A DNA stretch of 64,000 bases from an uncultured Prevotellaceae bacterium. Lineage in GTDB: Bacteria; Bacteroidota; Bacteroidia; Bacteroidales; Bacteroidaceae. The stretch is taken from contig CACXPX010000002.1 in assembly GCA_902769705.1 (NCBI GenBank), positions 1 to 64,000 on the forward strand, written 5' to 3'. Of this stretch, positions 1-64,000 are shown one piece after another. The notes beneath the pieces are model-generated. The model saw only the letters and a program-made list of their open reading frames with translations, was not told where the DNA came from and ran no database searches. Every line of letters begins with the position of its first letter. Position 1 is the first letter of the stretch. The translations under genes were made by a program, and so were the position numbers.

Positions 1-6
1 TTTCAT
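1..6 (-). CDS. start codon of a gene running off the left edge, possibly an outer-membrane efflux factor
   Basis: On the minus strand an ATG followed by AAA lies 3 nt after the stop codon of the RND pump gene. Only two codons are visible. In RND operons ordered adaptor then pump, the third gene is commonly a TolC/OprM-type outer-membrane channel, so that product is the natural guess, but nothing in the visible sequence shows it. Confidence 0.3.
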
Positions 7-9
7 GAT

Positions 10-3000
10 TTATTCCTCTGTTTTTACTTCAACACTTTTCACTTCAACTTCCTTCCCCTGATACTTTTCATGCAGTTTCTGGAACACGATGAAGAAGGCG
101 GGAACCACGAAGAGCAGGGCCACGGTACCCACGGACATACCGCCCACAACGCCAAGGGCGAGGGCACGGTTGCCGTTAGCACCAGCACCACCCTCGATGA
201 TGAGCGGAATCATACCGGCAATCATGGTGAACACCGTCATCAGGATGGGGCGCAGGCGCTCCTTGCAAGCCTCGAAGGCGGCATCGCGGATGCTCATGCC
301 CTGAGCACGTCGCTCAGAGGCAAACTCCGTAATCAGGATGGCGGTCTTGGATAGCAGACCGATGAGCATGATGACACCCGTCTGCAGGTAAATGTTGTTG
401 TCCATGCCCGGCAAGTGGAGCAGTGACCCCAAGTAGGCGAAGACAAAGGCACCCATCAGGCCGAAAGGTACGCTGAGCAACACTGCCCAAGGGGTGAACC
501 ACGAGTTATAGAGCGAAGCAAGGATGAGATAGATGAGAATTACACATATTATATATATAAGGGCTGTGGCATTGGAACCTGCAGCCTCCTCCAATTCGCG
601 CGACATGCCACTGTATTCATAACTATAGCCATTGGGCATGGTTTCTTTGAACACCTCGGCTATCACCTTGTGGGCATCGCCCTCAGTATAGCCACCGGCA
701 GCCTGCACAAAACAAGTGATGCTCTGGAACAGGTTGAAGTGCTCGATGCTCGACGCACCTACAATTTCCTTCAACGTTACGAACTCAGAGATGGGTGCCA
801 TCTTGCCACCACGAACCCTGACGAAGATGTTGTTAAGCGAAGAGGGATCAAGACGGTACTCGGGCGCGGCACTGGCCATGATGCGGTACACCTTACCGAA
901 CTGGTTGTAGTTGCCGACATATGAACCGCCGCAATAGGAACCTAACGTCCTTAACACTGCAGCAGGCGAAACACCGGCACGGTCGCATTGGGCGGCATCG
1001 ACATCTACTTGATATTTGGGGAAACGTTCAGAATACGAGGTCATAGCCATACTGATTTCTGGACGTTCACCGAGCTTTGTCAAGAAGTTGGTAGCCAACT
1101 TGGCAAACTCCGACAGGTCGCCATCGTTCAGGTCTTGCAACACCAAGTTCACGCTGTTGTTCGATCCATATCCTGGCACCTGTGGCAACTGGAACGGCAT
1201 CACCTGCACATTCTTGATTTCCTTACAAGCAAAATACAGGCGGCCAATGACGAGGTCGACATAATGGTTGAAGCCTTCACGCTCCTCCCATGTCTTCAGG
1301 CGGATGATCATCGTGGCATAGTTTGAACCCGAGCCCGACATCATACCATAACCGCAAGCTGTTGCAAAGCTTTCCATCTCAGGAATCTCCTGCACCTTTG
1401 CCTCAACCTTCTTCACAATCTCACGCGTCTCATGAAGCGTGGTACCTTCCGGTGCACGAATTTCGGCAAGAATAACTCCTTGGTCTTCTTGAGGAACGAG
1501 ACCTGAAGGCAAGTTCTTCATAAAGAAGATAAGCAGAAGGGCTGCAACTGCCAACAAGCTCCATGCCAACACGGGACGCTTGATGAACTTCTGGACGCTC
1601 TTCGAATATTTCTTGTAGATGGCGTTATAGCTGGTGGTATAAGCTTTCTTCGTGTAGTAGGTCAGGCTCTTGCGCTCGCTTTCCTTCTCATTAATCTTCA
1701 GCATGATGGCACAGAGGGCAGGGCACAATGTCAAAGCAGACACGCACGAAAGACCTACAGCCGAGGCAATCGTCACACCAAACTGGGTGAAGAACGAGCC
1801 CGACGTACCTGGCATGAAGGCCACAGGAATAAACACAGCCATAAAGACCAGCGTACACGAGACGACAGCCACCGACACCTCACTCATAGCCTCACGTGTA
1901 GCTTGGTGTGCATCGGTGATGCCACCCTCCATCTTCGCCATCACAGCCTCAACCACCACAATGGCGTCATCCACCACCGTACCGATGGCCAGCACCAAAG
2001 CGAACAGCGTCAAGATGTTGAGGGAGAAGCCTGCCAGCGAGACGATGGCAAAGGTTCCCAACAGGGAAACGATAATGGATATTGACGGAATGATGGTAGC
2101 CTTGAAGTTCTGCAAGAAGAAGAACACCACGAGAATCACCAAGATGATGGCGATGATGAGCGTCTCTACCACGTTGCCAATGGCAGCATAGAGGAAGTCG
2201 TCAGATGTTTCGAGTTTCACGAATTCCAGTCCTGCCGGCATCATCGGCTTCAGTTCCTCATAGAGTTTGTTGATTCGGGCATTTACTTCTGTAGCGTTGG
2301 CGCCCGGGGCTTGGAATACCATGAAGATGGTGCCTGGCTTGCCGCCAATGTTCGACACAAAGTTGTAGCTCATGGCACCAATCTCCACGTCAGCCACATC
2401 GCTCAAGTGCAGCAAGTGGCCGCCATCGCTGGTACGAAGCACGATATCGTTGAACTCCTCGATGGTTTTCAGCGTACCTTTGTACTCCATCGTGTACTGG
2501 TAGTTGTTTTCCGACTGAGCACCCAAAGAACCTGTGGCAGCAACGAAGCTCTGGCCGCCAATGGCAGCAAACACGTCATTGGGCTCCAGACCATACTGGG
2601 CCATCACGTCGGGCTTCATCCAAATGCGAAGAGCATATGTATTACCGAGGGACATGACATCACCCACACCAGTAATACGCATCAAACGAGGTTTCAGGTT
2701 GATATCGATGTAGTTGGCCACGAAATCGTCGTCATACTTGCCATCGGCACTTCTCAAAGCGCCAATCTGCAGAATGTTGCTCTGCATCTTGAACACCTGA
2801 ACGCCCACCTTCGTAACGTCAGCTGGTAACATGGCCGTAGCTCGCGTCACACGGTTCTGCACGTTCACCGCAGCCAAGTCAGGATCTGTACCCGCCTTGA
2901 AATAGACCACGATGCTCACATCGCCTGATGACGAAGCCGAACTGGTCATATAGGTCATGTCAGGCACACCATTGATAGCCTCCTCCAATGGTTGCACCAC

Positions 3001-3183
3001 CGATTTCATAATCGTATTGGCATCGGCACCCGTATAGGTAGTTGATACACGTACGGTAGGCGGTGCGATGTTTGGGTATTGCTCAATGGGCAGCGAGTTC
3101 ATGCAGATGTAGCCCACCAAAGCAATAACGATCGAGATGGCACATGCCATCACGTATCTGTTAATAAATATATTATTCTTCAT
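10..3183 (-). CDS. RND multidrug efflux pump, HAE-1 (AcrB-like) inner-membrane permease
   Basis: This is a proton-driven resistance-nodulation-division transporter that should export drugs or hydrophobic compounds from the periplasm and inner membrane through an outer-membrane channel. The 1057-residue length is normal for the HAE-1 family. Visible features are the N-terminal membrane helix (about residues 9-28), the first porter region, a cluster of membrane segments at about 335-490, and a second porter half followed by C-terminal helices. The paired aspartates of the proton relay are in the VVDDA motif near residue 405, and the matching lysine is in LLSKTAILI near residue 960. It starts 3 nt after the adaptor gene, so the two are co-transcribed. 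The substrate cannot be read from the sequence. Confidence 0.95.
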   Translation of the reverse strand: MKNNIFINRYVMACAISIVIALVGYICMNSLPIEQYPNIAPPTVRVSTTYTGADANTIMKSVVQPLEEAINGVPDMTYMTSSASSSGDVSIVVYFKAGTDPDLAAVNVQNRVTRATAMLPADVTKVGVQVFKMQSNILQIGALRSADGKYDDDFVANYIDINLKPRLMRITGVGDVMSLGNTYALRIWMKPDVMAQYGLEPNDVFAAIGGQSFVAATGSLGAQSENNYQYTMEYKGTLKTIEEFNDIVLRTSDGGHLLHLSDVADVEIGAMSYNFVSNIGGKPGTIFMVFQAPGANATEVNARINKLYEELKPMMPAGLEFVKLETSDDFLYAAIGNVVETLIIAIILVILVVFFFLQNFKATIIPSISIIVSLLGTFAIVSLAGFSLNILTLFALVLAIGTVVDDAIVVVEAVMAKMEGGITDAHQATREAMSEVSVAVVSCTLVFMAVFIPVAFMPGTSGSFFTQFGVTIASAVGLSCVSALTLCPALCAIMLKINEKESERKSLTYYTKKAYTTSYNAIYKKYSKSVQKFIKRPVLAWSLLAVAALLLIFFMKNLPSGLVPQEDQGVILAEIRAPEGTTLHETREIVKKVEAKVQEIPEMESFATACGYGMMSGSGSNYATMIIRLKTWEEREGFNHYVDLVIGRLYFACKEIKNVQVMPFQLPQVPGYGSNNSVNLVLQDLNDGDLSEFAKLATNFLTKLGERPEISMAMTSYSERFPKYQVDVDAAQCDRAGVSPAAVLRTLGSYCGGSYVGNYNQFGKVYRIMASAAPEYRLDPSSLNNIFVRVRGGKMAPISEFVTLKEIVGASSIEHFNLFQSITCFVQAAGGYTEGDAHKVIAEVFKETMPNGYSYEYSGMSRELEEAAGSNATALIYIICVILIYLILASLYNSWFTPWAVLLSVPFGLMGAFVFAYLGSLLHLPGMDNNIYLQTGVIMLIGLLSKTAILITEFASERRAQGMSIRDAAFEACKERLRPILMTVFTMIAGMIPLIIEGGAGANGNRALALGVVGGMSVGTVALLFVVPAFFIVFQKLHEKYQGKEVEVKSVEVKTEE

Positions 3184-3186
3184 GAC

Positions 3187-4368
3187 TTACTTCTCGTTTT
3201 TCGCTGCTTCGGGAAAGAGTACACGCTGTCCTTCCTGTACGTTGTTGGCTCCGACAGTCACAATCCTATCGCCCACATTGAGTCCTTCGGTCACAATGAC
3301 ATCCTTGCCGTTGCCTGTATTCGTGATGGAAACAGTAATGGCCGTTGCCGTGCTGTCACCTTTCACCTTATACACCAACGACTTGTCCTGCAAGCGTACA
3401 ACAGCACTTTGGGGAATTACCATCACACCCTTTTGTGAGAAGGGAAGCACTACCGTGCCTTGAATACCCGAAAACAAATGTCCGTCAGGGTTAGGGAACG
3501 AGGCTTTACAAGCCAGCGAACCCGTAGCTGCATCCACCACACCAGTCAAACTGGTGATACGACCCTTGTGCGGATATTCCGTACCATTCTTCATCACAAA
3601 CGTCACATCAGGAAGGCTAGCTATATGTTTTTCCTTATCGCCGGCCTTCATACCCGCTTGCACTTGGGATTCGATAATTGCCTCAGTCACCGAGAATTCG
3701 GCGTCCATTGTCGTATTGCCACTCAATACGGTCAGTTGCGTCATAGGTGTCACTTGGTCGCCACCACGTACAGGAATCTCACCGATAACACCCGACACAG
3801 GTGCCGTGATGGTGCAGAAGCCCAAGTTCACACGAGCGCGGTTTACGGATGCATTGGCTTGGCTGACCGAAGCCTTGGCCTGGCTGACAGCTGCTTGTGC
3901 CTGGTTATAGTTGTTCTTTGAGTTTTCAAGCATATAACTGCTCACTATCTTTTTCTCGAACAAGTTCTGATTGCTTTCATATTCCAGCTTGGCGCTGTTG
4001 GCTTGTGCGAGTGCAGCTGTCAGATTGGCATTTGCAGCCTGAAGGTTAGCCCTCGCAGCCTCCAGTTCGTGTTGGGCATTACGTGAGTCGATAACGAAGA
4101 GCGTCTGCCCTTTCCTCACCTGCTGGCCCTCGCTCACGTATATTTTCATCAGCTGACCACTCACCTGAGGCATGATTGTCACATCAGACTGACCTTTCAT
4201 CTTGGCACTGAACTTCATAGGGAGTTCTATGTCCTTCTTCTCTACCGTCATCGTCTCATACGATGATTGTGTTTCTTTGGGAATGTCAAGTCCGCAGGAG
4301 GTCAGTGTGCCAACCGCCATCCCGAACATCAGAACCCATGTAGTAGCATTGATTTTCTTCATATTCAT
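3187..4368 (-). CDS. RND efflux periplasmic adaptor lipoprotein (membrane fusion protein)
   Basis: The adaptor bridges the RND pump and the outer-membrane channel. The N-terminus is a lipoprotein signal with lipobox LTSC near residue 25. After it come a lipoyl/barrel-sandwich half (VTIMPQVSGQLMKIYVSEGQ), an Ala/Gln/Asn-rich alpha-helical hairpin at about residues 95-180, the second lipoyl half (TITAPVSGVIGEIPV), then a beta-barrel and membrane-proximal domain. The length of 393 residues suits the AcrA/MexA family. The ATG at 4368 is used here; a second ATG six bases downstream would give a protein two residues shorter. It is the first gene of the pump operon and has a good promoter about 110 nt upstream. 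Confidence 0.93.
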   Translation of the reverse strand: MNMKKINATTWVLMFGMAVGTLTSCGLDIPKETQSSYETMTVEKKDIELPMKFSAKMKGQSDVTIMPQVSGQLMKIYVSEGQQVRKGQTLFVIDSRNAQHELEAARANLQAANANLTAALAQANSAKLEYESNQNLFEKKIVSSYMLENSKNNYNQAQAAVSQAKASVSQANASVNRARVNLGFCTITAPVSGVIGEIPVRGGDQVTPMTQLTVLSGNTTMDAEFSVTEAIIESQVQAGMKAGDKEKHIASLPDVTFVMKNGTEYPHKGRITSLTGVVDAATGSLACKASFPNPDGHLFSGIQGTVVLPFSQKGVMVIPQSAVVRLQDKSLVYKVKGDSTATAITVSITNTGNGKDVIVTEGLNVGDRIVTVGANNVQEGQRVLFPEAAKNEK

Positions 4369-4485
4369 TAGTCTTTAAATATTTTTATCTATTCATTCTT
4401 AGCCTATAAGCAACGTTTGGGTTTTAAAAGGTTCAATATTTGTCTGCAACCTAGTTAACAAACAAATACATACATTATTAAACTG

Positions 4486-4517
4486 CAAAAATAGATTTTT
4501 TCCGCGACATCTCCAAA
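4486..4517 (-). promoter_or_regulatory. promoter of the RND efflux operon
   Basis: On the minus strand TTTG (4517-4514) is followed after 20 nt by TATTTTTG (4493-4486), a full match to the Bacteroidetes sigma-ABfr consensus. The implied leader before the adaptor ATG is roughly 110 nt and AT-rich. No obvious repressor palindrome was found in it. Confidence 0.65.
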
Positions 4518-4612
4518 AAATCAGCAAAAAAATTGCAAGTAAGTGAAAATGATGTGATAAACTAAGGCTAAAATGAAATAAATGCTTGATTTTGAACCAA
4601 CTATTATGTTGT

Positions 4613-4652
4613 TACAAAAAAATCTCATCCCCACGAAAGAGGATGAGATTTT
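4613..4652 (-). terminator. intrinsic terminator after the SLC13 transporter gene
   Basis: A 10-bp perfect stem (AATCTCATCC at 4621-4630 with GGATGAGATT at 4641-4650) with a 10-nt loop is followed on the minus strand by a run of T residues. It separates the SLC13 gene from the RND operon promoter. Confidence 0.85.
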
Positions 4653-4681
4653 CATTAACGATTTGTATAATTTCAATTACC

Positions 4682-6253
4682 TTACACGCCCATAAATGCC
4701 TTGACAAGCAAGTACACGAGCGGAATGGTGATGATGAACACACCGATGATATCGAGTATGACACCCGCCTTGATCATCTTCGTGATGGGGATATAGCCAG
4801 AAGCATAGACAATGGCATTTGGTGGAGTGGACACTGGCAACATGAATGCCAATGATGTGCAGAGTGCCATCACAACACAGACAGGAAGCGGGCTAAAGCC
4901 TAACGATGCGGCCGTAGCGATGGCAATCGGTCCCATCAGATTGGCAACTGCAGTGTTGGAAGTCAGCTCTGAGAGCAACAGGGAAGTTACGGCAAACAAT
5001 GTCAAGAATACCAACTCTGACGGCTCACCACCCAGAAGTCCCGTAAGTGACGTACCGATCCATTCAGACAAGCCTGTGGAGAACACCATTCCTCCAATTG
5101 CCAGACCACCACCAAAGAGCAACAGAGTTCCCCACTCTACACCCTTTACGCCTTCTTTCCAATCCAACGTCATCTCACCAGTCTTGGTGTTGACAGGCAT
5201 CAAGAACAGCAACAGACCACCAATCATAGCAGCAATGGCTTCTGGGAAGTATTTATTATAGGTCTTCACGGCATCAGCATCCAAGACTCCGGGAGCTATG
5301 TTTTGGATGGCACTAAGGACACCAGGAAGCACCCAAAGCGTTACGGCCACAATGAAGGCTATGAGGGTGTTCTTTTGGGCGCGTGTCCACTTACCCAGAC
5401 CTTTCACTCTTTCTTGTATGAAATCTTGTGCGCCTTCAATATGCTTCACATCTGCGGGGAACATCTTCTGCAGAACGAAATAGGTGACGATGAAATACAA
5501 CACCATAGCAGCGAAGCCCCAAACCATCCAGTCGAAGAATGTGATTTGAGGAGCATCGGGAGCCAGCTCGCGCAAGAAGCCCATCATGATGATGTTAGGA
5601 GGTGTTCCAATAGGAGTGAGCACACCACCAATAGAACAAGCATAGGCCGTCATCAACATCAAACCTGTTGAATATTTATAAGTACCCAAATCGATGACTT
5701 TTCCGTTGGCAGCCATCATCTCACGAATGGCCTCCAGCAGACCGAGGGCAATAGGAAACATCATGGCAGCCGTTGCCGTGTTGCTGATCCATCCTGAGCA
5801 GAGCATACATGCCAATCCGATAGCCAAGAAGATGCGGCGAGGCGAATCGCCCACCCATTTCATTGACATGATGCCATACGCAATTCGTTTGTCGAGACCA
5901 TTCACCATCATACCCTTGGCAATCAAGAAGCCTCCCATGAACAGGAAGATCATCGGACTGGCAAAGGCCGAAAAGGCGTCTTTCACCGGCACCACTCCAA
6001 ACACGACACAAAGTGTCGGGCCCAGAATCGAAGTGACGGGGATGGGCACGGGCTCACAAATCCACCAGAATGCCACCAGCGTCACGATAGCCAGTAGCTT
6101 GTGGGCCTCAGGCGACAATCCAGCAATAGGGATAAACCATACTAGCAAAGCACAAATAGGTCCCATTACGGCACCAAAGATGTGGCGTTTGCGATCAAAC
6201 GAGGCTTCTTTCGAACTAATCCTCGCAGCAGCAGTGTTTTTTTCAGTTTCCAT
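4682..6253 (-). CDS. SLC13/DASS family sodium:anion (dicarboxylate-type) symporter
   Basis: This predicted inner-membrane symporter belongs to the divalent anion:sodium family, whose members import succinate, malate, citrate or sulfate. The 523-residue protein has about eleven to twelve hydrophobic segments. Both copies of the Ser-Asn-Thr signature that line the sodium and substrate sites in the VcINDY structure are visible: SNTATAAMM near residue 160 and SNTAVANLM near residue 430. The Pro-containing partner motifs GTPPNIIMM and STPPNAIVYA follow each of them. The N-terminal 30 residues are polar and cytoplasmic. The gene stands alone, with a terminator downstream and the next gene upstream divergent. 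Substrate is not predictable, though a C4-dicarboxylate or citrate is the family default. Confidence 0.9.
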   Translation of the reverse strand: METEKNTAAARISSKEASFDRKRHIFGAVMGPICALLVWFIPIAGLSPEAHKLLAIVTLVAFWWICEPVPIPVTSILGPTLCVVFGVVPVKDAFSAFASPMIFLFMGGFLIAKGMMVNGLDKRIAYGIMSMKWVGDSPRRIFLAIGLACMLCSGWISNTATAAMMFPIALGLLEAIREMMAANGKVIDLGTYKYSTGLMLMTAYACSIGGVLTPIGTPPNIIMMGFLRELAPDAPQITFFDWMVWGFAAMVLYFIVTYFVLQKMFPADVKHIEGAQDFIQERVKGLGKWTRAQKNTLIAFIVAVTLWVLPGVLSAIQNIAPGVLDADAVKTYNKYFPEAIAAMIGGLLLFLMPVNTKTGEMTLDWKEGVKGVEWGTLLLFGGGLAIGGMVFSTGLSEWIGTSLTGLLGGEPSELVFLTLFAVTSLLLSELTSNTAVANLMGPIAIATAASLGFSPLPVCVVMALCTSLAFMLPVSTPPNAIVYASGYIPITKMIKAGVILDIIGVFIITIPLVYLLVKAFMGV

Positions 6254-6467
6254 TCGGTTAATACATTTATTGTTTATAAGTTAAGTAATGTCCTATGCAA
6301 CGATGAAACCACTCAATATTCTGAGATGGGAATCGGCTCGTTAAAATGGATTGTTTTAGACGAATGTTGGTTGAGTTCGTTCAAAAACAAAAGGTCTGTA
6401 ATAGATAATAATGGCGCAAATTTATTAATTTTTTTACATAAAACAATTAGTTCTATCATTTTTTTTG

Positions 6468-6475
6468 TATATTTG
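6468..6475 (+). promoter_or_regulatory. -7 promoter element of the 6507 small gene
   Basis: TATATTTG matches TAnnTTTG. It lies 31 nt before the ATG at 6507. No clear TTTG is seen at the usual upstream distance, so only the -7 box is called. Confidence 0.5.
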
Positions 6476-6506
6476 CGCCAAATTTTTAATCTTTCATTAT
6501 AATAAC

Positions 6507-6794
6507 ATGAACAATTTGGAATTAATACTGGGCATTGTTTTCGTGATTGGAGTGCTTCTGATGTTTGTGAAATATAAGCATCGTATGGGTATTCACAACA
6601 ATGTGGAACAACTTCGTGAGGTAACGGACTTGATTTTTGAAGAGGCTGCCAAGTCTCCAATTTCACAAAACAGATATATCAGAGGATTGAAGGAACACTT
6701 ACACGTCAACGAGAAGATGGCCTTGAAACTGATTGGAAAGGCTCGCATGGAAAACATCATTCGCGTTGAAGGCAAGGAAGTGACAAAAGCGTAA
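6507..6794 (+). CDS. small membrane-anchored protein of unknown function
   Basis: The 95-residue product has one N-terminal membrane helix (about residues 4-20, LELILGIVFVIGVLLMFVK) and a charged cytoplasmic remainder with predicted helices. I do not recognise the family. The first in-frame ATG is at 6507. The reading frame extends upstream, but that part overlaps the likely promoter, so the longer version is rejected. The gene stops 8 nt before the convergent end of the helix-hairpin-helix protein gene. The C-terminal part (SQNRYIRGLKEHLHVNEKMA) could be a small helical DNA- or protein-binding region, but this is not shown. Confidence 0.6.
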   Translation: MNNLELILGIVFVIGVLLMFVKYKHRMGIHNNVEQLREVTDLIFEEAAKSPISQNRYIRGLKEHLHVNEKMALKLIGKARMENIIRVEGKEVTKA

Positions 6795-6802
6795 ACATCT
6801 TC

Positions 6803-7786
6803 TTAGAACTCCACATAAGGTGCCAGGCGTTGTCTGGCATCAGAGGGGAATTCTGGTAAAAGTTTCAAATCATCGAGACTTTTGAGCGGCTCGCGAAGCC
6901 GCCGATAGTCGATGATGGCGCGTGCTTGATAGAAATCCAAATATGGATGAGACTTGAGCTGGTTGAGTGTCAACTGGTTCAAGTTTATTTTTTTGATGTG
7001 TGTTGTATTGAGTTTGAAAAAACGGATAGATTCTTCAGGGAAACCATTGATTTCACGGAGTTGTTCTGTGCTGACGTAACCACCTAACCTTCTACCATAA
7101 TCGGCAATCCGTCGGGCATAATGGCTGCCGATGCCTGGCACCTTTTTATATTGGTTGGTGTCAAGACTATTTAGCATGACAAATTCGTTTTCCTTTAGTT
7201 TTAAAGGATATTTCAATGTGTCGCGATATTGACTCCGATTATCTGATGTTGATGACTGGGCATCTCTTGACGACTTGTCAAAAAGCTCGGATGCTGGGCG
7301 ATAATCTTTGCTAATCCTGATGTAAGGCTCCAGCTCATGATATTCCTTCTGCGTGAGACCGTAAAGTCGGGAAAAGTCACTCGGCGTTCGGTAAACACCC
7401 CCATTTGCCCGATACTTATATATATTCTTCACCTGCCAAGAGCGCAAGCCGAGACGAAGCAGTTGAGTGCTATCGGCTGTATTGGGGTCAAACGGGAATC
7501 GTTCAACCCGATGTTCTCCTGAATAATAACCACCCGAGTAAGCTGCAGAAACTGAAGAAGAGGAGCCTGCTGCATCGTAATATCCTTGTTGTTGAGCGGC
7601 ATACCTTTCTTCCGATGAAATGGGCGTTTTTTGAAACAAAACGCTGTCTTCAGCAGTAAATGCCGTTTGCCTGTTTCTGCCGCCAATCAGATAAAATCCA
7701 CCCACAATGACGGCTATCAACAACAAGAGGAATAGCAAAACTTGCCTGTCGGACTTGTTGAAATAGAAAAACTCATGTAGTTTCAT
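6803..7786 (-). CDS. membrane-anchored helix-hairpin-helix (ComEA-type) protein
   Basis: The 327-residue protein has one N-terminal membrane helix (about residues 17-34) and then repeated helix-hairpin-helix units of the ComEA type. These are seen as DPNTADSTQLLRLGL, NSLDTNQYKKVPGIGSHYA, INGFPEESIRFFKLN and KKINLNQLTLNQLKSHPYL. Such units bind double-stranded DNA without sequence specificity, and ComEA uses them for DNA uptake. In Bacteroidales, proteins of this layout are common and mostly uncharacterised, so a role in DNA binding at the envelope is inference. It is just downstream of murF on the same strand, with 27 nt between them, and may be co-transcribed. Confidence 0.75.
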   Translation of the reverse strand: MKLHEFFYFNKSDRQVLLFLLLLIAVIVGGFYLIGGRNRQTAFTAEDSVLFQKTPISSEERYAAQQQGYYDAAGSSSSVSAAYSGGYYSGEHRVERFPFDPNTADSTQLLRLGLRSWQVKNIYKYRANGGVYRTPSDFSRLYGLTQKEYHELEPYIRISKDYRPASELFDKSSRDAQSSTSDNRSQYRDTLKYPLKLKENEFVMLNSLDTNQYKKVPGIGSHYARRIADYGRRLGGYVSTEQLREINGFPEESIRFFKLNTTHIKKINLNQLTLNQLKSHPYLDFYQARAIIDYRRLREPLKSLDDLKLLPEFPSDARQRLAPYVEF

Positions 7787-7813
7787 TGCAATGAAATGAG
7801 GGATTTTTGTTGA

Positions 7814-9175
7814 TTAGAGCAGTTCTGGCAGTTGCGACAGATGGATGCTGTTGCTTCCTTTGATGAGAATGCAACGTCCTTCGGGGCGGGATTGCGCAAT
7901 TTCTTTCTTCACTTCTTCCACATCATGGAACTTGCGGAAAGCACAATTCGTTTTGCCGAACTCTTCACCTACCAACCAAACATCTTTTATATTAGCAGAC
8001 TCGATGAAATCGATGATTTTTGCATGTTCCTTTGCACTATCAGCTCCTAATTCACGCATGTCGCCCAAGATGGCCATCTTGTTTTCAACTTGCATATCGC
8101 GGAAGTTCTTCAGCGCAGCCATCATGCTGGTTGGGTTTGCGTTGTAGGCGTCAACGATGAGTTTGTTGTGCTGGGTGACTGTCAGTTGCGAACGATTGTT
8201 CGATGGTATATAGTTTTCAATAGCGTGACAGATTTGTTCGCTAGAAACACCGAATCTGATGCCTAAAACGATTGCTGCTAATGCGTTGTAAACGTTGTAT
8301 GAACCAATAAGGTGGGTTGTAACTTCATAAACGGGCGTTTCATCAGCTTTAAAGTAGCCCATTCTCCAAGTGAAACGCAGGTAGGGGTCGCATGCGATGA
8401 CGTTTCCGATGACATAAGCACGTTTCTCGTCTGGATTCAACGAATAGGGCGTTCCAATCACTTGCGAGACACTAACCCCGAAACGTTGTTCTGCCATTTC
8501 CACCAAGTCAGCATCATCAGCGTTGACAACAAAGTTGTCAATAGCGCCCGTAGAAGCCAGAAAGTCATAAAGCTCGCCTTTGGTTCGCTTCACGCCCTCA
8601 AAAGAGCCGAATCCTTGCAAATGAGCCCGCCCAACGTTGGTAATGAGACCGGTGGTTGGCTCAACTGTCTCCACTAGCGTCTTGATGTCGCCAGGATGGC
8701 TCGCTCCCATCTCGATAATGGCAATTTCGTGTTCATCGTTCAAGCGGAAAAGCGTCTTGGGCACGCCCACATCGTTGTTGAAATTGCCTTCTGTAGCCAA
8801 TACATTATATTTCTCGGCCAATACGGCACGAATCAGTTCTTTTGTTGTGGTTTTTCCGTTAGTTCCAGTAATGGCTATAACCGGAATCAAGAACCGTCTG
8901 CGATGCTCGCGAGCCATATCTTTGAATGCTTGAAGAGTGTCATCAACAAAAACAAGGCGACCTTCTTCAACCAATTGAGGATTATCTGTACAAATCTGCC
9001 GGTCATCAACGATAGCAACAGCACATCCTTTTTCCAAAGCCGAAACAGCGAATTTATTCCCATCGAACGAAGCTCCTTTCAAAGCAAGGAAGATGCTGCC
9101 TTCAGGACATTCACGCGAATCGGTAGTGATGACAGGGTGCTGTTCATAGATTTTGTAGAGTTCTTTGCTTTCCAT
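7814..9175 (-). CDS. murF: UDP-N-acetylmuramoyl-tripeptide--D-alanyl-D-alanine ligase
   Basis: MurF adds the D-Ala-D-Ala dipeptide to the UDP-MurNAc-tripeptide, the last cytoplasmic step of stem-peptide assembly. The 453 residues match the family. There is an N-terminal Mur ligase domain (TTDSRECPEGSIFLALKG), the central ATPase P-loop [10 protein letters not shown] near residue 105, and a C-terminal domain with VDAYNANPTSM, the usual MurF signature. It lies outside the dcw cluster found at the other end of the window. It is probably transcribed from the -7 box at 9204-9211. The dipeptide substrate would come from ddl at 32.2 kb. Confidence 0.95.
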   Translation of the reverse strand: MESKELYKIYEQHPVITTDSRECPEGSIFLALKGASFDGNKFAVSALEKGCAVAIVDDRQICTDNPQLVEEGRLVFVDDTLQAFKDMAREHRRRFLIPVIAITGTNGKTTTKELIRAVLAEKYNVLATEGNFNNDVGVPKTLFRLNDEHEIAIIEMGASHPGDIKTLVETVEPTTGLITNVGRAHLQGFGSFEGVKRTKGELYDFLASTGAIDNFVVNADDADLVEMAEQRFGVSVSQVIGTPYSLNPDEKRAYVIGNVIACDPYLRFTWRMGYFKADETPVYEVTTHLIGSYNVYNALAAIVLGIRFGVSSEQICHAIENYIPSNNRSQLTVTQHNKLIVDAYNANPTSMMAALKNFRDMQVENKMAILGDMRELGADSAKEHAKIIDFIESANIKDVWLVGEEFGKTNCAFRKFHDVEEVKKEIAQSRPEGRCILIKGSNSIHLSQLPELL

Positions 9176-9203
9176 AATTAATGTTAGTTTGGTTCTTTGA
9201 TGG

Positions 9204-9211
9204 CAAAATTA
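9204..9211 (-). promoter_or_regulatory. -7 promoter element of murF
   Basis: On the minus strand TAATTTTG matches TAnnTTTG and lies 28 nt before the murF ATG. A -33 TTTG is not evident at the right distance. Confidence 0.5.
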
Positions 9212-9466
9212 CGAAAAAAGGATGAATTGTTGTCTATGTTTTTGAGAATATTTGATGAGATAACAAGAAAAATCATCAAAAAGCTCTCGTTTTTTTTAAT
9301 TTATAATTTGACTACCAATTGACAAGCATTTGTATTTTTAAATCATTGATATACTTATAGTTGCATCACTTTTAGTTTCGATTTGTACAAATAAAAACAG
9401 CATATTTTCGGTTGAAAATGACCATATTTTGGTTGGAAAAACCAACACGCCAACTGATATTAATGG

Positions 9467-9615
9467 TAACTTTGCAACGTCAAAAGATGGGAAGTGGGAT
9501 TCAATATCACGACCCATTGATACAACTCCTCTGATACGAAAACGAATGACTTAAAACTTGATTACCATTAAAAAAAGCCCTAGAGCCGTGAGTGATGCCT
9601 CATGGTTCTTTTTTT
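9467..9615 (+). ncRNA. candidate small transcript: orphan promoter and terminator pair
   Basis: TAACTTTG at 9467-9474 matches the -7 box. An 11-bp stem (9582-9592 with 9599-9609, two G-U pairs) followed by seven T residues ends a potential transcript of about 130 nt. No annotated gene lies between them. A 15-codon frame (MGSGIQYHDPLIQLL, 9492-9539) starts shortly after the promoter, so the unit could encode a peptide instead. Just upstream, GGTTGGAAAAACCAAC forms a short inverted repeat. The -33 box is not clear, so this is only a candidate. Confidence 0.3.
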
Positions 9616-9787
9616 ATATGCGCCAGCAATGAAGCCAACTATCATCTTTCAAAGAAACGCTTCATATTCATTGTTTTTGAAAAAATACGACAAATTTTTG
9701 TCAACTTTTTCATGCAATCCAGAAAAAGATTGTGTAAAGAAAAATTACTTTCACGCTCTTCCACCTTCACTTTTTGCCACGAAACTT

Positions 9788-9935
9788 GTCACTTGTGGCT
9801 TCTGAGGTTGTCATTTGTGGCTTTTGAGGTTGTCATTTGTGGCCTTTGAGCCGCTCATTTGCCACAAGTGAGAGGCTCAAAGCATAGCTCTGACAACCCT
9901 AAAGCATAGCTTTCACAAGTCGAAACGATGTAAAG
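9788..9935 (+). repeat. array A: six palindromic modules at 22-bp period plus anchor
   Basis: Modules start at 9788, 9810, 9832, 9854, 9876 and 9898, exactly 22 bp apart. Each is about 19 nt plus a 3-nt spacer. Examples are GTCATTTGTGGCTTTTGAG, CTCATTTGCCACAAGTGAG (a clear palindrome) and CTCAAAGCATAGCTCTGAC. At 9920 the register continues into TCGAAACGATGTAAAG, the anchor shared with the arrays at 17.8, 37.7 and 49.4 kb. The anchor faces folP. The 320 bases between the array and the folP promoter (9936-10256) hold no gene or clear feature. Confidence 0.85.
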
Positions 9936-10256
9936 AAAACGGAAAGGCTACGGGTAGGCGACGGAACGTCGGGAATGGTCTTTGATAATCAACGACTTCC
10001 GGAAATGCTCATTTTTCGCACAAATGCCCGCAAAAGATTATTTTTTTCAACCGATGGCCTTCTCGTGAGGGTGAAATTAAGAATAATATTTACAATTTAG
10101 CCTTTTCTTATCATTTATGTTTTCGGGAGCACGAAGATTGAATCTAACCTTTTTTATCCCACGACAGAATCAGCATTTTCCCCAGCCAATATATATTATA
10201 ATGTGGAAAAGCTTCCTTTTTTCGCCGCTTTACTTGCAAAAAAACGGAAATGGCGG

Positions 10257-10286
10257 TTGTTGTTTGCGTTTTATTTGTTATTTTTG
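10257..10286 (+). promoter_or_regulatory. promoter of folP, implying a near-leaderless mRNA
   Basis: TTG (10257-10259) is followed after 19 nt by TATTTTTG (10279-10286). The box ends 7 nt before the folP ATG, so transcription should begin at or within a few bases of the start codon. Confidence 0.6.
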
Positions 10287-10293
10287 CAAACGT

Positions 10294-11169
10294 ATGACAA
10301 AACCTTTATCCTACACCATCAATGTGCGTGGCAGATTGCTCGACTTGTCGAAGCCAAAAGTCATGGGAATCCTGAATGCTACGCCCGATTCGTTTTATGC
10401 GGGCAGTCGTCTGCAGACAGAGCGCGAAATAGCCGAACGGGCTGTGCAGATAATGGCTGAAGGTGGTGACATTATCGATGTGGGAGCATTTTCCACGAGG
10501 CCTAACGCAACATTTGTGACCGAAGATGAAGAGCTGAGCCGGCTTCAGGAAGCATTGCACATAGTTCGTAAGGAGTTTCCCGAGGCCGTAGTCAGCGTTG
10601 ACACTTTCCGCCCTCGAGTGGCTCGTTGGTGTGTAGAAGAAGGACTTGCCGACATCGTGAACGATGTGAGCGAGGGAACTGGCGAGATGTCCGTTCAAGG
10701 CTTGAAGGATGAAGGAAAGAAAGTTGGAACCGACTCTATGTTTGCTACTGTCGCCCGTTTGGGTGTTCCATATATCCTGATGTCGGTACAACCCACGGTG
10801 AGGGATATGCTCATGCATTGGTCTGCTGACATTCGACAATTGCGGGCGCTGGGAGCGAAAGACATCATTCTCGACCCAGGTTTCGGCTTTGGAAAGACGT
10901 TGGAGCAGAACTACCAAATCATGAATGAACTGGAAAAACTCCGAGTGATGGACCTTCCTTTGTTGGTGGGCGTTTCGCGTAAGAGTATGATATACAAGCT
11001 GTTAGACGGCACTCCACAAACGGCATTAACCGGAACTGTTGCGCTCAACACCATTTCCCTTTTGAAGGGAGCGTCGATATTGCGCGTCCACGATGTGCGC
11101 GAAGCCGTCGAAACCGTCCGCATCGTGGAGCAGTTGTCAGTTTCTGAGCCTATGGTGGGGGAAGAATAA
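10294..11169 (+). CDS. folP: dihydropteroate synthase
   Basis: FolP joins para-aminobenzoate to the pterin pyrophosphate in folate synthesis and is the sulfonamide target. Family motifs run in order: VMGILNATPDSFYAG, IIDVGAFSTRPNA, VSVDTFRP, NDVSEG, DPGFGFGKT and VGVSRKSMIY. The start at 10294 gives 291 residues, a normal length. The frame is open about 180 nt further upstream, but that part is Phe/Leu-rich, lies across the promoter and has no DHPS similarity. A slightly extended loop (GEMSVQGLKDEGKKVGTDSM) follows NDVSEG. The gene is followed after 52 nt by cdaA, probably in one operon. Confidence 0.94.
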   Translation: MTKPLSYTINVRGRLLDLSKPKVMGILNATPDSFYAGSRLQTEREIAERAVQIMAEGGDIIDVGAFSTRPNATFVTEDEELSRLQEALHIVRKEFPEAVVSVDTFRPRVARWCVEEGLADIVNDVSEGTGEMSVQGLKDEGKKVGTDSMFATVARLGVPYILMSVQPTVRDMLMHWSADIRQLRALGAKDIILDPGFGFGKTLEQNYQIMNELEKLRVMDLPLLVGVSRKSMIYKLLDGTPQTALTGTVALNTISLLKGASILRVHDVREAVETVRIVEQLSVSEPMVGEE

Positions 11170-11221
11170 ACAGTTAAGTCAAGTAATAATCCGTAAAAAT
11201 CAATATAAAACCGAAGAAGAC

Positions 11222-11998
11222 ATGCTACCTTTTGATTTCGGAATCAAAGACATCATCGACATTTTTCTGGTCGCATTGATGCTTTATTATATCTATCGCT
11301 TGATGAAAGAGAGCCGTTCGCTCAACGTCTTCATCGGCATCATGGTGTTCGTGCTCCTCTGGCTTTTCGTCAGTCAGGTGCTGGAGATGCGTTTGTTGGG
11401 TTCCATTCTCGACAAGTTGGTCAGCGTAGGTGTCATAGCTCTCATCGTGTTGTTCCAAGAGGAAATCCGGAAGTTCCTCTATACATTAGGCGCCCATCAG
11501 CGATTTAAAGGGCTTACCCGCTTCTTCACCTCGAAGAAAAAGGAAATCAAGGAGGACAAAGAAACCATTATGCCCATCGTGATGGCTTGCATGAGCATGT
11601 CGAAAGGCAAGGTTGGCGCACTGATTGTCATCGAACGAAGTGCTCCACTCGATGACATTATAGAGACCGGCGACCGCATCAATGCCAATATCAACCAACG
11701 ATTGATTGAGAACATTTTCTTCAAGAACTCTCCTTTGCACGACGGAGCTATGATTATTTCAAAGAAACGTATTGCCGCCGCCGGTTGCATACTTCCGGTA
11801 TCGCACAATCTTGACATTCCCAAAGAGTTGGGATTGCGCCATCGTGCTGCCCTGGGAATGTCGCAAGACAGCGATGCTATCTGTGTCATTGTGAGTGAAG
11901 AGACTGGCCGCATATCCGTTGCCATCAAGGGCGAGTTCCGTTTACGTCTGTCGGCTGAGGAACTGGAATCTGTGCTCGCCACAGAGATGTCGGAGTAA
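11222..11998 (+). CDS. cdaA: diadenylate cyclase (c-di-AMP synthase), CdaA type
   Basis: CdaA makes the second messenger cyclic di-AMP from two ATP molecules. The 258-residue protein has three N-terminal membrane helices within about the first 80 residues, and then a DisA_N catalytic domain. Both catalytic signatures are present: the DGA motif (LHDGAMIIS near residue 174) and the RHR motif (GLRHRAALGMS near residue 207). The ATG at 11222 is chosen because the upstream extension overlaps folP in another frame and the membrane helix begins soon after it. In firmicutes c-di-AMP controls potassium and cell-wall homeostasis. Here the partner receptor genes are not in the window. Confidence 0.92.
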   Translation: MLPFDFGIKDIIDIFLVALMLYYIYRLMKESRSLNVFIGIMVFVLLWLFVSQVLEMRLLGSILDKLVSVGVIALIVLFQEEIRKFLYTLGAHQRFKGLTRFFTSKKKEIKEDKETIMPIVMACMSMSKGKVGALIVIERSAPLDDIIETGDRINANINQRLIENIFFKNSPLHDGAMIISKKRIAAAGCILPVSHNLDIPKELGLRHRAALGMSQDSDAICVIVSEETGRISVAIKGEFRLRLSAEELESVLATEMSE

Positions 11999-12123
11999 AA
12001 TATAACATTATTTATCTTTGCGGAAAATGATTTCTCGTGGAAAATGATTAATTTTGCAATCTCAACTTAACAAATCAGAATAGAGCGATAAATAATTACA
12101 AACATTCAAATAAAAAACAAACA

Positions 12124-13131
12124 ATGGATTTATTACAACAGATTGTTGCGCGTGCCAAGTCTAACAAGCAGCGCATCGTGCTTCCCGAAGCAACGGAGGA
12201 GCGCACCCTGACAGCCGCCGACCGTGTAATAGGCGACGATGTTGCCGACATCATCCTGATTGGCAATCCCGATGAAGTTTATGCTTTGGCTGACAAATTG
12301 GGCTTGAAAAACATTCGCAAAGCCACACTCATCGACCCTGAGAACAATCCGAAGAGTGAAGAGTATGCACAGTTGCTGGCCGAGCTTCGCAAGAAGAAGG
12401 GAATGACCATCGAGCAAGCTCGCGAGTTGGTCAAGAATCCTCTCTACTTGGGCTGCATGATTATCAAGACCGAAGGAGCCGACGGACAAATCTCAGGTGC
12501 CCTTTCCACTACTGGCGACACCTTGCGTCCGGCTTTGCAAATCATCAAGTGTGCTCCTGGCATCACATGCGTCAGCGGTGGATTGCTGCTCATCTCGAAG
12601 GAAAAGCAATATGGTGAGAATGGTGTGCTAGTTGTGGGCGACGTGGCTGTCACTCCGATGCCCGATGCCGAACAACTTTCTCAGATTGCTGTTTGCACAG
12701 CTCAGACCGCAAAGAGTGTGGCTGGATTTGCTGAGCCTCGCGTGGCTATGCTGAGTTTCTCCACTAAGGGAAGTGCCAAGCACGAGGTGGTTGACAAGGT
12801 GATTGAGGCTACTCGTTTGGCTAAAGAGAAGGCTCCCGACCTGAAGATTGATGGTGAACTGCAAGCAGATGCTGCTTTGGTTCCGTCTGTAGGTGCCAAG
12901 AAGGCTCCTGGTTGTGAGATTGCCGGTAAGGCCAACGTGCTTGTGTTCCCCAATCTTGAAGTGGGCAACATCGGTTATAAACTGGTGCAACGTCTTGGTG
13001 ATGCCATCGCCATCGGTCCGGTTCTGCAAGGTATCGCCCGTCCCGTGAACGACCTTTCACGCGGTTGCTCCGTTGATGACATCTATTATATGGTGGCCAT
13101 CACAGCTTGCCAGGCTATAGACGCTAAATAG
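12124..13131 (+). CDS. pta: phosphate acetyltransferase
   Basis: Pta converts acetyl-CoA and phosphate to acetyl phosphate, the first step of acetate fermentation. At 335 residues it is the short, single-domain form, without the N-terminal DRTGG/CobB-like domain of the E. coli enzyme. Conserved stretches include RIVLPEATEERTL, SGALSTTGDTLRPALQI and VLVFPNLEVGNIGYKL. A -7 box (TAATTTTG, 12049-12056) and another (TATCTTTG, 12013-12020) precede it. It lies 20 nt before ackA, which completes the pathway. Confidence 0.96.
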   Translation: MDLLQQIVARAKSNKQRIVLPEATEERTLTAADRVIGDDVADIILIGNPDEVYALADKLGLKNIRKATLIDPENNPKSEEYAQLLAELRKKKGMTIEQARELVKNPLYLGCMIIKTEGADGQISGALSTTGDTLRPALQIIKCAPGITCVSGGLLLISKEKQYGENGVLVVGDVAVTPMPDAEQLSQIAVCTAQTAKSVAGFAEPRVAMLSFSTKGSAKHEVVDKVIEATRLAKEKAPDLKIDGELQADAALVPSVGAKKAPGCEIAGKANVLVFPNLEVGNIGYKLVQRLGDAIAIGPVLQGIARPVNDLSRGCSVDDIYYMVAITACQAIDAK

Positions 13132-13151
13132 AAGGAGGAAGGAGAAGGTTT

Positions 13152-14387
13152 ATGAAAATATTAGTTCTGAACTGTGGTAGCAGTTCCATCAAATACAAAC
13201 TTTACAACATGGACGACGAGTCTGTGTTGGCACAGGGAGGTGTGGAGCGCATTGGCCTTGACAACGCCTTCTTGAAACTGGCATTGCCCAACGGCGAGAA
13301 GAAAATCCTGATGCACGACATGCCCGACCACAAAGAGGGTGTGAACTTCGTGTTCCAGACATTGCTTAGCGAAGAATATGGTGCCATCAAGAGCCTCAAT
13401 GAAATCGATGCCGTTGGCCATCGCATCGTGCAAGGTGGTGACCTCTTCGAGAAGAGTTGTCTTGTGAACGAGGGTGTTGAAGCTGGTATTGAGAGCTTGT
13501 GCGACCTTGCACCAGTACACAATGCCGGCCACTTGAAAGGTATTCGTGCGGTAGACCACCTGATGCCCACCGTTCCTCAAGTGACTGTCTTCGACAACGC
13601 TTTCCATTCCACGATGCCCGCTCATGCTTTCCTTTATGCCGTTCCCTACGAGCTTTACGAGAAATATCATGTGCGCCGTTACGGATTCCACGGAACATCT
13701 CACCGCTATGTGTCGCATCGCGTGGCTGAGTTGATGGGCCGCGACATCAAGGATTTGAAAATCATCACCTGCCACATCGGCAATGGTGCTTCGGTTGCAG
13801 CCATCAAGGACGGGAAGGTGATTGACACATCGATGGGTCTTACTCCGTTGGCTGGTGTGATGATGGGTAGCCGTTCTGGCGATATCGATGCAAGTGCTGT
13901 CACCTATATCATGGACAAGCTGCATCTGCAGCCCCAAGAGATGGCCGACTTCCTGAACAAGAAGTCTGGCGTACTTGGTATCACAGGCATCTCGAGCGAC
14001 ATGCGCGACATTGAGGAAGCTGCCAAGAATGGCAACGAGCGCGCTCAGCTGGCTCTGCGTATGTATAACTACCGCATCAAGAAATATATCGGGTCTTATG
14101 CTGCCGCTATGGGTGGTGTAGATGTGATTGTCTGGACTGCTGGAGTGGGAGAGAATCAGATTTCCACACGTCTTGAGTCATGCTCGGGCTTGGAGTTCCT
14201 GGGCGTAAAGATGGACGTGGAGGCCAACAACTGTCGTGGTGAAGAGAAACTGATATCTGCTCCCGACTCGAAGGTGCAGGTATGGGTCGTTCCCACAGAT
14301 GAGGAAATCGTCATCGCTCGCGACACGATGGAAATCGTTCTGAATCAGCAGCCAACAGATGAAGCAGAATCAGATGAACTAGTATGA
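13152..14387 (+). CDS. ackA: acetate kinase
   Basis: AckA transfers phosphate from acetyl phosphate to ADP, yielding ATP and acetate. The N-terminus MKILVLNCGSSSIKYKLY is the first acetate kinase signature, GRDIKDLKIITCHIGNGASV is around the second, and TPLAGVMMGSRSGDID lies in the active site region. The length of 411 residues is slightly longer than usual because of a polar acidic tail (PTDEAESDELV). A GGAGAAGG stretch precedes the ATG. It is co-transcribed with pta and ends at a strong terminator. Confidence 0.96.
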   Translation: MKILVLNCGSSSIKYKLYNMDDESVLAQGGVERIGLDNAFLKLALPNGEKKILMHDMPDHKEGVNFVFQTLLSEEYGAIKSLNEIDAVGHRIVQGGDLFEKSCLVNEGVEAGIESLCDLAPVHNAGHLKGIRAVDHLMPTVPQVTVFDNAFHSTMPAHAFLYAVPYELYEKYHVRRYGFHGTSHRYVSHRVAELMGRDIKDLKIITCHIGNGASVAAIKDGKVIDTSMGLTPLAGVMMGSRSGDIDASAVTYIMDKLHLQPQEMADFLNKKSGVLGITGISSDMRDIEEAAKNGNERAQLALRMYNYRIKKYIGSYAAAMGGVDVIVWTAGVGENQISTRLESCSGLEFLGVKMDVEANNCRGEEKLISAPDSKVQVWVVPTDEEIVIARDTMEIVLNQQPTDEAESDELV

Positions 14388-14397
14388 TAAATCAACG

Positions 14398-14437
14398 AGA
14401 AGGGGAAGGCTTTTAACTGGTCTTCCCCTTCTTTTTT
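14398..14437 (+). terminator. intrinsic terminator of the pta-ackA operon
   Basis: AGAAGGGGAAG (14398-14408) pairs perfectly with CTTCCCCTTCT (14422-14432), followed by T residues. It begins 10 nt after the ackA stop codon. Confidence 0.92.
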
Positions 14438-14466
14438 AATGTATAGGAAGTTTTGTTCCCGAACTT

Positions 14467-14502
14467 AAAAACCTTCTTCGCTATGATGCGAGGAAGGTTT
14501 TT
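14467..14502. terminator. second, bidirectional-looking hairpin terminator
   Basis: A 15-nt stem (14467-14481 with 14488-14502, one non-Watson-Crick position) starts with five A residues and ends with five T residues, so it can work in both directions. The loop is TATGAT. It probably backs up the ackA terminator and insulates the sigma-factor operon. Confidence 0.7.
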
Positions 14503-14524
14503 GCTTATGAAACATTCCAGTTTC

Positions 14525-14555
14525 TTGTAGGAATGTCAACTTTGCAGTATCTTTG
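14525..14555 (+). promoter_or_regulatory. promoter upstream of the ECF sigma operon
   Basis: TTG (14525-14527) and TATCTTTG (14548-14555) are separated by 20 nt, a good housekeeping promoter. The sigma gene starts 150 nt later, so the leader would be long and would contain the small reading frame at 14570. A weaker box, CAACTTTG, is at 14669-14676, nearer the sigma gene. Confidence 0.6.
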
Positions 14556-14569
14556 CAAGCAGAAACGAG

Positions 14570-14635
14570 ATGGAAAAAACTAGGCTTTTTTCAAGGCAAG
14601 AACAGCTGTCTCAGAAACAAAAAACGAAAAAATAA
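14570..14635 (+). CDS. 21-codon upstream reading frame, possible leader peptide
   Basis: An ATG placed 15 nt after a strong -7 box opens a 21-codon frame. It encodes a very basic, glutamine-rich peptide beginning MEKTRLFSRQEQ and ending in a lysine cluster. It stops 73 nt before the ECF sigma factor gene. It could be a translated leader affecting the sigma gene, or chance. There is no similarity I recognise. Confidence 0.25.
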   Translation: MEKTRLFSRQEQLSQKQKTKK

Positions 14636-14708
14636 TGATTTTTTTGCGAAAAACGTGAAAGGAATCTGCAACTTTGGGTACTAACTGTTTGAACTAACTC
14701 CCAAAAAG

Positions 14709-15191
14709 ATGAATGAATTAGAACTTGAATTCACGAAAATGGTCAGAGAGCACCGGAAGACAATCTACACGGTGTGTTATTTCTTCTCAGACAATCCCAC
14801 CTATGTGGACGACCTTTTCCAAGAAGTGTTGGTAAACCTGTGGAAAGGCTTTCCAAAGTTCCGTGGCGAGAGTGAAAGGAAAACGTGGATATGGCGCGTG
14901 GCCTTGAACACTTGCTGTAACATTGAGCGAGGCAAGAAGCGGAGGGTGACGACCGTTCCGCTGCTCATCGACAAGGATGTGATGAGCGAAAAAGACGAAG
15001 TAGGACAGCAAATCAAAATGCTCTACAATCGTATCAACCGCCTTGAACTATTCGATCGTGCTATCATTCTTCTTTGGCTGGAGAGTATGCGGTATGACGA
15101 GATTGCCGCGATAGTGGGCATATCCACTTCGGCAGTCACCAGCCGCCTGTTCCGCATCAAGGAACAACTCAAATCAATGTCAAACAATTAA
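14709..15191 (+). CDS. ECF-type RNA polymerase sigma factor
   Basis: The 160-residue protein has sigma region 2 (about residues 10-75, with DDLFQEVLVNLWKGFPKF and ESERKTWIWRVALN) and region 4 (about 105-155, with LWLESMRYDEIAAIVGIS and the helix SAVTSRLFRIKEQL). It lacks region 3, as ECF sigma factors do. It should direct polymerase to a small regulon, possibly including its own operon. The gene is followed after 12 nt by a multi-pass membrane protein that starts with a soluble helical segment, an arrangement that suggests sigma plus membrane-bound partner. The signal is unknown. Confidence 0.92.
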   Translation: MNELELEFTKMVREHRKTIYTVCYFFSDNPTYVDDLFQEVLVNLWKGFPKFRGESERKTWIWRVALNTCCNIERGKKRRVTTVPLLIDKDVMSEKDEVGQQIKMLYNRINRLELFDRAIILLWLESMRYDEIAAIVGISTSAVTSRLFRIKEQLKSMSNN

Positions 15192-15203
15192 AACCGTAAA
15201 GCT

Positions 15204-16169
15204 ATGTCAGAGAATGTTTTAGAACTCCATGAGTTGGATGAACTGAGAGCCATCTATAACCTGATGGACGAGCGTCTGGACGGTCAGGAGATTGTTTCGG
15301 AGGAGCAACTCCGTGTGGTGATGGGTCGTAGAATGAATTTCATACGAAAGGATGCCAAGCAACTGGTTATTATGATTAATCTAGTGTTGTTGCCGTTGAT
15401 CGCATTTGTAGAATACTACAATGGCAGACTGAACTGGTTGGGTAGCATCGTGCTCGCCGTTGACTGGATTACAACATTGCTGTTCGGACTGTATCTTATG
15501 AGACTGGCACGTACTGATGAGTATTCCACGTCGGATGTGAAAACGCTATGCGAAAAGAATTCTTTGTACCAAAAGTTGACGAAATGGTTCGTTCCGATAA
15601 TTGTACTGTTTATCCCCGTATATTTCGGTTTGAGTTTTGTTGCAGAAGGCCGATGGGGCGTGGGAATCATTTTCTTCTTCTTGTTCACCATTCCTTTGGT
15701 AATAGGTTATTTGGTAGGTACTTTGTACCGACGCAGAATCATCAAGAATGAACATAACGGTATAGATATGGATCCGGAAACTGGTGGCCCTGTCAAAATT
15801 GCAAAAAAGCACAAAGGAATCTTCATCTTGCTGATATGCCTTTTTAGTATTGTTACAATACTTGGCAACATCCCCGTTTTTTTCGGATTTGCTTACATCG
15901 ATAATATGACAGACTTGATGGTCTATCTGTACCATGCCTCAAACGTTGCCATCGGGATTGTCTTAATACTGTCGCTGCTTCATGTGATCAATGCAATTAG
16001 GATTCCCGAAAAACTATTTTATACTCTTCTTGCTATTGTAGTGCTCGTAGCTGTGGCTGTTGTCGTTGTTTCGATGTATTTGAACATTACAGAATCCGGC
16101 AATCCCGACATATTAGTAAAAGTCATTGGTATGGCATTTTTAGCCTATTATTTCTATAAGAATGCTTGA
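15204..16169 (+). CDS. multi-pass membrane protein paired with the ECF sigma factor (possible anti-sigma)
   Basis: I do not recognise a named family. The 321-residue protein has an N-terminal soluble segment of about 55 residues (EHDELRAIYN-like helices with many Leu and Glu). Then come about eight membrane helices in pairs from residue 53 onward. A cytoplasmic or periplasmic loop lies around residues 180-205 (RRRIIKNEHNGIDMDPETGG). Immediate linkage to the sigma gene suggests it holds or senses for that sigma factor; this is inference from position. The next gene, a TlpA-like protein, has its own promoter. Confidence 0.7.
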   Translation: MSENVLELHELDELRAIYNLMDERLDGQEIVSEEQLRVVMGRRMNFIRKDAKQLVIMINLVLLPLIAFVEYYNGRLNWLGSIVLAVDWITTLLFGLYLMRLARTDEYSTSDVKTLCEKNSLYQKLTKWFVPIIVLFIPVYFGLSFVAEGRWGVGIIFFFLFTIPLVIGYLVGTLYRRRIIKNEHNGIDMDPETGGPVKIAKKHKGIFILLICLFSIVTILGNIPVFFGFAYIDNMTDLMVYLYHASNVAIGIVLILSLLHVINAIRIPEKLFYTLLAIVVLVAVAVVVVSMYLNITESGNPDILVKVIGMAFLAYYFYKNA

Positions 16170-16216
16170 GCTGCAAACTATTGCAAACAGGACGCAAACT
16201 ATTGAGAACAAAAAAG

Positions 16217-16248
16217 TTTGGAGGCTTGGGAAGTGAGCCTTAATTTTG
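16217..16248 (+). promoter_or_regulatory. promoter of the TlpA-like gene
   Basis: TTTG (16217-16220), 20 nt, TAATTTTG (16241-16248). Just upstream the 11-nt direct repeat GCAAACTATTG occurs at 16173 and 16194, 21 bp apart, and could be a regulator site. Confidence 0.6.
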
Positions 16249-16276
16249 CAACCAGAAATAATAATTAATCACAAAT

Positions 16277-17362
16277 ATGAAAAAGATAATGTTTATGACA
16301 GCCCTGATGATGGCTGTGCTGCCCACATGGGCACAGCAAGTGAAATATACCGTCAACGGTATCAGTAATAACAATGGAGCCACCGTCATGTTGGTGAACC
16401 GCCAGACTTTGCAGCAGCTGGGCACCACCGTCGTTACCAATGGCAAGTTCACACTCAGTGGAACCGCTGAAAAAGATGCCCTCTTGGCTGTCGGCCAAAC
16501 GGGGTTGGACTGGGGCACGCTGTTCTTCAACGATGGAACGCCTGTCACTATCAACCTCAATGATAGTACGCTGAAAGGTTCACCTACGAACGAACGCCTT
16601 GTGGCCTACGATGTAGCAACCAACGCTCCCATCGGCAACATACAACGCAAGATGCTGAGCATGTCGGAGGAGGAACAGGAGAGCAAGAAACTTGAATTGA
16701 CTACTGCGATGGTGTTCGCTATGATGCAGATGTCCTATCAAGTGGAGAAAATCTTCAAAGAGGAGAACGAGACGCTGATTCCTGCAGCCTTTATCGATGA
16801 ATATCTGCAAATGTTCGGAGAGGAAAAACTCGACAGTATCCTCAACCTGAAACCCGTTTGGGCAAACCATCCCCTCGTTCAGGCTAAATTGAAGCAGATT
16901 GCCCAGCAGAGGGCTGCTGAGGAGAAGAAGAACGCCTTCATCGGTCAGCAGTTCACGGATTTGGAAGAGGCAGACGTAGACGGAAACATGCACAAGTTGA
17001 GCGAGTATGTTGGCAAGGGCAAATGGGTGCTCGTTGACTTCTGGGCTTCGTGGTGCGGACCTTGCAAGGCCGAAATGCCTAACGTGGTGGCTGCCTACAA
17101 CAAATATCATGCAAAAGGTTTCGACATCGTAGGCCTTTCGTTCGACAACAAGAAAGAACCCTGGGTGAAAGCTATCAACGAATTGAAAATGCCGTGGACG
17201 CATCTGTCTGACTTGAAAGGCTGGAACACGGTAGCCTCAGGGATTTACAATGTCAATGCCATTCCTGACAACTTGCTGATCGACCCGCAAGGCAAAATCG
17301 TGGCTCGTGGCCTTCGAGCAGATGCTCTTCATGCGAAGCTCAAAGCGATATTCGGTGAATAA
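16277..17362 (+). CDS. TlpA/ResA-like thiol-disulfide oxidoreductase with DUF4369-type N-terminus
   Basis: A signal peptide (MKKIMFMTALMMAVLPTWAQ) sends this 361-residue protein to the periplasm, perhaps still membrane-tethered. Residues about 20-120 resemble the beta-rich DUF4369 domain found before many Bacteroidetes thioredoxins. Residues about 215-360 form an AhpC/TSA-thioredoxin fold with the redox motif WASWCGPCK and a cis-proline region NAIPDNLLI. It should reduce or shuffle disulfides in exported proteins. It follows the sigma/membrane pair but has its own promoter and a terminator. The partner that keeps it reduced is not in the window. Confidence 0.9.
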   Translation: MKKIMFMTALMMAVLPTWAQQVKYTVNGISNNNGATVMLVNRQTLQQLGTTVVTNGKFTLSGTAEKDALLAVGQTGLDWGTLFFNDGTPVTINLNDSTLKGSPTNERLVAYDVATNAPIGNIQRKMLSMSEEEQESKKLELTTAMVFAMMQMSYQVEKIFKEENETLIPAAFIDEYLQMFGEEKLDSILNLKPVWANHPLVQAKLKQIAQQRAAEEKKNAFIGQQFTDLEEADVDGNMHKLSEYVGKGKWVLVDFWASWCGPCKAEMPNVVAAYNKYHAKGFDIVGLSFDNKKEPWVKAINELKMPWTHLSDLKGWNTVASGIYNVNAIPDNLLIDPQGKIVARGLRADALHAKLKAIFGE

Positions 17363-17372
17363 TCAGCAAAAG

Positions 17373-17407
17373 AAAAAGGAAGTAGCAGAAATGCCACTTC
17401 CTTTTTT
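17373..17407 (+). terminator. intrinsic terminator after the TlpA-like gene
   Basis: AAAAAGGAAGT (17373-17383) pairs with ACTTCCTTTTT (17396-17406). The A and T runs on both sides allow termination in both directions, so it would also terminate the minus-strand tRNA locus next to it. Confidence 0.85.
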
Positions 17408-17411
17408 CATG

Positions 17412-17473
17412 TCGGGATGAGGCGACTCGAACGCCCGACCCCTACGTCCCGAACGTAGTGCGCTACCAACTGC
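17412..17473 (-). pseudogene. truncated tRNA-Pro(CGG): 5' acceptor and D-stem strand missing
   Basis: Read on the minus strand, the sequence has a D-loop (AGTTGGTAGCGC), an anticodon arm CTACG-TTCGGGA-CGTAG giving anticodon CGG, and a T arm GGGCG-TTCGAGT-CGCCT. The 3' acceptor strand CATCCCG with discriminator A follows. The matching 5' acceptor strand (CGGGATG) and the 5' D-stem are absent: the bases before the D-loop are CTTACAAAAGC, which cannot pair. No CCA is encoded. A normal-looking promoter box remains at 17489-17496, so the damage looks like a short deletion or replacement inside the gene. Confidence 0.8.
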
Positions 17474-17488
17474 TTTTGTAAGCGGATG

Positions 17489-17496
17489 CAAAGATA
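17489..17496 (-). promoter_or_regulatory. -7 promoter element upstream of the broken tRNA
   Basis: TATCTTTG on the minus strand lies 16 nt before the surviving tRNA sequence, close to where a complete tRNA would start. Confidence 0.5.
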
Positions 17497-17614
17497 CGAT
17501 GTTTTTTTGAAATACGGGCACAAATGGCGCAAAAAATTTAATTTCCCAAGTTCATAGATTCTTTTTGCAAACTGCTGTCTTTGTAAATAAACAAGCCGAT
17601 TTTCAAAAGATTCA

Positions 17615-17898
17615 CTAGAAAATTGTAAAGATAATTCCGAATTATAGGCTCAAAAAACGTGTTGTTTTCTAAAAGGAGCTAAACTTTGGTACGAAAATGA
17701 CAAAAAATCGGCATTTTTGTAAATGGCTGACAATCAGTGGTTTTCATTTTTTTTACATTTTTTCGACTGGTAAAAACGATGCTTTTGTGCAGCAAAAAGC
17801 CCCTTTTTGATGTACAAGAAGCGGCAAATGAGGCGGTCAAAAGGGGCTTTTAGCACGGTCAAAAGCCACAAATGACAACGTCATTGATGGCTAATGAC
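17615..17898 (-). repeat. array B: six 22-bp modules, anchor and tail; inverted copy of array E
   Basis: On the minus strand modules start at 17898, 17876, 17854, 17832, 17810 and 17788, each 22 bp apart, followed by the anchor TCGAAAAAATGTAAAA from 17766. The six modules match those at 37646-37777 nearly base for base (for example GCTAAAAGCCCCTTTTGAC and TCAAAAAGGGGCTTTTTGC are identical). Similarity continues beyond the anchor: CTGATTGTCA, then an AAAATGCCGATTTTT block, then AATTCGGAAT at offset 123 in both copies. The anchor faces the broken tRNA gene. The remaining bases up to the transporter gene at 18033 hold no gene. Confidence 0.88.
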
Positions 17899-18032
17899 AA
17901 TCCGACAACACAAAAATGAAGGAAAAAGAACGGAGAAATGGTGTATTTTCGCTTTTTCTGTTCTAAAACAAACAGAGATGCCGACAGGAATTTGTCGAAT
18001 TATTTCAGAATTATTTCTTCAAACAAACAGCC

Positions 18033-19427
18033 TCAAATGATGCCGAACTGATGGAGGAAAACGGCTGCGATGCAGAGTGGACAAACATAGCGAACGGCAA
18101 AAAGCCAAACCGAAAAGAGGCTGGAGCGCAGCGTTCCCCAATTGCTGAACTCGTCGCGCAAGATGCGGCGTGGAACATACCACCCCAAGAACAGGCACGT
18201 GAGGAACGAGCCGAGGGGCAAGAGGTATTGCGCTGTGAGGTAATCGCAGAAGTTGAGGAATTGCATTCCAAAGACCTTCAGCCCATCGACAGCACCTTGC
18301 GAAAGAGAGCAGAAAATGGCGATAGTGCTGCAGACGAGCGTGGTAACCCATGCACCGCTTCGCCGCGACACGTGCAGCTCCTCATAAAAGAACGCTGTGC
18401 CGATTTCGTGCATCGAAATGGTGGACGTTAGTGCGGCCAACGAGAGCAATCCATAGAACAAGATGCCCACCACATAGCCCGCGACAGGCATGCTGGAGAA
18501 GGCTTGTTGGAAGACGTTGGGCAGCGTGATGAAGATGAGCGATGGACCGCTGTCGGGATTCACACCCACCGAGAAGGCGGCAGGGAAGATCATCAAGCCC
18601 GCAAGAATGGCGATTAGCGAATCGATGAGCGCTATTTGGACAGCCGACCGCAGGAGATTGGTTTGCCGGCTGAAGTAGCTGGCGTAGGTGCAAAGGCAAG
18701 CCGTACCGAGCGAAAGCGAGAAGAACGCCTGCCCCAATGCTTCGAGAAAGACGCTGTGGTTAAGTTTCGAGAAGTCGGGCTTCAACAGGAACTCCACGCC
18801 TTTGCTGGCACCTGGCAACATGCACGATGCCGCCACGATGATAATCAGCAACACGAAGAGCGTAGGCATCAGCAGATTGGAAGCGCGCTCAATGCCGCCA
18901 CGAACACCGCGAATCACCACCAGATGGGTGATGAGAATGAAGGCGACCGCCCAAAGCGTGGGCTTCAAGGGATTTGACGAGAATTCGATGAAGTAGTTTT
19001 TCACATAGTCGGCGTCGCCACTGAGTTGTCCCATCAACGAAGCGAACAGATATTGCAGACACCAACCTGCCACAACAGCGTAGAATCCCAAGATGATCAT
19101 CGACGTGAATACGCCGAGATAGCCGATGAAGGACGAGGGATGGGAGATGAAGGATGAACGAGGGGCGGTGGAGGACAAAGGCTTTTCGGTCATTTTGGCG
19201 TAAGCACGTGCGGCATTCGATGCTCCATGACGTCCGATGATGAACTCGCAGAGCATGCCTGGAATACCCAAAAGCACAACGCAAAGCAGATAAAGAATGA
19301 TGAAGGCTGCACCTCCGTTTTGGCCTGTCATATAAGGGAAACGCCAGATGTTGCCCAATCCGACCGCTGACCCGGCCGTTGCCAGTATCACGCCTATTTT
19401 GGTTCCGAAGTTTCCACGTTGTTCCAT
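18033..19427 (-). CDS. sodium-dependent neurotransmitter-symporter (NSS/SNF) family transporter, copy 1
   Basis: This is a predicted sodium-coupled amino-acid or amine importer of the LeuT fold. The 464-residue protein has about twelve hydrophobic segments. The family signature in helix 1 is GSAVGLGNIWRFPYMTGQNG, where backbone atoms bind sodium and substrate. It is 63 nt or less from its paralogue upstream and shares most of its sequence, so the two arose by tandem duplication and are probably co-transcribed. Compared with copy 2, residues about 82-97 carry an insertion rich in Ser and Pro (STAPRSSFISHPSSF) encoded by near-repeats of a short purine-rich DNA motif. The transported solute cannot be told. 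Confidence 0.9.
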   Translation of the reverse strand: MEQRGNFGTKIGVILATAGSAVGLGNIWRFPYMTGQNGGAAFIILYLLCVVLLGIPGMLCEFIIGRHGASNAARAYAKMTEKPLSSTAPRSSFISHPSSFIGYLGVFTSMIILGFYAVVAGWCLQYLFASLMGQLSGDADYVKNYFIEFSSNPLKPTLWAVAFILITHLVVIRGVRGGIERASNLLMPTLFVLLIIIVAASCMLPGASKGVEFLLKPDFSKLNHSVFLEALGQAFFSLSLGTACLCTYASYFSRQTNLLRSAVQIALIDSLIAILAGLMIFPAAFSVGVNPDSGPSLIFITLPNVFQQAFSSMPVAGYVVGILFYGLLSLAALTSTISMHEIGTAFFYEELHVSRRSGAWVTTLVCSTIAIFCSLSQGAVDGLKVFGMQFLNFCDYLTAQYLLPLGSFLTCLFLGWYVPRRILRDEFSNWGTLRSSLFSVWLFAVRYVCPLCIAAVFLHQFGII

Positions 19428-19463
19428 ATCTTCAAATCCTAATATACTGGTTTTGATGGGTTA

Positions 19464-20834
19464 TCAGATGACACCGAACTGATGCAACATGATGGCGGCA
19501 ATGGCTGCCGGACACACGAATCGAATGAGGAAAAGATAAGTGGAGAAAAACGTGGTGCGGAGCGTTCCCCAGTTGGTGAACTCGTCCTTCACCAACTTGC
19601 GAGGCACAAACCACCCGAGGAACAGGCATGTGAGGAATCCGCCAACGGGTAGGAATATCTGCCCTGTTACAAAGTCAAACACGTCGAACAACGAGTGGCC
19701 GGCAATCGAAAGACCTTCAACAGCACCTAACGAGAGCGAGCAGAACGCCCCGATAATGCAAGTAGAGATGGTAACGATGAGTGCCCCACTCTTGCGCGAG
19801 ATGTGCAATTCTTCGAAGAAGAAGGCTGTGGAGACCTCGTGAAGGGACATGAGCGAGGTTAAAGCCGCCAGAGACAACAGCACATAGAACAGCAAAGACA
19901 CCACCCATCCAAGCCAAGGAATGGTGGCAAATGCCTGATTGAACACGTTGGGCAACGTAATGAAGATGAGCGAAGGGCCGCTGTCGGGGCTTACACCCAC
20001 CGAGAATGCTGCGGGGAATATCATCAATCCGGCCAGAATAGCCACCAAGCAGTCAACTACGCTAATCTGCACAGCCGACGAAAGCAGGTTGGTTTGTCGG
20101 CTGAAATAGCTGGCGTAAGTGCAAATGCAACCCATCGCAATGCTCAACGAATAGAAACTCTGGCCCAATGCGCCAAGGAACACACCTCGGTTGAACTTAG
20201 TAAAATCGGGCTTAAACAAGAATTCTATTCCTTCATTAGCCCCAGGCAAGAGGCAAGAGGCAACAACTATGATGAGCAGAAGGATGAATAGCGCGGGCAT
20301 CAACAACTTGGAAGCCCGCTCAATGCCTCCACGAACGCCGTGGATGATGACAAAATGACAAACTAAAAGAATGACAATTGTCCAAAAGATGGGACGGATG
20401 GGCGATGATGAGAAATCTTGGAAGTAAGTGGACACGAATGTCGCATCGCCTTTCAACTCACCCATAATGGAAGCATAGACATATTGAAGGCACCATCCGC
20501 TCACCACGGCATAATAACCTGTGATGAGAAAACCCGTGAGCACACCCATGTAACCAATAGCCGCAGGCAACTTGCGAAGACGGCCTTCGCCCGCCACTTT
20601 GGTGTAGGCGCGTGCGGTGTTTGACGCTCCATGACGGCCAATGATGAACTCGCTCACCATGCAAGGAATGCCCAGCAACAATACACATATTATATAAATA
20701 AAGATGAAGACTGCGCCACCATTCTCGCCTGCCATGTAGGGGAAACGCCATACGTTGCCCAATCCAACAGCCGAACCTGCCGTGGCCAGTATCACGCCTA
20801 ACTTACTACCGAAATTCGCCCTTTCTTCTGCCAT
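19464..20834 (-). CDS. sodium-dependent neurotransmitter-symporter (NSS/SNF) family transporter, copy 2
   Basis: The 456-residue paralogue of the following gene has the same helix-1 signature (GSAVGLGNVWRFPYMAGENG) and about twelve membrane segments. It is the promoter-proximal gene of the pair, with 36 nt between them. Differences from copy 1 in helix regions are modest (for example NAMISLHE-type versus TISMHEIG stretches), so the two may take up related but different amino acids. A -7 box lies 28 nt upstream of the ATG. No accessory subunit gene is nearby, which is normal for bacterial NSS proteins. Confidence 0.9.
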   Translation of the reverse strand: MAEERANFGSKLGVILATAGSAVGLGNVWRFPYMAGENGGAVFIFIYIICVLLLGIPCMVSEFIIGRHGASNTARAYTKVAGEGRLRKLPAAIGYMGVLTGFLITGYYAVVSGWCLQYVYASIMGELKGDATFVSTYFQDFSSSPIRPIFWTIVILLVCHFVIIHGVRGGIERASKLLMPALFILLLIIVVASCLLPGANEGIEFLFKPDFTKFNRGVFLGALGQSFYSLSIAMGCICTYASYFSRQTNLLSSAVQISVVDCLVAILAGLMIFPAAFSVGVSPDSGPSLIFITLPNVFNQAFATIPWLGWVVSLLFYVLLSLAALTSLMSLHEVSTAFFFEELHISRKSGALIVTISTCIIGAFCSLSLGAVEGLSIAGHSLFDVFDFVTGQIFLPVGGFLTCLFLGWFVPRKLVKDEFTNWGTLRTTFFSTYLFLIRFVCPAAIAAIMLHQFGVI

Positions 20835-20861
20835 ATTGCCATTTTATTCCTTTATTGGTTG

Positions 20862-20869
20862 CAAAATTA
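20862..20869 (-). promoter_or_regulatory. -7 promoter element of the NSS transporter pair
   Basis: TAATTTTG on the minus strand, 28 nt before the ATG. A well-spaced -33 box is not clear. From here to 21184 (about 315 nt) no gene or clear feature was found. Confidence 0.45.
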
Positions 20870-21184
20870 TAAAATTATTGGCACAAAAACATCAAATCCG
20901 AAAGAAAAAACCAAAAGCAGAGCCAAACTCGTTTGAGCTATGCTGAGTGGTATATAGAAATCAGCAGGAATACTACGATGCTATCACCTGACGCTGGACA
21001 GTCGGCCCCCTTTATTGACAAAGAAAAATTCAACACTCAAAGATTAGGGTTCAAAAAACATTAATTATCAATTCAAGCGGATGGTTTTTGATGGAAAAAT
21101 GTGATGAGAGACTATCGGGGATGAAACAATCGGATGGGGGAGAAAGATTAAAGACTTCAAAATGCAACTATAAATTTTTAGTTT

Positions 21185-21269
21185 TTGTTGCAACAATGCC
21201 ACCACTTGCATAACGTATTGGGAAACAAGTAGTTAATGCGTTGCAAAAGCGTGGCATTGGTGGCAACAA
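21185..21269. repeat. imperfect inverted repeat, 18-19-nt arms
   Basis: TTGTTGCAACAATGCCAC (21185-21202) pairs with GTGGCATTGGTGGCAACAA (21251-21269) with one indel and one mismatch, enclosing a 48-nt loop. No T run follows, so it is not a typical terminator. It sits just before array C. Confidence 0.55.
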
Positions 21270-21294
21270 CTTCAGTTGACGCGTTTCCAGAATC

Positions 21295-21401
21295 GTTACC
21301 ACTATGCGGTAACATCATTACCAATATGTGGTAACACCATTACCACTATGCGGTAACGTTATTACCAGTATGCGGTAGACATACTACCACACGGCGGTAA
21401 C
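21295..21401. repeat. array C: five 19-nt palindromes at exact 22-bp period
   Basis: Units start at 21295, 21317, 21339, 21361 and 21383. Unit 1 is GTTACCACTATGCGGTAAC, and the others differ by a few bases (ATTACCAATATGTGGTAAC, ATTACCACTATGCGGTAAC, ATTACCAGTATGCGGTAGA, ACTACCACACGGCGGTAAC). The outer six bases of each arm are the conserved part (GTTACC/GGTAAC) and 3-nt spacers separate the units. No anchor sequence was found here. It lies between the divergent NSS and vanZ-like genes. Confidence 0.9.
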
Positions 21402-21450
21402 AAATATACAAATAGTTGGCAATAATTGTTCTTGCAAGGTGAGTTTTTAT

Positions 21451-21690
21451 AAAAAAGAAATAAGGCTTTTTCTTTTGTTTTGCTTTCGGCTTTTAGTAAC
21501 TTTAGCTTCGCTGAAGTTACTAGCACTCGGAATAAAAAAGAAATAAGTCTTTTTCTTTTGTTCTTCTCTCGTTTTTTCGTAACTTTGTCATTAAATGACG
21601 AAGTTGTTACATCTCGGCATAAAAAATAAATTCATTTATTTTATTCTGCTCTCGATTTTTCGTAACTTTGTATTGCAAAAGAGAAAGGAA
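21451..21690 (+). repeat. triplicated promoter segment, -7 boxes spaced exactly 83 bp
   Basis: Three tandem degenerate copies carry -7-like boxes at 21497 (TAACTTTA), 21580 (TAACTTTG) and 21663 (TAACTTTG), each 83 bp apart. Before the second and third boxes is the shared CTCG-TTTTTCG stretch. Each later copy begins with an A-rich ATAAAAAA block after CTCGG. Small compensating indels exist between copies 2 and 3. The last box, 28 nt before the ATG at 21691, is probably the working promoter of the vanZ-like gene. Confidence 0.75.
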
Positions 21691-22104
21691 ATGATGCATA
21701 AACTAAAGAATATGATCAAGAAATATCCAGCGACCAGTTTTCTGATTGTGGTCATCTGGATTATTTGTCTCATACCCATTCCCGAGAATGTGCCGTTAGG
21801 CGATGTGCCGATGATGGACAAATGGACCCACTTCGTGATGTACGGAACTCTTTGTTCTGTCATGTGGTGGGAATATCTGCACCGCCATAAAGACAAAAAA
21901 AATGCGGGCAAATTGTTTTTGCTCGCATTTCTCGCGCCCATCGTCATGAGCGGGTTGATAGAATTGGCACAATCCTACCTTACTGGCGGTAATCGCAGTG
22001 GCGATTGGCTTGACTTCGCGGCCAACAGCATTGGGGTGGTGTTGGGCAACCTTATCGGTATTCTTCTGGCAGCGTTTCGCGCCAAAGGGAGAAGGGATAC
22101 TTGA
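21691..22104 (+). CDS. VanZ-like family membrane protein
   Basis: The 137-residue protein has four hydrophobic segments and the family hallmarks PMMDKWTHFVMYGTLC and GLIELAQSYLTGGNRSGDWLDFAANSIGVVLGN-type spacing (histidine and the RSGDWLD motif visible). VanZ proteins give low teicoplanin resistance in enterococci, but in most bacteria the function is unknown. The start at 21691 follows GAGAAAGGA, and the promoter box ends 20 nt before it; a longer frame from 21595 would run through the promoter repeat. Its 3' end overlaps the convergent CYTH gene by 53 nt. Confidence 0.85.
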   Translation: MMHKLKNMIKKYPATSFLIVVIWIICLIPIPENVPLGDVPMMDKWTHFVMYGTLCSVMWWEYLHRHKDKKNAGKLFLLAFLAPIVMSGLIELAQSYLTGGNRSGDWLDFAANSIGVVLGNLIGILLAAFRAKGRRDT

Positions 22105-22600
22105 GCATGTGCTTGTTGTAGAAACGGCGGTCGCCTGTAACTTCAGGCCCGATGAAATCGGGCTTTTCGAAGGCATCCCGTTCATTTTTGAGTTCCACTT
22201 CAGCCATCACAAGCCCATCGTTGTCGCCATGAAACTCGTCAACCTCGAAAGTGTGGTCTCCGCTTTTCACAAGATAACGATGTTTGTCAATAACTCCGCC
22301 TCGGCACAGCTTGAGAAGGTTCTCAGCCTCTTCGATGGTGATTTCCTTCTCGAACTCATAGCGTGAGAGTCCACCATCTATGCTTTGCCCCTTTATGGTA
22401 AGGAAGGCCCCCTCCAAACCTCCCCCCGTAGGGGAGGCTTCTATTTCAGGGAGAAGTTCGCTCTTGCGCAATCGGATGCGCACAGTAGCATTGTCGCACG
22501 GTATGTAGCCTTGCTTGATGTGGCTGCACGAAAAGGCGGCGCGTTTATATGCGTCGCCTTTTTTCACAAGGAACTTACGTTCTATTTCCAGTCCACTCAT
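22052..22600 (-). CDS. CYTH domain protein (putative inorganic/organic triphosphatase)
   Basis: CYTH proteins form a tunnel fold that hydrolyses triphosphates such as tripolyphosphate or thiamine triphosphate. The family N-terminal motif EIERKFLV is present (residues 5-12), as are the basic strand TVRIRLR (about 39-45), LTIKG (67-71), YEFEKEI, DKHRYLV and FEVDEFHG. The length of 182 residues is slightly long because residues 46-66 form an extra segment rich in Pro and Gly (LLPEIEASPTGGGLEGAF) between the basic strand and LTIKG. This segment is encoded by a palindromic repeat (CCTCCCC-CCGTA-GGGGAGG at 22419-22437). The insert lies in a surface loop, so the enzyme may still work. Confidence 0.88.
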   Translation of the reverse strand: MSGLEIERKFLVKKGDAYKRAAFSCSHIKQGYIPCDNATVRIRLRKSELLPEIEASPTGGGLEGAFLTIKGQSIDGGLSRYEFEKEITIEEAENLLKLCRGGVIDKHRYLVKSGDHTFEVDEFHGDNDGLVMAEVELKNERDAFEKPDFIGPEVTGDRRFYNKHMLKYPFSLWRETLPEEYR

Positions 22601-22621
22601 TTTATCATTTACTATGGCCGA

Positions 22622-22762
22622 TTACATATTGACAAAAGTCCAAATCAGGTAGAAAACGGCAAATGCGATGAGCACACCGAAAATCCAGTTGACAACTTTA
22701 CGTCCTTGTTCCTCTTGTTTTTTCTTGTAAGCCTCACGCTTGGGATTGATTTTTTTACTCAT
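22622..22762 (-). CDS. 46-residue single-pass membrane protein of unknown function
   Basis: This short gene lies between prfB and the CYTH gene on the same strand. The product starts with a very basic cytoplasmic segment (MSKKINPKREAYKKKQEEQG) followed by one membrane helix (about residues 25-44, NWIFGVLIAFAVFYLIWTF). Clean coding character and conserved strand with its neighbours support a real gene. It is 22 nt downstream of the prfB stop and 21 nt upstream of the CYTH start, so the three are likely one operon. Function is not known. Confidence 0.7.
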   Translation of the reverse strand: MSKKINPKREAYKKKQEEQGRKVVNWIFGVLIAFAVFYLIWTFVNM

Positions 22763-22784
22763 AGTCGTAATATTTGTTTTTAGG

Positions 22785-23909
22785 TTATTGTTCTTCATCA
22801 TTGACGGGGAATTCCATGAGATAGGCTTTGATGAACGGGTCTATCTTCCCATCCATGACAGCATCGACATCTGTGGTCTGATAATTTGTGCGATGGTCTT
22901 TCACGCGTCGGTCATCGAACACGTAACTGCGGATTTGGCTTCCCCACTCGATTTTCTTCTTCCCGGCCTCAATCTTGGCCTGCGCCTCGAGACGTTTCTT
23001 CATGGCACGGTCGTAGAGCTGAGACTTGAGCAGCAGCAAAGCCTTCTCCTTGTTCTTCGGCTGGTCGCGGGTCTCGGTATTCTCGATGAGGATTTCCTCT
23101 TCCTCACCAGTGTCAGGGTCGGTGTACCAGTAACGCAGACGCACTCCAGACTCCACCTTGTTGACGTTCTGCCCGCCAGCACCACTGCTTCGGAAGGTGT
23201 CCCACGAGAGTTTGGCGGGATCGACGTAAACCTCGATAGTGTCATCGACAAGAGGAGTGACAAACACGGAGGCAAAAGAGGTCATGCGTTTGCCTTGGGC
23301 ATTGAACGGGGAAACACGGACGAGCCGATGCACACCATTCTCGCTTTTAAGGAAACCATAGGCATATTCTCCACCTTCAATCTCCATGGTGACGCTCTTA
23401 ATTCCAGCCTCGTCACCGTCCTGAAGGTTGGAGATGACGACTTTATGCCCATGAGCCTCGGCCCATCGCATATACATTCGCATAAGCATGGACGCCCAGT
23501 CCTGGCTCTCGGTGCCTCCAGCACCCGAGTTGATTTTCAACACGCAATCCATCGGGTCTTCCTTCTGGCGGAGCATGTTCTTCAGTTCCAAGTCTTCAAT
23601 AGCCTTGATGGCCTTATCATAGTCGGCATCAACTTCCTCTTCGGTCACCATCTCGTCACGATAGAAATCGAAAGCCAATTGAAGTTCATCGGCCAACTGC
23701 CGCACTTCTTTGTATCCTTTTATCCATTTTTCGATGCCCTTCACCTTTTTCATCTGCTCCTGAGCCCGCTTCACATCTTCCCAGAAATCGGGTGCTTGTG
23801 TTCGTAATTGCTCTTCCTCAAACTCCATCTGCTTCTGTTCAATATTGAGATAGCGATAGAGCGAGTCAGCTCGGTCGAGGACATCTTTCAATTGGTCTTG
23901 TGTTATCAT
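22785..23909 (-). CDS. prfB: peptide chain release factor 2
   Basis: RF2 releases finished proteins at UGA and UAA codons. The 374-residue protein has the tripeptide anticodon SPF (residues 200-202), which distinguishes RF2 from RF1, and the catalytic GGQ (245-247). The reading frame is continuous from the ATG, so the programmed +1 frameshift near codon 25 that controls RF2 in E. coli and many other bacteria is not needed here. N-terminal domain and domain 2 (ELRTQAPDFWEDVKRAQEQM) look complete. Confidence 0.97.
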   Translation of the reverse strand: MITQDQLKDVLDRADSLYRYLNIEQKQMEFEEEQLRTQAPDFWEDVKRAQEQMKKVKGIEKWIKGYKEVRQLADELQLAFDFYRDEMVTEEEVDADYDKAIKAIEDLELKNMLRQKEDPMDCVLKINSGAGGTESQDWASMLMRMYMRWAEAHGHKVVISNLQDGDEAGIKSVTMEIEGGEYAYGFLKSENGVHRLVRVSPFNAQGKRMTSFASVFVTPLVDDTIEVYVDPAKLSWDTFRSSGAGGQNVNKVESGVRLRYWYTDPDTGEEEEILIENTETRDQPKNKEKALLLLKSQLYDRAMKKRLEAQAKIEAGKKKIEWGSQIRSYVFDDRRVKDHRTNYQTTDVDAVMDGKIDPFIKAYLMEFPVNDEEQ

Positions 23910-23955
23910 TCTCTTTTTACTACGGATTGCACGGATGAATGGTCAATCACTCCGT

Positions 23956-25776
23956 TTATTCTTCGTACATTTTGTCAATTACGTCCTTGAAGTTCCGGCT
24001 CACAACCGCACGCTTCAACTTCAAGGTGTTTGTCAACTCGCCACTCTCCATCGAGAAATGGTGGGCGATGAGCGTGATTCGCTTGATTTTCTCGTAGTGT
24101 GCCAACCGCTGTTGCAAGGTGTCGATGCGTTCCATGATCATGTCGTGAACCTCCTTGCTCTGACAGAGTTGCTCACGATTCTCGAACTTCAACCCTTTGC
24201 TGGACGCCCATTCTTCAACCAGTCGGAATTCGGGTACTATCAATGCCGAAACGAATTTGCGCTGGTCGGCAATGACAGCCACTTGGTCGATATATTTGTC
24301 AACCAACAGCATGGCCTCTACCATCTGCGGAGCTATGTATTTTCCGTTTGATGTCTTGTACAAGTCTTTGATACGCTCCGTAAGGAACAATTCACCATTG
24401 CGCATGTATCCGGCGTCGCCCGTGTGGAAGAAACCGTCTTCGTCGAAGGCCACAGCATTGGCATCGTCGCGCTTGTAATATCCACAAGTGATGGTGGGAC
24501 CTTTAAGCAGGATTTCACCATCGTCGCTGATTTTCACCTCAATGCTACTGATGGGCCTTCCCACAGATCCAATGGTGTATGCCTCTCCCAAATGGTCGCA
24601 CGAAACAGTAGCAAGGCTCTCGGTCAACCCGTACCCAACCACCATATTGAGGCCGACCGAATGGACAAACTCTTCCACTTCTGGCGACACATAAGCACCG
24701 GCCGTTGGGAAGAAATGGGCGTTTTGGAGTCCCAGCTCTTTTCGCACAAGACTCATGACGGAACTGTTGAGCAATTTATACTCCAGAGCCAGCGACATAG
24801 GTGGCCGCTTTCCACGGCTCAAGTATTCGATGTTATATTTCCTTCCAACTGCCAAAGCGTGACGGAATATCTTCTGCTTGGCCGCACTCGATTTCTCGAT
24901 TTTGTCTTTCACAGCCATATACACTTTCTCCCAGAAGCGGGGAACAGAGCACATGCACGACGGATGTGTTTCGCGCATCGACTGCTGGATTTCCTTCGGA
25001 TAGGTGTTCAATATCAAGTGAGCACCCTCAGTCAAGCACAAATAGGCCCATCCGCGCTCAAAGATATGAGCCAACGGCAGGAAACACATCACTCGGTCTT
25101 TCTCGCCTACAGGCACGCATTCATCGTTGGCCTTCATGGCGGCATCATATTGCTTGTAGGTCAGCACCACACCTTTCGACTCACCTGTGGTTCCGCTGGT
25201 ATAAATGATGTTACAAACATCTTCGTAATTGGCCTGTTTCCACAGTTCTTCCACCTGCGTCTGGCGCGGCAGATTCTCTCCCAAAGCGATGAAGTCTTCG
25301 AAATAAAGGGCATTGGGATCGTGGGTAGAAATGCGAACACTGCGGTCGAAGATGATGATACGCTCCAGCGTGGGACAAAGTGCAAAAATGCGGTGAGCCT
25401 TGTCGTACTGTTCCTGCTCGCCTACAAAAAGGAAGCGAGCACCGGAATCTTGCACAACGTATTGGATTTGTTGCTCGCTCGACGTGGCATAGATGGGTAT
25501 GGAGATGGCCCGGATGCCATAAGCGCCAAAGTCGGTGTAAAGATACTGAATACAGTTCTGCGCGAACACAACGATGCTCTCCTGAGGCTTGATGCCAAGG
25601 TTCAGCATGGCATTTGACACCTGTTTCACCCTTAACGAGAACTGTTTCCACGAAACTTGTTTCCATTCCAACGAGCCGAACATGCGGAAAGTCAAAGCCG
25701 CACGATTGCCGTATTTTTCAGCTTGCTCGTGAATGAGCACCGAATAATGACTGTTGTTCTGCATAGCTGTTTGCAT
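23956..25776 (-). CDS. long-chain fatty acid--CoA ligase (AMP-forming)
   Basis: The enzyme activates long-chain fatty acids with ATP and CoA for membrane lipid use or recycling. The adenylate-forming motif YTSGTTGESKGVVLT, the downstream YGLTE motif, GYYKRDDANA and the HTGDAGYMRNGELFLTERIKDLYKTSNGKYIAPQ-region (A8 core) are all visible. With the ATG at 25776 the protein has 606 residues, normal for the FadD15/LACS branch that lacks a membrane anchor. A second ATG at 25764 is equally possible: the promoter at 25786-25817 would give a nearly leaderless mRNA for the first and a 15-nt leader for the second. It is upstream of prfB on the same strand. Confidence 0.93.
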   Translation of the reverse strand: MQTAMQNNSHYSVLIHEQAEKYGNRAALTFRMFGSLEWKQVSWKQFSLRVKQVSNAMLNLGIKPQESIVVFAQNCIQYLYTDFGAYGIRAISIPIYATSSEQQIQYVVQDSGARFLFVGEQEQYDKAHRIFALCPTLERIIIFDRSVRISTHDPNALYFEDFIALGENLPRQTQVEELWKQANYEDVCNIIYTSGTTGESKGVVLTYKQYDAAMKANDECVPVGEKDRVMCFLPLAHIFERGWAYLCLTEGAHLILNTYPKEIQQSMRETHPSCMCSVPRFWEKVYMAVKDKIEKSSAAKQKIFRHALAVGRKYNIEYLSRGKRPPMSLALEYKLLNSSVMSLVRKELGLQNAHFFPTAGAYVSPEVEEFVHSVGLNMVVGYGLTESLATVSCDHLGEAYTIGSVGRPISSIEVKISDDGEILLKGPTITCGYYKRDDANAVAFDEDGFFHTGDAGYMRNGELFLTERIKDLYKTSNGKYIAPQMVEAMLLVDKYIDQVAVIADQRKFVSALIVPEFRLVEEWASSKGLKFENREQLCQSKEVHDMIMERIDTLQQRLAHYEKIKRITLIAHHFSMESGELTNTLKLKRAVVSRNFKDVIDKMYEE

Positions 25777-25785
25777 TAATAATTG

Positions 25786-25817
25786 CAAAAGTAAAGCAAA
25801 AACGGCAAAAAAACAAA
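25786..25817 (-). promoter_or_regulatory. promoter of the acyl-CoA ligase gene
   Basis: On the minus strand TTTG (25817-25814), 20 nt, TACTTTTG (25793-25786). It lies 9 nt before the first ATG. Confidence 0.65.
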
Positions 25818-25854
25818 CTTTTCCTCATTTATTTTGAGCCACAGAGGAAAATAC

Positions 25855-25885
25855 TCAAAAAAAACAGGGTGTTCGCACACCCTGT
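25855..25885 (-). terminator. intrinsic terminator after the glycosyltransferase gene
   Basis: ACAGGGTGT (25864-25872) pairs perfectly with ACACCCTGT (25877-25885) around a TCGC tetraloop. On the minus strand it is followed by eight T residues. Confidence 0.92.
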
Positions 25886-25923
25886 CTACACATTATATAT
25901 TATTAAGAACCAATCTTCTGATG

Positions 25924-27003
25924 TCATTTATAGAAGTTCTTCTCGTAGGCGGAAAACTCGTCTTTCTTCAGCACACAGCGTTTGAACCACGAAACGATGA
26001 AGCCAGTGCCATAGCCCATGAGCTGGACAAAGGCAGCGGGCACACTGAGCAGGCCCACCCAGAGGCTGCGGTTCTTGATGGAAGAGTGGACGAAGATGAT
26101 GAGCGAATAAAGAAGCAGGGGGAATAGGCCCAACACACAAGAAACGAGACCTACTCCTTGGTGCATATTATCGGTGGGACGAAGTCCGTGAGCATCCAAC
26201 CATTCGCCTTCGGCATAGAGTTCAATACCATTCAGAATGAGCAGGAGCAAACAGATGACACCCACGGTGAAAACCGCAGGCAACAGATGTACGAGTTTCA
26301 AGGTTCCGGGATGGCGTTTCATCAAGTTGATACGGGCAATGCCGCTATTGTAGACCTGCTTCCAGAACTTGCGGAAGTCTGTTCGCCGTTTGTGCCACAC
26401 CCACGCGTCGGGTAGCAGTCGGGGCTGATGTCCGGCCTCGCAGATGCGATAGGAGAAATCGATGTCCTCACCAAAGCGCATACGCGAGAATCCGCCCAAC
26501 TGCATATAGACATCACGGCGCACGCCCATGTTGAACGAACGTGGGAAGAACTTGTCGAGCTTGGCCTTTCCACCACGTATTCCACCCGTTGTGAAGAACG
26601 ACGTCATCGAGTAGCTGATGGCTTTCTGCACAGGTGTAAACGAGTCGTGGGCAGCATCTGGACCTCCCCAAGCCACAATGTCCCCGTCCTTGAGTCCTTC
26701 ATCGACGGCCTTCAGATAGTCGGGCGGCAGCACCACATCGCTGTCGAGCACGATGAGCCATTCGCCCTCAGCACGCTCGGCACCATAGTTGCGGCTCTGA
26801 CCGGGCCCGCTGTTGGGTTTCATGAAATACCTCAGGTGGAGTGTCTGCTCGTATTTATGACAAACCTCCTCGCATGGAACGCTGGAGCCATCCTCCACAA
26901 CAATCACCTCGAAATCGCCAACGGTCTGTTGTGTAAGGCTCTGAAGCAACTCGTCCACTTCGTCGGGACGGTTGAAAACTGGAACGATGATTGAATATTT
27001 CAT
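25924..27003 (-). CDS. family 2 glycosyltransferase, membrane-associated
   Basis: The N-terminal half is a GT-A fold inverting glycosyltransferase: YSIIVPVFNRPDEVDELLQSL at the start, the VVEDGSS loop, and the metal-binding DSDV motif (VLDSDVVLPPDYL) near residue 92. The acceptor-side motif GEDIDFSYRICEAGH follows near residue 200. Two to three membrane helices at about residues 245-330 anchor it to the inner membrane. The total length is 359 residues. The sugar and acceptor are unknown; the enzyme stands alone with a terminator rather than in a polysaccharide cluster, so a housekeeping glycan or glycolipid role is as likely as capsule. Confidence 0.88.
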   Translation of the reverse strand: MKYSIIVPVFNRPDEVDELLQSLTQQTVGDFEVIVVEDGSSVPCEEVCHKYEQTLHLRYFMKPNSGPGQSRNYGAERAEGEWLIVLDSDVVLPPDYLKAVDEGLKDGDIVAWGGPDAAHDSFTPVQKAISYSMTSFFTTGGIRGGKAKLDKFFPRSFNMGVRRDVYMQLGGFSRMRFGEDIDFSYRICEAGHQPRLLPDAWVWHKRRTDFRKFWKQVYNSGIARINLMKRHPGTLKLVHLLPAVFTVGVICLLLLILNGIELYAEGEWLDAHGLRPTDNMHQGVGLVSCVLGLFPLLLYSLIIFVHSSIKNRSLWVGLLSVPAAFVQLMGYGTGFIVSWFKRCVLKKDEFSAYEKNFYK

Positions 27004-27177
27004 GATTGCTAGCCATTAAGTAATAATTCGTTGTTTGGTTGTTTGACGCAATAACGAATAAAAAAGTTGCATAAAACAATAAAAGTGAACAGTTTATGAT
27101 GCATTTAACTTCGTGCATACAACACGAATGAACATCACAAACTATTCACTCTTCACTATTCACTTTGCTCTTGTGAA

Positions 27178-27744
27178 TTATTCCTTCACACGCTGCAGAT
27201 AGCTGCCGTCGCGGGTGTCAACGAGCACCAGCTCGCCTTCCTCGATAAAGAGGGGCACACGAATCTCCACACCAGTCTCCAAAGTTGCAGGCTTCAGCGA
27301 GTTTGTGGCGGTGTCGCCCTTAATGCCAGGCTCAGAGTGAGTCACACGCAAGGTGGTCTTCACGGGCATCTCAGCATAGAGGATAGTGTTGGTGTCGGCA
27401 TCGCTCACCACTTCCACCACATCGCTCTCCTTCATGTAGTCCACACCGGTGATGAGGTCCTTGGCGATGGGAATCTGGTCGTAAGTCTCCTGGTTCATGA
27501 AGATGTAGTCGGCTCCGTCGATATAGAGGAACTGATAGGGACGGCGCTCGATGCGAACGTCTTCAAGAGCCTCACCGATGTTGAAACGTTTCTCCAGCAC
27601 ACGTCCGCTGACCACATCCTTCAGAGTGGTGCGCATGATGGTGTTACCTTTACCGGGTTTCACGTGCAGGAAGTCGATGCACACAAACAGTTTGCCATCC
27701 ATGCGGATGCATGTACCTTTCTTGATGTCTTGTGATTTAATCAT
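27178..27744 (-). CDS. efp: elongation factor P
   Basis: EF-P binds between the ribosomal P and E sites and relieves stalling at consecutive prolines. The ATG at 27744 gives a standard 188-residue protein starting MIKSQDIKKGTCIRMDGK. The modifiable lysine is at the tip of the loop HVKPGKGN (Lys32). C-terminal OB domains end normally (DTRDGSYLQRVKE). The upstream open frame crosses the promoter and is rejected. No EpmA/EpmB or EarP modification gene is visible nearby. Confidence 0.96.
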   Translation of the reverse strand: MIKSQDIKKGTCIRMDGKLFVCIDFLHVKPGKGNTIMRTTLKDVVSGRVLEKRFNIGEALEDVRIERRPYQFLYIDGADYIFMNQETYDQIPIAKDLITGVDYMKESDVVEVVSDADTNTILYAEMPVKTTLRVTHSEPGIKGDTATNSLKPATLETGVEIRVPLFIEEGELVLVDTRDGSYLQRVKE

Positions 27745-27801
27745 TGTCTTTATTACTTGTTTTGTGATAGTATATTCTGCAAGAGTCGCTCTTTTGCGGT
27801 G

Positions 27802-27833
27802 CAAAGTTACGAAAAAATGAGAGAAATGCAAAA
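27802..27833 (-). promoter_or_regulatory. promoter of efp
   Basis: On the minus strand TTTTG (27833-27829), 19 nt, TAACTTTG (27809-27802), giving a leader of about 50 nt. Confidence 0.7.
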
Positions 27834-27944
27834 GGAAAACTTGTTTTTCTTTTCTTTTCCGCGTGCAAAGTAGCTTCGGCGAAGCCAAAGTTACGAATAA
27901 AATATAAAAAAACAGCCTTTTTGCATTTAAAAATCACATAATTC

Positions 27945-27975
27945 TTTGTTATTTCAAAAATTATGCGTACTTTTG
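27945..27975 (+). promoter_or_regulatory. promoter of rpmH
   Basis: TTTG (27945-27948), 19 nt, TACTTTTG (27968-27975), a near-perfect consensus as expected for a ribosomal protein gene. The leader is about 65 nt. Confidence 0.75.
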
Positions 27976-28042
27976 CACCCCAAAGTCTACAAATCGGGTT
28001 TCGATTTTAGTTGATTAATAACAATAAAACAAATATAAGACA

Positions 28043-28198
28043 ATGAAAAGAACATTTCAGCCGCACAATCGCCGTCGCGTGAACAAGCATGGTTTCCGTG
28101 AGCGCATGGCAACGAAGAACGGTCGTCGCGTCTTGGCTGCTCGCCGCGCACGTGGCCGCAAGAAGCTTACCGTTTCTGACGAGAAGCACGGAAAGTAA
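28043..28198 (+). CDS. rpmH: 50S ribosomal protein L34
   Basis: The 51-residue, strongly basic protein begins [20 protein letters not shown], the L34 signature, and continues with [21 protein letters not shown]34 sits in domain III of 23S rRNA. The gene is monocistronic here with its own strong promoter and terminator. The usual neighbours rnpA and dnaA are not present, which is normal in Bacteroidetes. Divergent from efp, another translation factor. Confidence 0.97.
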
Positions 28199-28237
28199 AT
28201 CCCTGCGAGTTCGCAGTCGGAGATTCCGAACGACGAG

Positions 28238-28276
28238 AAGCAGCGAATCAGCTCAATGAGTTGGTTCGCTGCTTTT
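28238..28276 (+). terminator. intrinsic terminator of rpmH
   Basis: AAGCAGCGAA (28238-28247) pairs with TTCGCTGCTT (28265-28274), followed by T residues; the stem starts 40 nt after the stop. Confidence 0.85.
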
Positions 28277-28344
28277 ATATTGCAGAAAACGACATGATGA
28301 TGAAAATTTAACGTGTCATTGGGTTATATAATCCACATTTTTTG

Positions 28345-28352
28345 TATCTTTG
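28345..28352 (+). promoter_or_regulatory. -7 promoter element of the GH30 gene
   Basis: TATCTTTG, 28 nt before the ATG at 28380; a TTG at 28319-28321 is 23 nt upstream, slightly too far for an ideal -33. Confidence 0.5.
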
Positions 28353-28379
28353 CACCGCAATAACAAATTACTTGAACCA

Positions 28380-29936
28380 ATGAAGAAAGTTATTCCCAAC
28401 ACATCAACGACGAAGCGGTGCCTTACAGCTCTGGTATTTCTGCTTGCTGTAGTAGTTCCTACTCATGCACTCACCATCAAAATCACCGTAAGCGACACCC
28501 GCCTTCAGACCATCACAGGTTTTGGTGCAGCTTGTTGCGATGGCGCCATGCGCCCTTTCGCCGATGACACCCAGCCTGTGAAACTGCTCTACGGCCCCAA
28601 TTCTCCCATTGGGCTGAACATCATGCGTATGGAAATCTCGCCGAATTTCAAAGGCGACATGTCTTATTCTGACGTCGGATGGGATACTCCCTACGATTGG
28701 AAAGGGTCTCTGCCCTCGGCAAAGATTGTCAAACAGCGCGGTGGCATTGTTTTCGGCACACCTTGGTCGCCCCCAGGTGAGTATAAGACCAATGGAACGG
28801 CTCAAGGCGGACATTCTGACAGCCAAGGAAACAAAGAGGGCAGGCTGAGAAAAGACTGTTATGAGAAATTCTTCCCTTGGCTGAACACATTCCTGAAGTA
28901 TATGAAGCAGAACGGAGTGAACGTCGATGCTGTGTCAATCCAGAACGAACCCGATTGGTGGGTCGATTATTCCGGCTGTCTCTATACCCCACAGGAACAA
29001 CTCACCCTCGTGAAGAACTACGCCCACATGCTCGACCGTGAGACCTATAAGGGCGTACGTCTGATTAGTGCCGAGCCACTCGGCTTCCGCCAAGACTATT
29101 CCGACATGCTGTTGAACGACCCTGTGGCTCGTGAACAAATTGACATCATCGCAGGACACCTGTACGGTCACCCGCCCCTTGACAACGGCAACATGAAGAG
29201 TGCGGCAGTTCTTGCCGAGAAATATGGAAAAGAGGTCTGGATGACGGAGCACTCTGTGACTGACAACATCGACCATCTGCCCAACTGGAACGAGCAATTG
29301 GTATTCGCCAAAGAATTGAACGAGTGTATGAATGCCGGCTGCACGGGATATATCTATTGGTATATGCGTGCGCATTGGGCCTTCGTGGGTACAGGCGAAT
29401 CAAAGTACAACCCGGGTAACACCAAGAACAAACTGTTGCCTCGCGCCTATGTACTGTCTCATTTCTCCAAGCACGTCACAGGTTCTACCCGCTTGAAACT
29501 TACAGGAATCACCTCTTCCCAGACGAATGCAGCTATCCAGATGTCTTCATACATCAAAGGCGACTCGCTCATCGTGATGGCTATCAATGCCACCAAAACC
29601 TCTCACGACATACAACTCACGTTGCCCTACAATGTGAAAAGTGGCGTTCACCTTATATCCACAGGAAACGAGACTGATAAACTCTGCCAAGAGTCACCCA
29701 TCGAAATCGACCAGCCGACTAACGAACAGACTGTCCCCCTTACTGCATATAGTCTGAACACCTATATCTTCATGCTTGATCAAGGCAGTTCGGCTATCAA
29801 GGAAGTGAAGCTAACAGAATCTGACGGACCCAAGACCTATTACGACCTGATGGGACGGCGTATGGACACGCCTCATGGACTTTGCATTGAGAAAAATGCT
29901 GACGGTTCTTCCGTGAAGGTTTACATTAAAGAATAA
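28380..29936 (+). CDS. secreted glycoside hydrolase family 30 enzyme
   Basis: The 518-residue protein is exported: after a basic start (MKKVIPNTSTTKRC) comes a hydrophobic signal core ending near THA. The (beta/alpha)8 domain has the GH30 opening QTITGFGAACCDGA, the acid/base glutamate in IQNEPDWW (Glu190) and the nucleophile glutamate in VWMTEHSV (Glu290). A beta domain follows. The last 35 residues (YYDLMGRRMDTPHGL...VKVYIKE) resemble the short C-terminal segment with a YDLxGRR motif seen on many secreted Prevotella proteins. GH30 members act on glucosylceramide, beta-1,6-glucan, xylan or fucosides. The SIQNEPDWWVDY context suits xylanase or glucuronoxylanase-like subfamilies, but this is uncertain. 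No SusC/SusD genes are adjacent. Confidence 0.9.
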   Translation: MKKVIPNTSTTKRCLTALVFLLAVVVPTHALTIKITVSDTRLQTITGFGAACCDGAMRPFADDTQPVKLLYGPNSPIGLNIMRMEISPNFKGDMSYSDVGWDTPYDWKGSLPSAKIVKQRGGIVFGTPWSPPGEYKTNGTAQGGHSDSQGNKEGRLRKDCYEKFFPWLNTFLKYMKQNGVNVDAVSIQNEPDWWVDYSGCLYTPQEQLTLVKNYAHMLDRETYKGVRLISAEPLGFRQDYSDMLLNDPVAREQIDIIAGHLYGHPPLDNGNMKSAAVLAEKYGKEVWMTEHSVTDNIDHLPNWNEQLVFAKELNECMNAGCTGYIYWYMRAHWAFVGTGESKYNPGNTKNKLLPRAYVLSHFSKHVTGSTRLKLTGITSSQTNAAIQMSSYIKGDSLIVMAINATKTSHDIQLTLPYNVKSGVHLISTGNETDKLCQESPIEIDQPTNEQTVPLTAYSLNTYIFMLDQGSSAIKEVKLTESDGPKTYYDLMGRRMDTPHGLCIEKNADGSSVKVYIKE

Positions 29937-30027
29937 GAATCCCTTCCAGTCCTCTCAAAAAACTGCTGGAGATTACCCCTTAAGCAACAAAATGAAACGC
30001 TTTTGGGGAAGCAAAGCAAAAGACAGA

Positions 30028-30143
30028 GGGGCTGTGTCAAAATAGTAGTGCATATTTCTGAAAAGTGTACATGCCACATGTACGGACTGTACAAGCTACA
30101 TGTACAGTTCTTATATGCCACATCTGCTATTTGACACAGCCCC
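30028..30143. repeat. array D: three palindromes at 22-bp period inside a 17-bp inverted repeat
   Basis: GGGGCTGTGTCAAAATAG (30028-30045) is inverted as CTATTTGACACAGCCCC (30127-30143). Between them are palindromic units at 30066 (TGTACATGCCACATGTACG), 30088 (TGTACAAGCTACATGTACA) and a decayed one at 30110 (CTTATATGCCACATCTGC), 22 bp apart. The outer inverted repeat with a following CCCCTTTT could also act as a terminator after the GH30 gene. There is no coding sequence and no transposase. Confidence 0.8.
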
Positions 30144-30335
30144 TTTTGTTTCTTTCAAAGCACATAGGTGGGATAATTACCGATTCGTTGCGGCTTTACC
30201 CTCAACCACCTTAGTTGATGAAGAAAAGCCTTTTCATCTTGTCAATCGGACGCTTTTAGACGGACAAACGCCTAAAAAACGTTCGCCATAATCAAATTTC
30301 TTCATTCTTCTTTATTCATTATTCATTTTATTATG

Positions 30336-30343
30336 TATCTTTG
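30336..30343 (+). promoter_or_regulatory. -7 promoter element of the PASTA-rluD-ddl gene group
   Basis: TATCTTTG ends 24 nt before the ATG at 30368. The genes that follow to about 35.1 kb are closely spaced on the same strand. Confidence 0.55.
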
Positions 30344-30367
30344 CATTCAGAAACAAACATTCATAGG

Positions 30368-31081
30368 ATGAAGACATCTGAATTTTTCCGCAAGTTCGTC
30401 AGTGGCTACCTCTGGGGCAATCTGTTGGCTATGGCGGTTGTCGTGGTCTTGCTGGCTCTCGGCGTAAGATACGGGCTCGACCTCTACACACATCACGGCG
30501 AGACGCTTGTTGTGCCAAACGTGAAACACAAGGCCTATAAAGACGCTGAGCGCATTCTCGACGACTTGGGGCTGGTTATAGAAGTGAGCGACACGGGATA
30601 CGTGAAGTCGCTACCGCCCGACTGCATTTTGGAACAATCAGTAAGTCCTGGCGACCGCGTGAAATCTGGGCGCATCATCTATGTAACAATCAATGCGCCA
30701 ACCACACCCACCATCGCTTTGCCCGACGTCATCGACAACAGTTCGCTGCGTGAGGCTATGGCCAAGCTCTCGGCCATAGGATTCAAGTTGGGTATGCCCG
30801 AGTTTGTGCCTGGCGAGCGCGATTGGGTGTATGGCATCACAGTGAAAGGCCGTCATGTGACCACAGGTGAGAGAATATCCATTGAAGATGAACTCATCAT
30901 TCAGGTTGGCAACGGTCAGCGTGATATGAGCGACTCTGTTGACTATATCGACCCTGTCTATCCTTTCGAAGACGAAGAAGAGGAAGACGAATTCGAGGTG
31001 GTGGAGAATCCTGAACAGAATTTCCCTGAGCCTGCCGAACCGCTTGACGGCACGCGCGGAGAAACTCCGCCTACGGAATAA
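30368..31081 (+). CDS. membrane-anchored PASTA-domain protein
   Basis: The 237-residue protein has a short cytoplasmic start, one membrane helix (about residues 15-37, LLAMAVVVVLLALGVRYGL), two extracytoplasmic PASTA domains (about 45-108 and 112-182), and a very acidic Pro/Glu-rich tail. PASTA domains bind peptidoglycan stem peptides or beta-lactams in kinases and PBPs. Here there is no kinase or transpeptidase domain. It is followed by rluD and ddl, an order seen in Bacteroidales, so it may belong to cell-wall sensing. ATG at 30368 is preferred over an upstream TTG that overlaps the promoter box. Confidence 0.88.
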   Translation: MKTSEFFRKFVSGYLWGNLLAMAVVVVLLALGVRYGLDLYTHHGETLVVPNVKHKAYKDAERILDDLGLVIEVSDTGYVKSLPPDCILEQSVSPGDRVKSGRIIYVTINAPTTPTIALPDVIDNSSLREAMAKLSAIGFKLGMPEFVPGERDWVYGITVKGRHVTTGERISIEDELIIQVGNGQRDMSDSVDYIDPVYPFEDEEEEDEFEVVENPEQNFPEPAEPLDGTRGETPPTE

Positions 31082-31100
31082 CCTTTGTCTCGCAAAGAGA

Positions 31101-32201
31101 ATGCAAATGAAGGAAGACTACATGGAACAAGACGAACTGTTCGACATCGGGGCCGCTTCAGAGGATCTCGATGGTGAACAGCCTGAGTTATACGAGCATT
31201 TCAAATTCATCGTTGACCCCGGACAGACTCCCTTGCGTGTCGACAAATACATGCTGGAGAAACTGCAACACTCGTCGCGCAACCGCATACAAAAGGCTGC
31301 CGATGCTGGTTTTGTGCATGTGAACGAGCGGCCGGTGAAAAGTAATTATAAAGTGAGACCCGGTGATGTGGTAACGCTGATGCTCGACCGCCCTCGCCAC
31401 GATTCTACCATCGAACCCGAAAACATTCCGCTCAACATCGTCTATGAGGACGACCAGCTGATGGTCATTAACAAAGAGGCGGGTATGGTGGTGCACCCAG
31501 GGGCAGGAAACTTCCACGGCACACTTATCAACGCCATCGCTTGGCACCTGAAAGACAATCCGGCTTTCGATCCTAACGACCCTGAGGTGGGACTCGTGCA
31601 CCGCATCGACAAAGACACTAGCGGACTGCTGGTAGTAGCTAAAACACCTGATGCCAAGTCTAAACTCGGCCTGCAGTTCTTCAACAAGACCACCCACCGT
31701 TCTTATTTGGCCCTCGTGTGGTGCAATTTCACCGAAGACGAAGGACGTATCGAGGGAAACATAGGCCGCGACCCTCGCGACCGTTTGCGCATGATGGTTT
31801 TTCCGCCCGACTCAGAAATAGGAAAGCCTGCCGTCACGCACTATCGGGTGGTGGAACGTTTCGGATATACCACACTCATCGAGTGCATCCTCGAGACTGG
31901 ACGCACACACCAGATTCGCGCCCACATGCGGCACATCGGCCATCCGCTATTCTGCGATGAGCGGTACGGAGGAACGGAGATTCTGCGCGGGCAACGGTCG
32001 TCCACCTACAAGGCATTCATACAAAACTGTTTCAACTTGTGCCCGAGGCAAGTGCTTCATGCCCAGACTTTGGGATTCCGGCATCCCACGACCGGACAGC
32101 AGATGGACTTCACGTCACCATTGCCTGCTGACATGCAAGCTGTCATCGACAAATGGCGCAACTATATCAACGGCACAGCACAAAATACTTTCGAACAATA
32201 A
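31101..32201 (+). CDS. rluD: RluD-family 23S rRNA pseudouridine synthase
   Basis: The enzyme isomerises specific uridines of 23S rRNA. From the ATG at 31101 the protein has 366 residues: an acidic start, an S4 RNA-binding domain (LRVDKYMLEKLQHSSRNRIQ... VRPGDVVTL), then the catalytic domain with the RluA/RluD signature HRIDKDTSGLLVVAK carrying the catalytic aspartate. GRTHQIRAHMRHIGHPL is the second conserved block. ATGs at 31107 and 31122 are alternative starts. It lies 19 nt after the PASTA gene and 45 nt before ddl. RluD rather than RluC is suggested by the layout only. Confidence 0.9.
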   Translation: MQMKEDYMEQDELFDIGAASEDLDGEQPELYEHFKFIVDPGQTPLRVDKYMLEKLQHSSRNRIQKAADAGFVHVNERPVKSNYKVRPGDVVTLMLDRPRHDSTIEPENIPLNIVYEDDQLMVINKEAGMVVHPGAGNFHGTLINAIAWHLKDNPAFDPNDPEVGLVHRIDKDTSGLLVVAKTPDAKSKLGLQFFNKTTHRSYLALVWCNFTEDEGRIEGNIGRDPRDRLRMMVFPPDSEIGKPAVTHYRVVERFGYTTLIECILETGRTHQIRAHMRHIGHPLFCDERYGGTEILRGQRSSTYKAFIQNCFNLCPRQVLHAQTLGFRHPTTGQQMDFTSPLPADMQAVIDKWRNYINGTAQNTFEQ

Positions 32202-32246
32202 CAATAAAAGGTTGCGCAACGCGCTACCAAAAGAAGATAAAAAACA

Positions 32247-33248
32247 ATGAAGACAACTAAACGGAACATAGCCATCGTATGCGGTGGCGATTCGTCTGAA
32301 CACGACGTTTCCCTGCGCTCGGCACAAGGACTCTACTCTTTCTTTGACAAGGAACGATACAACATCTTTGTTGTCGACATCAAAGGACTCGACTGGCACG
32401 TGAACCTCGACAACGGAGACTCGGCGAAAATCGACAAAAACGATTTCTCGTTCAAACTCGACGGCAAAACGATATGGTTTGACTACGCCTACATTACCAT
32501 CCACGGAACACCAGGCGAGAACGGTATTATGCAGGGATACTTCGAACTCATCAACATCCCCTACTCCACCAGCAGCGTGCTCATCGAGGCTCTGACATTC
32601 GACAAGTACGTGCTCAACAACTACCTGCGTGCCTTCAACGTGAATGTGGCCGACAGCATCTTGTTGCGACGGGGAGAAGAGAACAAATATTCCGAAGCCG
32701 AAATAGAGGCCCGACTGGGTATGCCTTGCTTCGTGAAGCCTGCAGCCGATGGTAGTAGCTTCGGTGTTTCCAAGGTGAAGAACACCGACCAGATTGCTCC
32801 AGCGCTCCGCAACGCTTTTATGGAATGCGACGAAGTAATGATTGAACAATACATGCAAGGCACCGAGGTGACCGTGGGATGCTATAAGACCAAAGAGAAA
32901 AGCGTGGTGTTCCCCGTGACTGAGGTTGTTACGTCGAACGAGTTCTTCGACTACGACGCCAAATACAACGGACAGGTGCAAGAAATCACGCCGGCCCGTA
33001 TCTCGCCTGAGCTTACCAAGGCTCTGCAAGACGAGACCAGCCGCATCTACGACATCCTTCACTGCAACGGCATCATCCGCATCGACTATATCATCACCCG
33101 CAACACCGATGGTTCTGACCGCATCAACATGCTGGAAATCAACACCACACCCGGCATGACTGCCACCAGTTTTATCCCGCAGCAGGTGCGTGCCGCCGGA
33201 CTCGATATCAAGGATGTCTTGACGGAGATTGTTGAGAACCAGTTCTGA
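32247..33248 (+). CDS. ddl: D-alanine--D-alanine ligase
   Basis: Ddl makes the D-Ala-D-Ala dipeptide that MurF attaches to the muropeptide. The 333-residue ATP-grasp protein opens with NIAIVCGGDSSEHDVSLRSAQ and has the substrate serine region ITIHGTPGENGIMQGYFE, the grasp loop KPAADGSSFGVSKVK and the C-terminal MLEINTTPGMTATSFIPQQ. Target of D-cycloserine. It forms a tight group with the upstream rluD and the downstream acyltransferase (36 nt). Confidence 0.96.
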   Translation: MKTTKRNIAIVCGGDSSEHDVSLRSAQGLYSFFDKERYNIFVVDIKGLDWHVNLDNGDSAKIDKNDFSFKLDGKTIWFDYAYITIHGTPGENGIMQGYFELINIPYSTSSVLIEALTFDKYVLNNYLRAFNVNVADSILLRRGEENKYSEAEIEARLGMPCFVKPAADGSSFGVSKVKNTDQIAPALRNAFMECDEVMIEQYMQGTEVTVGCYKTKEKSVVFPVTEVVTSNEFFDYDAKYNGQVQEITPARISPELTKALQDETSRIYDILHCNGIIRIDYIITRNTDGSDRINMLEINTTPGMTATSFIPQQVRAAGLDIKDVLTEIVENQF

Positions 33249-33284
33249 ATGAGTTGTAATTAGCGAATAGTGAGCACGATAGCC

Positions 33285-34448
33285 ATGAATGAATTCGACG
33301 AGATACGTCCCTACGAGGCAGGCGAGATGCAGCAAGCGTTTCGCGAACTGCTCGCCGACCGCCAGTTCTCTCTGGTGATGAAGGGCTTCGCTCCGTGGTT
33401 GCCCAAAGCAATTCGCAACAGTCTGCTGAAGTTGGCTTTCACCGGTGTGAAGACTCCGCTTGACTTCCAACTGCGTTTCATGAAGCCCGTCGTGCGCCAC
33501 ATCATCCGTAAACACACAGACGGATGTACTTTCGATGAAGGACCTTTGGCGGCAAACGAAAAGACTCAACGCTACACATTCATCAGCAACCATCGCGACA
33601 TCGTGCTCGACTCGGCATTCCTCGACGTGATGCTCGTAGACCACGGCTATCCCACGACTGTAGAAATTGGCATTGGCGACAACCTGCTCATTTATCCGTG
33701 GATTAAACGTCTCGTGCGCATGAACAAAGCTTTCACCGTTCGCAGAGGCCTCACCCCAAAAGAGATGCTCCGCGCCAGTCAGCTCATGAGCCGCTACATC
33801 CACTATGCTGTAACTGAAAAGAAGGAGAACATCTGGATTGCCCAACGCGAAGGACGTGCAAAAGACTCCGATGACCGCACTCAAGACTCTGTGTTGAAAA
33901 TGCTAGCAATGGGCGGCGAAGGTTCTATGGTTGAAAAACTGCGTGAACTCAACATCGTACCTCTTACCATCAGTTATGAATTCGACCCTTGCGACTATCT
34001 GAAGGCGCAAGAGTTCCAGCAAAAGCGCGATAACCCAGCCTTCAAGAAAAGTCGGCAAGACGACCTCGACAACATGAAGACGGGCATCTTTGGCTATAAG
34101 GGGCACGTGCACTACCATTGTGGAACTCCCGTAAACCAATGGATTGACGAACTCGCCAACCTTCCTAAAAACGAATTCTTCACAGCACTCAGCCAACGTA
34201 TCGACAGCGAATTGCATCAGCACTATCGTCTCTACCCCAGCAACTTCATCGCTCTCGATGAACTAAACGGCAATACAGCCTACGCTGACAATTATTCGAA
34301 GGCTGACAAACAACGCTTCGACGATTATCTGAACGAGCGGATTGCGAAAGTAGAACTCGATGGAAAGGATGAGGTTTTCCTGCGCGAACGCATATTGACG
34401 ATGTATGCCAACCCCGCAATCAACAAGATGAAACAGGAAAAGAAATGA
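33285..34448 (+). CDS. lysophospholipid acyltransferase-like protein (PlsC superfamily)
   Basis: The 387-residue protein has the acyltransferase motif H-x4/5-D as SNHRDIVLDSAFLD near residue 110 and a following QREGRAKDSDD block that resembles the substrate-binding motif III (FPEGTRS type). This suggests transfer of an acyl chain to a lysolipid. It is larger than typical PlsC proteins and has a long C-terminal part without clear domains. The ATG at 33285 is preferred over a GTG 15 nt upstream. Its stop overlaps the start of the NigD-like gene by 4 nt (ATGA), so translation is probably coupled. Confidence 0.78.
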   Translation: MNEFDEIRPYEAGEMQQAFRELLADRQFSLVMKGFAPWLPKAIRNSLLKLAFTGVKTPLDFQLRFMKPVVRHIIRKHTDGCTFDEGPLAANEKTQRYTFISNHRDIVLDSAFLDVMLVDHGYPTTVEIGIGDNLLIYPWIKRLVRMNKAFTVRRGLTPKEMLRASQLMSRYIHYAVTEKKENIWIAQREGRAKDSDDRTQDSVLKMLAMGGEGSMVEKLRELNIVPLTISYEFDPCDYLKAQEFQQKRDNPAFKKSRQDDLDNMKTGIFGYKGHVHYHCGTPVNQWIDELANLPKNEFFTALSQRIDSELHQHYRLYPSNFIALDELNGNTAYADNYSKADKQRFDDYLNERIAKVELDGKDEVFLRERILTMYANPAINKMKQEKK

Positions 34449-35143
34449 CCAATAACACCAAAAGACAGACACGAAAAGTAGGGAAGACAGCACTTGTTGC
34501 ATCTTTCATACTTTTCGTGTCTGTTTTTTGGAGTTGCACCAACGACAACTACGATTCTGGCGATGGCACCTACAGTTACTTGCGAGCAGAATTCGCTATG
34601 ACTCACATCGCCAACGACAGCACCATCGATTATGCCATCAATGATGACGACCGTCGTATTGACATCAAAAAATCCTTTAAACCACGCTGGACAACTACCA
34701 CAGACTCACTCTACCGAGCGCTACTCTACTACAACGACAAGCCCGAAGGCGCCGAGGCTGTCAAACTAACACAAGTCTATATACTCACCCCTGTCGACAC
34801 GTCAAAAGTTGAGAAGTTGGTCTTCGCCCCCGTGAACTTCGAAAGTTCGTGGATAAGCCCCAACGAAAACTATCTGAACTTCTCGTTCTTTGTCAAAACA
34901 GGTAAGCCTGATGACGAAGACGCCCATCATTCCATCGGAATTTTGTCCGACACCACCGACGATGGAACCTATATCTTCACGTTGTACCACGACCAAGGAG
35001 GCGTACCCGAATATTACAGCACACGTGTTTATGCCAGCATCCCCTTGACCGACGAGATGCGGCAAAAGAAATTAAGATTAGTCATTAATACCTATAGCGG
35101 ACTAGTCATCAAAGACTACCCTGCTTTAACAACCGCTCACTAA
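34445..35143 (+). CDS. NigD-like lipoprotein
   Basis: The 232-residue protein has a lipoprotein signal (residues about 15-31, ALVASFILFVSVFWSC) with the cysteine followed by TNDNYDSGDG. The rest is beta-rich, with the pattern of NigD-like proteins: a short OB-like N-terminal part and a C-terminal domain with NYLNFSFFVKTG and LVINTY. NigD was named from the nigrescin bacteriocin region of Prevotella nigrescens, but most homologues are unlinked to bacteriocins and uncharacterised. Expected on the periplasmic face of a membrane. Its 3' end overlaps tdh by 35 nt. Confidence 0.65.
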   Translation: MTNNTKRQTRKVGKTALVASFILFVSVFWSCTNDNYDSGDGTYSYLRAEFAMTHIANDSTIDYAINDDDRRIDIKKSFKPRWTTTTDSLYRALLYYNDKPEGAEAVKLTQVYILTPVDTSKVEKLVFAPVNFESSWISPNENYLNFSFFVKTGKPDDEDAHHSIGILSDTTDDGTYIFTLYHDQGGVPEYYSTRVYASIPLTDEMRQKKLRLVINTYSGLVIKDYPALTTAH

Positions 35144-36077
35144 GTTTCTCCAACATGTCTTTTGTCATAGCTGGCAGATTGTATTCATGATGCCAGTCCC
35201 ATTCTTCGCGAGCACACGAATCGTCCATCATGTCGGGCCAGCTTTCGGCTATGTGCTGCTTCAACGGATCCACATCATACACCATCTCAAAATTGGGTTT
35301 GTGCACTTTTATGGCATGATAAATCATATCGGGATCGAAACTCATTGCCGCCACATTGAAACCATTGTGATGCACCAACCGCGTGGGATCAGCCTCCATC
35401 AGTTGTATGGCAGCCTTCAGAGCATCAGGCATATACATCATGTCCATACGCGTGCCTGCTGCAATGGGACAAGTAAACCGCTCGCCACGCACGGCATAAT
35501 AGAAGATGTCGACTGCATAATCGGTAGTTCCTCCGCCCGGAGGAGTCATATACGAAATAATCCCAGGGAACCTTACCGACCGCGTATCCACGCCATATTT
35601 ATGATGATAATAGTCGCTGATGAGTTCAGTAGTCACTTTCGACACACCATATATGGTCAACGGACGCTGGATGGTATCTTGGGGAGTCATGTCATGTGGT
35701 GTATTGACACCAAACGACCCGATGCTACTTGGGGTGAATACGGCACATCTTTCCTGACGCGCCACTTCCAATATATTCCACAGACCATCGATACCAATTT
35801 GCCAAGCCAAACGAGGCTTTGACTCGGCCACCACCGACAAGAGTGCGGCAAGGTTGTAGATGGTATCGATGTGATATTTCCGCACCACTTCCATGATGCC
35901 CTCGCCATCCATCACGTTGGCCATCTCACATGGTCCGCCATCACGTAGTTCGCCTTTTGGCTCCGCACTTGCAATGTAGCCCGCAACAACGTGATTGCCA
36001 CCATATAGTTTTCTCAATTCCCTTGTCAGTTCAGAACCGATTTGGCCTGTCGATCCAATAACCAGTATATTTTTCAT
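35109..36077 (-). CDS. L-threonine 3-dehydrogenase, short-chain (SDR) type
   Basis: TDH oxidises threonine to 2-amino-3-ketobutyrate with NAD. The 322-residue protein has the nucleotide loop GSTGQIGSELTREL at the N-terminus and the catalytic YxxxK in IYGVSKVTTE. It also has the family-specific stretch RFPGIISYMTPPGGGTTDYAVDIFY. This is the SDR form known from Bacteroidetes and some other organisms, not the zinc-dependent E. coli form. It is divergent from kbl, which uses its product. Its last 35 nt overlap the 3' end of the convergent NigD-like gene. Confidence 0.9.
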   Translation of the reverse strand: MKNILVIGSTGQIGSELTRELRKLYGGNHVVAGYIASAEPKGELRDGGPCEMANVMDGEGIMEVVRKYHIDTIYNLAALLSVVAESKPRLAWQIGIDGLWNILEVARQERCAVFTPSSIGSFGVNTPHDMTPQDTIQRPLTIYGVSKVTTELISDYYHHKYGVDTRSVRFPGIISYMTPPGGGTTDYAVDIFYYAVRGERFTCPIAAGTRMDMMYMPDALKAAIQLMEADPTRLVHHNGFNVAAMSFDPDMIYHAIKVHKPNFEMVYDVDPLKQHIAESWPDMMDDSCAREEWDWHHEYNLPAMTKDMLEKLSERLLKQGSL

Positions 36078-36120
36078 GACAATTGATAGGTTATGTTTGA
36101 TGTTTTACATATCACAACGG

Positions 36121-36151
36121 CAAAATTAAACAAAAATAACATGGAATGCAA
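36121..36151 (-). promoter_or_regulatory. promoter of the threonine dehydrogenase gene
   Basis: On the minus strand TTG (36151-36149), 20 nt, TAATTTTG (36128-36121), about 44 nt before the ATG. The divergent kbl promoter is less clear; TTATTTTG at 36173-36180 is the best candidate. Confidence 0.55.
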
Positions 36152-36218
36152 CACTTTATCGATTTTTTTTGTTTATTTTGCGCATAATTACTCACTAACC
36201 ATCTTAAATAAAATACCT

Positions 36219-37406
36219 ATGTACGGAAAAATGAAAGATCATCTCAGCAAGACTATTGCTGAAATCCGCGATGCAGGACTTTACAAAGAAGAACGTCTGA
36301 TCGAAAGTCCGCAACGTGCCGCTATTACCGTGAAAGGACAAGAAGTGCTTAACTTCTGCGCCAACAACTACCTTGGATTGAGTGACAATCCCCGGCTCAT
36401 CGAGGGCGCCAAGCGTATGATGGACCAACGCGGCTTCGGCATGTCGAGCGTGCGATTCATCTGTGGCACACAAGACATCCACAAAGAACTCGAAGCCGCC
36501 ATCTCCGAGTATTTCAAAACAGAGGACACCATCCTTTATGCCGCATGCTTCGATGCAAATGGAGGCGTCTTCGAACCCCTCTTTACGGATGAAGACGCCA
36601 TCATTAGCGATGCGTTGAACCATGCCTCCATCATCGATGGCGTGCGCCTCTGCAAAGCCAAACGCTACCGTTATGCCAACGCAGACATGCAAGACCTCGA
36701 GCGTTGTCTGCAAGAGGCTCAGGCACAGCGTTTCCGCATCATTGTCACCGACGGCGTATTCTCTATGGATGGCAATGTGGCGCCAATGGACCGCATCTGC
36801 GACCTTGCTGAGAAATACGATGCTCTCGTAATGGTCGATGAGAGCCACTCGGCAGGTGTAGTGGGAGCTACAGGCCACGGAGTGAGCGAATTCTTCCAAA
36901 CCTACGGCCGTGTTGACATTTACACAGGAACATTAGGTAAGGCCTTCGGCGGCGCACTCGGCGGATTTACCACAGGCCGCAAGGAAATCATCGAGTTGTT
37001 GCGCCAACGCTCGCGCCCCTATCTATTCTCCAACTCCCTCGCACCCTGCATCATCGGTGCTTCACTCGAAGTGTTCAAGATGCTTAAGGAGAGCAACGAA
37101 CTTCACGACCGTCTCGTGGAGAACGTTAACTACTTCCGCGACCGCATGATGGCTGCAGGATTCGACATCAAACCCACACAGAGCGCCATCTGCGCCGTAA
37201 TGCTCTACGACGCAAAACTCTCACAGGTCTATGCCGCCCGCATGCAAGAAGAGGGCATCTACGTCACAGGTTTCTATTACCCCGTAGTGCCTAAAGGTCA
37301 GGCTCGCATCCGAGTGCAAATCTCTGCCGGACATCGCCGCGAGCACCTTGACAAATGCATTGCTGCCTTCATCAAGGTTGGACGGGAACTCGGTGTACTG
37401 AAATGA
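36219..37406 (+). CDS. kbl: glycine C-acetyltransferase (2-amino-3-ketobutyrate CoA ligase)
   Basis: Kbl splits 2-amino-3-ketobutyrate with CoA to glycine and acetyl-CoA. The 395-residue protein is a PLP enzyme of the alpha-oxoamine synthase family: NFCANNYLGLSDNP, FGMSSVRFICGTQD, VDESHSAGVVGATGHG and the PLP-lysine region DIYTGTLGKAFGGALGG are all present. The ATG at 36219 fits the family start (MYGKMKDHLSK); the longer frame upstream is a hydrophobic non-homologous stretch across the promoter. Together with the divergent tdh it completes threonine degradation, feeding glycine and acetyl-CoA metabolism (pta/ackA are also in the window). Confidence 0.95.
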   Translation: MYGKMKDHLSKTIAEIRDAGLYKEERLIESPQRAAITVKGQEVLNFCANNYLGLSDNPRLIEGAKRMMDQRGFGMSSVRFICGTQDIHKELEAAISEYFKTEDTILYAACFDANGGVFEPLFTDEDAIISDALNHASIIDGVRLCKAKRYRYANADMQDLERCLQEAQAQRFRIIVTDGVFSMDGNVAPMDRICDLAEKYDALVMVDESHSAGVVGATGHGVSEFFQTYGRVDIYTGTLGKAFGGALGGFTTGRKEIIELLRQRSRPYLFSNSLAPCIIGASLEVFKMLKESNELHDRLVENVNYFRDRMMAAGFDIKPTQSAICAVMLYDAKLSQVYAARMQEEGIYVTGFYYPVVPKGQARIRVQISAGHRREHLDKCIAAFIKVGRELGVLK

Positions 37407-37429
37407 CAAACTGAATCCATCAGCAATTA

Positions 37430-37469
37430 GAATGAAGGAGCATCCGTTGATGTTCCTTCATTCTTTTTT
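37430..37469 (+). terminator. intrinsic terminator of kbl
   Basis: GAATGAAGGA (37430-37439) pairs with TCCTTCATTC (37454-37463), followed by TTTTTT. Confidence 0.9.
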
Positions 37470-37645
37470 GCAGCAACCTCCCCATCTCAGCCGATTTCAA
37501 CGATTCAGCGAGCCATCATAAAGGATTTATTATTCTGAAATAAACCGACAAAAGCCAATCAGATTCACCATTCGTTCCAGAACGAAAAAAGAGCACAAAA
37601 AGCCATTTCTGTGCAATTGCTCTCCATTTTTCATGCAGCCGCATT

Positions 37646-37925
37646 GTCATTTGCCGCTAATGACGTTGTCATTTGTGGCCTTTGACCGTGCTAAAAGCCC
37701 CTTTTGACCGCCTCATTTGCCGCTTCTTGCACATCAAAAAGGGGCTTTTTGCTGCACGAAAGCATCGTTTTGACCAGTCGAAATAATGTAAAGAATTCGG
37801 AAGTCTCTGATTGTCAAATGTTTACAAAAATGCCGATTTTTAGTCATTTTTGCACCATTATCTTGTCAGATTCAAAAAATCAGCCGTTTTTAGGGGTAAA
37901 AATTCGGAATTTATTTGACAATTCG
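37646..37925 (+). repeat. array E: six 22-bp modules, anchor and tail; inverted copy of array B
   Basis: Modules start at 37646, 37668, 37690, 37712, 37734 and 37756: GTCATTTGCCGCTAATGAC, GTCATTTGTGGCCTTTGAC, GCTAAAAGCCCCTTTTGAC, CTCATTTGCCGCTTCTTGC, TCAAAAAGGGGCTTTTTGC, ACGAAAGCATCGTTTTGAC. A 3-nt spacer separates them. The register runs into the anchor TCGAAATAATGTAAAG at 37778. The tail keeps CTGATTGTCA at 37806, the ATGCCGATTTTT block and AATTCGGAAT at 37901, co-linear with array B. The anchor faces the metallophosphoesterase gene. Bases 37470-37645 hold no gene. Confidence 0.88.
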
Positions 37926-38005
37926 CCCTCCTCATTGTCTACTTATCAGCTATGTAATTATGAAAAGATTGGCTGCCAACGCATCATTAATCTTCTCCAA
38001 TCGTT

Positions 38006-38035
38006 TTTGTTTTTCATTTTTATTTTGTATCTTTG
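38006..38035 (+). promoter_or_regulatory. promoter of the metallophosphoesterase gene
   Basis: TTTG (38006-38009), 18 nt, TATCTTTG (38028-38035), 25 nt before the ATG. Confidence 0.6.
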
Positions 38036-38060
38036 CGTTGAAAGAAAATGAACGAATAAA

Positions 38061-38870
38061 ATGGCAAAACGGATTTTAGTTGTACCCGATGTGCATGGTC
38101 GGTTGTTTTGGAAAGAGCCTGTCAGCAGGTGTATAGACCAAGTTGACCGGATTGTTTTTCTGGGCGATTATCTCGACCCATATCCCATTGAAAGCGAAGT
38201 GAGCACCGACATCGTTGGAAACTTGATGGAAATCATCGAGTTGAAACGTGAGCATATGGAGAAGATTGTGCTGCTCAAAGGCAATCACGACGAGCACTAC
38301 AGTTCGTTGACATTCAAGAAGTTGGCTGGCGGAACCCGCATGGATGAGGGAAACTGGAGCAATCTTCATCAATTGTTCAACGAGTATAAAGACTTGTTCA
38401 AAATTGCCCATCTCGAACAAGTCAATGACATTCCGTATCTGTTCACCCACGCGGGAATAACGCTGTATTGGCTGAACAAAGTGAACTCGAATCTGTGGCA
38501 TCTGAGCGACAACGAGATTTCGCTATCTGACCAACACATCATTGAGCGAATCAATGCATTAAACGCTGACAAGAAAGGCCTGGAAATGTTGTCGGTTATT
38601 GGCCGAAGACGAACATGGTACGGAGGAGAAAAGACTGGGAGTGTGTTGTGGGCAGACGTTGAAGAGCAATTGGAGCAATCTGCAACAAATGCATATGGTT
38701 TGGACAAAGTGTTTCAAGTGTTCGGACACACCCGGCTTGTCAAAGGCTCCAACATGATAAGCTCCGACAACTTCGCGATGATTGATTGTCAGGAATGTTT
38801 CATGATAGCCGAAGATATCGAGGAAAAGATCGTAGCGTTGAAAGATTTTGACGGCAACTCTTCACTTTAA
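38061..38870 (+). CDS. calcineurin-like metallophosphoesterase
   Basis: The 269-residue protein carries the dinuclear metal-site motifs of the PPP/calcineurin fold: DVHGR near residue 10, GDYLDP near 37 and GNHDE near 77. Further histidines lie in FTHAGIT (about 130) and FGHTRLVKG (about 225). The arrangement is like PPP-family protein phosphatases or ApaH-type hydrolases, so a phosphoprotein or dinucleotide substrate is possible. Nothing here decides between them. It has its own promoter, and array E lies upstream. Confidence 0.88.
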   Translation: MAKRILVVPDVHGRLFWKEPVSRCIDQVDRIVFLGDYLDPYPIESEVSTDIVGNLMEIIELKREHMEKIVLLKGNHDEHYSSLTFKKLAGGTRMDEGNWSNLHQLFNEYKDLFKIAHLEQVNDIPYLFTHAGITLYWLNKVNSNLWHLSDNEISLSDQHIIERINALNADKKGLEMLSVIGRRRTWYGGEKTGSVLWADVEEQLEQSATNAYGLDKVFQVFGHTRLVKGSNMISSDNFAMIDCQECFMIAEDIEEKIVALKDFDGNSSL

Positions 38871-38883
38871 TCACTTTTTTGTG

Positions 38884-38891
38884 TATTTTTG
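38884..38891 (+). promoter_or_regulatory. -7 promoter element of radC
   Basis: TATTTTTG ends 3 nt before the first ATG (38895) and 9 nt before the second (38901), implying a leaderless or nearly leaderless message. Confidence 0.5.
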
Positions 38892-38900
38892 CAAATGATT

Positions 38901-39626
38901 ATGAAACAGGACACCGCAAACACGGAAGCCGACGTAGCAGGAAAACTCTCCATCACGCAATGGGCCGAAGAAGATCGCCCTCGCGAGAAACTGATGAAGA
39001 AAGGGGCTCAGGCACTGAGCAACGCTGAACTGTTGGCCATTCTCATCGGATCGGGCTCCACGAAGGAGACGGCCGTTGAGCTGATGAAGCGTGTGCTGAA
39101 AGACTGCAAAAACAACCTGAACACGCTGGGCAAGAAGTCGATTCGTGAACTGTGCCAATACAACGGCATAGGCGAAGCAAAGGCCATCACCGTGCTGGCA
39201 GCTTGTGAACTGGGCAAACGGCGGCAGTTGGAAGATGCCGAGGAAAGGCTCGATATGGGGTCTGCAACAGCCATTTACAACCTCATGCTGCCTCGCATGC
39301 AAGACCTTGATGTGGAGGAGGCTTGGATTGTGCTGATGAACCAGCACTATCGGCTCATCAAAGATCCTATTCGCATTTCGCACGGAGGGATTTCAGAAAC
39401 TGCCGTAGATGTCCGCATCGCCATCAAAGAGGCATTGTTGGCCAACGCGACTATATTAGCGCTTTGCCACAACCATCCATCTAACAACATCAAACCCAGC
39501 CGTGAAGACGACAAATTGACGGAACGAGTGAAGAAAGCGTGCGAAGTGATGCGCATTCACTTCCTCGACCATCTGATTATTACAGATGGACATTACTACA
39601 GCTACCACGAACAAGGAAGACTATAA
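38901..39626 (+). CDS. radC: RadC/JAB-domain protein
   Basis: The 241-residue protein has an N-terminal helix-hairpin-helix-like part (LSNAELLAILIGSGS... YNGIGEAKAITVLAACELGKR) and a C-terminal JAB/MPN metalloprotease-like domain. That domain has the zinc motif CHNHPSNNIKPSREDD preceded by an upstream glutamate. RadC was long linked to DNA repair, but its activity is unproven and some roles may be in DNA uptake or recombination. ATG at 38901 is used (MKQDTANTEAD); ATG at 38895 adds two residues. It lies 12 nt before the M20 deacetylase gene. Confidence 0.93.
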   Translation: MKQDTANTEADVAGKLSITQWAEEDRPREKLMKKGAQALSNAELLAILIGSGSTKETAVELMKRVLKDCKNNLNTLGKKSIRELCQYNGIGEAKAITVLAACELGKRRQLEDAEERLDMGSATAIYNLMLPRMQDLDVEEAWIVLMNQHYRLIKDPIRISHGGISETAVDVRIAIKEALLANATILALCHNHPSNNIKPSREDDKLTERVKKACEVMRIHFLDHLIITDGHYYSYHEQGRL

Positions 39627-39638
39627 AGCAACAACGAT

Positions 39639-40691
39639 ATGATGGATTTCAAGACATACACCGAAGATGCCGTCAGCCTGCTGAAGGAACTGATTGCCAC
39701 ACCCAGCGTGAGCCGTGATGAGACGGCTGCTGCTGACGTGCTCGCTCGACATATGGAAGGCTACGGACTGAAATACGAACGCGAGGGGAACAACATCTGG
39801 ACAGTATGTTCTGACTTCAATCCCGATCGTGAGACGATTCTGCTGAACGCCCATATCGATACGGTGAAGCCTGTGGATTCGTGGACTCGCGACCCGTTTA
39901 CACCCACTTTGGAGGGTGATATACTATACGGATTGGGGGCAAACGACTGCGGCGGAGGATTGGTGAGCCTGCTGCAAGCGTTCAGGATATTAGCCGGCAA
40001 GAGTAAAGTTAATCTTGTCTTCCTTGCATCGTGCGAGGAAGAGGTGTCGGGACAGAACGGCATTGTGCGTGCATTGCCTCGATTGCCACACATCGATGTA
40101 GCCATCGTTGGCGAGCCTACAGGCATGCAACCCGCTGTGGCTGAGAAAGGTTTGATGGTGATTGACATGATTGCCCATGGACGTAGCGGACATGCTGCAA
40201 GGGCTGAAGGAGTGAACGCTATTTATGAAATGCTCAATGACTTGCAGTGGATTCGCAGCTATCAGTTCCCGAAAGTCAGCCCCTTATTGGGTCCCACACT
40301 GATGCAAGTCACGATGGTGAATGCCGGAACACAACATAACGTGGTGCCCGACAAGTGTCAGGCAGTCATCGATGTACGCACCAACGAACTCTACACCAAC
40401 GAGGAAGTGTTCGAGATTATTCGCGAAAATGTGAAGTCGGAAGTGAAAGCTCGCTCGTTCCGACTGCATTCATCAAGCATTCCGCTCAATCATCCGCTCA
40501 TCCAAAAGCTCGATGAAATGGGCAAAAAAACGTTCGGTTCACCCACTTTGAGCGATCAGGCACTCATGCCGTTCCCCTCGTTCAAGATGGGACCTGGCAA
40601 CTCTGCACGCTCACATAGCGCTGATGAATTCATCCGCGTGAGCGAAATCAGCGACGCCATCGAAACATATGTGAAGGTTATTTCTTGCTAA
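39639..40691 (+). CDS. M20-family deacetylase, acetylornithine deacetylase-like
   Basis: The 350-residue zinc hydrolase shows the M20 metal and catalytic motifs: LLNAHIDTVKP near residue 70, GANDCGGGLVS near 105, ASCEEEVSGQNG near 130, VGEPTGMQPAVAEKG and a C-terminal RSHSADEF. Best match by pattern is the ArgE/DapE group. In Bacteroidetes, arginine synthesis uses acetylated or succinylated intermediates, and such an enzyme would remove the acyl group. No other arg genes are here, so the exact substrate is open. Its 3' end overlaps the convergent envC-like gene by 14 nt. Confidence 0.85.
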   Translation: MMDFKTYTEDAVSLLKELIATPSVSRDETAAADVLARHMEGYGLKYEREGNNIWTVCSDFNPDRETILLNAHIDTVKPVDSWTRDPFTPTLEGDILYGLGANDCGGGLVSLLQAFRILAGKSKVNLVFLASCEEEVSGQNGIVRALPRLPHIDVAIVGEPTGMQPAVAEKGLMVIDMIAHGRSGHAARAEGVNAIYEMLNDLQWIRSYQFPKVSPLLGPTLMQVTMVNAGTQHNVVPDKCQAVIDVRTNELYTNEEVFEIIRENVKSEVKARSFRLHSSSIPLNHPLIQKLDEMGKKTFGSPTLSDQALMPFPSFKMGPGNSARSHSADEFIRVSEISDAIETYVKVISC

Positions 40692-42417
40692 GCCAGCCTT
40701 CAGGATTGAGTTTCTGGTCGCCTCTACGCAACTGGAACTGTAGGATATTATCCATACCGACGGCACCGAGTTGTTGGCCTGTGCGCACTTTTTGGCCATT
40801 CGTGACTGACACCGATTTCAAATTGCAATAAACGGAAATATAAGCACCGTGACGGACCATAACATACATGGATCCTGCGTAGCCAAAGACAGCACTCACC
40901 TCGCCATCATATATGGAACGCGCCATACACCCAGGTTTTCCAAGAATATTGATGCCCTTGTTGTCGAGTGTCACTCCTTTCAAACCTTCCACTGTATTCG
41001 TGCCGTAATGGCTCACAATGCTATAGCTTCCCGTGATAGGCATGGGCAGTCGGCCGCGGTTGGCCTCAAAACCACCACTCATCATGCGGTCGGCCGCTGA
41101 AAGAGTATTTGTCTCTTCGGCTGACTTTTTGGCTGCAGCAATCTCTTTTTTCGAACGATCGGCTTCGGCTTTTGCTTTGCGCTCAGCAGCCAAGCGTTCA
41201 GCCTCAGCTTCGCGGGCGGCCTGCTCTGCTCGGGCCTTGCGGGCAGCAGCGGCCTCACGAGCAGCTTCGGCATTGTCTTTTTTGGCTTTCTCTGCTTCAG
41301 CTGCAGCAGCACGAGCCTCTGCCTTCGCTTTCGCTTCACGCTCTTTAGCCTCAGCGATGCGACGCTCATTTTCGCGAGCGGCAGCGGCTGCAGCGGCTTT
41401 CTTTCGTTCCAATTCTTCCTTGCGTTTCTTAGCGGCTGCAGCGGCTTCTGCCTTACGTTTGGCTTCGGCAGCGGCACGTTGACGTGCCTTCTCCACCTCG
41501 ATGGCAATCAAACGGTCAATCTGCGCATTCACCGCAGCGTCTTTCTGTTTCTGCTGGTCTATGATTTTCTGAATGGTCTTTTGCTGCTTCTGCAACGTAT
41601 TCACCATTTTCTGTTGTTCGTCTTGCTGTCCCTGCAAGGCGGTGCGTTCCTTCTGGTCTTTCTGGAGCAAAGCATTCTTCTGCCCTTTTACTGTCTCCAA
41701 CTGTTGGCGTTTTTCGTTCACTTGGTTCTGCTTGGCCATCACAGCCTCACCTTGCGCACGCTGGTAAGCAGCATACTGTCGTACAAAACGCGTGCGACGG
41801 AACATTTGGGCGAAGTCCTTAGCAGAAAAAACGAACATCAACTTGTCCTGAACGTTGCGATGACGCGCCATATATCGCATAGAATTGATGTACTTTTCTT
41901 TGCGTTCCTGCAGCTGCTGTTCAAGAGTCTGCAACTGTGCATTCAAGATATCTATGTCGCTATTCAATTGAGTGATGTCGCGCTGAATACCGTCGATGCT
42001 CTTTTGACGCTCACCGATAGCAGTGTTCAGCACCATCAAATTTTGCAGTCGTTCCTTCACGTCGGCTTGATTGGCTTTTAGCGCCTGTTCTTGCTGCTTG
42101 ATCTGCTTCTGAATCTGCGAACGCTGGTTTTGCAAGCCTTTGATAGAGGCATTGGTATAGGTCTGGTTCTTGGTTTGTTGCTTTGCAACCTGTTTCTTCG
42201 ACTTCTGCTGCACAGGCTGTTTCTTGGCTGTAGTTGTTTTTCTCTTTGTCGCAGTCTTAGTTGCAGATTTGGTTCGCTGCACAGGTTGCTTGGTGCGCGA
42301 TGTAGTGCGTTGCTGCCTCACAACGGTCTTCCTCTGCTGTGCCGACTGCCGTTTCTGACCAGCCACAGGGCACATCAGCATCAAAGCCAAGAGCGTGTAT
42401 AGTATTCTTTTTGCCAT
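40678..42417 (-). CDS. EnvC-like murein hydrolase activator with degenerate LytM (M23) domain
   Basis: The 579-residue exported protein has a signal peptide (about 1-21) and a Lys/Thr/Gln-rich stretch (22-95). A long coiled coil follows (about 95-300, with many Gln), then an Ala/Glu/Lys-rich helix (300-450) and a C-terminal LytM fold (460-579). The zinc ligands of active LytM enzymes are replaced: the first His/Asp site reads LDNKGINI, the YxH motif reads YCNL and the HxH motif reads LQFQL. Such loss is the hallmark of EnvC/NlpD proteins, which switch on amidases during septum splitting. It is the last gene of the dut-TPR-DUF4292 operon. No amidase gene is in the window. Confidence 0.88.
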   Translation of the reverse strand: MAKRILYTLLALMLMCPVAGQKRQSAQQRKTVVRQQRTTSRTKQPVQRTKSATKTATKRKTTTAKKQPVQQKSKKQVAKQQTKNQTYTNASIKGLQNQRSQIQKQIKQQEQALKANQADVKERLQNLMVLNTAIGERQKSIDGIQRDITQLNSDIDILNAQLQTLEQQLQERKEKYINSMRYMARHRNVQDKLMFVFSAKDFAQMFRRTRFVRQYAAYQRAQGEAVMAKQNQVNEKRQQLETVKGQKNALLQKDQKERTALQGQQDEQQKMVNTLQKQQKTIQKIIDQQKQKDAAVNAQIDRLIAIEVEKARQRAAAEAKRKAEAAAAAKKRKEELERKKAAAAAAARENERRIAEAKEREAKAKAEARAAAAEAEKAKKDNAEAAREAAAARKARAEQAAREAEAERLAAERKAKAEADRSKKEIAAAKKSAEETNTLSAADRMMSGGFEANRGRLPMPITGSYSIVSHYGTNTVEGLKGVTLDNKGINILGKPGCMARSIYDGEVSAVFGYAGSMYVMVRHGAYISVYCNLKSVSVTNGQKVRTGQQLGAVGMDNILQFQLRRGDQKLNPEGWLSKK

Positions 42418-42438
42418 AGGTGGGTGGAAGGGTGATAG

Positions 42439-43350
42439 TTACAAACTCAGCAATTTACCCAAAACATCATTGGGTTCCACCTTCTTGTATTTCTTAGAAA
42501 CAGTAGTCTGCGGTTCCCAATTATCCTTGTTCTTCACTTCACTCATATTGATGGTTATCTTCACATCCTTTACCTTGTTCGTAGAAGTGGTTGTAAACTG
42601 GAAATCTTGATGCGCAGGGAACTGCTTGCGTCCAACTGCCGTGAAATCAGAATAATTCCATTTCAGCTCCGACTTTCCATGATTGGAGCTGGCGTAAGTG
42701 ACATCTGCCGATGAAATTCGTCCGTTGGCGGCATCCACATTCCAAAGCCAATTCATATTGCCATTCTTCAAACGCAAAGGCAACGTGGCCTTGCCACCGT
42801 CAAGTGTCACGTCGAACTTGCCCATGTCTGCTGTAGAAACCGTCTTGGCACCAGGCACTGTCAATTCATTCCAGAAAAGAGCCTGCAGGCTATAGAAGGT
42901 GAGTCCATTGTTCTTCAGGAAATCCAATTGGTTATAATCGGCTTGCACATACTCTTTGTGCATGCGGTCAACAATTAACACATAATCGGGTGTAAACTCC
43001 AAACGTCCGACCTCGCTACCCAAGATAGGAACAAAAAGCTGCAAACGGATGACTTGATTCTTCCGCATATGTACGGAACCAGGCACCGTAATGTCTTTTG
43101 AACCCGACTTGACATTGAATTTCATGTCGCCTACGATATTCTGTACCTCAACTTGATTGTCGCAAACCTTTTTCACAAAAGCCACACGTGCTGCAGCCAA
43201 AGCCTCAGCACTGCTAGCTGATGGACTGACAGAGGTGGGCTTTGTAGGCGAGGTAGGTTGCTCTGCCGTCAGTTTCTTCTTACTGGCACAAGAGGCAAGC
43301 AACAACGAAGCGCTTACGATAACGAGTTTCAAAACATTTGTTCTTTTCAT
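42439..43350 (-). CDS. DUF4292 lipoprotein
   Basis: The 303-residue protein has a lipoprotein signal with lipobox LLASC (cysteine near residue 21) followed by ASKKK. The mature part is beta-rich, with IVGDMKFNVKSGSKDITVPGSVHMRKNQVIRLQL and GRLEFTPDYVLIVDRMHKEYV near the centre, the typical DUF4292 pattern. The fold is probably related to lipoprotein carriers of the LolA/LolB kind, but that is inference. It lies 21 nt upstream of envC and 9 nt downstream of the TPR gene, an arrangement found in other Bacteroidales, which suggests an envelope biogenesis role. Confidence 0.85.
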   Translation of the reverse strand: MKRTNVLKLVIVSASLLLASCASKKKLTAEQPTSPTKPTSVSPSASSAEALAAARVAFVKKVCDNQVEVQNIVGDMKFNVKSGSKDITVPGSVHMRKNQVIRLQLFVPILGSEVGRLEFTPDYVLIVDRMHKEYVQADYNQLDFLKNNGLTFYSLQALFWNELTVPGAKTVSTADMGKFDVTLDGGKATLPLRLKNGNMNWLWNVDAANGRISSADVTYASSNHGKSELKWNYSDFTAVGRKQFPAHQDFQFTTTSTNKVKDVKITINMSEVKNKDNWEPQTTVSKKYKKVEPNDVLGKLLSL

Positions 43351-43359
43351 ATTCCTCTT

Positions 43360-45249
43360 TTACTTTTTTCCTTTTAAATCTTTAATAAATTTCCTCTCTC
43401 TGATTTTACGCGGCAATAAAGGGCTGTCTACACCAGCATCCAAAGCTTTCTGCCAATATTCCACGGCTTTGCCAATGTCACCGTTCATTGCATAAATGTC
43501 ACCGGCGTGCTCTATAATCACACCACTTTGTACCGAATCTGTATCGCATGCAATTGCCTGGTCGATATAGATTTTCGCTTCAGCATAGCGTTCCTGCATG
43601 AAAAGTATCCATGCGTAAGTGTCCAGATAGGTCGAGTTCTTAGGTTCTTCTTTCACTGTCTTATAACTCATCTGCTCTGCTTTCTGAAGTTCCCTCCCCT
43701 TCACACTCAGATAATACGCGTAGTTGTTCAGACAAGCAATGTTGTCGTCTTTCCATTGCAAACAACTGTCATATGCCGCCATCGCCTCTTCTTCCAGGCC
43801 TTTCGAATACAGGATGTCGCCCATGAAGTAGTAAAAATCGGAGACGATTTCCACATTACTTTGTGGCGTGATTTGCGAAACTCCACGGCGGAAAGCATCG
43901 AGAGCGCCATCGTGGTCATCCTTTTGGTAGTGGGCAAGTCCCAAATAATAATAGAACGGCATCTCATCTGGATTATAGAGCGTTCCTTCTTCACAAATAG
44001 CAATGGTTTCATCCCAATTCATATCCGCCAATGCCATTTGCAATAGTTGAATTCTGGCACCTGCATTCTCAGGTGCAATGGCAAGTACCCCCTGCAAACC
44101 CGACTTCACCACCGAATCAGGCATGTTCTTCAGTGACATATACGCCACTTTCATCTCCGCCATATCGGCATCTTTCGGTGACGCAGCGAGTATACGATCA
44201 AATAGTTCCAAAATCTGCGTGCTATCACCTTGTTCCTGTTCGTTCCGCTGAATAGCTTGACGCATCATTGTAGCTTTGCTCTCCGTCTCAGTCTTGGGAC
44301 TTATTACGATATTCTCCAACATCTGCTTCGCCAGATCTTCTTCACCTGTTGTACGGTAATAGTCGTACATCGAAGCCTGCACATAAGCATTATCGGGCTC
44401 TTCCTTCAATGCAGCCGTAAAGATCTTATAAGCCTCCTTCGGTTGGTCGTTCTGCATCAGCCAGTTGCCCATCATCACACGATAGTTCAGGTCGCTAGGA
44501 TGCTCTTCCGACAAGGTCTTTAACGCGTTCCATGCTGATTTCTTGTCGTTCATCAGTTCATACACGCGCATTTTGGTCAAAGTAATCTCTTCAGACGAGC
44601 CTTCTATGGCCTCCATACGATTAATGGTCCCAAGCATTTTGTCATACTCGTTGTCCTGTTGGTAAAGACGCATCAAGACACTAAGCACATCGGTACGGTC
44701 GCGATGTTCGTCAGCCAGACGCTCATATACTGTCTTTGCGCGGTCAAACAGCTTTGTACCTATATAATACTGTGCCAACCGCTCTTGGTAGATTTCATTC
44801 CTTGGGCTCAGTTCCGCTGCCTTTTCCAAGCATACCACGGCAAGTGAGTCATCTGATATCTCGCTTTCATACATCGCTAGATAATACCACACCTCTGCAG
44901 CATGTGGATTGATTTGCAAAGCACGCGAAAACAATTCGTAAGCCGCATCATAATTACCAGCATTTTGTTGGCGAACAGCTTCAAGGAAAACATAGTTGAA
45001 ATGCAATGAATCCTCGTAACTCAAGGGGGGATAGACTTTAACCGAAGGAGTAACAAAGGATTTGTCAGTTTTCGCCTTCGTCTTCTTGGTGGTTTCCGTC
45101 TGCATTCCAGCAACAGCACCACTCATACCACCAATCAGCGCAGGGGTCAATACCGCACCACATGAAGTGGCTACAACTGCCCAAACAACTAACAGCCACA
45201 ACCTAACGTTCTTCTTCCTTAGTTTCTCTCTACTCATCACATTCCTCAT
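43360..45249 (-). CDS. TPR-repeat outer-envelope lipoprotein
   Basis: The 629-residue protein begins with a basic start and hydrophobic core ending in the lipobox-like VVATSCGAVL, so it is likely a lipoprotein. From about residue 75 it is a series of tetratricopeptide repeats (for example AGNYDAAYELFSRALQINPHAAEVWYYLA, and FYYYLGLAHYQKDDHDGALDAFRRG). Such scaffolds hold partner proteins together. It may start at 45249 or at the ATG 12 nt downstream. Operon position between dut and the DUF4292 gene suggests a cell-envelope assembly function, not demonstrated. Confidence 0.85.
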   Translation of the reverse strand: MRNVMSREKLRKKNVRLWLLVVWAVVATSCGAVLTPALIGGMSGAVAGMQTETTKKTKAKTDKSFVTPSVKVYPPLSYEDSLHFNYVFLEAVRQQNAGNYDAAYELFSRALQINPHAAEVWYYLAMYESEISDDSLAVVCLEKAAELSPRNEIYQERLAQYYIGTKLFDRAKTVYERLADEHRDRTDVLSVLMRLYQQDNEYDKMLGTINRMEAIEGSSEEITLTKMRVYELMNDKKSAWNALKTLSEEHPSDLNYRVMMGNWLMQNDQPKEAYKIFTAALKEEPDNAYVQASMYDYYRTTGEEDLAKQMLENIVISPKTETESKATMMRQAIQRNEQEQGDSTQILELFDRILAASPKDADMAEMKVAYMSLKNMPDSVVKSGLQGVLAIAPENAGARIQLLQMALADMNWDETIAICEEGTLYNPDEMPFYYYLGLAHYQKDDHDGALDAFRRGVSQITPQSNVEIVSDFYYFMGDILYSKGLEEEAMAAYDSCLQWKDDNIACLNNYAYYLSVKGRELQKAEQMSYKTVKEEPKNSTYLDTYAWILFMQERYAEAKIYIDQAIACDTDSVQSGVIIEHAGDIYAMNGDIGKAVEYWQKALDAGVDSPLLPRKIRERKFIKDLKGKK

Positions 45250-45282
45250 TGCTTTTCCATTCGGTCAACAACCATTAGGGCC

Positions 45283-45720
45283 TTATTTAACGCCAGTATG
45301 ACCGTAACCACCAGCACCACGTTCTGTTTCGTCTAGTTCTGTCACCACCTCGAAATCAGCCTGTTCGTGACGCGCAATGACCATTTGTGCAACGCGTTCG
45401 CCATCATTCACAATAAAATCCTCTTGCGAAAGATTGATTAACAACACGCCAACCTCACCACGATAGTCGGCATCAACAGTGCCTGGAGCATTCAACACGG
45501 TAATACCACGCTTTAGAGCCAAACCACTACGTGGACGAACCTGAGCCTCATATCCTTCAGGCAGAGCAATATAAAGGCCTGTTGGGACAAGACAACGCTC
45601 TAAAGGACGTAACACAATGGGTTCATCGAGATTAGCACGCAAATCCATACCAGCACTCTGCAGTGTGGCGTAACGGGGCAAAGGTTGGTGCCCTTTGTTA
45701 ATCACTTTTATTTTCAGCAT
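45283..45720 (-). CDS. dut: deoxyuridine 5'-triphosphate nucleotidohydrolase
   Basis: dUTPase hydrolyses dUTP to dUMP, keeping uracil out of DNA and supplying thymidylate synthesis. The 145-residue protein shows the trimeric dUTPase motifs in order: [27 protein letters not shown] and the C-terminal [10 protein letters not shown] arm that closes over the active site. It is the first gene of the envelope operon, 33 nt before the TPR gene. It is divergent from dgt, another dNTP triphosphatase. Confidence 0.96.
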
Positions 45721-45744
45721 TTCGTAAGTCTATTAAATAATCTG

Positions 45745-45752
45745 CAAAAATA
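45745..45752 (-). promoter_or_regulatory. -7 promoter element of the dut operon
   Basis: TATTTTTG on the minus strand, 24 nt before the dut ATG. Confidence 0.5.
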
Positions 45753-45817
45753 ATTAATAATTCTCACTTCTCTGCATCATTTTCCATTTTTCGGTGGCCT
45801 TTTCAGATTTTTTACAT

Positions 45818-45825
45818 TATCTTTG
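45818..45825 (+). promoter_or_regulatory. -7 promoter element of dgt
   Basis: TATCTTTG ends 5 nt before the dgt ATG at 45831, so the transcript is predicted to be leaderless or nearly so. No clear -33 box. Confidence 0.5.
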
Positions 45826-45830
45826 CGACC

Positions 45831-47174
45831 ATGAACTGGCAACAACTCATTTCAAACAAGCGATTCGGACAAGAGGAGCGGCACGCTACGCGACATGATG
45901 ACCGATCAGAATTCAAGCGCGACTACGACCGACTAATCTTCTCTGCGCCCTTCCGCAGACTGCAAAACAAGACCCAAGTGTTCCCCCTACCGGGTAGCAT
46001 CTTTGTGCATAACCGCCTGACTCACTCGCTCGAAGTGGCCAGCGTAGGACGCTCATTGGGTGACGATGTAGCGGCACGACTCCTTACACGCCATCCTGAA
46101 TTGCGAGGAACAATGTTCGAAGAGATTGGTACTATCGTCTCAGCCGCCTGCCTTGCTCACGACATGGGGAATCCTCCCTTCGGGCACAGTGGTGAAAAAG
46201 CCATCCAGACATTCTTCTCAGAGGGTCCCGGATTGGCACTGAAAAACCAACTGACACCCGAATTCTGGGATGACATCACACATTTCGAAGGCAACGCATA
46301 CGCCTTCCGTCTGCTCACTCACCGCTTCAAAGGACGACGTGCCGGAGGGTTCGTAATGACCTACACCACGCTTGCCAGCATCGTAAAATACCCTTACGCA
46401 TCATCGGTTCCAAGCAAGAAGGGGAAATTCGGATTCTTCAACACCGAGACGGCAGATTATGTGAAGATTGCAAACGAACTGGGAATTCCGAGAACAAAAG
46501 GAAGTGAAACCGAAAACAATTTGAGATACGCTCGTCATCCTCTGGTGTACCTTGTGGAAGCTGCCGATGACATCTGCTACGAGATTATGGACATCGAAGA
46601 TGCCCATAAACTAAAGCTCATTACTTATGAGGAAACCGAGCGTTTACTACTCAATTATTTCGATGAAACCGGCAAAAATGGAATCAAACAAAGGCTTATC
46701 GATGAATGTGTGACTGACACGAACGAGAAGGTAGTCTATTTGCGCTCTTGCGTTATCGGAACTCTCGAGAGACTTTGCGTTGAAGCGTTTGTAGAACACG
46801 AAGACCAACTTCTGGCGGGCGAACCCATCGGAAGCCTTATCGACCTCATCCCAGAACGCGAACGGCAAGCCTACCGGCAATGCATGGAACTGTCGGTGGA
46901 ACGTATTTATCGAAGCAAACCCGTTCTTGATGTGGAACTGAGCGGATACAAAATCATCGAGAACTTAATGCAGACTTTCATCAATGCCGCCATTCATCCC
47001 GACCAATTCCACTCGAAGCAACTCATCAACCGAGTCAGCTCTCAATACCACATCCACGACGATGACTTAGAAACGCGTGTGATGGCCGTCATCGACTATC
47101 TATGTGGAATGACTGATGTCTTCGCACTCGAAGTCTATCAGCGCATCAACGGACTTTCGCTTCCTATAGTATAA
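45831..47174 (+). CDS. dgt: deoxyguanosinetriphosphate triphosphohydrolase (HD domain)
   Basis: Dgt releases triphosphate from dGTP (and often other dNTPs), adjusting nucleotide pools and sometimes limiting phage. The 447-residue protein has the conserved start RDDRSEFKRDYDRLIFSAPFRRLQNKTQVFPL and the HD-superfamily metal residues: NRLTHSLEV near residue 65, and CLAHDMGNPPFGHSGE near 105. Length fits the group that includes E. coli Dgt and related dNTPases. Divergent from dut. Confidence 0.94.
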   Translation: MNWQQLISNKRFGQEERHATRHDDRSEFKRDYDRLIFSAPFRRLQNKTQVFPLPGSIFVHNRLTHSLEVASVGRSLGDDVAARLLTRHPELRGTMFEEIGTIVSAACLAHDMGNPPFGHSGEKAIQTFFSEGPGLALKNQLTPEFWDDITHFEGNAYAFRLLTHRFKGRRAGGFVMTYTTLASIVKYPYASSVPSKKGKFGFFNTETADYVKIANELGIPRTKGSETENNLRYARHPLVYLVEAADDICYEIMDIEDAHKLKLITYEETERLLLNYFDETGKNGIKQRLIDECVTDTNEKVVYLRSCVIGTLERLCVEAFVEHEDQLLAGEPIGSLIDLIPERERQAYRQCMELSVERIYRSKPVLDVELSGYKIIENLMQTFINAAIHPDQFHSKQLINRVSSQYHIHDDDLETRVMAVIDYLCGMTDVFALEVYQRINGLSLPIV

Positions 47175-47210
47175 TTGGCAAGAAGTACCGACTAACATAA
47201 GAAAACAACA

Positions 47211-47248
47211 AAGAGGGTGGAAACTTGCACTTCTACCCTCTTCTTTTT
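47211..47248. terminator. bidirectional terminator between dgt and the glsB-like gene
   Basis: AAGAGGGT (47211-47218) pairs with ACCCTCTT (47235-47242), followed by a T-rich tail (47244-47249). It separates two convergent genes; the A-rich 5' side is weaker. Confidence 0.75.
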
Positions 47249-47271
47249 TATGTCTACAATAAGCCTTAAAT

Positions 47272-48273
47272 CTACTTCTCTCCGTCTTTCGGTTGATAAA
47301 TCACATTATTAGCACCACTTGTAAGGCGCAACGCATCGGGGTGCTGGCGGATGAACGAATCGACATGACGGATGCGTTTTTCTTCCAAAATCTCGTCAAC
47401 AGCAATCAAGATACCCGTCTCCTCAACATCGCCAAAACCGTAATTGATAGCGGTTCCGAAGAGTTTCATTGTTGGCGAAAGACTCATATACGCGTTTACG
47501 AGTGGTGGGATGTCATAGCCCAACTTGCGCACCTCAGAGTTCAAAATGCGATAGTCTTTCTTGAAGTCGTCTTCGTGGAAAATGGCAGCCAATTCTTGAG
47601 GGTCTGCCTCAATTTTCAACGGTTTCATCGGTGTAATGAGGTTTTCCTTATCATCGAAATGCTTCTTCAGGAAATACAAAATCATGTCACGCCCCCGACG
47701 AATGTAAGAAGGATACATTGTCATTTTTCCGAAGAAATATTTCACGTTGGGATTGAGTACCGTCAAAGCGCCCAAACCATCCCACAAATTATCCAAAGCA
47801 AAAATGCTCTTCGTGTTCTTGCGCACATTCTGATAATCGAGTGAGACGAACGAACGGCCAAGTTCTACTGTCCAAGGCATATAATCGCGCAAAAACTTCT
47901 CTGAAAAATGGAACATGTGGCTAGTTGCCAAGATGGGTTGTCCATCAGCACCTATCTCCCAATCAGTACCGTAGATATAGCGATAGCCGCCAATGATTTC
48001 TTCGGCTTCAGGATTCCAAACGATGAGCTGCTTGTAACAGTTCTCGCAAGTGTCGAACTCGTCGATGTCAACCTCCTTTCCTGTGCCACCACCGCCTGCA
48101 CGGAATGCTATCTCACGCAGACGACCAATCTCGCGCATCACATTGGGAGCGTTGTGTGCCGTTACCACATAGATGTGATTACGGCTCTTGTTTGTCATTC
48201 GGAGCATGCGGTCGGGAGTTAGTTCAGCCTTCAGCAACTCCACATCGACAGGTTGGATGATTTCTTGTTCCAT
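47272..48273 (-). CDS. glsB: GlsB-like N-acyltransferase (GNAT/OlsB-type), glycine-lipid synthesis
   Basis: The 333-residue protein resembles OlsB/GNAT acyltransferases that move a 3-hydroxy-acyl chain to the amino group of an amino acid. In Bacteroides thetaiotaomicron a homologous pair, GlsB and GlsA, makes glycine lipids by N- and then O-acylation. Visible core: REIAFRAGGGGTGKEVDIDEFD, IIGGYRYIYG, ELGRSFVSLDYQ and FFGKMTMYPSY. The next gene upstream on the same strand (48 nt) is the PlsC-like O-acyltransferase, matching the gls arrangement. Assignment rests on the pair and family layout, not on a database search. Confidence 0.8.
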   Translation of the reverse strand: MEQEIIQPVDVELLKAELTPDRMLRMTNKSRNHIYVVTAHNAPNVMREIGRLREIAFRAGGGGTGKEVDIDEFDTCENCYKQLIVWNPEAEEIIGGYRYIYGTDWEIGADGQPILATSHMFHFSEKFLRDYMPWTVELGRSFVSLDYQNVRKNTKSIFALDNLWDGLGALTVLNPNVKYFFGKMTMYPSYIRRGRDMILYFLKKHFDDKENLITPMKPLKIEADPQELAAIFHEDDFKKDYRILNSEVRKLGYDIPPLVNAYMSLSPTMKLFGTAINYGFGDVEETGILIAVDEILEEKRIRHVDSFIRQHPDALRLTSGANNVIYQPKDGEK

Positions 48274-48321
48274 TTTTATTTATTGCGATTGTTTTGAAGT
48301 TTATTCTGTTTTTAATGACGC

Positions 48322-49140
48322 CTATAGTTCATAAACGCCGTCCTTCACCCACTGAGCCCATTGAACTGCTGACTTACTCTTATCGAATGTCTGCCAAGGA
48401 ATAGGCTTGCCAATAGCCACGCGGAATGTCTTGCCAACGTTCTTATACATCTCGTCAACCAAATAGAGCATAGCAACATTGAACTTCAAGTTCAGCCGTT
48501 TGCACCAATTGGCGATGTTGTAGAATTTCTCCGAATTCCGTCCACTAAAGTGAATAGGAACTATATCACGTTGAGTTTCAACACTTTTCGTGATAAACGT
48601 TTTCTTCCAATCCAAATCGCGAATCTTCCCATCGGCACCTTTTCGAGAGCAAATGCCTGCAGGAAACATCAGCATATGATGGTCGGACTTGAAGCCAGCT
48701 TCAACCATAGCAGGAAAATCACGGCTCTGCTTGCCCGTCTTGTTAATAGGAATGCAAAGAGGGGCCAACCCTGGCAAATTCATTAGCAAGTCGTTCACAA
48801 GATAACGGAAATTTCCATCATAGTGCTCGCCGATAATACTGCCCAAGGCCACTCCATCAGGACCGCCAAGCGGATGGTTCGATACAAAAGTATAAAGACG
48901 TCCATCATCCTTAGAAGGAAGATTCTCCTCGCCCACGATTTCAAGTGTCATTTCTAGATAATCCACACAAGCTTTCAGCCAAGGAGTTCCCTTCAAATCA
49001 CGGCTTTCCCACAAGAATGCGTTCACACGATCTTGATGAACGGTGCGCTTCAGCCACGAAACTACAGGACGCGGAACCCACTTGGCCTTTGCGCCCATCT
49101 TGCTTTCAAGAACCTTGTCAATATCTATGGTTTTCTCCAT
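48322..49140 (-). CDS. glsA: GlsA-like O-acyltransferase (PlsC superfamily), glycine-lipid synthesis
   Basis: The 272-residue protein belongs to the lysophospholipid acyltransferase superfamily. The acyltransferase motif is SNHPLGGPDGVAL, in which histidine and aspartate are separated by five residues rather than the usual four. The partner block FPAGICSRKGADGKIRDLDWKKTF resembles the substrate-binding motif. Coupled with the GlsB-like gene, it is expected to add a second acyl chain to the hydroxyl of N-acyl-3-hydroxyacyl glycine. It could instead be a general 1-acyl-glycerol-3-phosphate acyltransferase. Confidence 0.8.
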   Translation of the reverse strand: MEKTIDIDKVLESKMGAKAKWVPRPVVSWLKRTVHQDRVNAFLWESRDLKGTPWLKACVDYLEMTLEIVGEENLPSKDDGRLYTFVSNHPLGGPDGVALGSIIGEHYDGNFRYLVNDLLMNLPGLAPLCIPINKTGKQSRDFPAMVEAGFKSDHHMLMFPAGICSRKGADGKIRDLDWKKTFITKSVETQRDIVPIHFSGRNSEKFYNIANWCKRLNLKFNVAMLYLVDEMYKNVGKTFRVAIGKPIPWQTFDKSKSAVQWAQWVKDGVYEL

Positions 49141-49181
49141 CTAAAACTGTCTTTTTTCGGATACTAAGTAGTAATTGATTG

Positions 49182-49189
49182 CAAAAATA
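49182..49189 (-). promoter_or_regulatory. -7 promoter element of the gls pair
   Basis: TATTTTTG on the minus strand, 41 nt before the ATG at 49140. Bases 49190-49386 hold no gene. Confidence 0.5.
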
Positions 49190-49386
49190 ACACATTTTTT
49201 CCGTTTTCATAACATTTCGATTGAAAAATACTCAAAAAGGTGATATTTTTCTTTTTTAAAACTTTGAAAGAATTTTAATCGGGCTCTCAAAAATGCCGTT
49301 GCTGAAACCTTTCCCCACCACAAATGCAAAAAATGCACAAAATAGAAAATTCGTGCAATAACATGATTTTCAACAACTTGTAATTT

Positions 49387-49513
49387 CTTTACATTTTTCG
49401 CAAATTGTCAAAGCTATGTTTTCACCCTCTCAAAGCATAGCTTTAGCAGTTCAAAAGCATGCATATTAGCGCTTAAAAGATGGCATTTAGAAGAGCAAAA
49501 AGGCCGTTTTCAT
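49387..49513 (-). repeat. array F: five modules at 22-23-bp period plus anchor
   Basis: On the minus strand the modules run 49513-49492, 49491-49470, 49469-49448, 49447-49425 (23 nt) and 49424-49403. They end at the anchor TGCGAAAAATGTAAAG (49402-49387). The core of several modules is AAAGCATAGCTTT or its variants (49425-49447 carries CTCAAAGCATAGCTTTAG on the plus strand), the same core as in array A and at the start of array G. The anchor faces the glsA promoter. From 49514 to the mraZ promoter (about 220 nt) the sequence is AT-rich with no gene. Confidence 0.75.
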
Positions 49514-49738
49514 CGAAAATTTCCTATTTTTTGCTACAAAAAAGAGGGACTTGAGATACATTAAAGTCAAAAAACGATGAAAATTGAAAATATTAGCTAA
49601 TTTAATTTTTACGAAATTTTATTACAAAACACGGTATTCAAACAGCATTTCAATCCCATAGAAAAAGTAGAAAAATTAATATGCTTAAAGAGTTAAAAAT
49701 CAAGAAAATCACTTTTTTTGAAAAAAAAATCAAAAAAG

Positions 49739-49771
49739 GTGGGGAAAAGTGGGGGGAAATTATTACCTTTG
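49739..49771 (+). promoter_or_regulatory. mraZ promoter with two MraZ-type GTGGGG boxes
   Basis: GTGGGG occurs at 49739-49744 and 49749-49754, exactly 10 bp apart. The -7 box TACCTTTG follows at 49764-49771. MraZ in other bacteria binds direct repeats of a TGGG/GTGG core about 10 bp apart in its own promoter. Here the boxes occupy the -33 region, so binding should block polymerase and repress the dcw cluster. Confidence 0.65.
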
Positions 49772-49802
49772 CGAACGGATTCGTTTTTAACATAATGTAC
49801 AC

Positions 49803-50282
49803 ATGCGATTTTTAGGTAATATAGAAGCTAAAACCGACGTTAAAGGCAGAGCATTTCTGCCAGTCGTCTTCCGCAAGGTGCTCCAGGCATCTGGCGAAGA
49901 ATCGCTTGTGTTGCGCAAGGATGTCTTCCAACCCTGTTTGGTGCTCTACCCCCAATCGGTGTGGAACGAGCAAATGGACACCTTGCGGCGGCGGCTCAAT
50001 CGCTGGAGTGCTCACCAGCAGCTCATCTTCCGCCAATTTGTGGCAGATGTAGAGACCTTGACACTCGATGGAAACGGCAGATTCCTCATTCCGAAACGCT
50101 ATTTGAAGATGGCCAACATCGAGCAGAGCATCAAATTCATAGGCATGGGCGACACCATTGAGATATGGAGCAGCAACGTTGCAAGTCAACCCTTCATGGA
50201 GCCCGACGAATTCAGCCGCGCATTGGAAGCTATCATGACAACACCCGAGACCCCATACACAGCCGAACAAACAACCGACTGA
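49803..50282 (+). CDS. mraZ: transcriptional regulator MraZ
   Basis: MraZ is a double AbrB-like protein that binds the promoter of the division and cell-wall (dcw) cluster. The 159-residue protein has both copies of the D-x3-R core: TDVKGRAFLP (first half) and LDGNGRFLIP (second half). It is the first gene of the cluster and lies just downstream of the GTGGGG boxes. There is an in-frame start at 49803 only; the nearby ATG at 49796 is out of frame. In E. coli MraZ represses its own operon and activity is antagonised by MraW (RsmH) levels. Confidence 0.94.
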   Translation: MRFLGNIEAKTDVKGRAFLPVVFRKVLQASGEESLVLRKDVFQPCLVLYPQSVWNEQMDTLRRRLNRWSAHQQLIFRQFVADVETLTLDGNGRFLIPKRYLKMANIEQSIKFIGMGDTIEIWSSNVASQPFMEPDEFSRALEAIMTTPETPYTAEQTTD

Positions 50283-50315
50283 CACCGCTAACTCAGCATC
50301 TTCCGAAACGATTAT

Positions 50316-51230
50316 ATGGCGATGACCGCAGAATCATATCACGTACCTGTCCTGCTAAAGGAGAGTGTCGACGGACTTAGTATTAAGCCCGATGGCATCT
50401 ACGTGGATGTGACCTACGGAGGAGGAGGCCACTCGAAGGAGATTCTGACGAGACTGGGGCTGAAAGGACGACTTTTCAGTTTTGACCAAGATGCTGACGC
50501 CGAGCAGAATATCGTAGACGATGAACGGCTGACCTTTGTGAGGAGCAACTTCAGATATCTTGTCAACTGGATGCGCTACTATGGTGTGGAGCAAATAGAC
50601 GGCCTGCTGGGCGACTTAGGTGTGTCGAGCCACCATTTCGACGATGCTGAACGAGGATTCTCCTTTCGCTTCGAGGCACCGCTCGACATGCGGATGAACA
50701 AAAGGGCGACGATTACGGCTGCCGATATCGTGAACAAAGCCGACGAAAAACAATTGGCCGACATCTTCTACCTCTACGGCGAACTGAAATCAGCAAGGCG
50801 GATAGCGGCGGCCATCGTGAAAGAACGGACTCAGAAACCCATATTGACCACGAAGGACTTCATCGATGCGGTGGAACCCTTCTTCAAACGGGAAAGCGAG
50901 AAGAAAGATATGGCCCGACTGTTTCAAGCGCTACGCATAGAGGTGAACCACGAGATGGACGCTCTTAGGCAAATGCTCAACGGAGCCACTCAAATCATCA
51001 AACCTGGTGGAAGGCTCGTCATCATCACCTACCACTCGCTCGAAGACCGAATTGTCAAGAATGTGATGAAGGCTGGGAATCCGGAAGGGACTGTCAACCA
51101 AGACTTCTTCGGACGCATTGAAGCCCCTTTCACCCCACTCAGCAACAAGGTGATTACACCCACCCCTGACGAGCAAATGCGAAACCCGAGAAGCAGAAGT
51201 GCAAAACTAAGAATTGCGACAAGAAAATGA
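50316..51230 (+). CDS. rsmH: 16S rRNA (cytosine-1402-N4) methyltransferase
   Basis: RsmH (MraW) methylates the N4 position of C1402 in 16S rRNA at the decoding centre. The 304-residue protein has the start YHVPVLLKESVDGL, the SAM-binding motif VDVTYGGGGHSKEIL and the specific region LDMRMNKRATITAADIVN. The C-terminus GRLVIITYHSLEDRIVKN is conserved. An ATG six bases downstream is an alternative start. Its stop overlaps the FtsL-like gene start by 4 nt. Confidence 0.97.
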   Translation: MAMTAESYHVPVLLKESVDGLSIKPDGIYVDVTYGGGGHSKEILTRLGLKGRLFSFDQDADAEQNIVDDERLTFVRSNFRYLVNWMRYYGVEQIDGLLGDLGVSSHHFDDAERGFSFRFEAPLDMRMNKRATITAADIVNKADEKQLADIFYLYGELKSARRIAAAIVKERTQKPILTTKDFIDAVEPFFKRESEKKDMARLFQALRIEVNHEMDALRQMLNGATQIIKPGGRLVIITYHSLEDRIVKNVMKAGNPEGTVNQDFFGRIEAPFTPLSNKVITPTPDEQMRNPRSRSAKLRIATRK

Positions 51231-51811
51231 AGACGGAAGAAGACAACAACAAGATAAAAGGTCCACAACTGACCATCGAGACGGCTCCCGAACCCGAGAG
51301 TGCATCTTCTGCTGAGCCTCAAAAGACCGACGAAGATACGCCTGACAAAGCCAAAGAGCAGATAAAAGGCAATTCGAAGCCCAAGAAGAAAGAAGAGGCA
51401 ACGGCACCAGCTGAAGAAATTGTGGAAGAGCCCTCATCGCTGAGGGAAGCCATCAAGGAAACGGCTACCGAAGACGAGGCTCCGCAATCGAAGAACTTCA
51501 CGCTCCGCAAAATATTGGGTGGTGACATCCTCTCCACGCAAACCATCAGGAGCCAGATATGGGTCATACTGCTCATCACGGCATTCCTCATCATCTACAT
51601 CTCGAACCGTTACAGCTGCCAGCAAGACCTCATACAAATCGACAAACTCCAAAAAGAACTGCAAGACGCGAAATACAAAGCACTGGCCAGCAGCAGCCAA
51701 CTGACAGAGAAATGCCGCGAAAGCCACGTGCTCGACATGTTGAAAGCTAACAACGACAGCCTGCTGAAAATAGCCAATCAACCACCTTATATAATAAAGG
51801 TGCCAGAATAA
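51227..51811 (+). CDS. ftsL: FtsL-like cell division protein
   Basis: The position between rsmH and ftsI, the single membrane helix (about residues 106-124, IWVILLITAFLIIYISN) and the short periplasmic coiled coil after it (LIQIDKLQKELQDAKYKALASSSQL) all match FtsL. This protein joins FtsQ and FtsB to activate FtsWI. The N-terminal cytoplasmic part is unusually long, about 100 residues, low in complexity and rich in Glu, Lys, Pro and Ala. Sequence of FtsL is poorly conserved, so the name rests on gene order and topology. Confidence 0.78.
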   Translation: MKTEEDNNKIKGPQLTIETAPEPESASSAEPQKTDEDTPDKAKEQIKGNSKPKKKEEATAPAEEIVEEPSSLREAIKETATEDEAPQSKNFTLRKILGGDILSTQTIRSQIWVILLITAFLIIYISNRYSCQQDLIQIDKLQKELQDAKYKALASSSQLTEKCRESHVLDMLKANNDSLLKIANQPPYIIKVPE

Positions 51812-51860
51812 GGCAGCCAAAGTACCACCAAATGTCAACCGTTAAATGTGAATTGAACAA

Positions 51861-54074
51861 ATGAGCAAATTCGACTATAAGAAAATCATGCCGCGCTACA
51901 GTGCCATCGCTATCGTGATGACATTGGTGGCCGTTGCTGTGGTGGGAAAGACGATGTACATCATGACCGCCAAGCGAGACTATTGGATGAAAGTGGCTGC
52001 TAAAGTGAAGAAAGACAGCGTCAGCGTGAAGCCTTCACGTGGAAACATTCTTTCATGCGATGGACAGTTGATGGCCTCGTCATTGCCCGAATTCAAGCTT
52101 TTCATGGACTTCGACGCCCTTCATAATGCCAACAACGACTCGCTCTGGGATTGCAAACTCGATAGCATCTGCATGGGATTGCACAACATCTTCCCAGAAA
52201 TGTCAGCTGAAGCTTTCCGCAAGCATCTGGATGAAGGACGCGCCAAGGTGAACAAAGATGGAAGCGTGGGCTCGCGCCACTGGCCTATTTGGAAAAAGCG
52301 TGTGGACTTCAACACTCTCCTCGAAGTGAAGGAACTGCCTGTATTCAATATGCCGTTGACTTATGAGAAAGTGGTTGACGAGTACGTCATAAAAGCATCG
52401 TTCAAGAGCGGATTCAACATCGAGGAATACAACTCACGCCAACGTCCGTTCGGTTCGGCAGCCCGCCGAACTATCGGCGACCTTTTCGGAAGTAAGGACT
52501 CAGCCCGCTACGGACTTGAACTGTCCTACGACTCTGTGTTGCGCGGCACCAACGGCATCATTCACCGCCGCAAAGTGCTCAACAAGTTCCTTGACATCAT
52601 GGACACTCCGCCCATCGATGGCGCAGATATCATCACCACTATCGACGTCGAGATGCAAGACTTGGCTGAGCGTGCAGTCATCGATGAACTGAAACTCATT
52701 AACGGAAACGTGGGTGTGGCCATCGTGATGGAAGTGCAGACAGGCGACATCAAAGCCATTGTGAACATGGAGAAATGCAGCGATGGTGAATACCGCGAAC
52801 TGAAAAACCACGCCGTGAGCGACCTTCTGGAACCGGGTTCTGTCTTCAAGACTGCCTCTATCTTGGTTTGCCTTGACGACGGAAAATGCGATACTACCAA
52901 ACGCGTGGAGACAGGTGGAGGCGTATGGCCTATGTACAAACGGCAGATGAAAGACCACAACTGGCGTAGGGGAGGCTATGGAATGCTGACTTTGCCACAA
53001 ACTTTGCATGTGAGTTCGAACATCGGTGTGAGCCGCATTGTCGATGAATATTATCACAGCCATCCAGAAAAGTTCGTGGAGGGACTCTGGCGCACAGGAC
53101 TTGCCGATGATTTGCACATTCCACTCGTAGGTTCAACACCAGCCAAAATACGTATGCCTCAAAAAGACAAGACTGGAAAATACTGGCTCAACTGGAGCGA
53201 TACCGCCCTACCCTGGATGTCTATCGGCTATGAGACTCAGGTGCCACCCATCTCCACGCTCACCTTCTACAACGCCATAGCCAACGATGGGCGCATGATG
53301 CAGCCACGCTTCGTGAAACAAATCGTAAAAGACGGAGAGGTGTTGATGGAATTTGAGCCCGTAGTGTTGCGTGAGCATATCGCCAAACCCACAACCATCA
53401 AGACGATGCAAACCATTTTGGAACAAGTGGTTAGCCAAGGACTTGGAAAGAAGGCTGGCTCGCCATCGTTCAAAGTTGCTGGAAAAACAGGAACCGCACA
53501 GATATGGACAGCGAGCGGTAAAACCGCTAATTATCTGTTATCGTTTGCTGGGTTCTTCCCCGCCGACGCACCACGCTATAGTTGCATCGTCTGCATTCAG
53601 AAGTCGGGATTGCCCGCATCCGGTGGCGGCATGAGTGGTGTGGTTTTCCACAACATCTCGGAAGGAATTATGGCGCAAGCGTTGAAACTCGATGTGAAAG
53701 ACGCCCGCGACTCCAGTACGATAACTATCCCCGATGTTAAAGACGGAAACATCCTAGCTGCTGACTACGTGTTACAACACTTGGGCGTGAAGTCAGACAT
53801 TGATTGGGGCGCCACCACTCCAAACAACAACACGACCATATGGGGGCGTGCTGAAAAAAATGCTAATAAAGGTGTTGCATTACGCCACGAGAAGTTGTCT
53901 GCTGACAGCGCAATGCCTAACGTTCACGGAATGGGTGCACGCGATGCTGTCTATCAGATTGAGAAGCGCGGAGTGAAAGTGGTACTGAAAGGACGGGGAA
54001 AAGTCACCAAGCAAAGCCTCTCGCCTGGTCAAGCCATCAAGAAAGGCGACATCTGCATGCTGACACTTGAATAA
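51861..54074 (+). CDS. ftsI: division-specific peptidoglycan transpeptidase (penicillin-binding protein 3) with C-terminal PASTA domains
   Basis: FtsI cross-links septal peptidoglycan. The 737-residue protein has an N-terminal membrane helix (about 14-33), a PBP dimerisation/pedestal region and a transpeptidase domain. Active-site motifs are SVFK (Ser327, Lys330), SSN (385-387) and KTG (542-544). Two PASTA domains follow at about 615-737 ([21 protein letters not shown] and [19 protein letters not shown]). C-terminal PASTA repeats on FtsI-type PBPs occur in Bacteroidetes and Gram-positives but not in E. coli. Positioned between ftsL and murE. Confidence 0.95.
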
Positions 54075-54100
54075 TAAAGCAAAAAGAAAACGACAGATAT

Positions 54101-55564
54101 ATGAAACTAAGCGAATTGCTCAAAAACATCAAGCCGACTGTCATCATCGGCGATACCGACATCGACATCACAGGCGTGAACATCGACTCACGACGTATTG
54201 CCGACGGTCATCTCTTCGTGGCTATGAAGGGTACACAGGTCGACGGACATAAGTTCATTGCCAAAGCTATCGAGCAGGGAGCCAAGGCCATTTTGTGTGA
54301 AGATTTGCCCGAAGACGCCAACAACCAACAAACATCAAACATCACCTACATACAAGTGCCATCTACTGAAGACGCTGTAGGCCGTGTGGCTACGCTCTTC
54401 TATGGCGACCCGTCAAAGAGACTAAAACTTGTGGGAGTCACCGGTACTAACGGTAAGACGACCATTGCCACGTTACTCTATAATATGTTCCGTAAGATGG
54501 GGCATCGTTGTGGTCTGCTCTCAACAGTCTGCAACTATGTTGAAGGCGAAGCCATCCCGGCCAGCCACACAACTCCCGACCCCATCGAGCTGAACGCCCT
54601 ACTTGCTAAAATGGTGGACGCAGGCTGCGAGTACGCCTTCATGGAGTGCTCCAGCCACGCCATCGCTCAGAAACGCATAGGCGGTCTGAACTTCACTGGC
54701 GGCTTGTTCACCAATCTCACTCGCGACCATTTGGACTATCATAAAACCTTCGAGAACTATCGCAACGCCAAGAAAGCGTTCTTCGATGCACTTCCGAAAG
54801 GCGCTTTCGCCATTACCAACGCCGACGATAAGAACGGCATGTTTATGGTTCAGAACACACGGGCTACAGTGAAGACTTACTCTACCCGTTCGATGGCCGA
54901 CTTCAAGGCACATATTCTGGAATGCCATTTCGAAGGCATGTATCTCGAAGTCGATGGACGTGAGGTGGGTGTGCAATTCATTGGCAAATTCAATGTGTCG
55001 AACCTGTTGGCTGTCTATGGTGCAGCCATCATGCTGGGCAAGAAACCCGAAGACGTGCTTCTCGTGATGAGCACGCTGAAAAGTGTCAACGGAAGGCTCG
55101 ACCCCGTTCGTTCACCCGAAGGATTCACCGCCATCGTTGACTATGCTCACACACCTGATGCTTTGGAGAATGTGCTCAACGCCATTCACGAAGTACTCAA
55201 CGGCAAAGGCCAGGTTATTACCGTTTGCGGAGCTGGTGGTAATCGCGATAAGGGAAAACGACCTCTCATGGCGCAAGAGGCTGTGCGTCAGAGCGACCGA
55301 GTCATCATCACAAGCGATAACCCACGATTCGAAGAGCCACAAGACATCATCAATGACATGCTTGCCGGCCTCAACGCCCAACAGATGAAAAAGGTGGTGA
55401 GCATTGTTGACCGCCGCGAAGCCATCCGTACGGCCTGCATGATGGCACAGAAAGGCGACGTGATACTCGTTGCTGGAAAGGGCCATGAGAATTATCAAGA
55501 AATCAAAGGTGTCAAGCACCACTTTGACGACAAGGAAGTGCTGAACGAAATATTCGCCCAATAA
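54101..55564 (+). CDS. murE: UDP-N-acetylmuramoyl-dipeptide ligase (adds meso-DAP or another diamino acid)
   Basis: MurE adds the third residue of the peptide stem. The 487-residue protein has the N-terminal [24 protein letters not shown], the ATPase P-loop [16 protein letters not shown] near residue 115, [20 protein letters not shown] and C-terminal [19 protein letters not shown]. The DNPR motif marks MurE enzymes that use meso-diaminopimelate. This is the usual choice in Bacteroidales. The upstream gap to ftsI is 26 nt. Confidence 0.96.
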
Positions 55565-55592
55565 TTGAAAACAAAAAAAGACAAAGATATTT

Positions 55593-56897
55593 ATGCTTTA
55601 CTATCTTTTCCGCTTTCTCGAGCAATATCAAATACCCGGCTCCCACATGTGGCAATACATCTCGTTCCGGTCGTTGCTCACACTCATTCTATCGCTACTC
55701 ATCTCTGCGTGGTTCGGCGAAAGATTCATCAAATACATGAAGCGCCACAACTTCAAAGAAGCGGCGCGCGATGAAATCATCGACCCGTTCGGCGAAAAGA
55801 AGAAGAACGTCCCCTCCATGGGTGGCATCATCATCATCGTCAGCATCCTGGTACCCGTCTTGCTGCTGGGCCGTATGCGCAACATTTATCTGCTGCTCAT
55901 GATCGTCACCACCATGTGGTTGGGATTCCTGGGATTCCTCGACGACTACAAGAAGCGCAAGAACAAAGAAGGACTGAAGGGCAAATACAAGATCGTGGGA
56001 CAAGTGAGCATCGGACTCATCGTGGGACTCGTCTTATGGGCAAGCCCCGACGCAAAAATCAACGAGAACATATCGACCGAGCGCCAAGGAATAGAGACCG
56101 TTGTGACGCATAAGTCAGAGTCAGTGAAATCGTTGAAAACCACCATCCCATTCGTGAAGAACCATAATCTCGACTACTCCAACATCATGGGGTTCTGCGG
56201 AAAATACAAGAACGCTGCAGGATGGGTGTTGTTCGTGTTATTGACCATCTTCATTGTGACAGCCGTCTCCAATGGCGCCAACCTCAACGACGGCATGGAC
56301 GGCATGTGTGCCGGCAACGCGGCCATCATAGGCGTCGCCCTGGGCATATTGGCCTATGTGTCAAGCCATATTGAATACGCTTCCTACTTGAACATCATGT
56401 ATATTCCTGGCTCGCAGGAACTTGTGGTATTCCTCTGTGCCTTCATTGGAGCCATGATTGGTTTCCTTTGGTATAATGCTTACCCCGCGCAAGTGTTCAT
56501 GGGCGACACCGGCTCGCTGACGATTGGCGGCATCATCGGCGTTTGCGCCGTCATCATCCACAAAGAACTGATGCTCCCCATTCTGTGCGGAATCTTCTTT
56601 GTGGAAAGCGTGAGTGTCATCATGCAAGCCTACGTTCCACGTATGTACAAGTCATACTGCAAGTTGCGCCACAAACCAGTGAGAACGGTAAGGCCGTTCC
56701 GTGCCACCCCGCTGCACGACACATTCCGCAAGACAAACATGCAAGTGCTCAGGACAATGGCCAGATATAAAGTGGATGGCATCTGGCTCTATAATTGGCC
56801 ACAACGCCTGTTCCACGAATCGAAAATCACCGTACGCTTCTGGATTACCACCATCATCTTGGCTGCTTTGGCCATCATCACTCTGAAAATAAGATAG
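55593..56897 (+). CDS. mraY: phospho-N-acetylmuramoyl-pentapeptide transferase
   Basis: MraY moves phospho-MurNAc-pentapeptide onto undecaprenyl phosphate, forming lipid I. The 434-residue protein has about ten membrane helices. Visible motifs are PSMGG near residue 72 and FLDDYKK near 115, then VTAVSNGANLNDGMDG with the metal-binding Asp region and FMGDTGSLTIGG. Compared with the roughly 360-residue E. coli protein there is an extra extramembrane segment of about 50-60 residues near positions 150-205 (DAKINENISTERQGIETV...). A longer loop here is common in Bacteroidetes MraY. The gene is followed by array G before murD. Confidence 0.95.
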   Translation: MLYYLFRFLEQYQIPGSHMWQYISFRSLLTLILSLLISAWFGERFIKYMKRHNFKEAARDEIIDPFGEKKKNVPSMGGIIIIVSILVPVLLLGRMRNIYLLLMIVTTMWLGFLGFLDDYKKRKNKEGLKGKYKIVGQVSIGLIVGLVLWASPDAKINENISTERQGIETVVTHKSESVKSLKTTIPFVKNHNLDYSNIMGFCGKYKNAAGWVLFVLLTIFIVTAVSNGANLNDGMDGMCAGNAAIIGVALGILAYVSSHIEYASYLNIMYIPGSQELVVFLCAFIGAMIGFLWYNAYPAQVFMGDTGSLTIGGIIGVCAVIIHKELMLPILCGIFFVESVSVIMQAYVPRMYKSYCKLRHKPVRTVRPFRATPLHDTFRKTNMQVLRTMARYKVDGIWLYNWPQRLFHESKITVRFWITTIILAALAIITLKIR

Positions 56898-56934
56898 TTA
56901 CAATATAAAACAACAACAAACGGCAAATAAAGAA

Positions 56935-57041
56935 TGCAAAGCTATGCTCTAGTGCAGTAAAATAATTTATTTTATCGAGTAAAATAATTTATTTTGGTGA
57001 GTAAATTAATTTATTTTACAATGGAAAATAATTTATTTTAC
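56935..57041. repeat. array G: five palindromes at exact 22-bp period, inside the dcw cluster
   Basis: Units start at 56935, 56957, 56979, 57001 and 57023. The last four are AT-only-cored palindromes near GTAAAATAATTTATTTTAT; unit 3 is GTAAATTAATTTATTTTAC, and its mirror arms of nine bases flank one central base. The first unit carries AAAGCTATGCT, the core shared with arrays A and F. Spacers are 3 nt. The array fills most of the 178-nt gap between mraY and murD, where other dcw gaps are mostly below 100 nt, and would be transcribed if the cluster is one operon. Confidence 0.9.
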
Positions 57042-57075
57042 AACACGAAAGCAATGCAATGGAGACACCAAAGAT

Positions 57076-58416
57076 ATGGAATTGAAGAATAAGATAGTAG
57101 TTCTGGGAGCAGCAGAGAGCGGTGCAGGTGCAGCCGTGCTGGCCAAGAAGCAAGGATTCGACGTGTTTGTTTCAGACATGTCGTCCATCAAAGACAAATA
57201 CAAGAAGATGCTCGACGACCACGAAATTGAATGGGAAGAAGGGCATCACACCGAAGAGCGCATCCTTGAAGCCGATGAAATCATCAAAAGTCCGGGCATT
57301 CCGAAGGAAGCACCCATCGTTCGCAAAGCTATTGAACGAGGCATCGGCATCATCAGCGAAATTGAATTCGCCGGACGCTACACCAACTCGAAGATGATTT
57401 GTATCACGGGTTCGAACGGAAAGACCACAACAACATCGCTCATCTACCACATCTTCCGCAATGCGGGATACGATGCTGGGCTGGCTGGAAACATAGGAAA
57501 CTCGCTGGCGTTGCAAGTGGCTGAGGATCCGCACGAATATTATATCATCGAGTTGTCGTCGTTCCAACTGGACAACATGTACGACTTCCGTGCCAATATC
57601 GCCATCTTGCTGAACATCACACCCGACCACTTGGACCGCTACGACAACTGCATGCAGAACTATGTGGACTCGAAGATGAGGATTACACAAAACCAAACTG
57701 AGCAAGACGCATTCATTTATTGGAACGATGACCCCATCATACGCCGCGAACTCGAAAAATACGACATCAAGGCCATGATGTGCCCATTCTCTGAAATCAA
57801 GGAGCACGGCTCCATCGGATATATCGAAGAGGGACAATACAAGATAGAGAAGCCCACACCGTTCAACATGGAACAGGAGGAACTCTCACTCACCGGTAAG
57901 CATAACATCTATAACTCGTTGGCCGCCGGTATTGCTTCAAACATCGCGGGAATCAGGAAAGAGGTTATTCGCAAGAGTCTTTCCGACTTCCCCGGTGTGG
58001 AGCATAGATTGGAAAAAGTGTGCAAAGTGGGTGGCGTTCAATACGTTAACGACTCGAAAGCCACTAACGTAGATGCCTGCTGGTATGCATTGGAGAGCAT
58101 GAAGACGCCCACTATATTAATAATAGGTGGAAAAGACAAGGGCAACGACTATAGTCCCATCATGGATCTGGTGAAGCAGAAGTGCAAAGCGCTGGTTTAT
58201 CTGGGAGCCGACAACAAGAAGTTGCACGACAACTTCGATGCTCTTGGGTTGCCCATTCGCGACACTCACTCTATGCGTGAATGCGTTGAAGCATGCTATG
58301 AATTGGCTTCGCCAGGCGACACCGTGCTTCTTTCGCCCTGCTGCGCCTCGTTCGACCTGTTCAAGAATATGGAAGACCGCGGCGAACAGTTCAAGACACT
58401 GGTGAGAAATCTATAA
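57076..58416 (+). CDS. murD: UDP-N-acetylmuramoyl-L-alanine--D-glutamate ligase
   Basis: MurD adds D-glutamate to UDP-MurNAc-L-Ala. The 446-residue protein has the N-terminal nucleotide-binding fold (KIVVLGAAESGAGAAVLAKKQGF), the P-loop ITGSNGKTTTTSL near residue 113, and LDNMYDFRANIAILLNITPDHLDRYDNC. The C-terminal motifs are YVNDSKATNVDACWYALESM and LLSPCCASFDLFKNMEDRGEQF. It follows array G, so its expression could depend on read-through or on an internal start. Confidence 0.96.
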   Translation: MELKNKIVVLGAAESGAGAAVLAKKQGFDVFVSDMSSIKDKYKKMLDDHEIEWEEGHHTEERILEADEIIKSPGIPKEAPIVRKAIERGIGIISEIEFAGRYTNSKMICITGSNGKTTTTSLIYHIFRNAGYDAGLAGNIGNSLALQVAEDPHEYYIIELSSFQLDNMYDFRANIAILLNITPDHLDRYDNCMQNYVDSKMRITQNQTEQDAFIYWNDDPIIRRELEKYDIKAMMCPFSEIKEHGSIGYIEEGQYKIEKPTPFNMEQEELSLTGKHNIYNSLAAGIASNIAGIRKEVIRKSLSDFPGVEHRLEKVCKVGGVQYVNDSKATNVDACWYALESMKTPTILIIGGKDKGNDYSPIMDLVKQKCKALVYLGADNKKLHDNFDALGLPIRDTHSMRECVEACYELASPGDTVLLSPCCASFDLFKNMEDRGEQFKTLVRNL

Positions 58417-58503
58417 ATCGTTGAGCCATAATCGGAAAGGCAAACTATTATAGAAAACGGACAACCTGAACAAAAAAGGCAAAACTGGAAAAAAGAAACG
58501 ATA

Positions 58504-59772
58504 ATGAACAAGACTCTTGGCAATCTTTTCAAAGGCGACAAGGTGATATGGATGGTTTTCTTCTTCCTCTGCATCATCAGCGTGGTTGAGGTCTATTCGG
58601 CTTCATCACAACTGACGTACAAAGGCGGAAACTATATGGCTCCTGTCATCAAGCACATCGGAATCCTGTTGCTGGGCATCGCGGCCATGATTGTGACGCT
58701 GAATGTCAAGTGCAAATACTTCAAGATTCTCACACCTTTCCTGCTCATCATGTCTATTCTGATGCTTATTTGGGCGTTAGTGGGTGGGCATGATGCCAAC
58801 GATGCTTCGCGCTGGGTGGGATTCATGGGAATGAAATTCCAGCCTTCTGAGATAGCAAAAGGAACGCTTGTGCTGGCCACAGCACAGATATTGAGCGCCA
58901 TGCAAACTGAAAAAGGTGCCGACAAGAATGCTTTCAAATACATCCTCATTGTTTGCGCCTGCATCGTGCCGCTCATCTTCTTCGAGAACTTCTCCACCGC
59001 TGCGCTCATCTGCGCCGTCATCTTCATGATGATGATCATCGGCAGAGTTCCCATGCAACAATTGGGGAAACTGTTGGGAGTGGTTGTTTTGGCAGCTGTT
59101 CTGGCGTTGGGAATGATTTGGTTCTTAGGCAATAGTGCTGAAGCTCAAGACTCCAAAACATTGACCGAAACTTCTGCATCCGCCAAAGACGAAAAGCCCA
59201 GCAAACTTGCAAAGGTTTTCCACCGTTTCGGCACGTGGAAGGCACGCATTGAGAAATTCTCCGACAACAAATACATCAGTCCTGAAAATGTGGACCTCGA
59301 CAAAGACGGTCAAGTTGCTTATGCCAACATCGCTATCGCCTCATCGAATGTTTTGGGCAAAGGCCCGGGCAACTCTGTGGAACGCGACTTCCTGTCGCAA
59401 GCTTTCTCTGACTTCATCTACGCCATCATCATCGAAGAGATGGGCATCATCGGAGCGGTGGCCGTTGCATTCCTTTATATTGTGCTGCTATTCCGCACGG
59501 GACGCATTGCCAACCGATGCGAAAACAATTTCCCCGCTTTCCTCGCTATGGGATTGGCGTTGCTTCTTGTAACACAGGCATTATTCAATATGTGTGTGGC
59601 TGTCGGACTTGCACCCGTCACCGGACAACCGCTGCCACTTATTAGTAAAGGTGGTACGTCAACCGTCATCAACTGTATCTATGTGGGCGTCATACTGAGC
59701 ATCAGCCGAACAGCCAAAAAGAAAAGCGAGGACCGTTATGAAATGCCTATTCCCGCAAAGTCGGCAGCATGA
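58504..59772 (+). CDS. ftsW: septal peptidoglycan polymerase (SEDS glycosyltransferase)
   Basis: FtsW polymerises glycan strands at the septum in partnership with FtsI. The 422-residue protein has about ten membrane helices, with SRWVGFMGMKFQPSEIAKGTLVL (first conserved loop) and the late motif GLAPVTGQPLPLISKGGTS. The extracytoplasmic loop between, residues about 215-280, is long and polar. It has the usual place between murD and murG. An RBS is not obvious. Confidence 0.95.
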   Translation: MNKTLGNLFKGDKVIWMVFFFLCIISVVEVYSASSQLTYKGGNYMAPVIKHIGILLLGIAAMIVTLNVKCKYFKILTPFLLIMSILMLIWALVGGHDANDASRWVGFMGMKFQPSEIAKGTLVLATAQILSAMQTEKGADKNAFKYILIVCACIVPLIFFENFSTAALICAVIFMMMIIGRVPMQQLGKLLGVVVLAAVLALGMIWFLGNSAEAQDSKTLTETSASAKDEKPSKLAKVFHRFGTWKARIEKFSDNKYISPENVDLDKDGQVAYANIAIASSNVLGKGPGNSVERDFLSQAFSDFIYAIIIEEMGIIGAVAVAFLYIVLLFRTGRIANRCENNFPAFLAMGLALLLVTQALFNMCVAVGLAPVTGQPLPLISKGGTSTVINCIYVGVILSISRTAKKKSEDRYEMPIPAKSAA

Positions 59773-59806
59773 AAATTGAAAGATTGAAGAATTAAAAAAC
59801 TTAAAT

Positions 59807-60919
59807 ATGGACAACGAATTAAGAATCATTATAAGCGGTGGCGGCACGGGAGGCCACATCTTCCCAGCCGTCTCTATAGCTAACGCCATCATGGCTTTGC
59901 GCCCTGATGCTAAAATCTTGTTCGTAGGAGCCGAAGGACGCATGGAAATGCAACGAGTGCCGGCGGCCGGCTATGAAATCAAGGGTCTGCCCATCTGCGG
60001 TTTCAATCGCGAGAACTTGCTGAAGAACATCACCCTGCCTTTTAAAATGTGGAAAAGCGACCGCATCGTCAAGGGCATTCTGAAAGAGTTCCGCCCGATG
60101 GCAGCTGTGGGTGTTGGCGGCTATGCGAGTTTCCCCACGCTAAAAGCTGCTGCATCTAAAGGAATCCCCTGCCTCATTCAGGAGCAAAACTCCTTTGCCG
60201 GAAAGGCTAATAAGATTCTTGGCAAGAAGGCGGCAAAGATATGCGTTGCCTATGAAGGGATGGAGCGCTTCTTCCCTGCCGACCGCATCCTGATGACAGG
60301 TAACCCTGTACGACAGGCATTGCTCGAAACGACCATTTCGCGCGACGATGCCATCCGCTCATTCGGGCTCGACCCACAACGCAAAACCATTCTGCTTGTC
60401 GGTGGAAGCCTAGGAGCTCGCACCATTAACGAGAGCGTTTTGCAACATCTCGACCTCGTACGCCAATCCGATGTGCAGTTCATCTGGCAGACAGGCAAAT
60501 ACTACAGCGCACAAATTGCCGAACGACTGAAAGAACTGGGGAAACCCGACAACTTGATTGTCACCGACTTCATCAGCGATATGGGTGCTGCCTACAAAGC
60601 TGCTGACTTGGTCATCAGCCGTTCCGGAGCCAGCAGCATCAGCGAATTCTGCCTCTTGGGTAAAGCTGTGATTCTGGTACCCAGCCCCAATGTTGCGGAA
60701 GACCACCAGACAAAAAACACGATGGCATTGGTCAACAAAGACGCTGCCATTTATGTGAAAGACTCAGAGGCTCCTGGCGTCTTGCTCGAAAAGGCCATCG
60801 CCACCGTAAACGACAAAGAACGGCTTGAAACATTGAAGACAAATATCTTGAAACTGGCTTTGCCCGACTCGGCAAAAATCATTGCCGAAGAAGTCATCCG
60901 ACTGGCAACAACCAAATAA
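59807..60919 (+). CDS. murG: lipid II-forming N-acetylglucosaminyltransferase
   Basis: MurG adds GlcNAc to lipid I on the inner face of the membrane, giving lipid II. The 370-residue protein begins with RIIISGGGTGGHIFPAVSIANAI, the glycine-rich family signature. It has GGYASFPTLKAAASKGIPCLIQEQNSFAGKANKIL, the UDP-binding region VLVGGSLGARTINE-like sequence, and SRSGASSISEFCLLGKAVILVPSPNVAEDHQTKN. The intergenic gap before it holds short near-repeats of GAAAATTGAAAGATTGAAG type, which are common filler in this group. Confidence 0.96.
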   Translation: MDNELRIIISGGGTGGHIFPAVSIANAIMALRPDAKILFVGAEGRMEMQRVPAAGYEIKGLPICGFNRENLLKNITLPFKMWKSDRIVKGILKEFRPMAAVGVGGYASFPTLKAAASKGIPCLIQEQNSFAGKANKILGKKAAKICVAYEGMERFFPADRILMTGNPVRQALLETTISRDDAIRSFGLDPQRKTILLVGGSLGARTINESVLQHLDLVRQSDVQFIWQTGKYYSAQIAERLKELGKPDNLIVTDFISDMGAAYKAADLVISRSGASSISEFCLLGKAVILVPSPNVAEDHQTKNTMALVNKDAAIYVKDSEAPGVLLEKAIATVNDKERLETLKTNILKLALPDSAKIIAEEVIRLATTK

Positions 60920-60931
60920 CGACACAACGAA

Positions 60932-62308
60932 ATGGAAATTAAAAACATCAAAGCAGTATATTTCATCGGAGCCGGTGGCATCGGCATGAGCGCCATCGCC
61001 CGATATTTCATCAAAGAAGGACTGGTGGTTGGCGGCTACGACAAGACTCCAAGCGAACTGACAAAGCGCCTGGAGAAAGAAGGCATGATCATCCACTACG
61101 AAGAGAACGTTGACGAAATCCCTCATGCTTGCAAGAATCCCGCTTCTTGCTTGGTCATCTATACTCCTGCCATCCCCAATGATCACAAGGAACTGGTCTA
61201 CTTCCGCGAAAATGGTTTTGAAATACAAAAACGGGCACAAGTGCTGGGAACATTAACCCGCAAGTATAAAGGACTTTGCGTCGCTGGAACACACGGAAAG
61301 ACCACCACGTCAACCATGTGTGCCCACATCATGAACCAAAGCCATTTGGAATGCAACGCCTTCCTCGGCGGCATCTCCAAGAACTACGGCACCAACTACC
61401 TGCTCTCCGACAACAGCGAGTTTGTGGTCATCGAAGCCGACGAGTTCGACCGCTCGTTCCATTGGCTGCATCCCTGGATGACAGTCATCACCAGCACCGA
61501 CCCCGACCATCTTGACATCTACAAGACGAAAGAGGCCTATCTGGAAAGTTTCCGCCACTACACCACGCTCATCCAGCCTGGTGGTGCCCTTATCATCCAT
61601 TGCGATTTGGAGATGAAACCCAACGTTGGAGCCGATGTGAGAACCTATGAATATAGTCTCGACAAAGGCGACTTCCATGCTGAGAACATCAGAATCGGTA
61701 ACGGAGAAATCACTTTCGATTTTGTGTCGCCCATCGAGAACATCAAGAACATACAACTCGGACATCCTGTTCCTATCAATGTTGAAAATGCTGTCGCCGC
61801 TATGGCTATGGCACAACTTAACGGTTGCAACGCTGAGGAACTGCGCTACGGCATGAAGACCTATCACGGGGTGGAACGCCGCTTCGACTTCAAGATCAAG
61901 GACGAGCGCCATGTGCTGATTTCCGACTATGCCCACCACCCGAAAGAAATATTCCAAAGTGCACGGAGCATACGTCAACTCTATAATAACCGCAAGATAA
62001 CGGCCATATTCCAGCCGCATCTCTATACTCGCACCCGCGACTTCTACCGCGACTTTGCCGAGGCACTTAGCCAACTCGACGAAGTGATTCTCACCAACAT
62101 CTACCCCGCACGCGAAGAGCCTATCCCCGGAGTAACCAGCCAACTCATCTACGACAATCTGCGGCCTGGCATCGAGCGCAGCCTCATCAACAAAGACGAT
62201 GTGCTCGACTTGATCAAGAGTCGTGATTTCGACGTACTGGTAATTCTCGGAGCGGGAGATCTCGACAACTATGTACCCCAAATCGCAAAGATCATCAACA
62301 GCAAATAA
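60932..62308 (+). CDS. murC: UDP-N-acetylmuramate--L-alanine ligase
   Basis: MurC attaches L-alanine to UDP-MurNAc, the first step of the peptide stem. The 458-residue protein has the N-terminal dinucleotide-like fold (AVYFIGAGGIGMSAIARYFIKEG), the P-loop VAGTHGKTTTSTMC near residue 113, YLLSDNSEFVVIEADEFDRSFHWLHP, and HHGVERRFDFK-type substrate contacts. C-terminal DEVILTNIYPAREEPIPG is also present. It follows murG by 12 nt and precedes ftsQ by 18 nt. Confidence 0.96.
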   Translation: MEIKNIKAVYFIGAGGIGMSAIARYFIKEGLVVGGYDKTPSELTKRLEKEGMIIHYEENVDEIPHACKNPASCLVIYTPAIPNDHKELVYFRENGFEIQKRAQVLGTLTRKYKGLCVAGTHGKTTTSTMCAHIMNQSHLECNAFLGGISKNYGTNYLLSDNSEFVVIEADEFDRSFHWLHPWMTVITSTDPDHLDIYKTKEAYLESFRHYTTLIQPGGALIIHCDLEMKPNVGADVRTYEYSLDKGDFHAENIRIGNGEITFDFVSPIENIKNIQLGHPVPINVENAVAAMAMAQLNGCNAEELRYGMKTYHGVERRFDFKIKDERHVLISDYAHHPKEIFQSARSIRQLYNNRKITAIFQPHLYTRTRDFYRDFAEALSQLDEVILTNIYPAREEPIPGVTSQLIYDNLRPGIERSLINKDDVLDLIKSRDFDVLVILGAGDLDNYVPQIAKIINSK

Positions 62309-62326
62309 TTCCATCGACGCCCCATA

Positions 62327-63127
62327 ATGAGAATAAACTGGAAGAAAACCATTACCATCGTCCTTGATGTGGTGTTAGCCGCCTATCTTGTGATAGCTGT
62401 CACGTCGTTCAACAAACCCGACGAGACAGCAAAGGTGTGCACCAAGGTGGTCATCGACATACAAGACGAAGCCACCAACGGGTTCATCAACACACAGGAA
62501 ATCAAGCGCCGACTGCAAACTGCAAAGCTGTATCCGCTTGAGAAGCCCATGCGCTACATCGATGCCCGCAAGATAGAGGAGACGCTAAAGGCCAGCCCCT
62601 TCGTGCAGACTGCCGAATGCTACAAGACACAAGACGGCCACGTGCACATCACCATCACGCAACGTATGCCCATCATACGCATCAAGGCCGCTAACGGTGA
62701 AGACTATTACATCGACGACAACGACTGCATCATGCCCAACTCGCAATACACCAGCGATCTCATCATTGCGACGGGCAACATCAACAAATGGTTCGCCACC
62801 AACTATATCTCGCCGTTGAGCAAGACTCTGAACGGCAACCAACTCTGGCGAAACCAGATTGAACAAATCAACGTGCTGCCCGACCGCAGCATCGAGTTTG
62901 TACCGCGTGTGGGTAACCACATCATCTGCATCGGACGCCTGCCCGAAGCCAAAACCAAAGGCGAGATTGCCAAGGCCATCAACGACTATACGCTGAAGAA
63001 GCTGGCCCGACTGGAGAAATTCTACAAATACGGACTCTCGGAAGCTGGTTGGAACAAATATTCCTACATCAACCTTGAGTTCGACAACCAAATCATCTGC
63101 AAGAAACGTGCCGCAACGCACCAATAA
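62327..63127 (+). CDS. ftsQ: cell division protein FtsQ (DivIB-like)
   Basis: FtsQ is a bitopic divisome protein that links FtsL/FtsB to the ring. The 266-residue protein has one membrane helix (about residues 8-26, ITIVLDVVLAAYLVIAVTS) and a periplasmic domain with a POTRA-like start (VVIDIQDEATNGFINTQEIKRRLQ... ITQRMPIIRIKAANG). The sequence is weakly conserved, as usual for FtsQ, but its place between murC and ftsA is diagnostic. Confidence 0.85.
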   Translation: MRINWKKTITIVLDVVLAAYLVIAVTSFNKPDETAKVCTKVVIDIQDEATNGFINTQEIKRRLQTAKLYPLEKPMRYIDARKIEETLKASPFVQTAECYKTQDGHVHITITQRMPIIRIKAANGEDYYIDDNDCIMPNSQYTSDLIIATGNINKWFATNYISPLSKTLNGNQLWRNQIEQINVLPDRSIEFVPRVGNHIICIGRLPEAKTKGEIAKAINDYTLKKLARLEKFYKYGLSEAGWNKYSYINLEFDNQIICKKRAATHQ

Positions 63128-63166
63128 CCAAGCAAACAAGAAACAAAATAATAAAGACTAAACGTT

Positions 63167-64000
63167 ATGCCAAAGGAGTTTATAGTAGCAATCGAACTCG
63201 GTTCATCTAAGATAACCGGTATTGCAGGAAAGAAGAATCTGGACGGCAGCATTTCCATTCTTGCTGTTGTCAAAGAAGACGCCTCAATGTGCATTCGCAA
63301 GGGCGTGGTCTACAACATCGACAAAACTGTCGTCTGTCTCACCAACATCATCAAGAAACTGGAAACTGCCCTGAAAACCAAAATCGCCCATGTCTACGTG
63401 GGTGTGGGCGGACAGAGCATTCGCAGCATGAAGAACGTCATCGTCAAGGATCTGCCATCCGAGGCCATCGTCACCCAGGAAATGGTTGACGAACTGATGG
63501 ACGAGAACCGCAACATGTCGTATCCCGAACAGGAAATCCTCAACGCCGCAACACAAGAGTACAAAGTCGACCAGCAATACCAACTCGACCCTGTGGGCAT
63601 TCAATGCAGCCGGCTTGAAGGCAACTTCCTCAATATCCTTTGGCGAAAGACTTTCTATCGCAATCTGAACAAGTGTTTCGACAATGCAGGCATCGCCATC
63701 GCCGAGATGTATCTCGCACCTTTGGCTCTTGCCGACAGCGTGCTCACCGAAACCGAACGACGTGCTGGATGTGTGCTTGTCGACCTCGGAGCCGACACCA
63801 CCACCGTGAGCGTCTACTATAAGAACATTCTGCGCCACTTGGCCGTCATCCCGTTGGGAAGCAACAACATCACAAAGGACATCGCCACCATGCAGATGGA
63901 GGAGCAAGACGCCGAGGGTATGAAACTGAAATACGGTTCGGCCTACACCGACAACAGCGACATCGACAACTCGCTCAGCCTTTCCATCGATGGCGACCGC
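63167..64000 (+). CDS. ftsA: cell division ATPase FtsA, cut by the window end
   Basis: FtsA is an actin-like protein that anchors FtsZ to the membrane. The first 278 codons are present, with no stop before the end of the window. The start is EFIVAIELGSSKITGIAGKK, with the phosphate-1 motif; the SHS2/1C domain region is around residues 80-160. The phosphate-2 motif follows as GCVLVDLGADTTTVSVYYKN and NNITKDIATMQMEEQDAE. ftsZ should follow outside the window. Confidence 0.95.
   Translation, partial: MPKEFIVAIELGSSKITGIAGKKNLDGSISILAVVKEDASMCIRKGVVYNIDKTVVCLTNIIKKLETALKTKIAHVYVGVGGQSIRSMKNVIVKDLPSEAIVTQEMVDELMDENRNMSYPEQEILNAATQEYKVDQQYQLDPVGIQCSRLEGNFLNILWRKTFYRNLNKCFDNAGIAIAEMYLAPLALADSVLTETERRAGCVLVDLGADTTTVSVYYKNILRHLAVIPLGSNNITKDIATMQMEEQDAEGMKLKYGSAYTDNSDIDNSLSLSIDGDR

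Follow-up and report, generated by a model that had tools for sequence, protein, structure and literature searches.

Intergenic arrays of palindromic modules repeating every 22 bp were confirmed as a real feature of the window (the whole 64-kb stretch of DNA analysed) and of a larger sample of the same genome. A preliminary description had placed them at seven loci, here called A to G, and modules at this spacing were recovered at all seven, each by at least one scan. At A, C and G, Tandem Repeats Finder reported a period of 22. A palindrome scan independent of sequence, run with its loosest cut, gave seven rows at period 22 (A, the tail hairpin of A, B, C, D, E and G) against zero to two rows at each other period from 17 to 30, and missed locus F even at this cut. 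A lattice scan with the motif of the repeat we designate T1 found four matches at 22 bp (A, B, E and F) and none at each other period from 17 to 30.

The source genome was sampled over 450 kb, comprising the window, the remainder of contig C2, contig C1 and 40 kb of C3. A shuffled-sequence control did not refute the arrays: the 44.8 kb of intergenic DNA held 21 pairs of palindrome centres at lag 22, whereas 20 dinucleotide shuffles averaged 0.15. Coding DNA (406 kb) held two such pairs. Intergenic pairs at lags 33, 44, 55 and 66 (17, 11, 9 and 6, respectively) are expected because the 22-bp period is itself palindromic. In the source genome, module runs gave nine arrays at 22 bp and none at each of 13 other periods from 17 to 30, and the T1-motif lattice gave 33 matches at 22 bp and none at 18–21 or 23–27 bp. 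The arrays follow no clear rule of gene orientation, with 5 between divergent, 4 between codirectional and 5 between convergent genes (n = 14; background 32, 53 and 23). In keeping with the initial impression that no such element had been described, Rfam returned no match in the window at the gathering score and four at five element loci, all below that score, and a literature search aimed at such arrays, with partial coverage through titles and abstract openings, found no description.

Presented earlier as one family, the seven loci do not form one. A, B, E and F, to which separate palindrome types had been assigned, belong to a single sequence family, the interspersed repeat T1, while G and D represent a second and a third. 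Locus A (9667..10095, + strand, left end set by eye) holds six modules at 9786–9917, located by nhmmer and the lattice scan; a T1 profile built without any window copy matched it over 9746–10095 (E = 2.8e-72). Locus E (37530..37921, + strand), with six modules at 37644–37775, was matched by nhmmer over 37607–37921 (E = 1.9e-63) with its own copy excluded from the profile and, used as a query, returned at least 44 own-genome matches including itself (40 of 136 candidates scored). Locus B (17622..18018, outer ends set by eye; modules at 17768–17899) lies on the opposite, − strand, with an nhmmer match at 17937–17623 (E = 2.3e-56), and matches locus E at 87%. Locus F (49325..49492, − strand) is a degenerate copy found by nhmmer and the lattice scan, with four recognisable modules at 49405–49492 and a match at 49471–49325 (E = 2.9e-8) covering profile positions 108–252; a plain 22-bp lattice fits it, in place of the 23-bp step reported previously.

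Locus G (56933..57064, no strand assigned), between MraY-like and MurD-like genes (Pfam), was delimited by Tandem Repeats Finder and family anatomy and contains four AT modules of the TAAAATAATTTATTTTA type at 56955–57042, with one recognisable flanking module per side. At locus D (30024..30145, + strand), direct reading shows two full GTACATGCCACATGTAC-type modules enclosed by a long but imperfect stem that leads into a T run, an arrangement that by eye resembles a terminator. Locus C (21292..21402, no strand assigned) has about five GTTACC..GGTAAC modules, seen by Tandem Repeats Finder (period 22, five copies) and the palindrome scans. The original count of three to six modules per locus must accordingly be amended for D, and for G, where T1-type modules flank the four AT modules.

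T1 is a repeat of about 390 bp with six modules, dispersed in either orientation. We aligned 32 copies, after dropping 5 of 37 pattern matches (three false second anchors and two incomplete or shifted arrays). Segments of 320 nt fit 322 alignment columns, with a mean column identity of 78%, and the distance from the inner landmark to the tail anchor is 212 bases in 25 of the 32 copies and 211 in four. A and T are invariant at columns 47 + 22k and 59 + 22k in all copies, and the offset-6 pair is Watson-Crick in 192 of 192 modules. At offsets 3–5, pairing occurs in only 69 of 288 cells in modules 1–3 and complementarity in 173 of 288 in modules 4–6; in module 6, offsets 4 and 5 pair in 31 and 29 of 32 copies, and offsets 7 and 8 in only 7 and 12. 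Symmetry is incomplete in many T1 modules, and the view that most modules are good palindromes is not supported. The ends read GACAAA..TTGTC and AATTCnGAATT..GACAAA, with the short inverted motif TTTGTCAA near both. Eighteen of the 32 T1 loci could be placed relative to genes (12 codirectional, 3 divergent, 3 convergent).

The G family gave 62 own-genome matches, at 40 or more places, and the D family 25 at 15 places. In 28 G-family elements (20 selected and retrieved from among the 40 places, 8 within the 450 kb), the typical layout is four AT modules with about three degenerate T1-type modules on each side. Exact AAAATAAWTTATTTT copies make up 104 of 112 AT modules, which number four in 24 elements, five in two and three in two; L290 and L078 count as three under the strict AT pattern, the following module being altered or truncated in both. 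Flank modules 1–3 carry A(-6) with T(+6) in 55, 55 and 45 of 56 cases at step 22, and in at most 10 of 56 at steps 18–21 and 23–26. Their inner triplets match palindromically in 11 of 168 modules, with 12.0 expected if independent. AT modules lack the G/C seen at offset 2 of T1 modules, which makes one protein for both doubtful. The near-identity of AT modules and the recurrence of 7-nt spacers, many in both orientations, probably reflect recombination or inversion among modules. Terminator-like stems enclose some D arrays in their loops, evidently so by eye at 4 of 13 loci (L252, L254, L257 and L268), so these arrays may act as RNA and locus D may be transcribed. Outside T1 and G, module number is variable.

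Between species, the sequence changes while the 22-bp lattice persists. A 22-bp peak was also observed in 56 unselected Prevotella-like loci (1.0 Mb), with many other palindromes; two cuts gave 12 and 11 arrays at 22 bp, and zero or one at other periods. The earlier statement that spacing and symmetry are kept while sequence varies is upheld by these loci, apart from a minority of arrays with 21-bp steps, namely T1-like elements of genome G127 and arrays in L186, L187 and L227; two Bacteroides loci are among the carriers. A 270-kb unselected sample of the genus lacked a lag-22 palindrome peak, and its T1-motif lattice gave seven matches at 22 bp and three at 21 bp. Among 24 Bacteroides-like loci (23 Bacteroides, one Mediterranea), two arrays had period 21 and none or one had period 22. 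Direct reading of the Bacteroides-like loci also showed two possible 22-bp arrays. No excess was found in 20 genomes from other genera of the order, 400 kb of which gave one period-22 triplet and none at other periods at the same cut, or in 150 kb of E. coli. L164, L168 and L169 share a three-module array, located between a lipoamide-dehydrogenase-like gene and a convergent gene, whose copies differ by substitutions alone; no tRNA was found at the single conserved array checked. For a marker gene, none of the matches listed for 398 genus genomes exceeded 94% protein identity.

On the basis of sequence, we give about an even chance to the reading that the arrays are cooperative protein-docking strips with dyad sites every 22 bp. 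Each dyad site, one per 22 bp or about two helical turns, would accommodate one dimer of a DNA-binding protein with sequence specificity, and contact between neighbouring dimers would coat or wrap the DNA over ~90–220 bp. Within the G family, binding would be nucleated at the near-invariant AT modules and spread from there over the degenerate flank modules, with different array types answering to different or diverging proteins. Such strips might serve regulation, insulation or chromosome organisation. The 21-bp minority is compatible with this model because two-turn phasing also fits 21 bp. DNA recognition is favoured over RNA hairpins by the offset-6 A/T pair of all 192 aligned T1 modules and the uncoupled half-site triplets of the G flanks. 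Three suggestions had been made at the outset, of which a protein array has the best support. The lack of base-pair coupling speaks against cruciforms or RNA hairpins, and the uncoupled half-sites, together with a T1 nearly free of indels, speak against a hairpin copying process.

An Lrp/AsnC-type (feast/famine) protein is one candidate binder, put forward with low confidence. Archaeal Lrp regulators bind as dimers to 13–17-bp imperfect palindromes, in degenerate site clusters with two- or three-turn centre spacing and wrapping (PMC2995911). The arrays resemble such clusters of degenerate imperfect palindromes two turns apart, forming a 22-bp lattice of ~17-bp dyads; Lrp clusters differ in lying in control regions of target genes, and the available part of that account describes no dispersed element of constant length (PMC2995911). 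The source genome encodes three PF01037 proteins, and no period-22 array lies within ~3.2 kb of the three Lrp/AsnC loci, where the sample baseline is 29 of 140 such tiles.

We consider it unlikely that the arrays are multiple transposase- or integrase-binding sites of non-autonomous, MITE-like mobile elements. The dispersal of T1 in both orientations would fit, as would similar ends (GACAAA..TTGTC left, AATTCnGAAT..GACAA right) flanking different palindrome arrays in G127 and, in less complete form, in G120. A target-site duplication is missing, however: T1 end repeats give 0.5047 for the same and 0.5045 for different copies (29 copies, three of 32 without the inner anchor being left out; permutation p about 0.5), and a short flanking-repeat excess was equalled in 6 of 60 permutations, although old duplications could have decayed. 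The Y1 (RAYT-type) transposase (Y1_Tnp, PF01797) is absent from the source genome (0 of 1) and present in 5 of 14 control genomes, a single T1 copy used as query found no match in phages or plasmids, and inspection of G and D elements showed no apparent T1 ends around them. BrickBuilt, a MITE of Porphyromonas gingivalis with 1 to 22.8 copies of a 23-nt repeat, IS5-like terminal repeats (GAGACCTTTGCA) and a long stem-loop, is likewise interspersed and intergenic, carries short tandem repeats between leader and tail, and comes from the same bacterial order (PMC4596501). Its terminal repeat differs from the T1 ends, its period from the T1 lattice (33 matches at 22 bp, none at 23 bp), and the text available mentions dyad symmetry only in passing and describes no module lattice of changing sequence (PMC4596501).

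Transcribed tandem stem-loops at mRNA ends, acting in termination or stability like REP/BIME, seem quite improbable as a general explanation. The terminator-like stems of some D arrays speak for them, as do the avoidance of divergent gaps by unselected arrays (0 of the 11 placed among 15; background 66 of 269) and the largely complementary T1 modules 4–6, which hairpins could also explain. A G.T excess over A.C in codirectional arrays (38 vs 26, with at least one near-duplicate pair counted) is weakly RNA-like; convergent arrays, where strand is arbitrary, gave 12 G.T vs 27 A.C, and this wobble test is ambiguous. Against hairpins, RNAalifold on 32 T1 copies gave -10.8 kcal/mol with a covariation term of -0.65 and any double change in 6 of 22 pairs, T1 modules 1–3 are mismatched at inner positions, G-flank half-sites are uncoupled, and divergent genes flank 5 of the 14 arrays of the source genome. 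A terminator scan restricted to loops of 3–8, and blind to long loops, was empty at D and L254. A long hairpin from the complementary-looking array halves was rejected: the complementarity of mirrored outer G modules does not exceed the level seen for modules of other elements (0.554 vs 0.569). REP/BIME systems with RAYT share small intergenic palindromes, sometimes grouped, but the source at hand describes REPs as tagged 20–40-bp palindromes, compared with a 22-bp lattice of changing sequence here (PMC3733652). The tag that marks REP/RAYT is GTAG or CGTC beside the palindrome.

Functionless palindromic tandem repeats arising from slippage and hairpin template switching would account for the near-identical AT modules and the recurring spacers in both orientations. 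This reading is very unlikely, as it fails to predict one dominant period in unrelated sequences, the near-absence of T1 indels, the recurrence of module numbers, the invariant positions of degenerate modules or the uncoupling of half-sites. In iterons, one protein binds regular tandem sites spaced by about two helical turns, and the spacing of the arrays resembles theirs; plasmid iterons are direct repeats at one origin, whereas the arrays are dyads at many chromosomal places. It is hardly credible that the arrays are what is left of an iteron or partition system, of plasmid or phage type, that was copied to many chromosomal sites, with T1 unmatched in phage and plasmid collections (one copy as query) and three exact AT modules unmatched in viral contigs.

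More tentatively, the arrays may represent a class of intergenic element in bacteria that conserves geometry, not sequence: a two-turn dyad lattice of recurring lengths at, by extrapolation, ~100 or more places per genome, whose palindrome varies from one species to another and even inside a single array. Such a class would amount to a bacterial version of a positioning code, serving a nucleosome-like protein assembly that wraps DNA and whose DNA specificity evolves fast. Across a large genus the spacing is retained as the sequence varies, which points to common machinery that recognises geometry together with an evolving motif. Should the arrays instead form a mobile family, that family would be unusually constrained in length. 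If a protein docks on them, Prevotella-like bacteria would possess an abundant, uncharacterised system for DNA organisation or regulation, and the arrays themselves would provide ready bait for isolating that protein.

Palindrome centres were scored independently of sequence, as positions where seven or more of the eight arm pairs at offsets 2-9 from the dyad were complementary, in 450 kb of the organism's own genome (GCA_902769705.1) comprising the window and further stretches. Intergenic DNA held 21 pairs of centres 22 bp apart, versus a mean of 0.15 in 20 dinucleotide shuffles, bearing out the preliminary description of intergenic palindromes at this spacing; coding DNA, present in nine times the amount, held 2. 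Runs of three or four modules, each a mirror-symmetric site, formed nine arrays at period 22 and none at any other period from 17 to 30.

Four of the seven array loci in the window (A, B, E and F) belong to T1, an interspersed repeat of about 390 bp in which a left end leads into a constant stretch, followed by six 22-bp modules and, last, a tail some 135 bp long. A profile built from 31 copies, excluding those of the window, matched locus A (E = 2.8e-72), locus E (1.9e-63) and locus B (2.3e-56) over about their full length and locus F in part (2.9e-8), the best E-value in the reversed-sequence control being 0.29. With locus E as query, at least 44 matches including itself were found in the genome (40 of 136 candidates scored). 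The profile gave 15 about-full-length matches in the 450 kb, of which 10 had contributed to the profile; extrapolation puts the copy number at roughly 120 per genome. Thirty-two 320-nt segments, all excised at one set distance from the tail, gave an alignment of 322 columns with a mean column identity of 78%. The distance from an inner landmark (TCTAGA or a variant) to the tail anchor was 212 bases in 25 of the 32 copies, 211 in four and 201 in one; a search found no landmark in two. Among 18 placed copies, the neighbouring genes were codirectional in 12, divergent in three and convergent in three. In the region 49325-49803, the degenerate copy F (49325-49492) is immediately upstream of where a cell-wall gene cluster begins with mraZ/mraW-like genes, and a weak 22-bp tandem repeat of 2.3 copies, of CATATTTT type, occupies 9393-9442 between a Mur-ligase gene and locus A.

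The family of locus G (56933-57064, inside the same cell-wall cluster) gave at least 62 matches at no fewer than 40 places in the genome, with 40 of 55 candidates scored. Its AT modules numbered four in 24 of 28 elements cut out, five in two and three in two, and 104 of 112 had the exact core sequence. This core is flanked on each side by about three degenerate T1-type modules with the register unchanged: A(-6) together with T(+6) occurred in 55/56, 55/56 and 45/56 cases at flank modules 1, 2 and 3 at step 22, versus at most 10/56 at any other step in the range 18-26. The mark faded at module 4 (0.61 and 0.59) and was weak from module 5 outward. Different palindromes thus occupy one shared lattice. 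The 7-nt spacers between AT modules (e.g. L272-L291) are largely drawn from a limited repertoire, with many occurring both ways round, which suggests that palindromic modules have inverted or recombined with one another. The third family, that of locus D, gave 25 matches at 15 places; when modules were called by a strict pattern, four were counted at 7 of 13 loci and 1, 2, 3 or 5 at the others. Across arrays of all kinds (n = 54), four modules were commonest (19), with five in 14 and six in nine.

Other genomes were sampled through 80 loci picked by a metabolic gene (the best 80 of 598), arrays being no criterion. The Prevotella-like subset (56 loci, 1.0 Mb, some titled only Bacteroidaceae or Bacteroidales) contained 12 and 11 arrays at period 22 at two cuts, with 0-1 at other periods; an excess at 22 bp was absent from 24 Bacteroides-like loci. 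In the Prevotella-like subset a looser cut yielded 15 arrays, spread over 13 loci; two are orthologous. Four modules were present in 9 of 17 unselected arrays. Their palindromes include TTGCACACTTTGTGCAA, TCTCACGTGTGAGA, AAGTACACGTACTT, GTACATGGCCGATGTAC, TTCCAGTTCAACTGGAA and AAAACGCACTGCGTTT. One three-module array, TTGCANNTACATGTANNTGCAA, recurs in three genomes (L168:8847-8912, L169:8701-8766, L164:5956-6021), where it separates a lipoamide-dehydrogenase-like gene from a convergent neighbour; the copies differ by substitutions and share the same spacing. Two possible 22-bp arrays were seen in Bacteroides-like genomes (L189:3771-3837, L227:3908-3985). A full T1 copy as query matched 14 of 149 other genomes of the genus, no matching piece exceeding 93 nt, and at the matched loci read in two of these, G127 and G120, T1-like ends surround other palindromes; the step is 22 in G120 and 21 in G127. 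Arrays stepping by 21 bp, found at L187:1588 and L227:12549 (Bacteroides-like), L186:3632 (Prevotella-like) and the G127 loci L036, L049 and L060, are read as another phasing class, likewise of two helical turns. Among controls, 400 kb from 20 genomes in the same order yielded one triplet at 22 bp, and 150 kb of E. coli none. In another 270 kb from the genus, likewise unselected, the palindrome peak was missing but 7 T1-motif matches occurred at 22 bp, so species differ.

If the modules acted as RNA hairpins, the two arms of each would be expected to co-vary. Three observations would suit such hairpins: transcription is probable for some D arrays, T1 modules 4-6 show a fair degree of self-complementarity (173/288 cells paired at offsets 3-5), and divergent gene gaps contained 0 of the 11 unselected arrays that were placed (background 66/269). 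By eye, a long stem and T run enclose the D array at 4 of 13 loci read (L252, L254, L257, L268); a simple terminator scan allowing short loops only found none at two D-family loci tried. In the organism's own genome, 5 of 14 arrays lay between divergent genes (background 32/108). Against hairpins, T1 modules 1-3 paired in only 69/288 cells at offsets 3-5, and in the weak T1 consensus fold (-10.8 kcal/mol; covariation term -0.65) 6 of 22 pairs showed a double change in at least one copy. Outer T1 offsets paired in 192/192 (offset 6), 137/192 (offset 7) and 159/192 modules (offset 8). The half-sites of G-family flanks appeared uncoupled, inner triplets matching in 11/168 cases versus 12.0 expected under independence. 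Outer G-family modules likewise paired no better with their own mirror partners than across elements (left modules, 0.554 vs 0.569, 0.508 vs 0.539 and 0.464 vs 0.479). On balance, pairing and co-variation favour double-stranded DNA over RNA hairpins as the form in which the arrays are read.

Because its ends are conserved and its copies dispersed, T1 has been copied in the past or is being copied at present. Target duplication at its flanks was not significant, a Y1 transposase was absent from the genome, and one copy used as query had no match in phage and plasmid collections. In the parts of the literature covered, no title or abstract opening described such arrays. The nearest element described in the order is BrickBuilt, a MITE of Porphyromonas gingivalis (PMC4596501), which resembles T1 in being intergenic, with tandem repeats between a leader and a tail, but differs from the present arrays in repeat length, ends and its variable copy number.

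On the favoured DNA-site reading, a protein dimer would contact A(-6) and T(+6) of one dyad. According to a review of Lrp proteins (PMC2995911), archaeal members bind sites of the kind proposed here. Three Lrp/AsnC genes are present in the genome, no array lying close to any of them, and we treat Lrp/AsnC site clusters as a working likeness, not as a claim of membership. Since the distance to the next dyad, 22 bp, is nearly two turns, successive dimers would share almost the same face of the helix and twist slowly along the array. The exact AT core may nucleate binding and the degenerate flanks may extend it, and several touching dimers would stiffen or wrap 90-220 bp of DNA.
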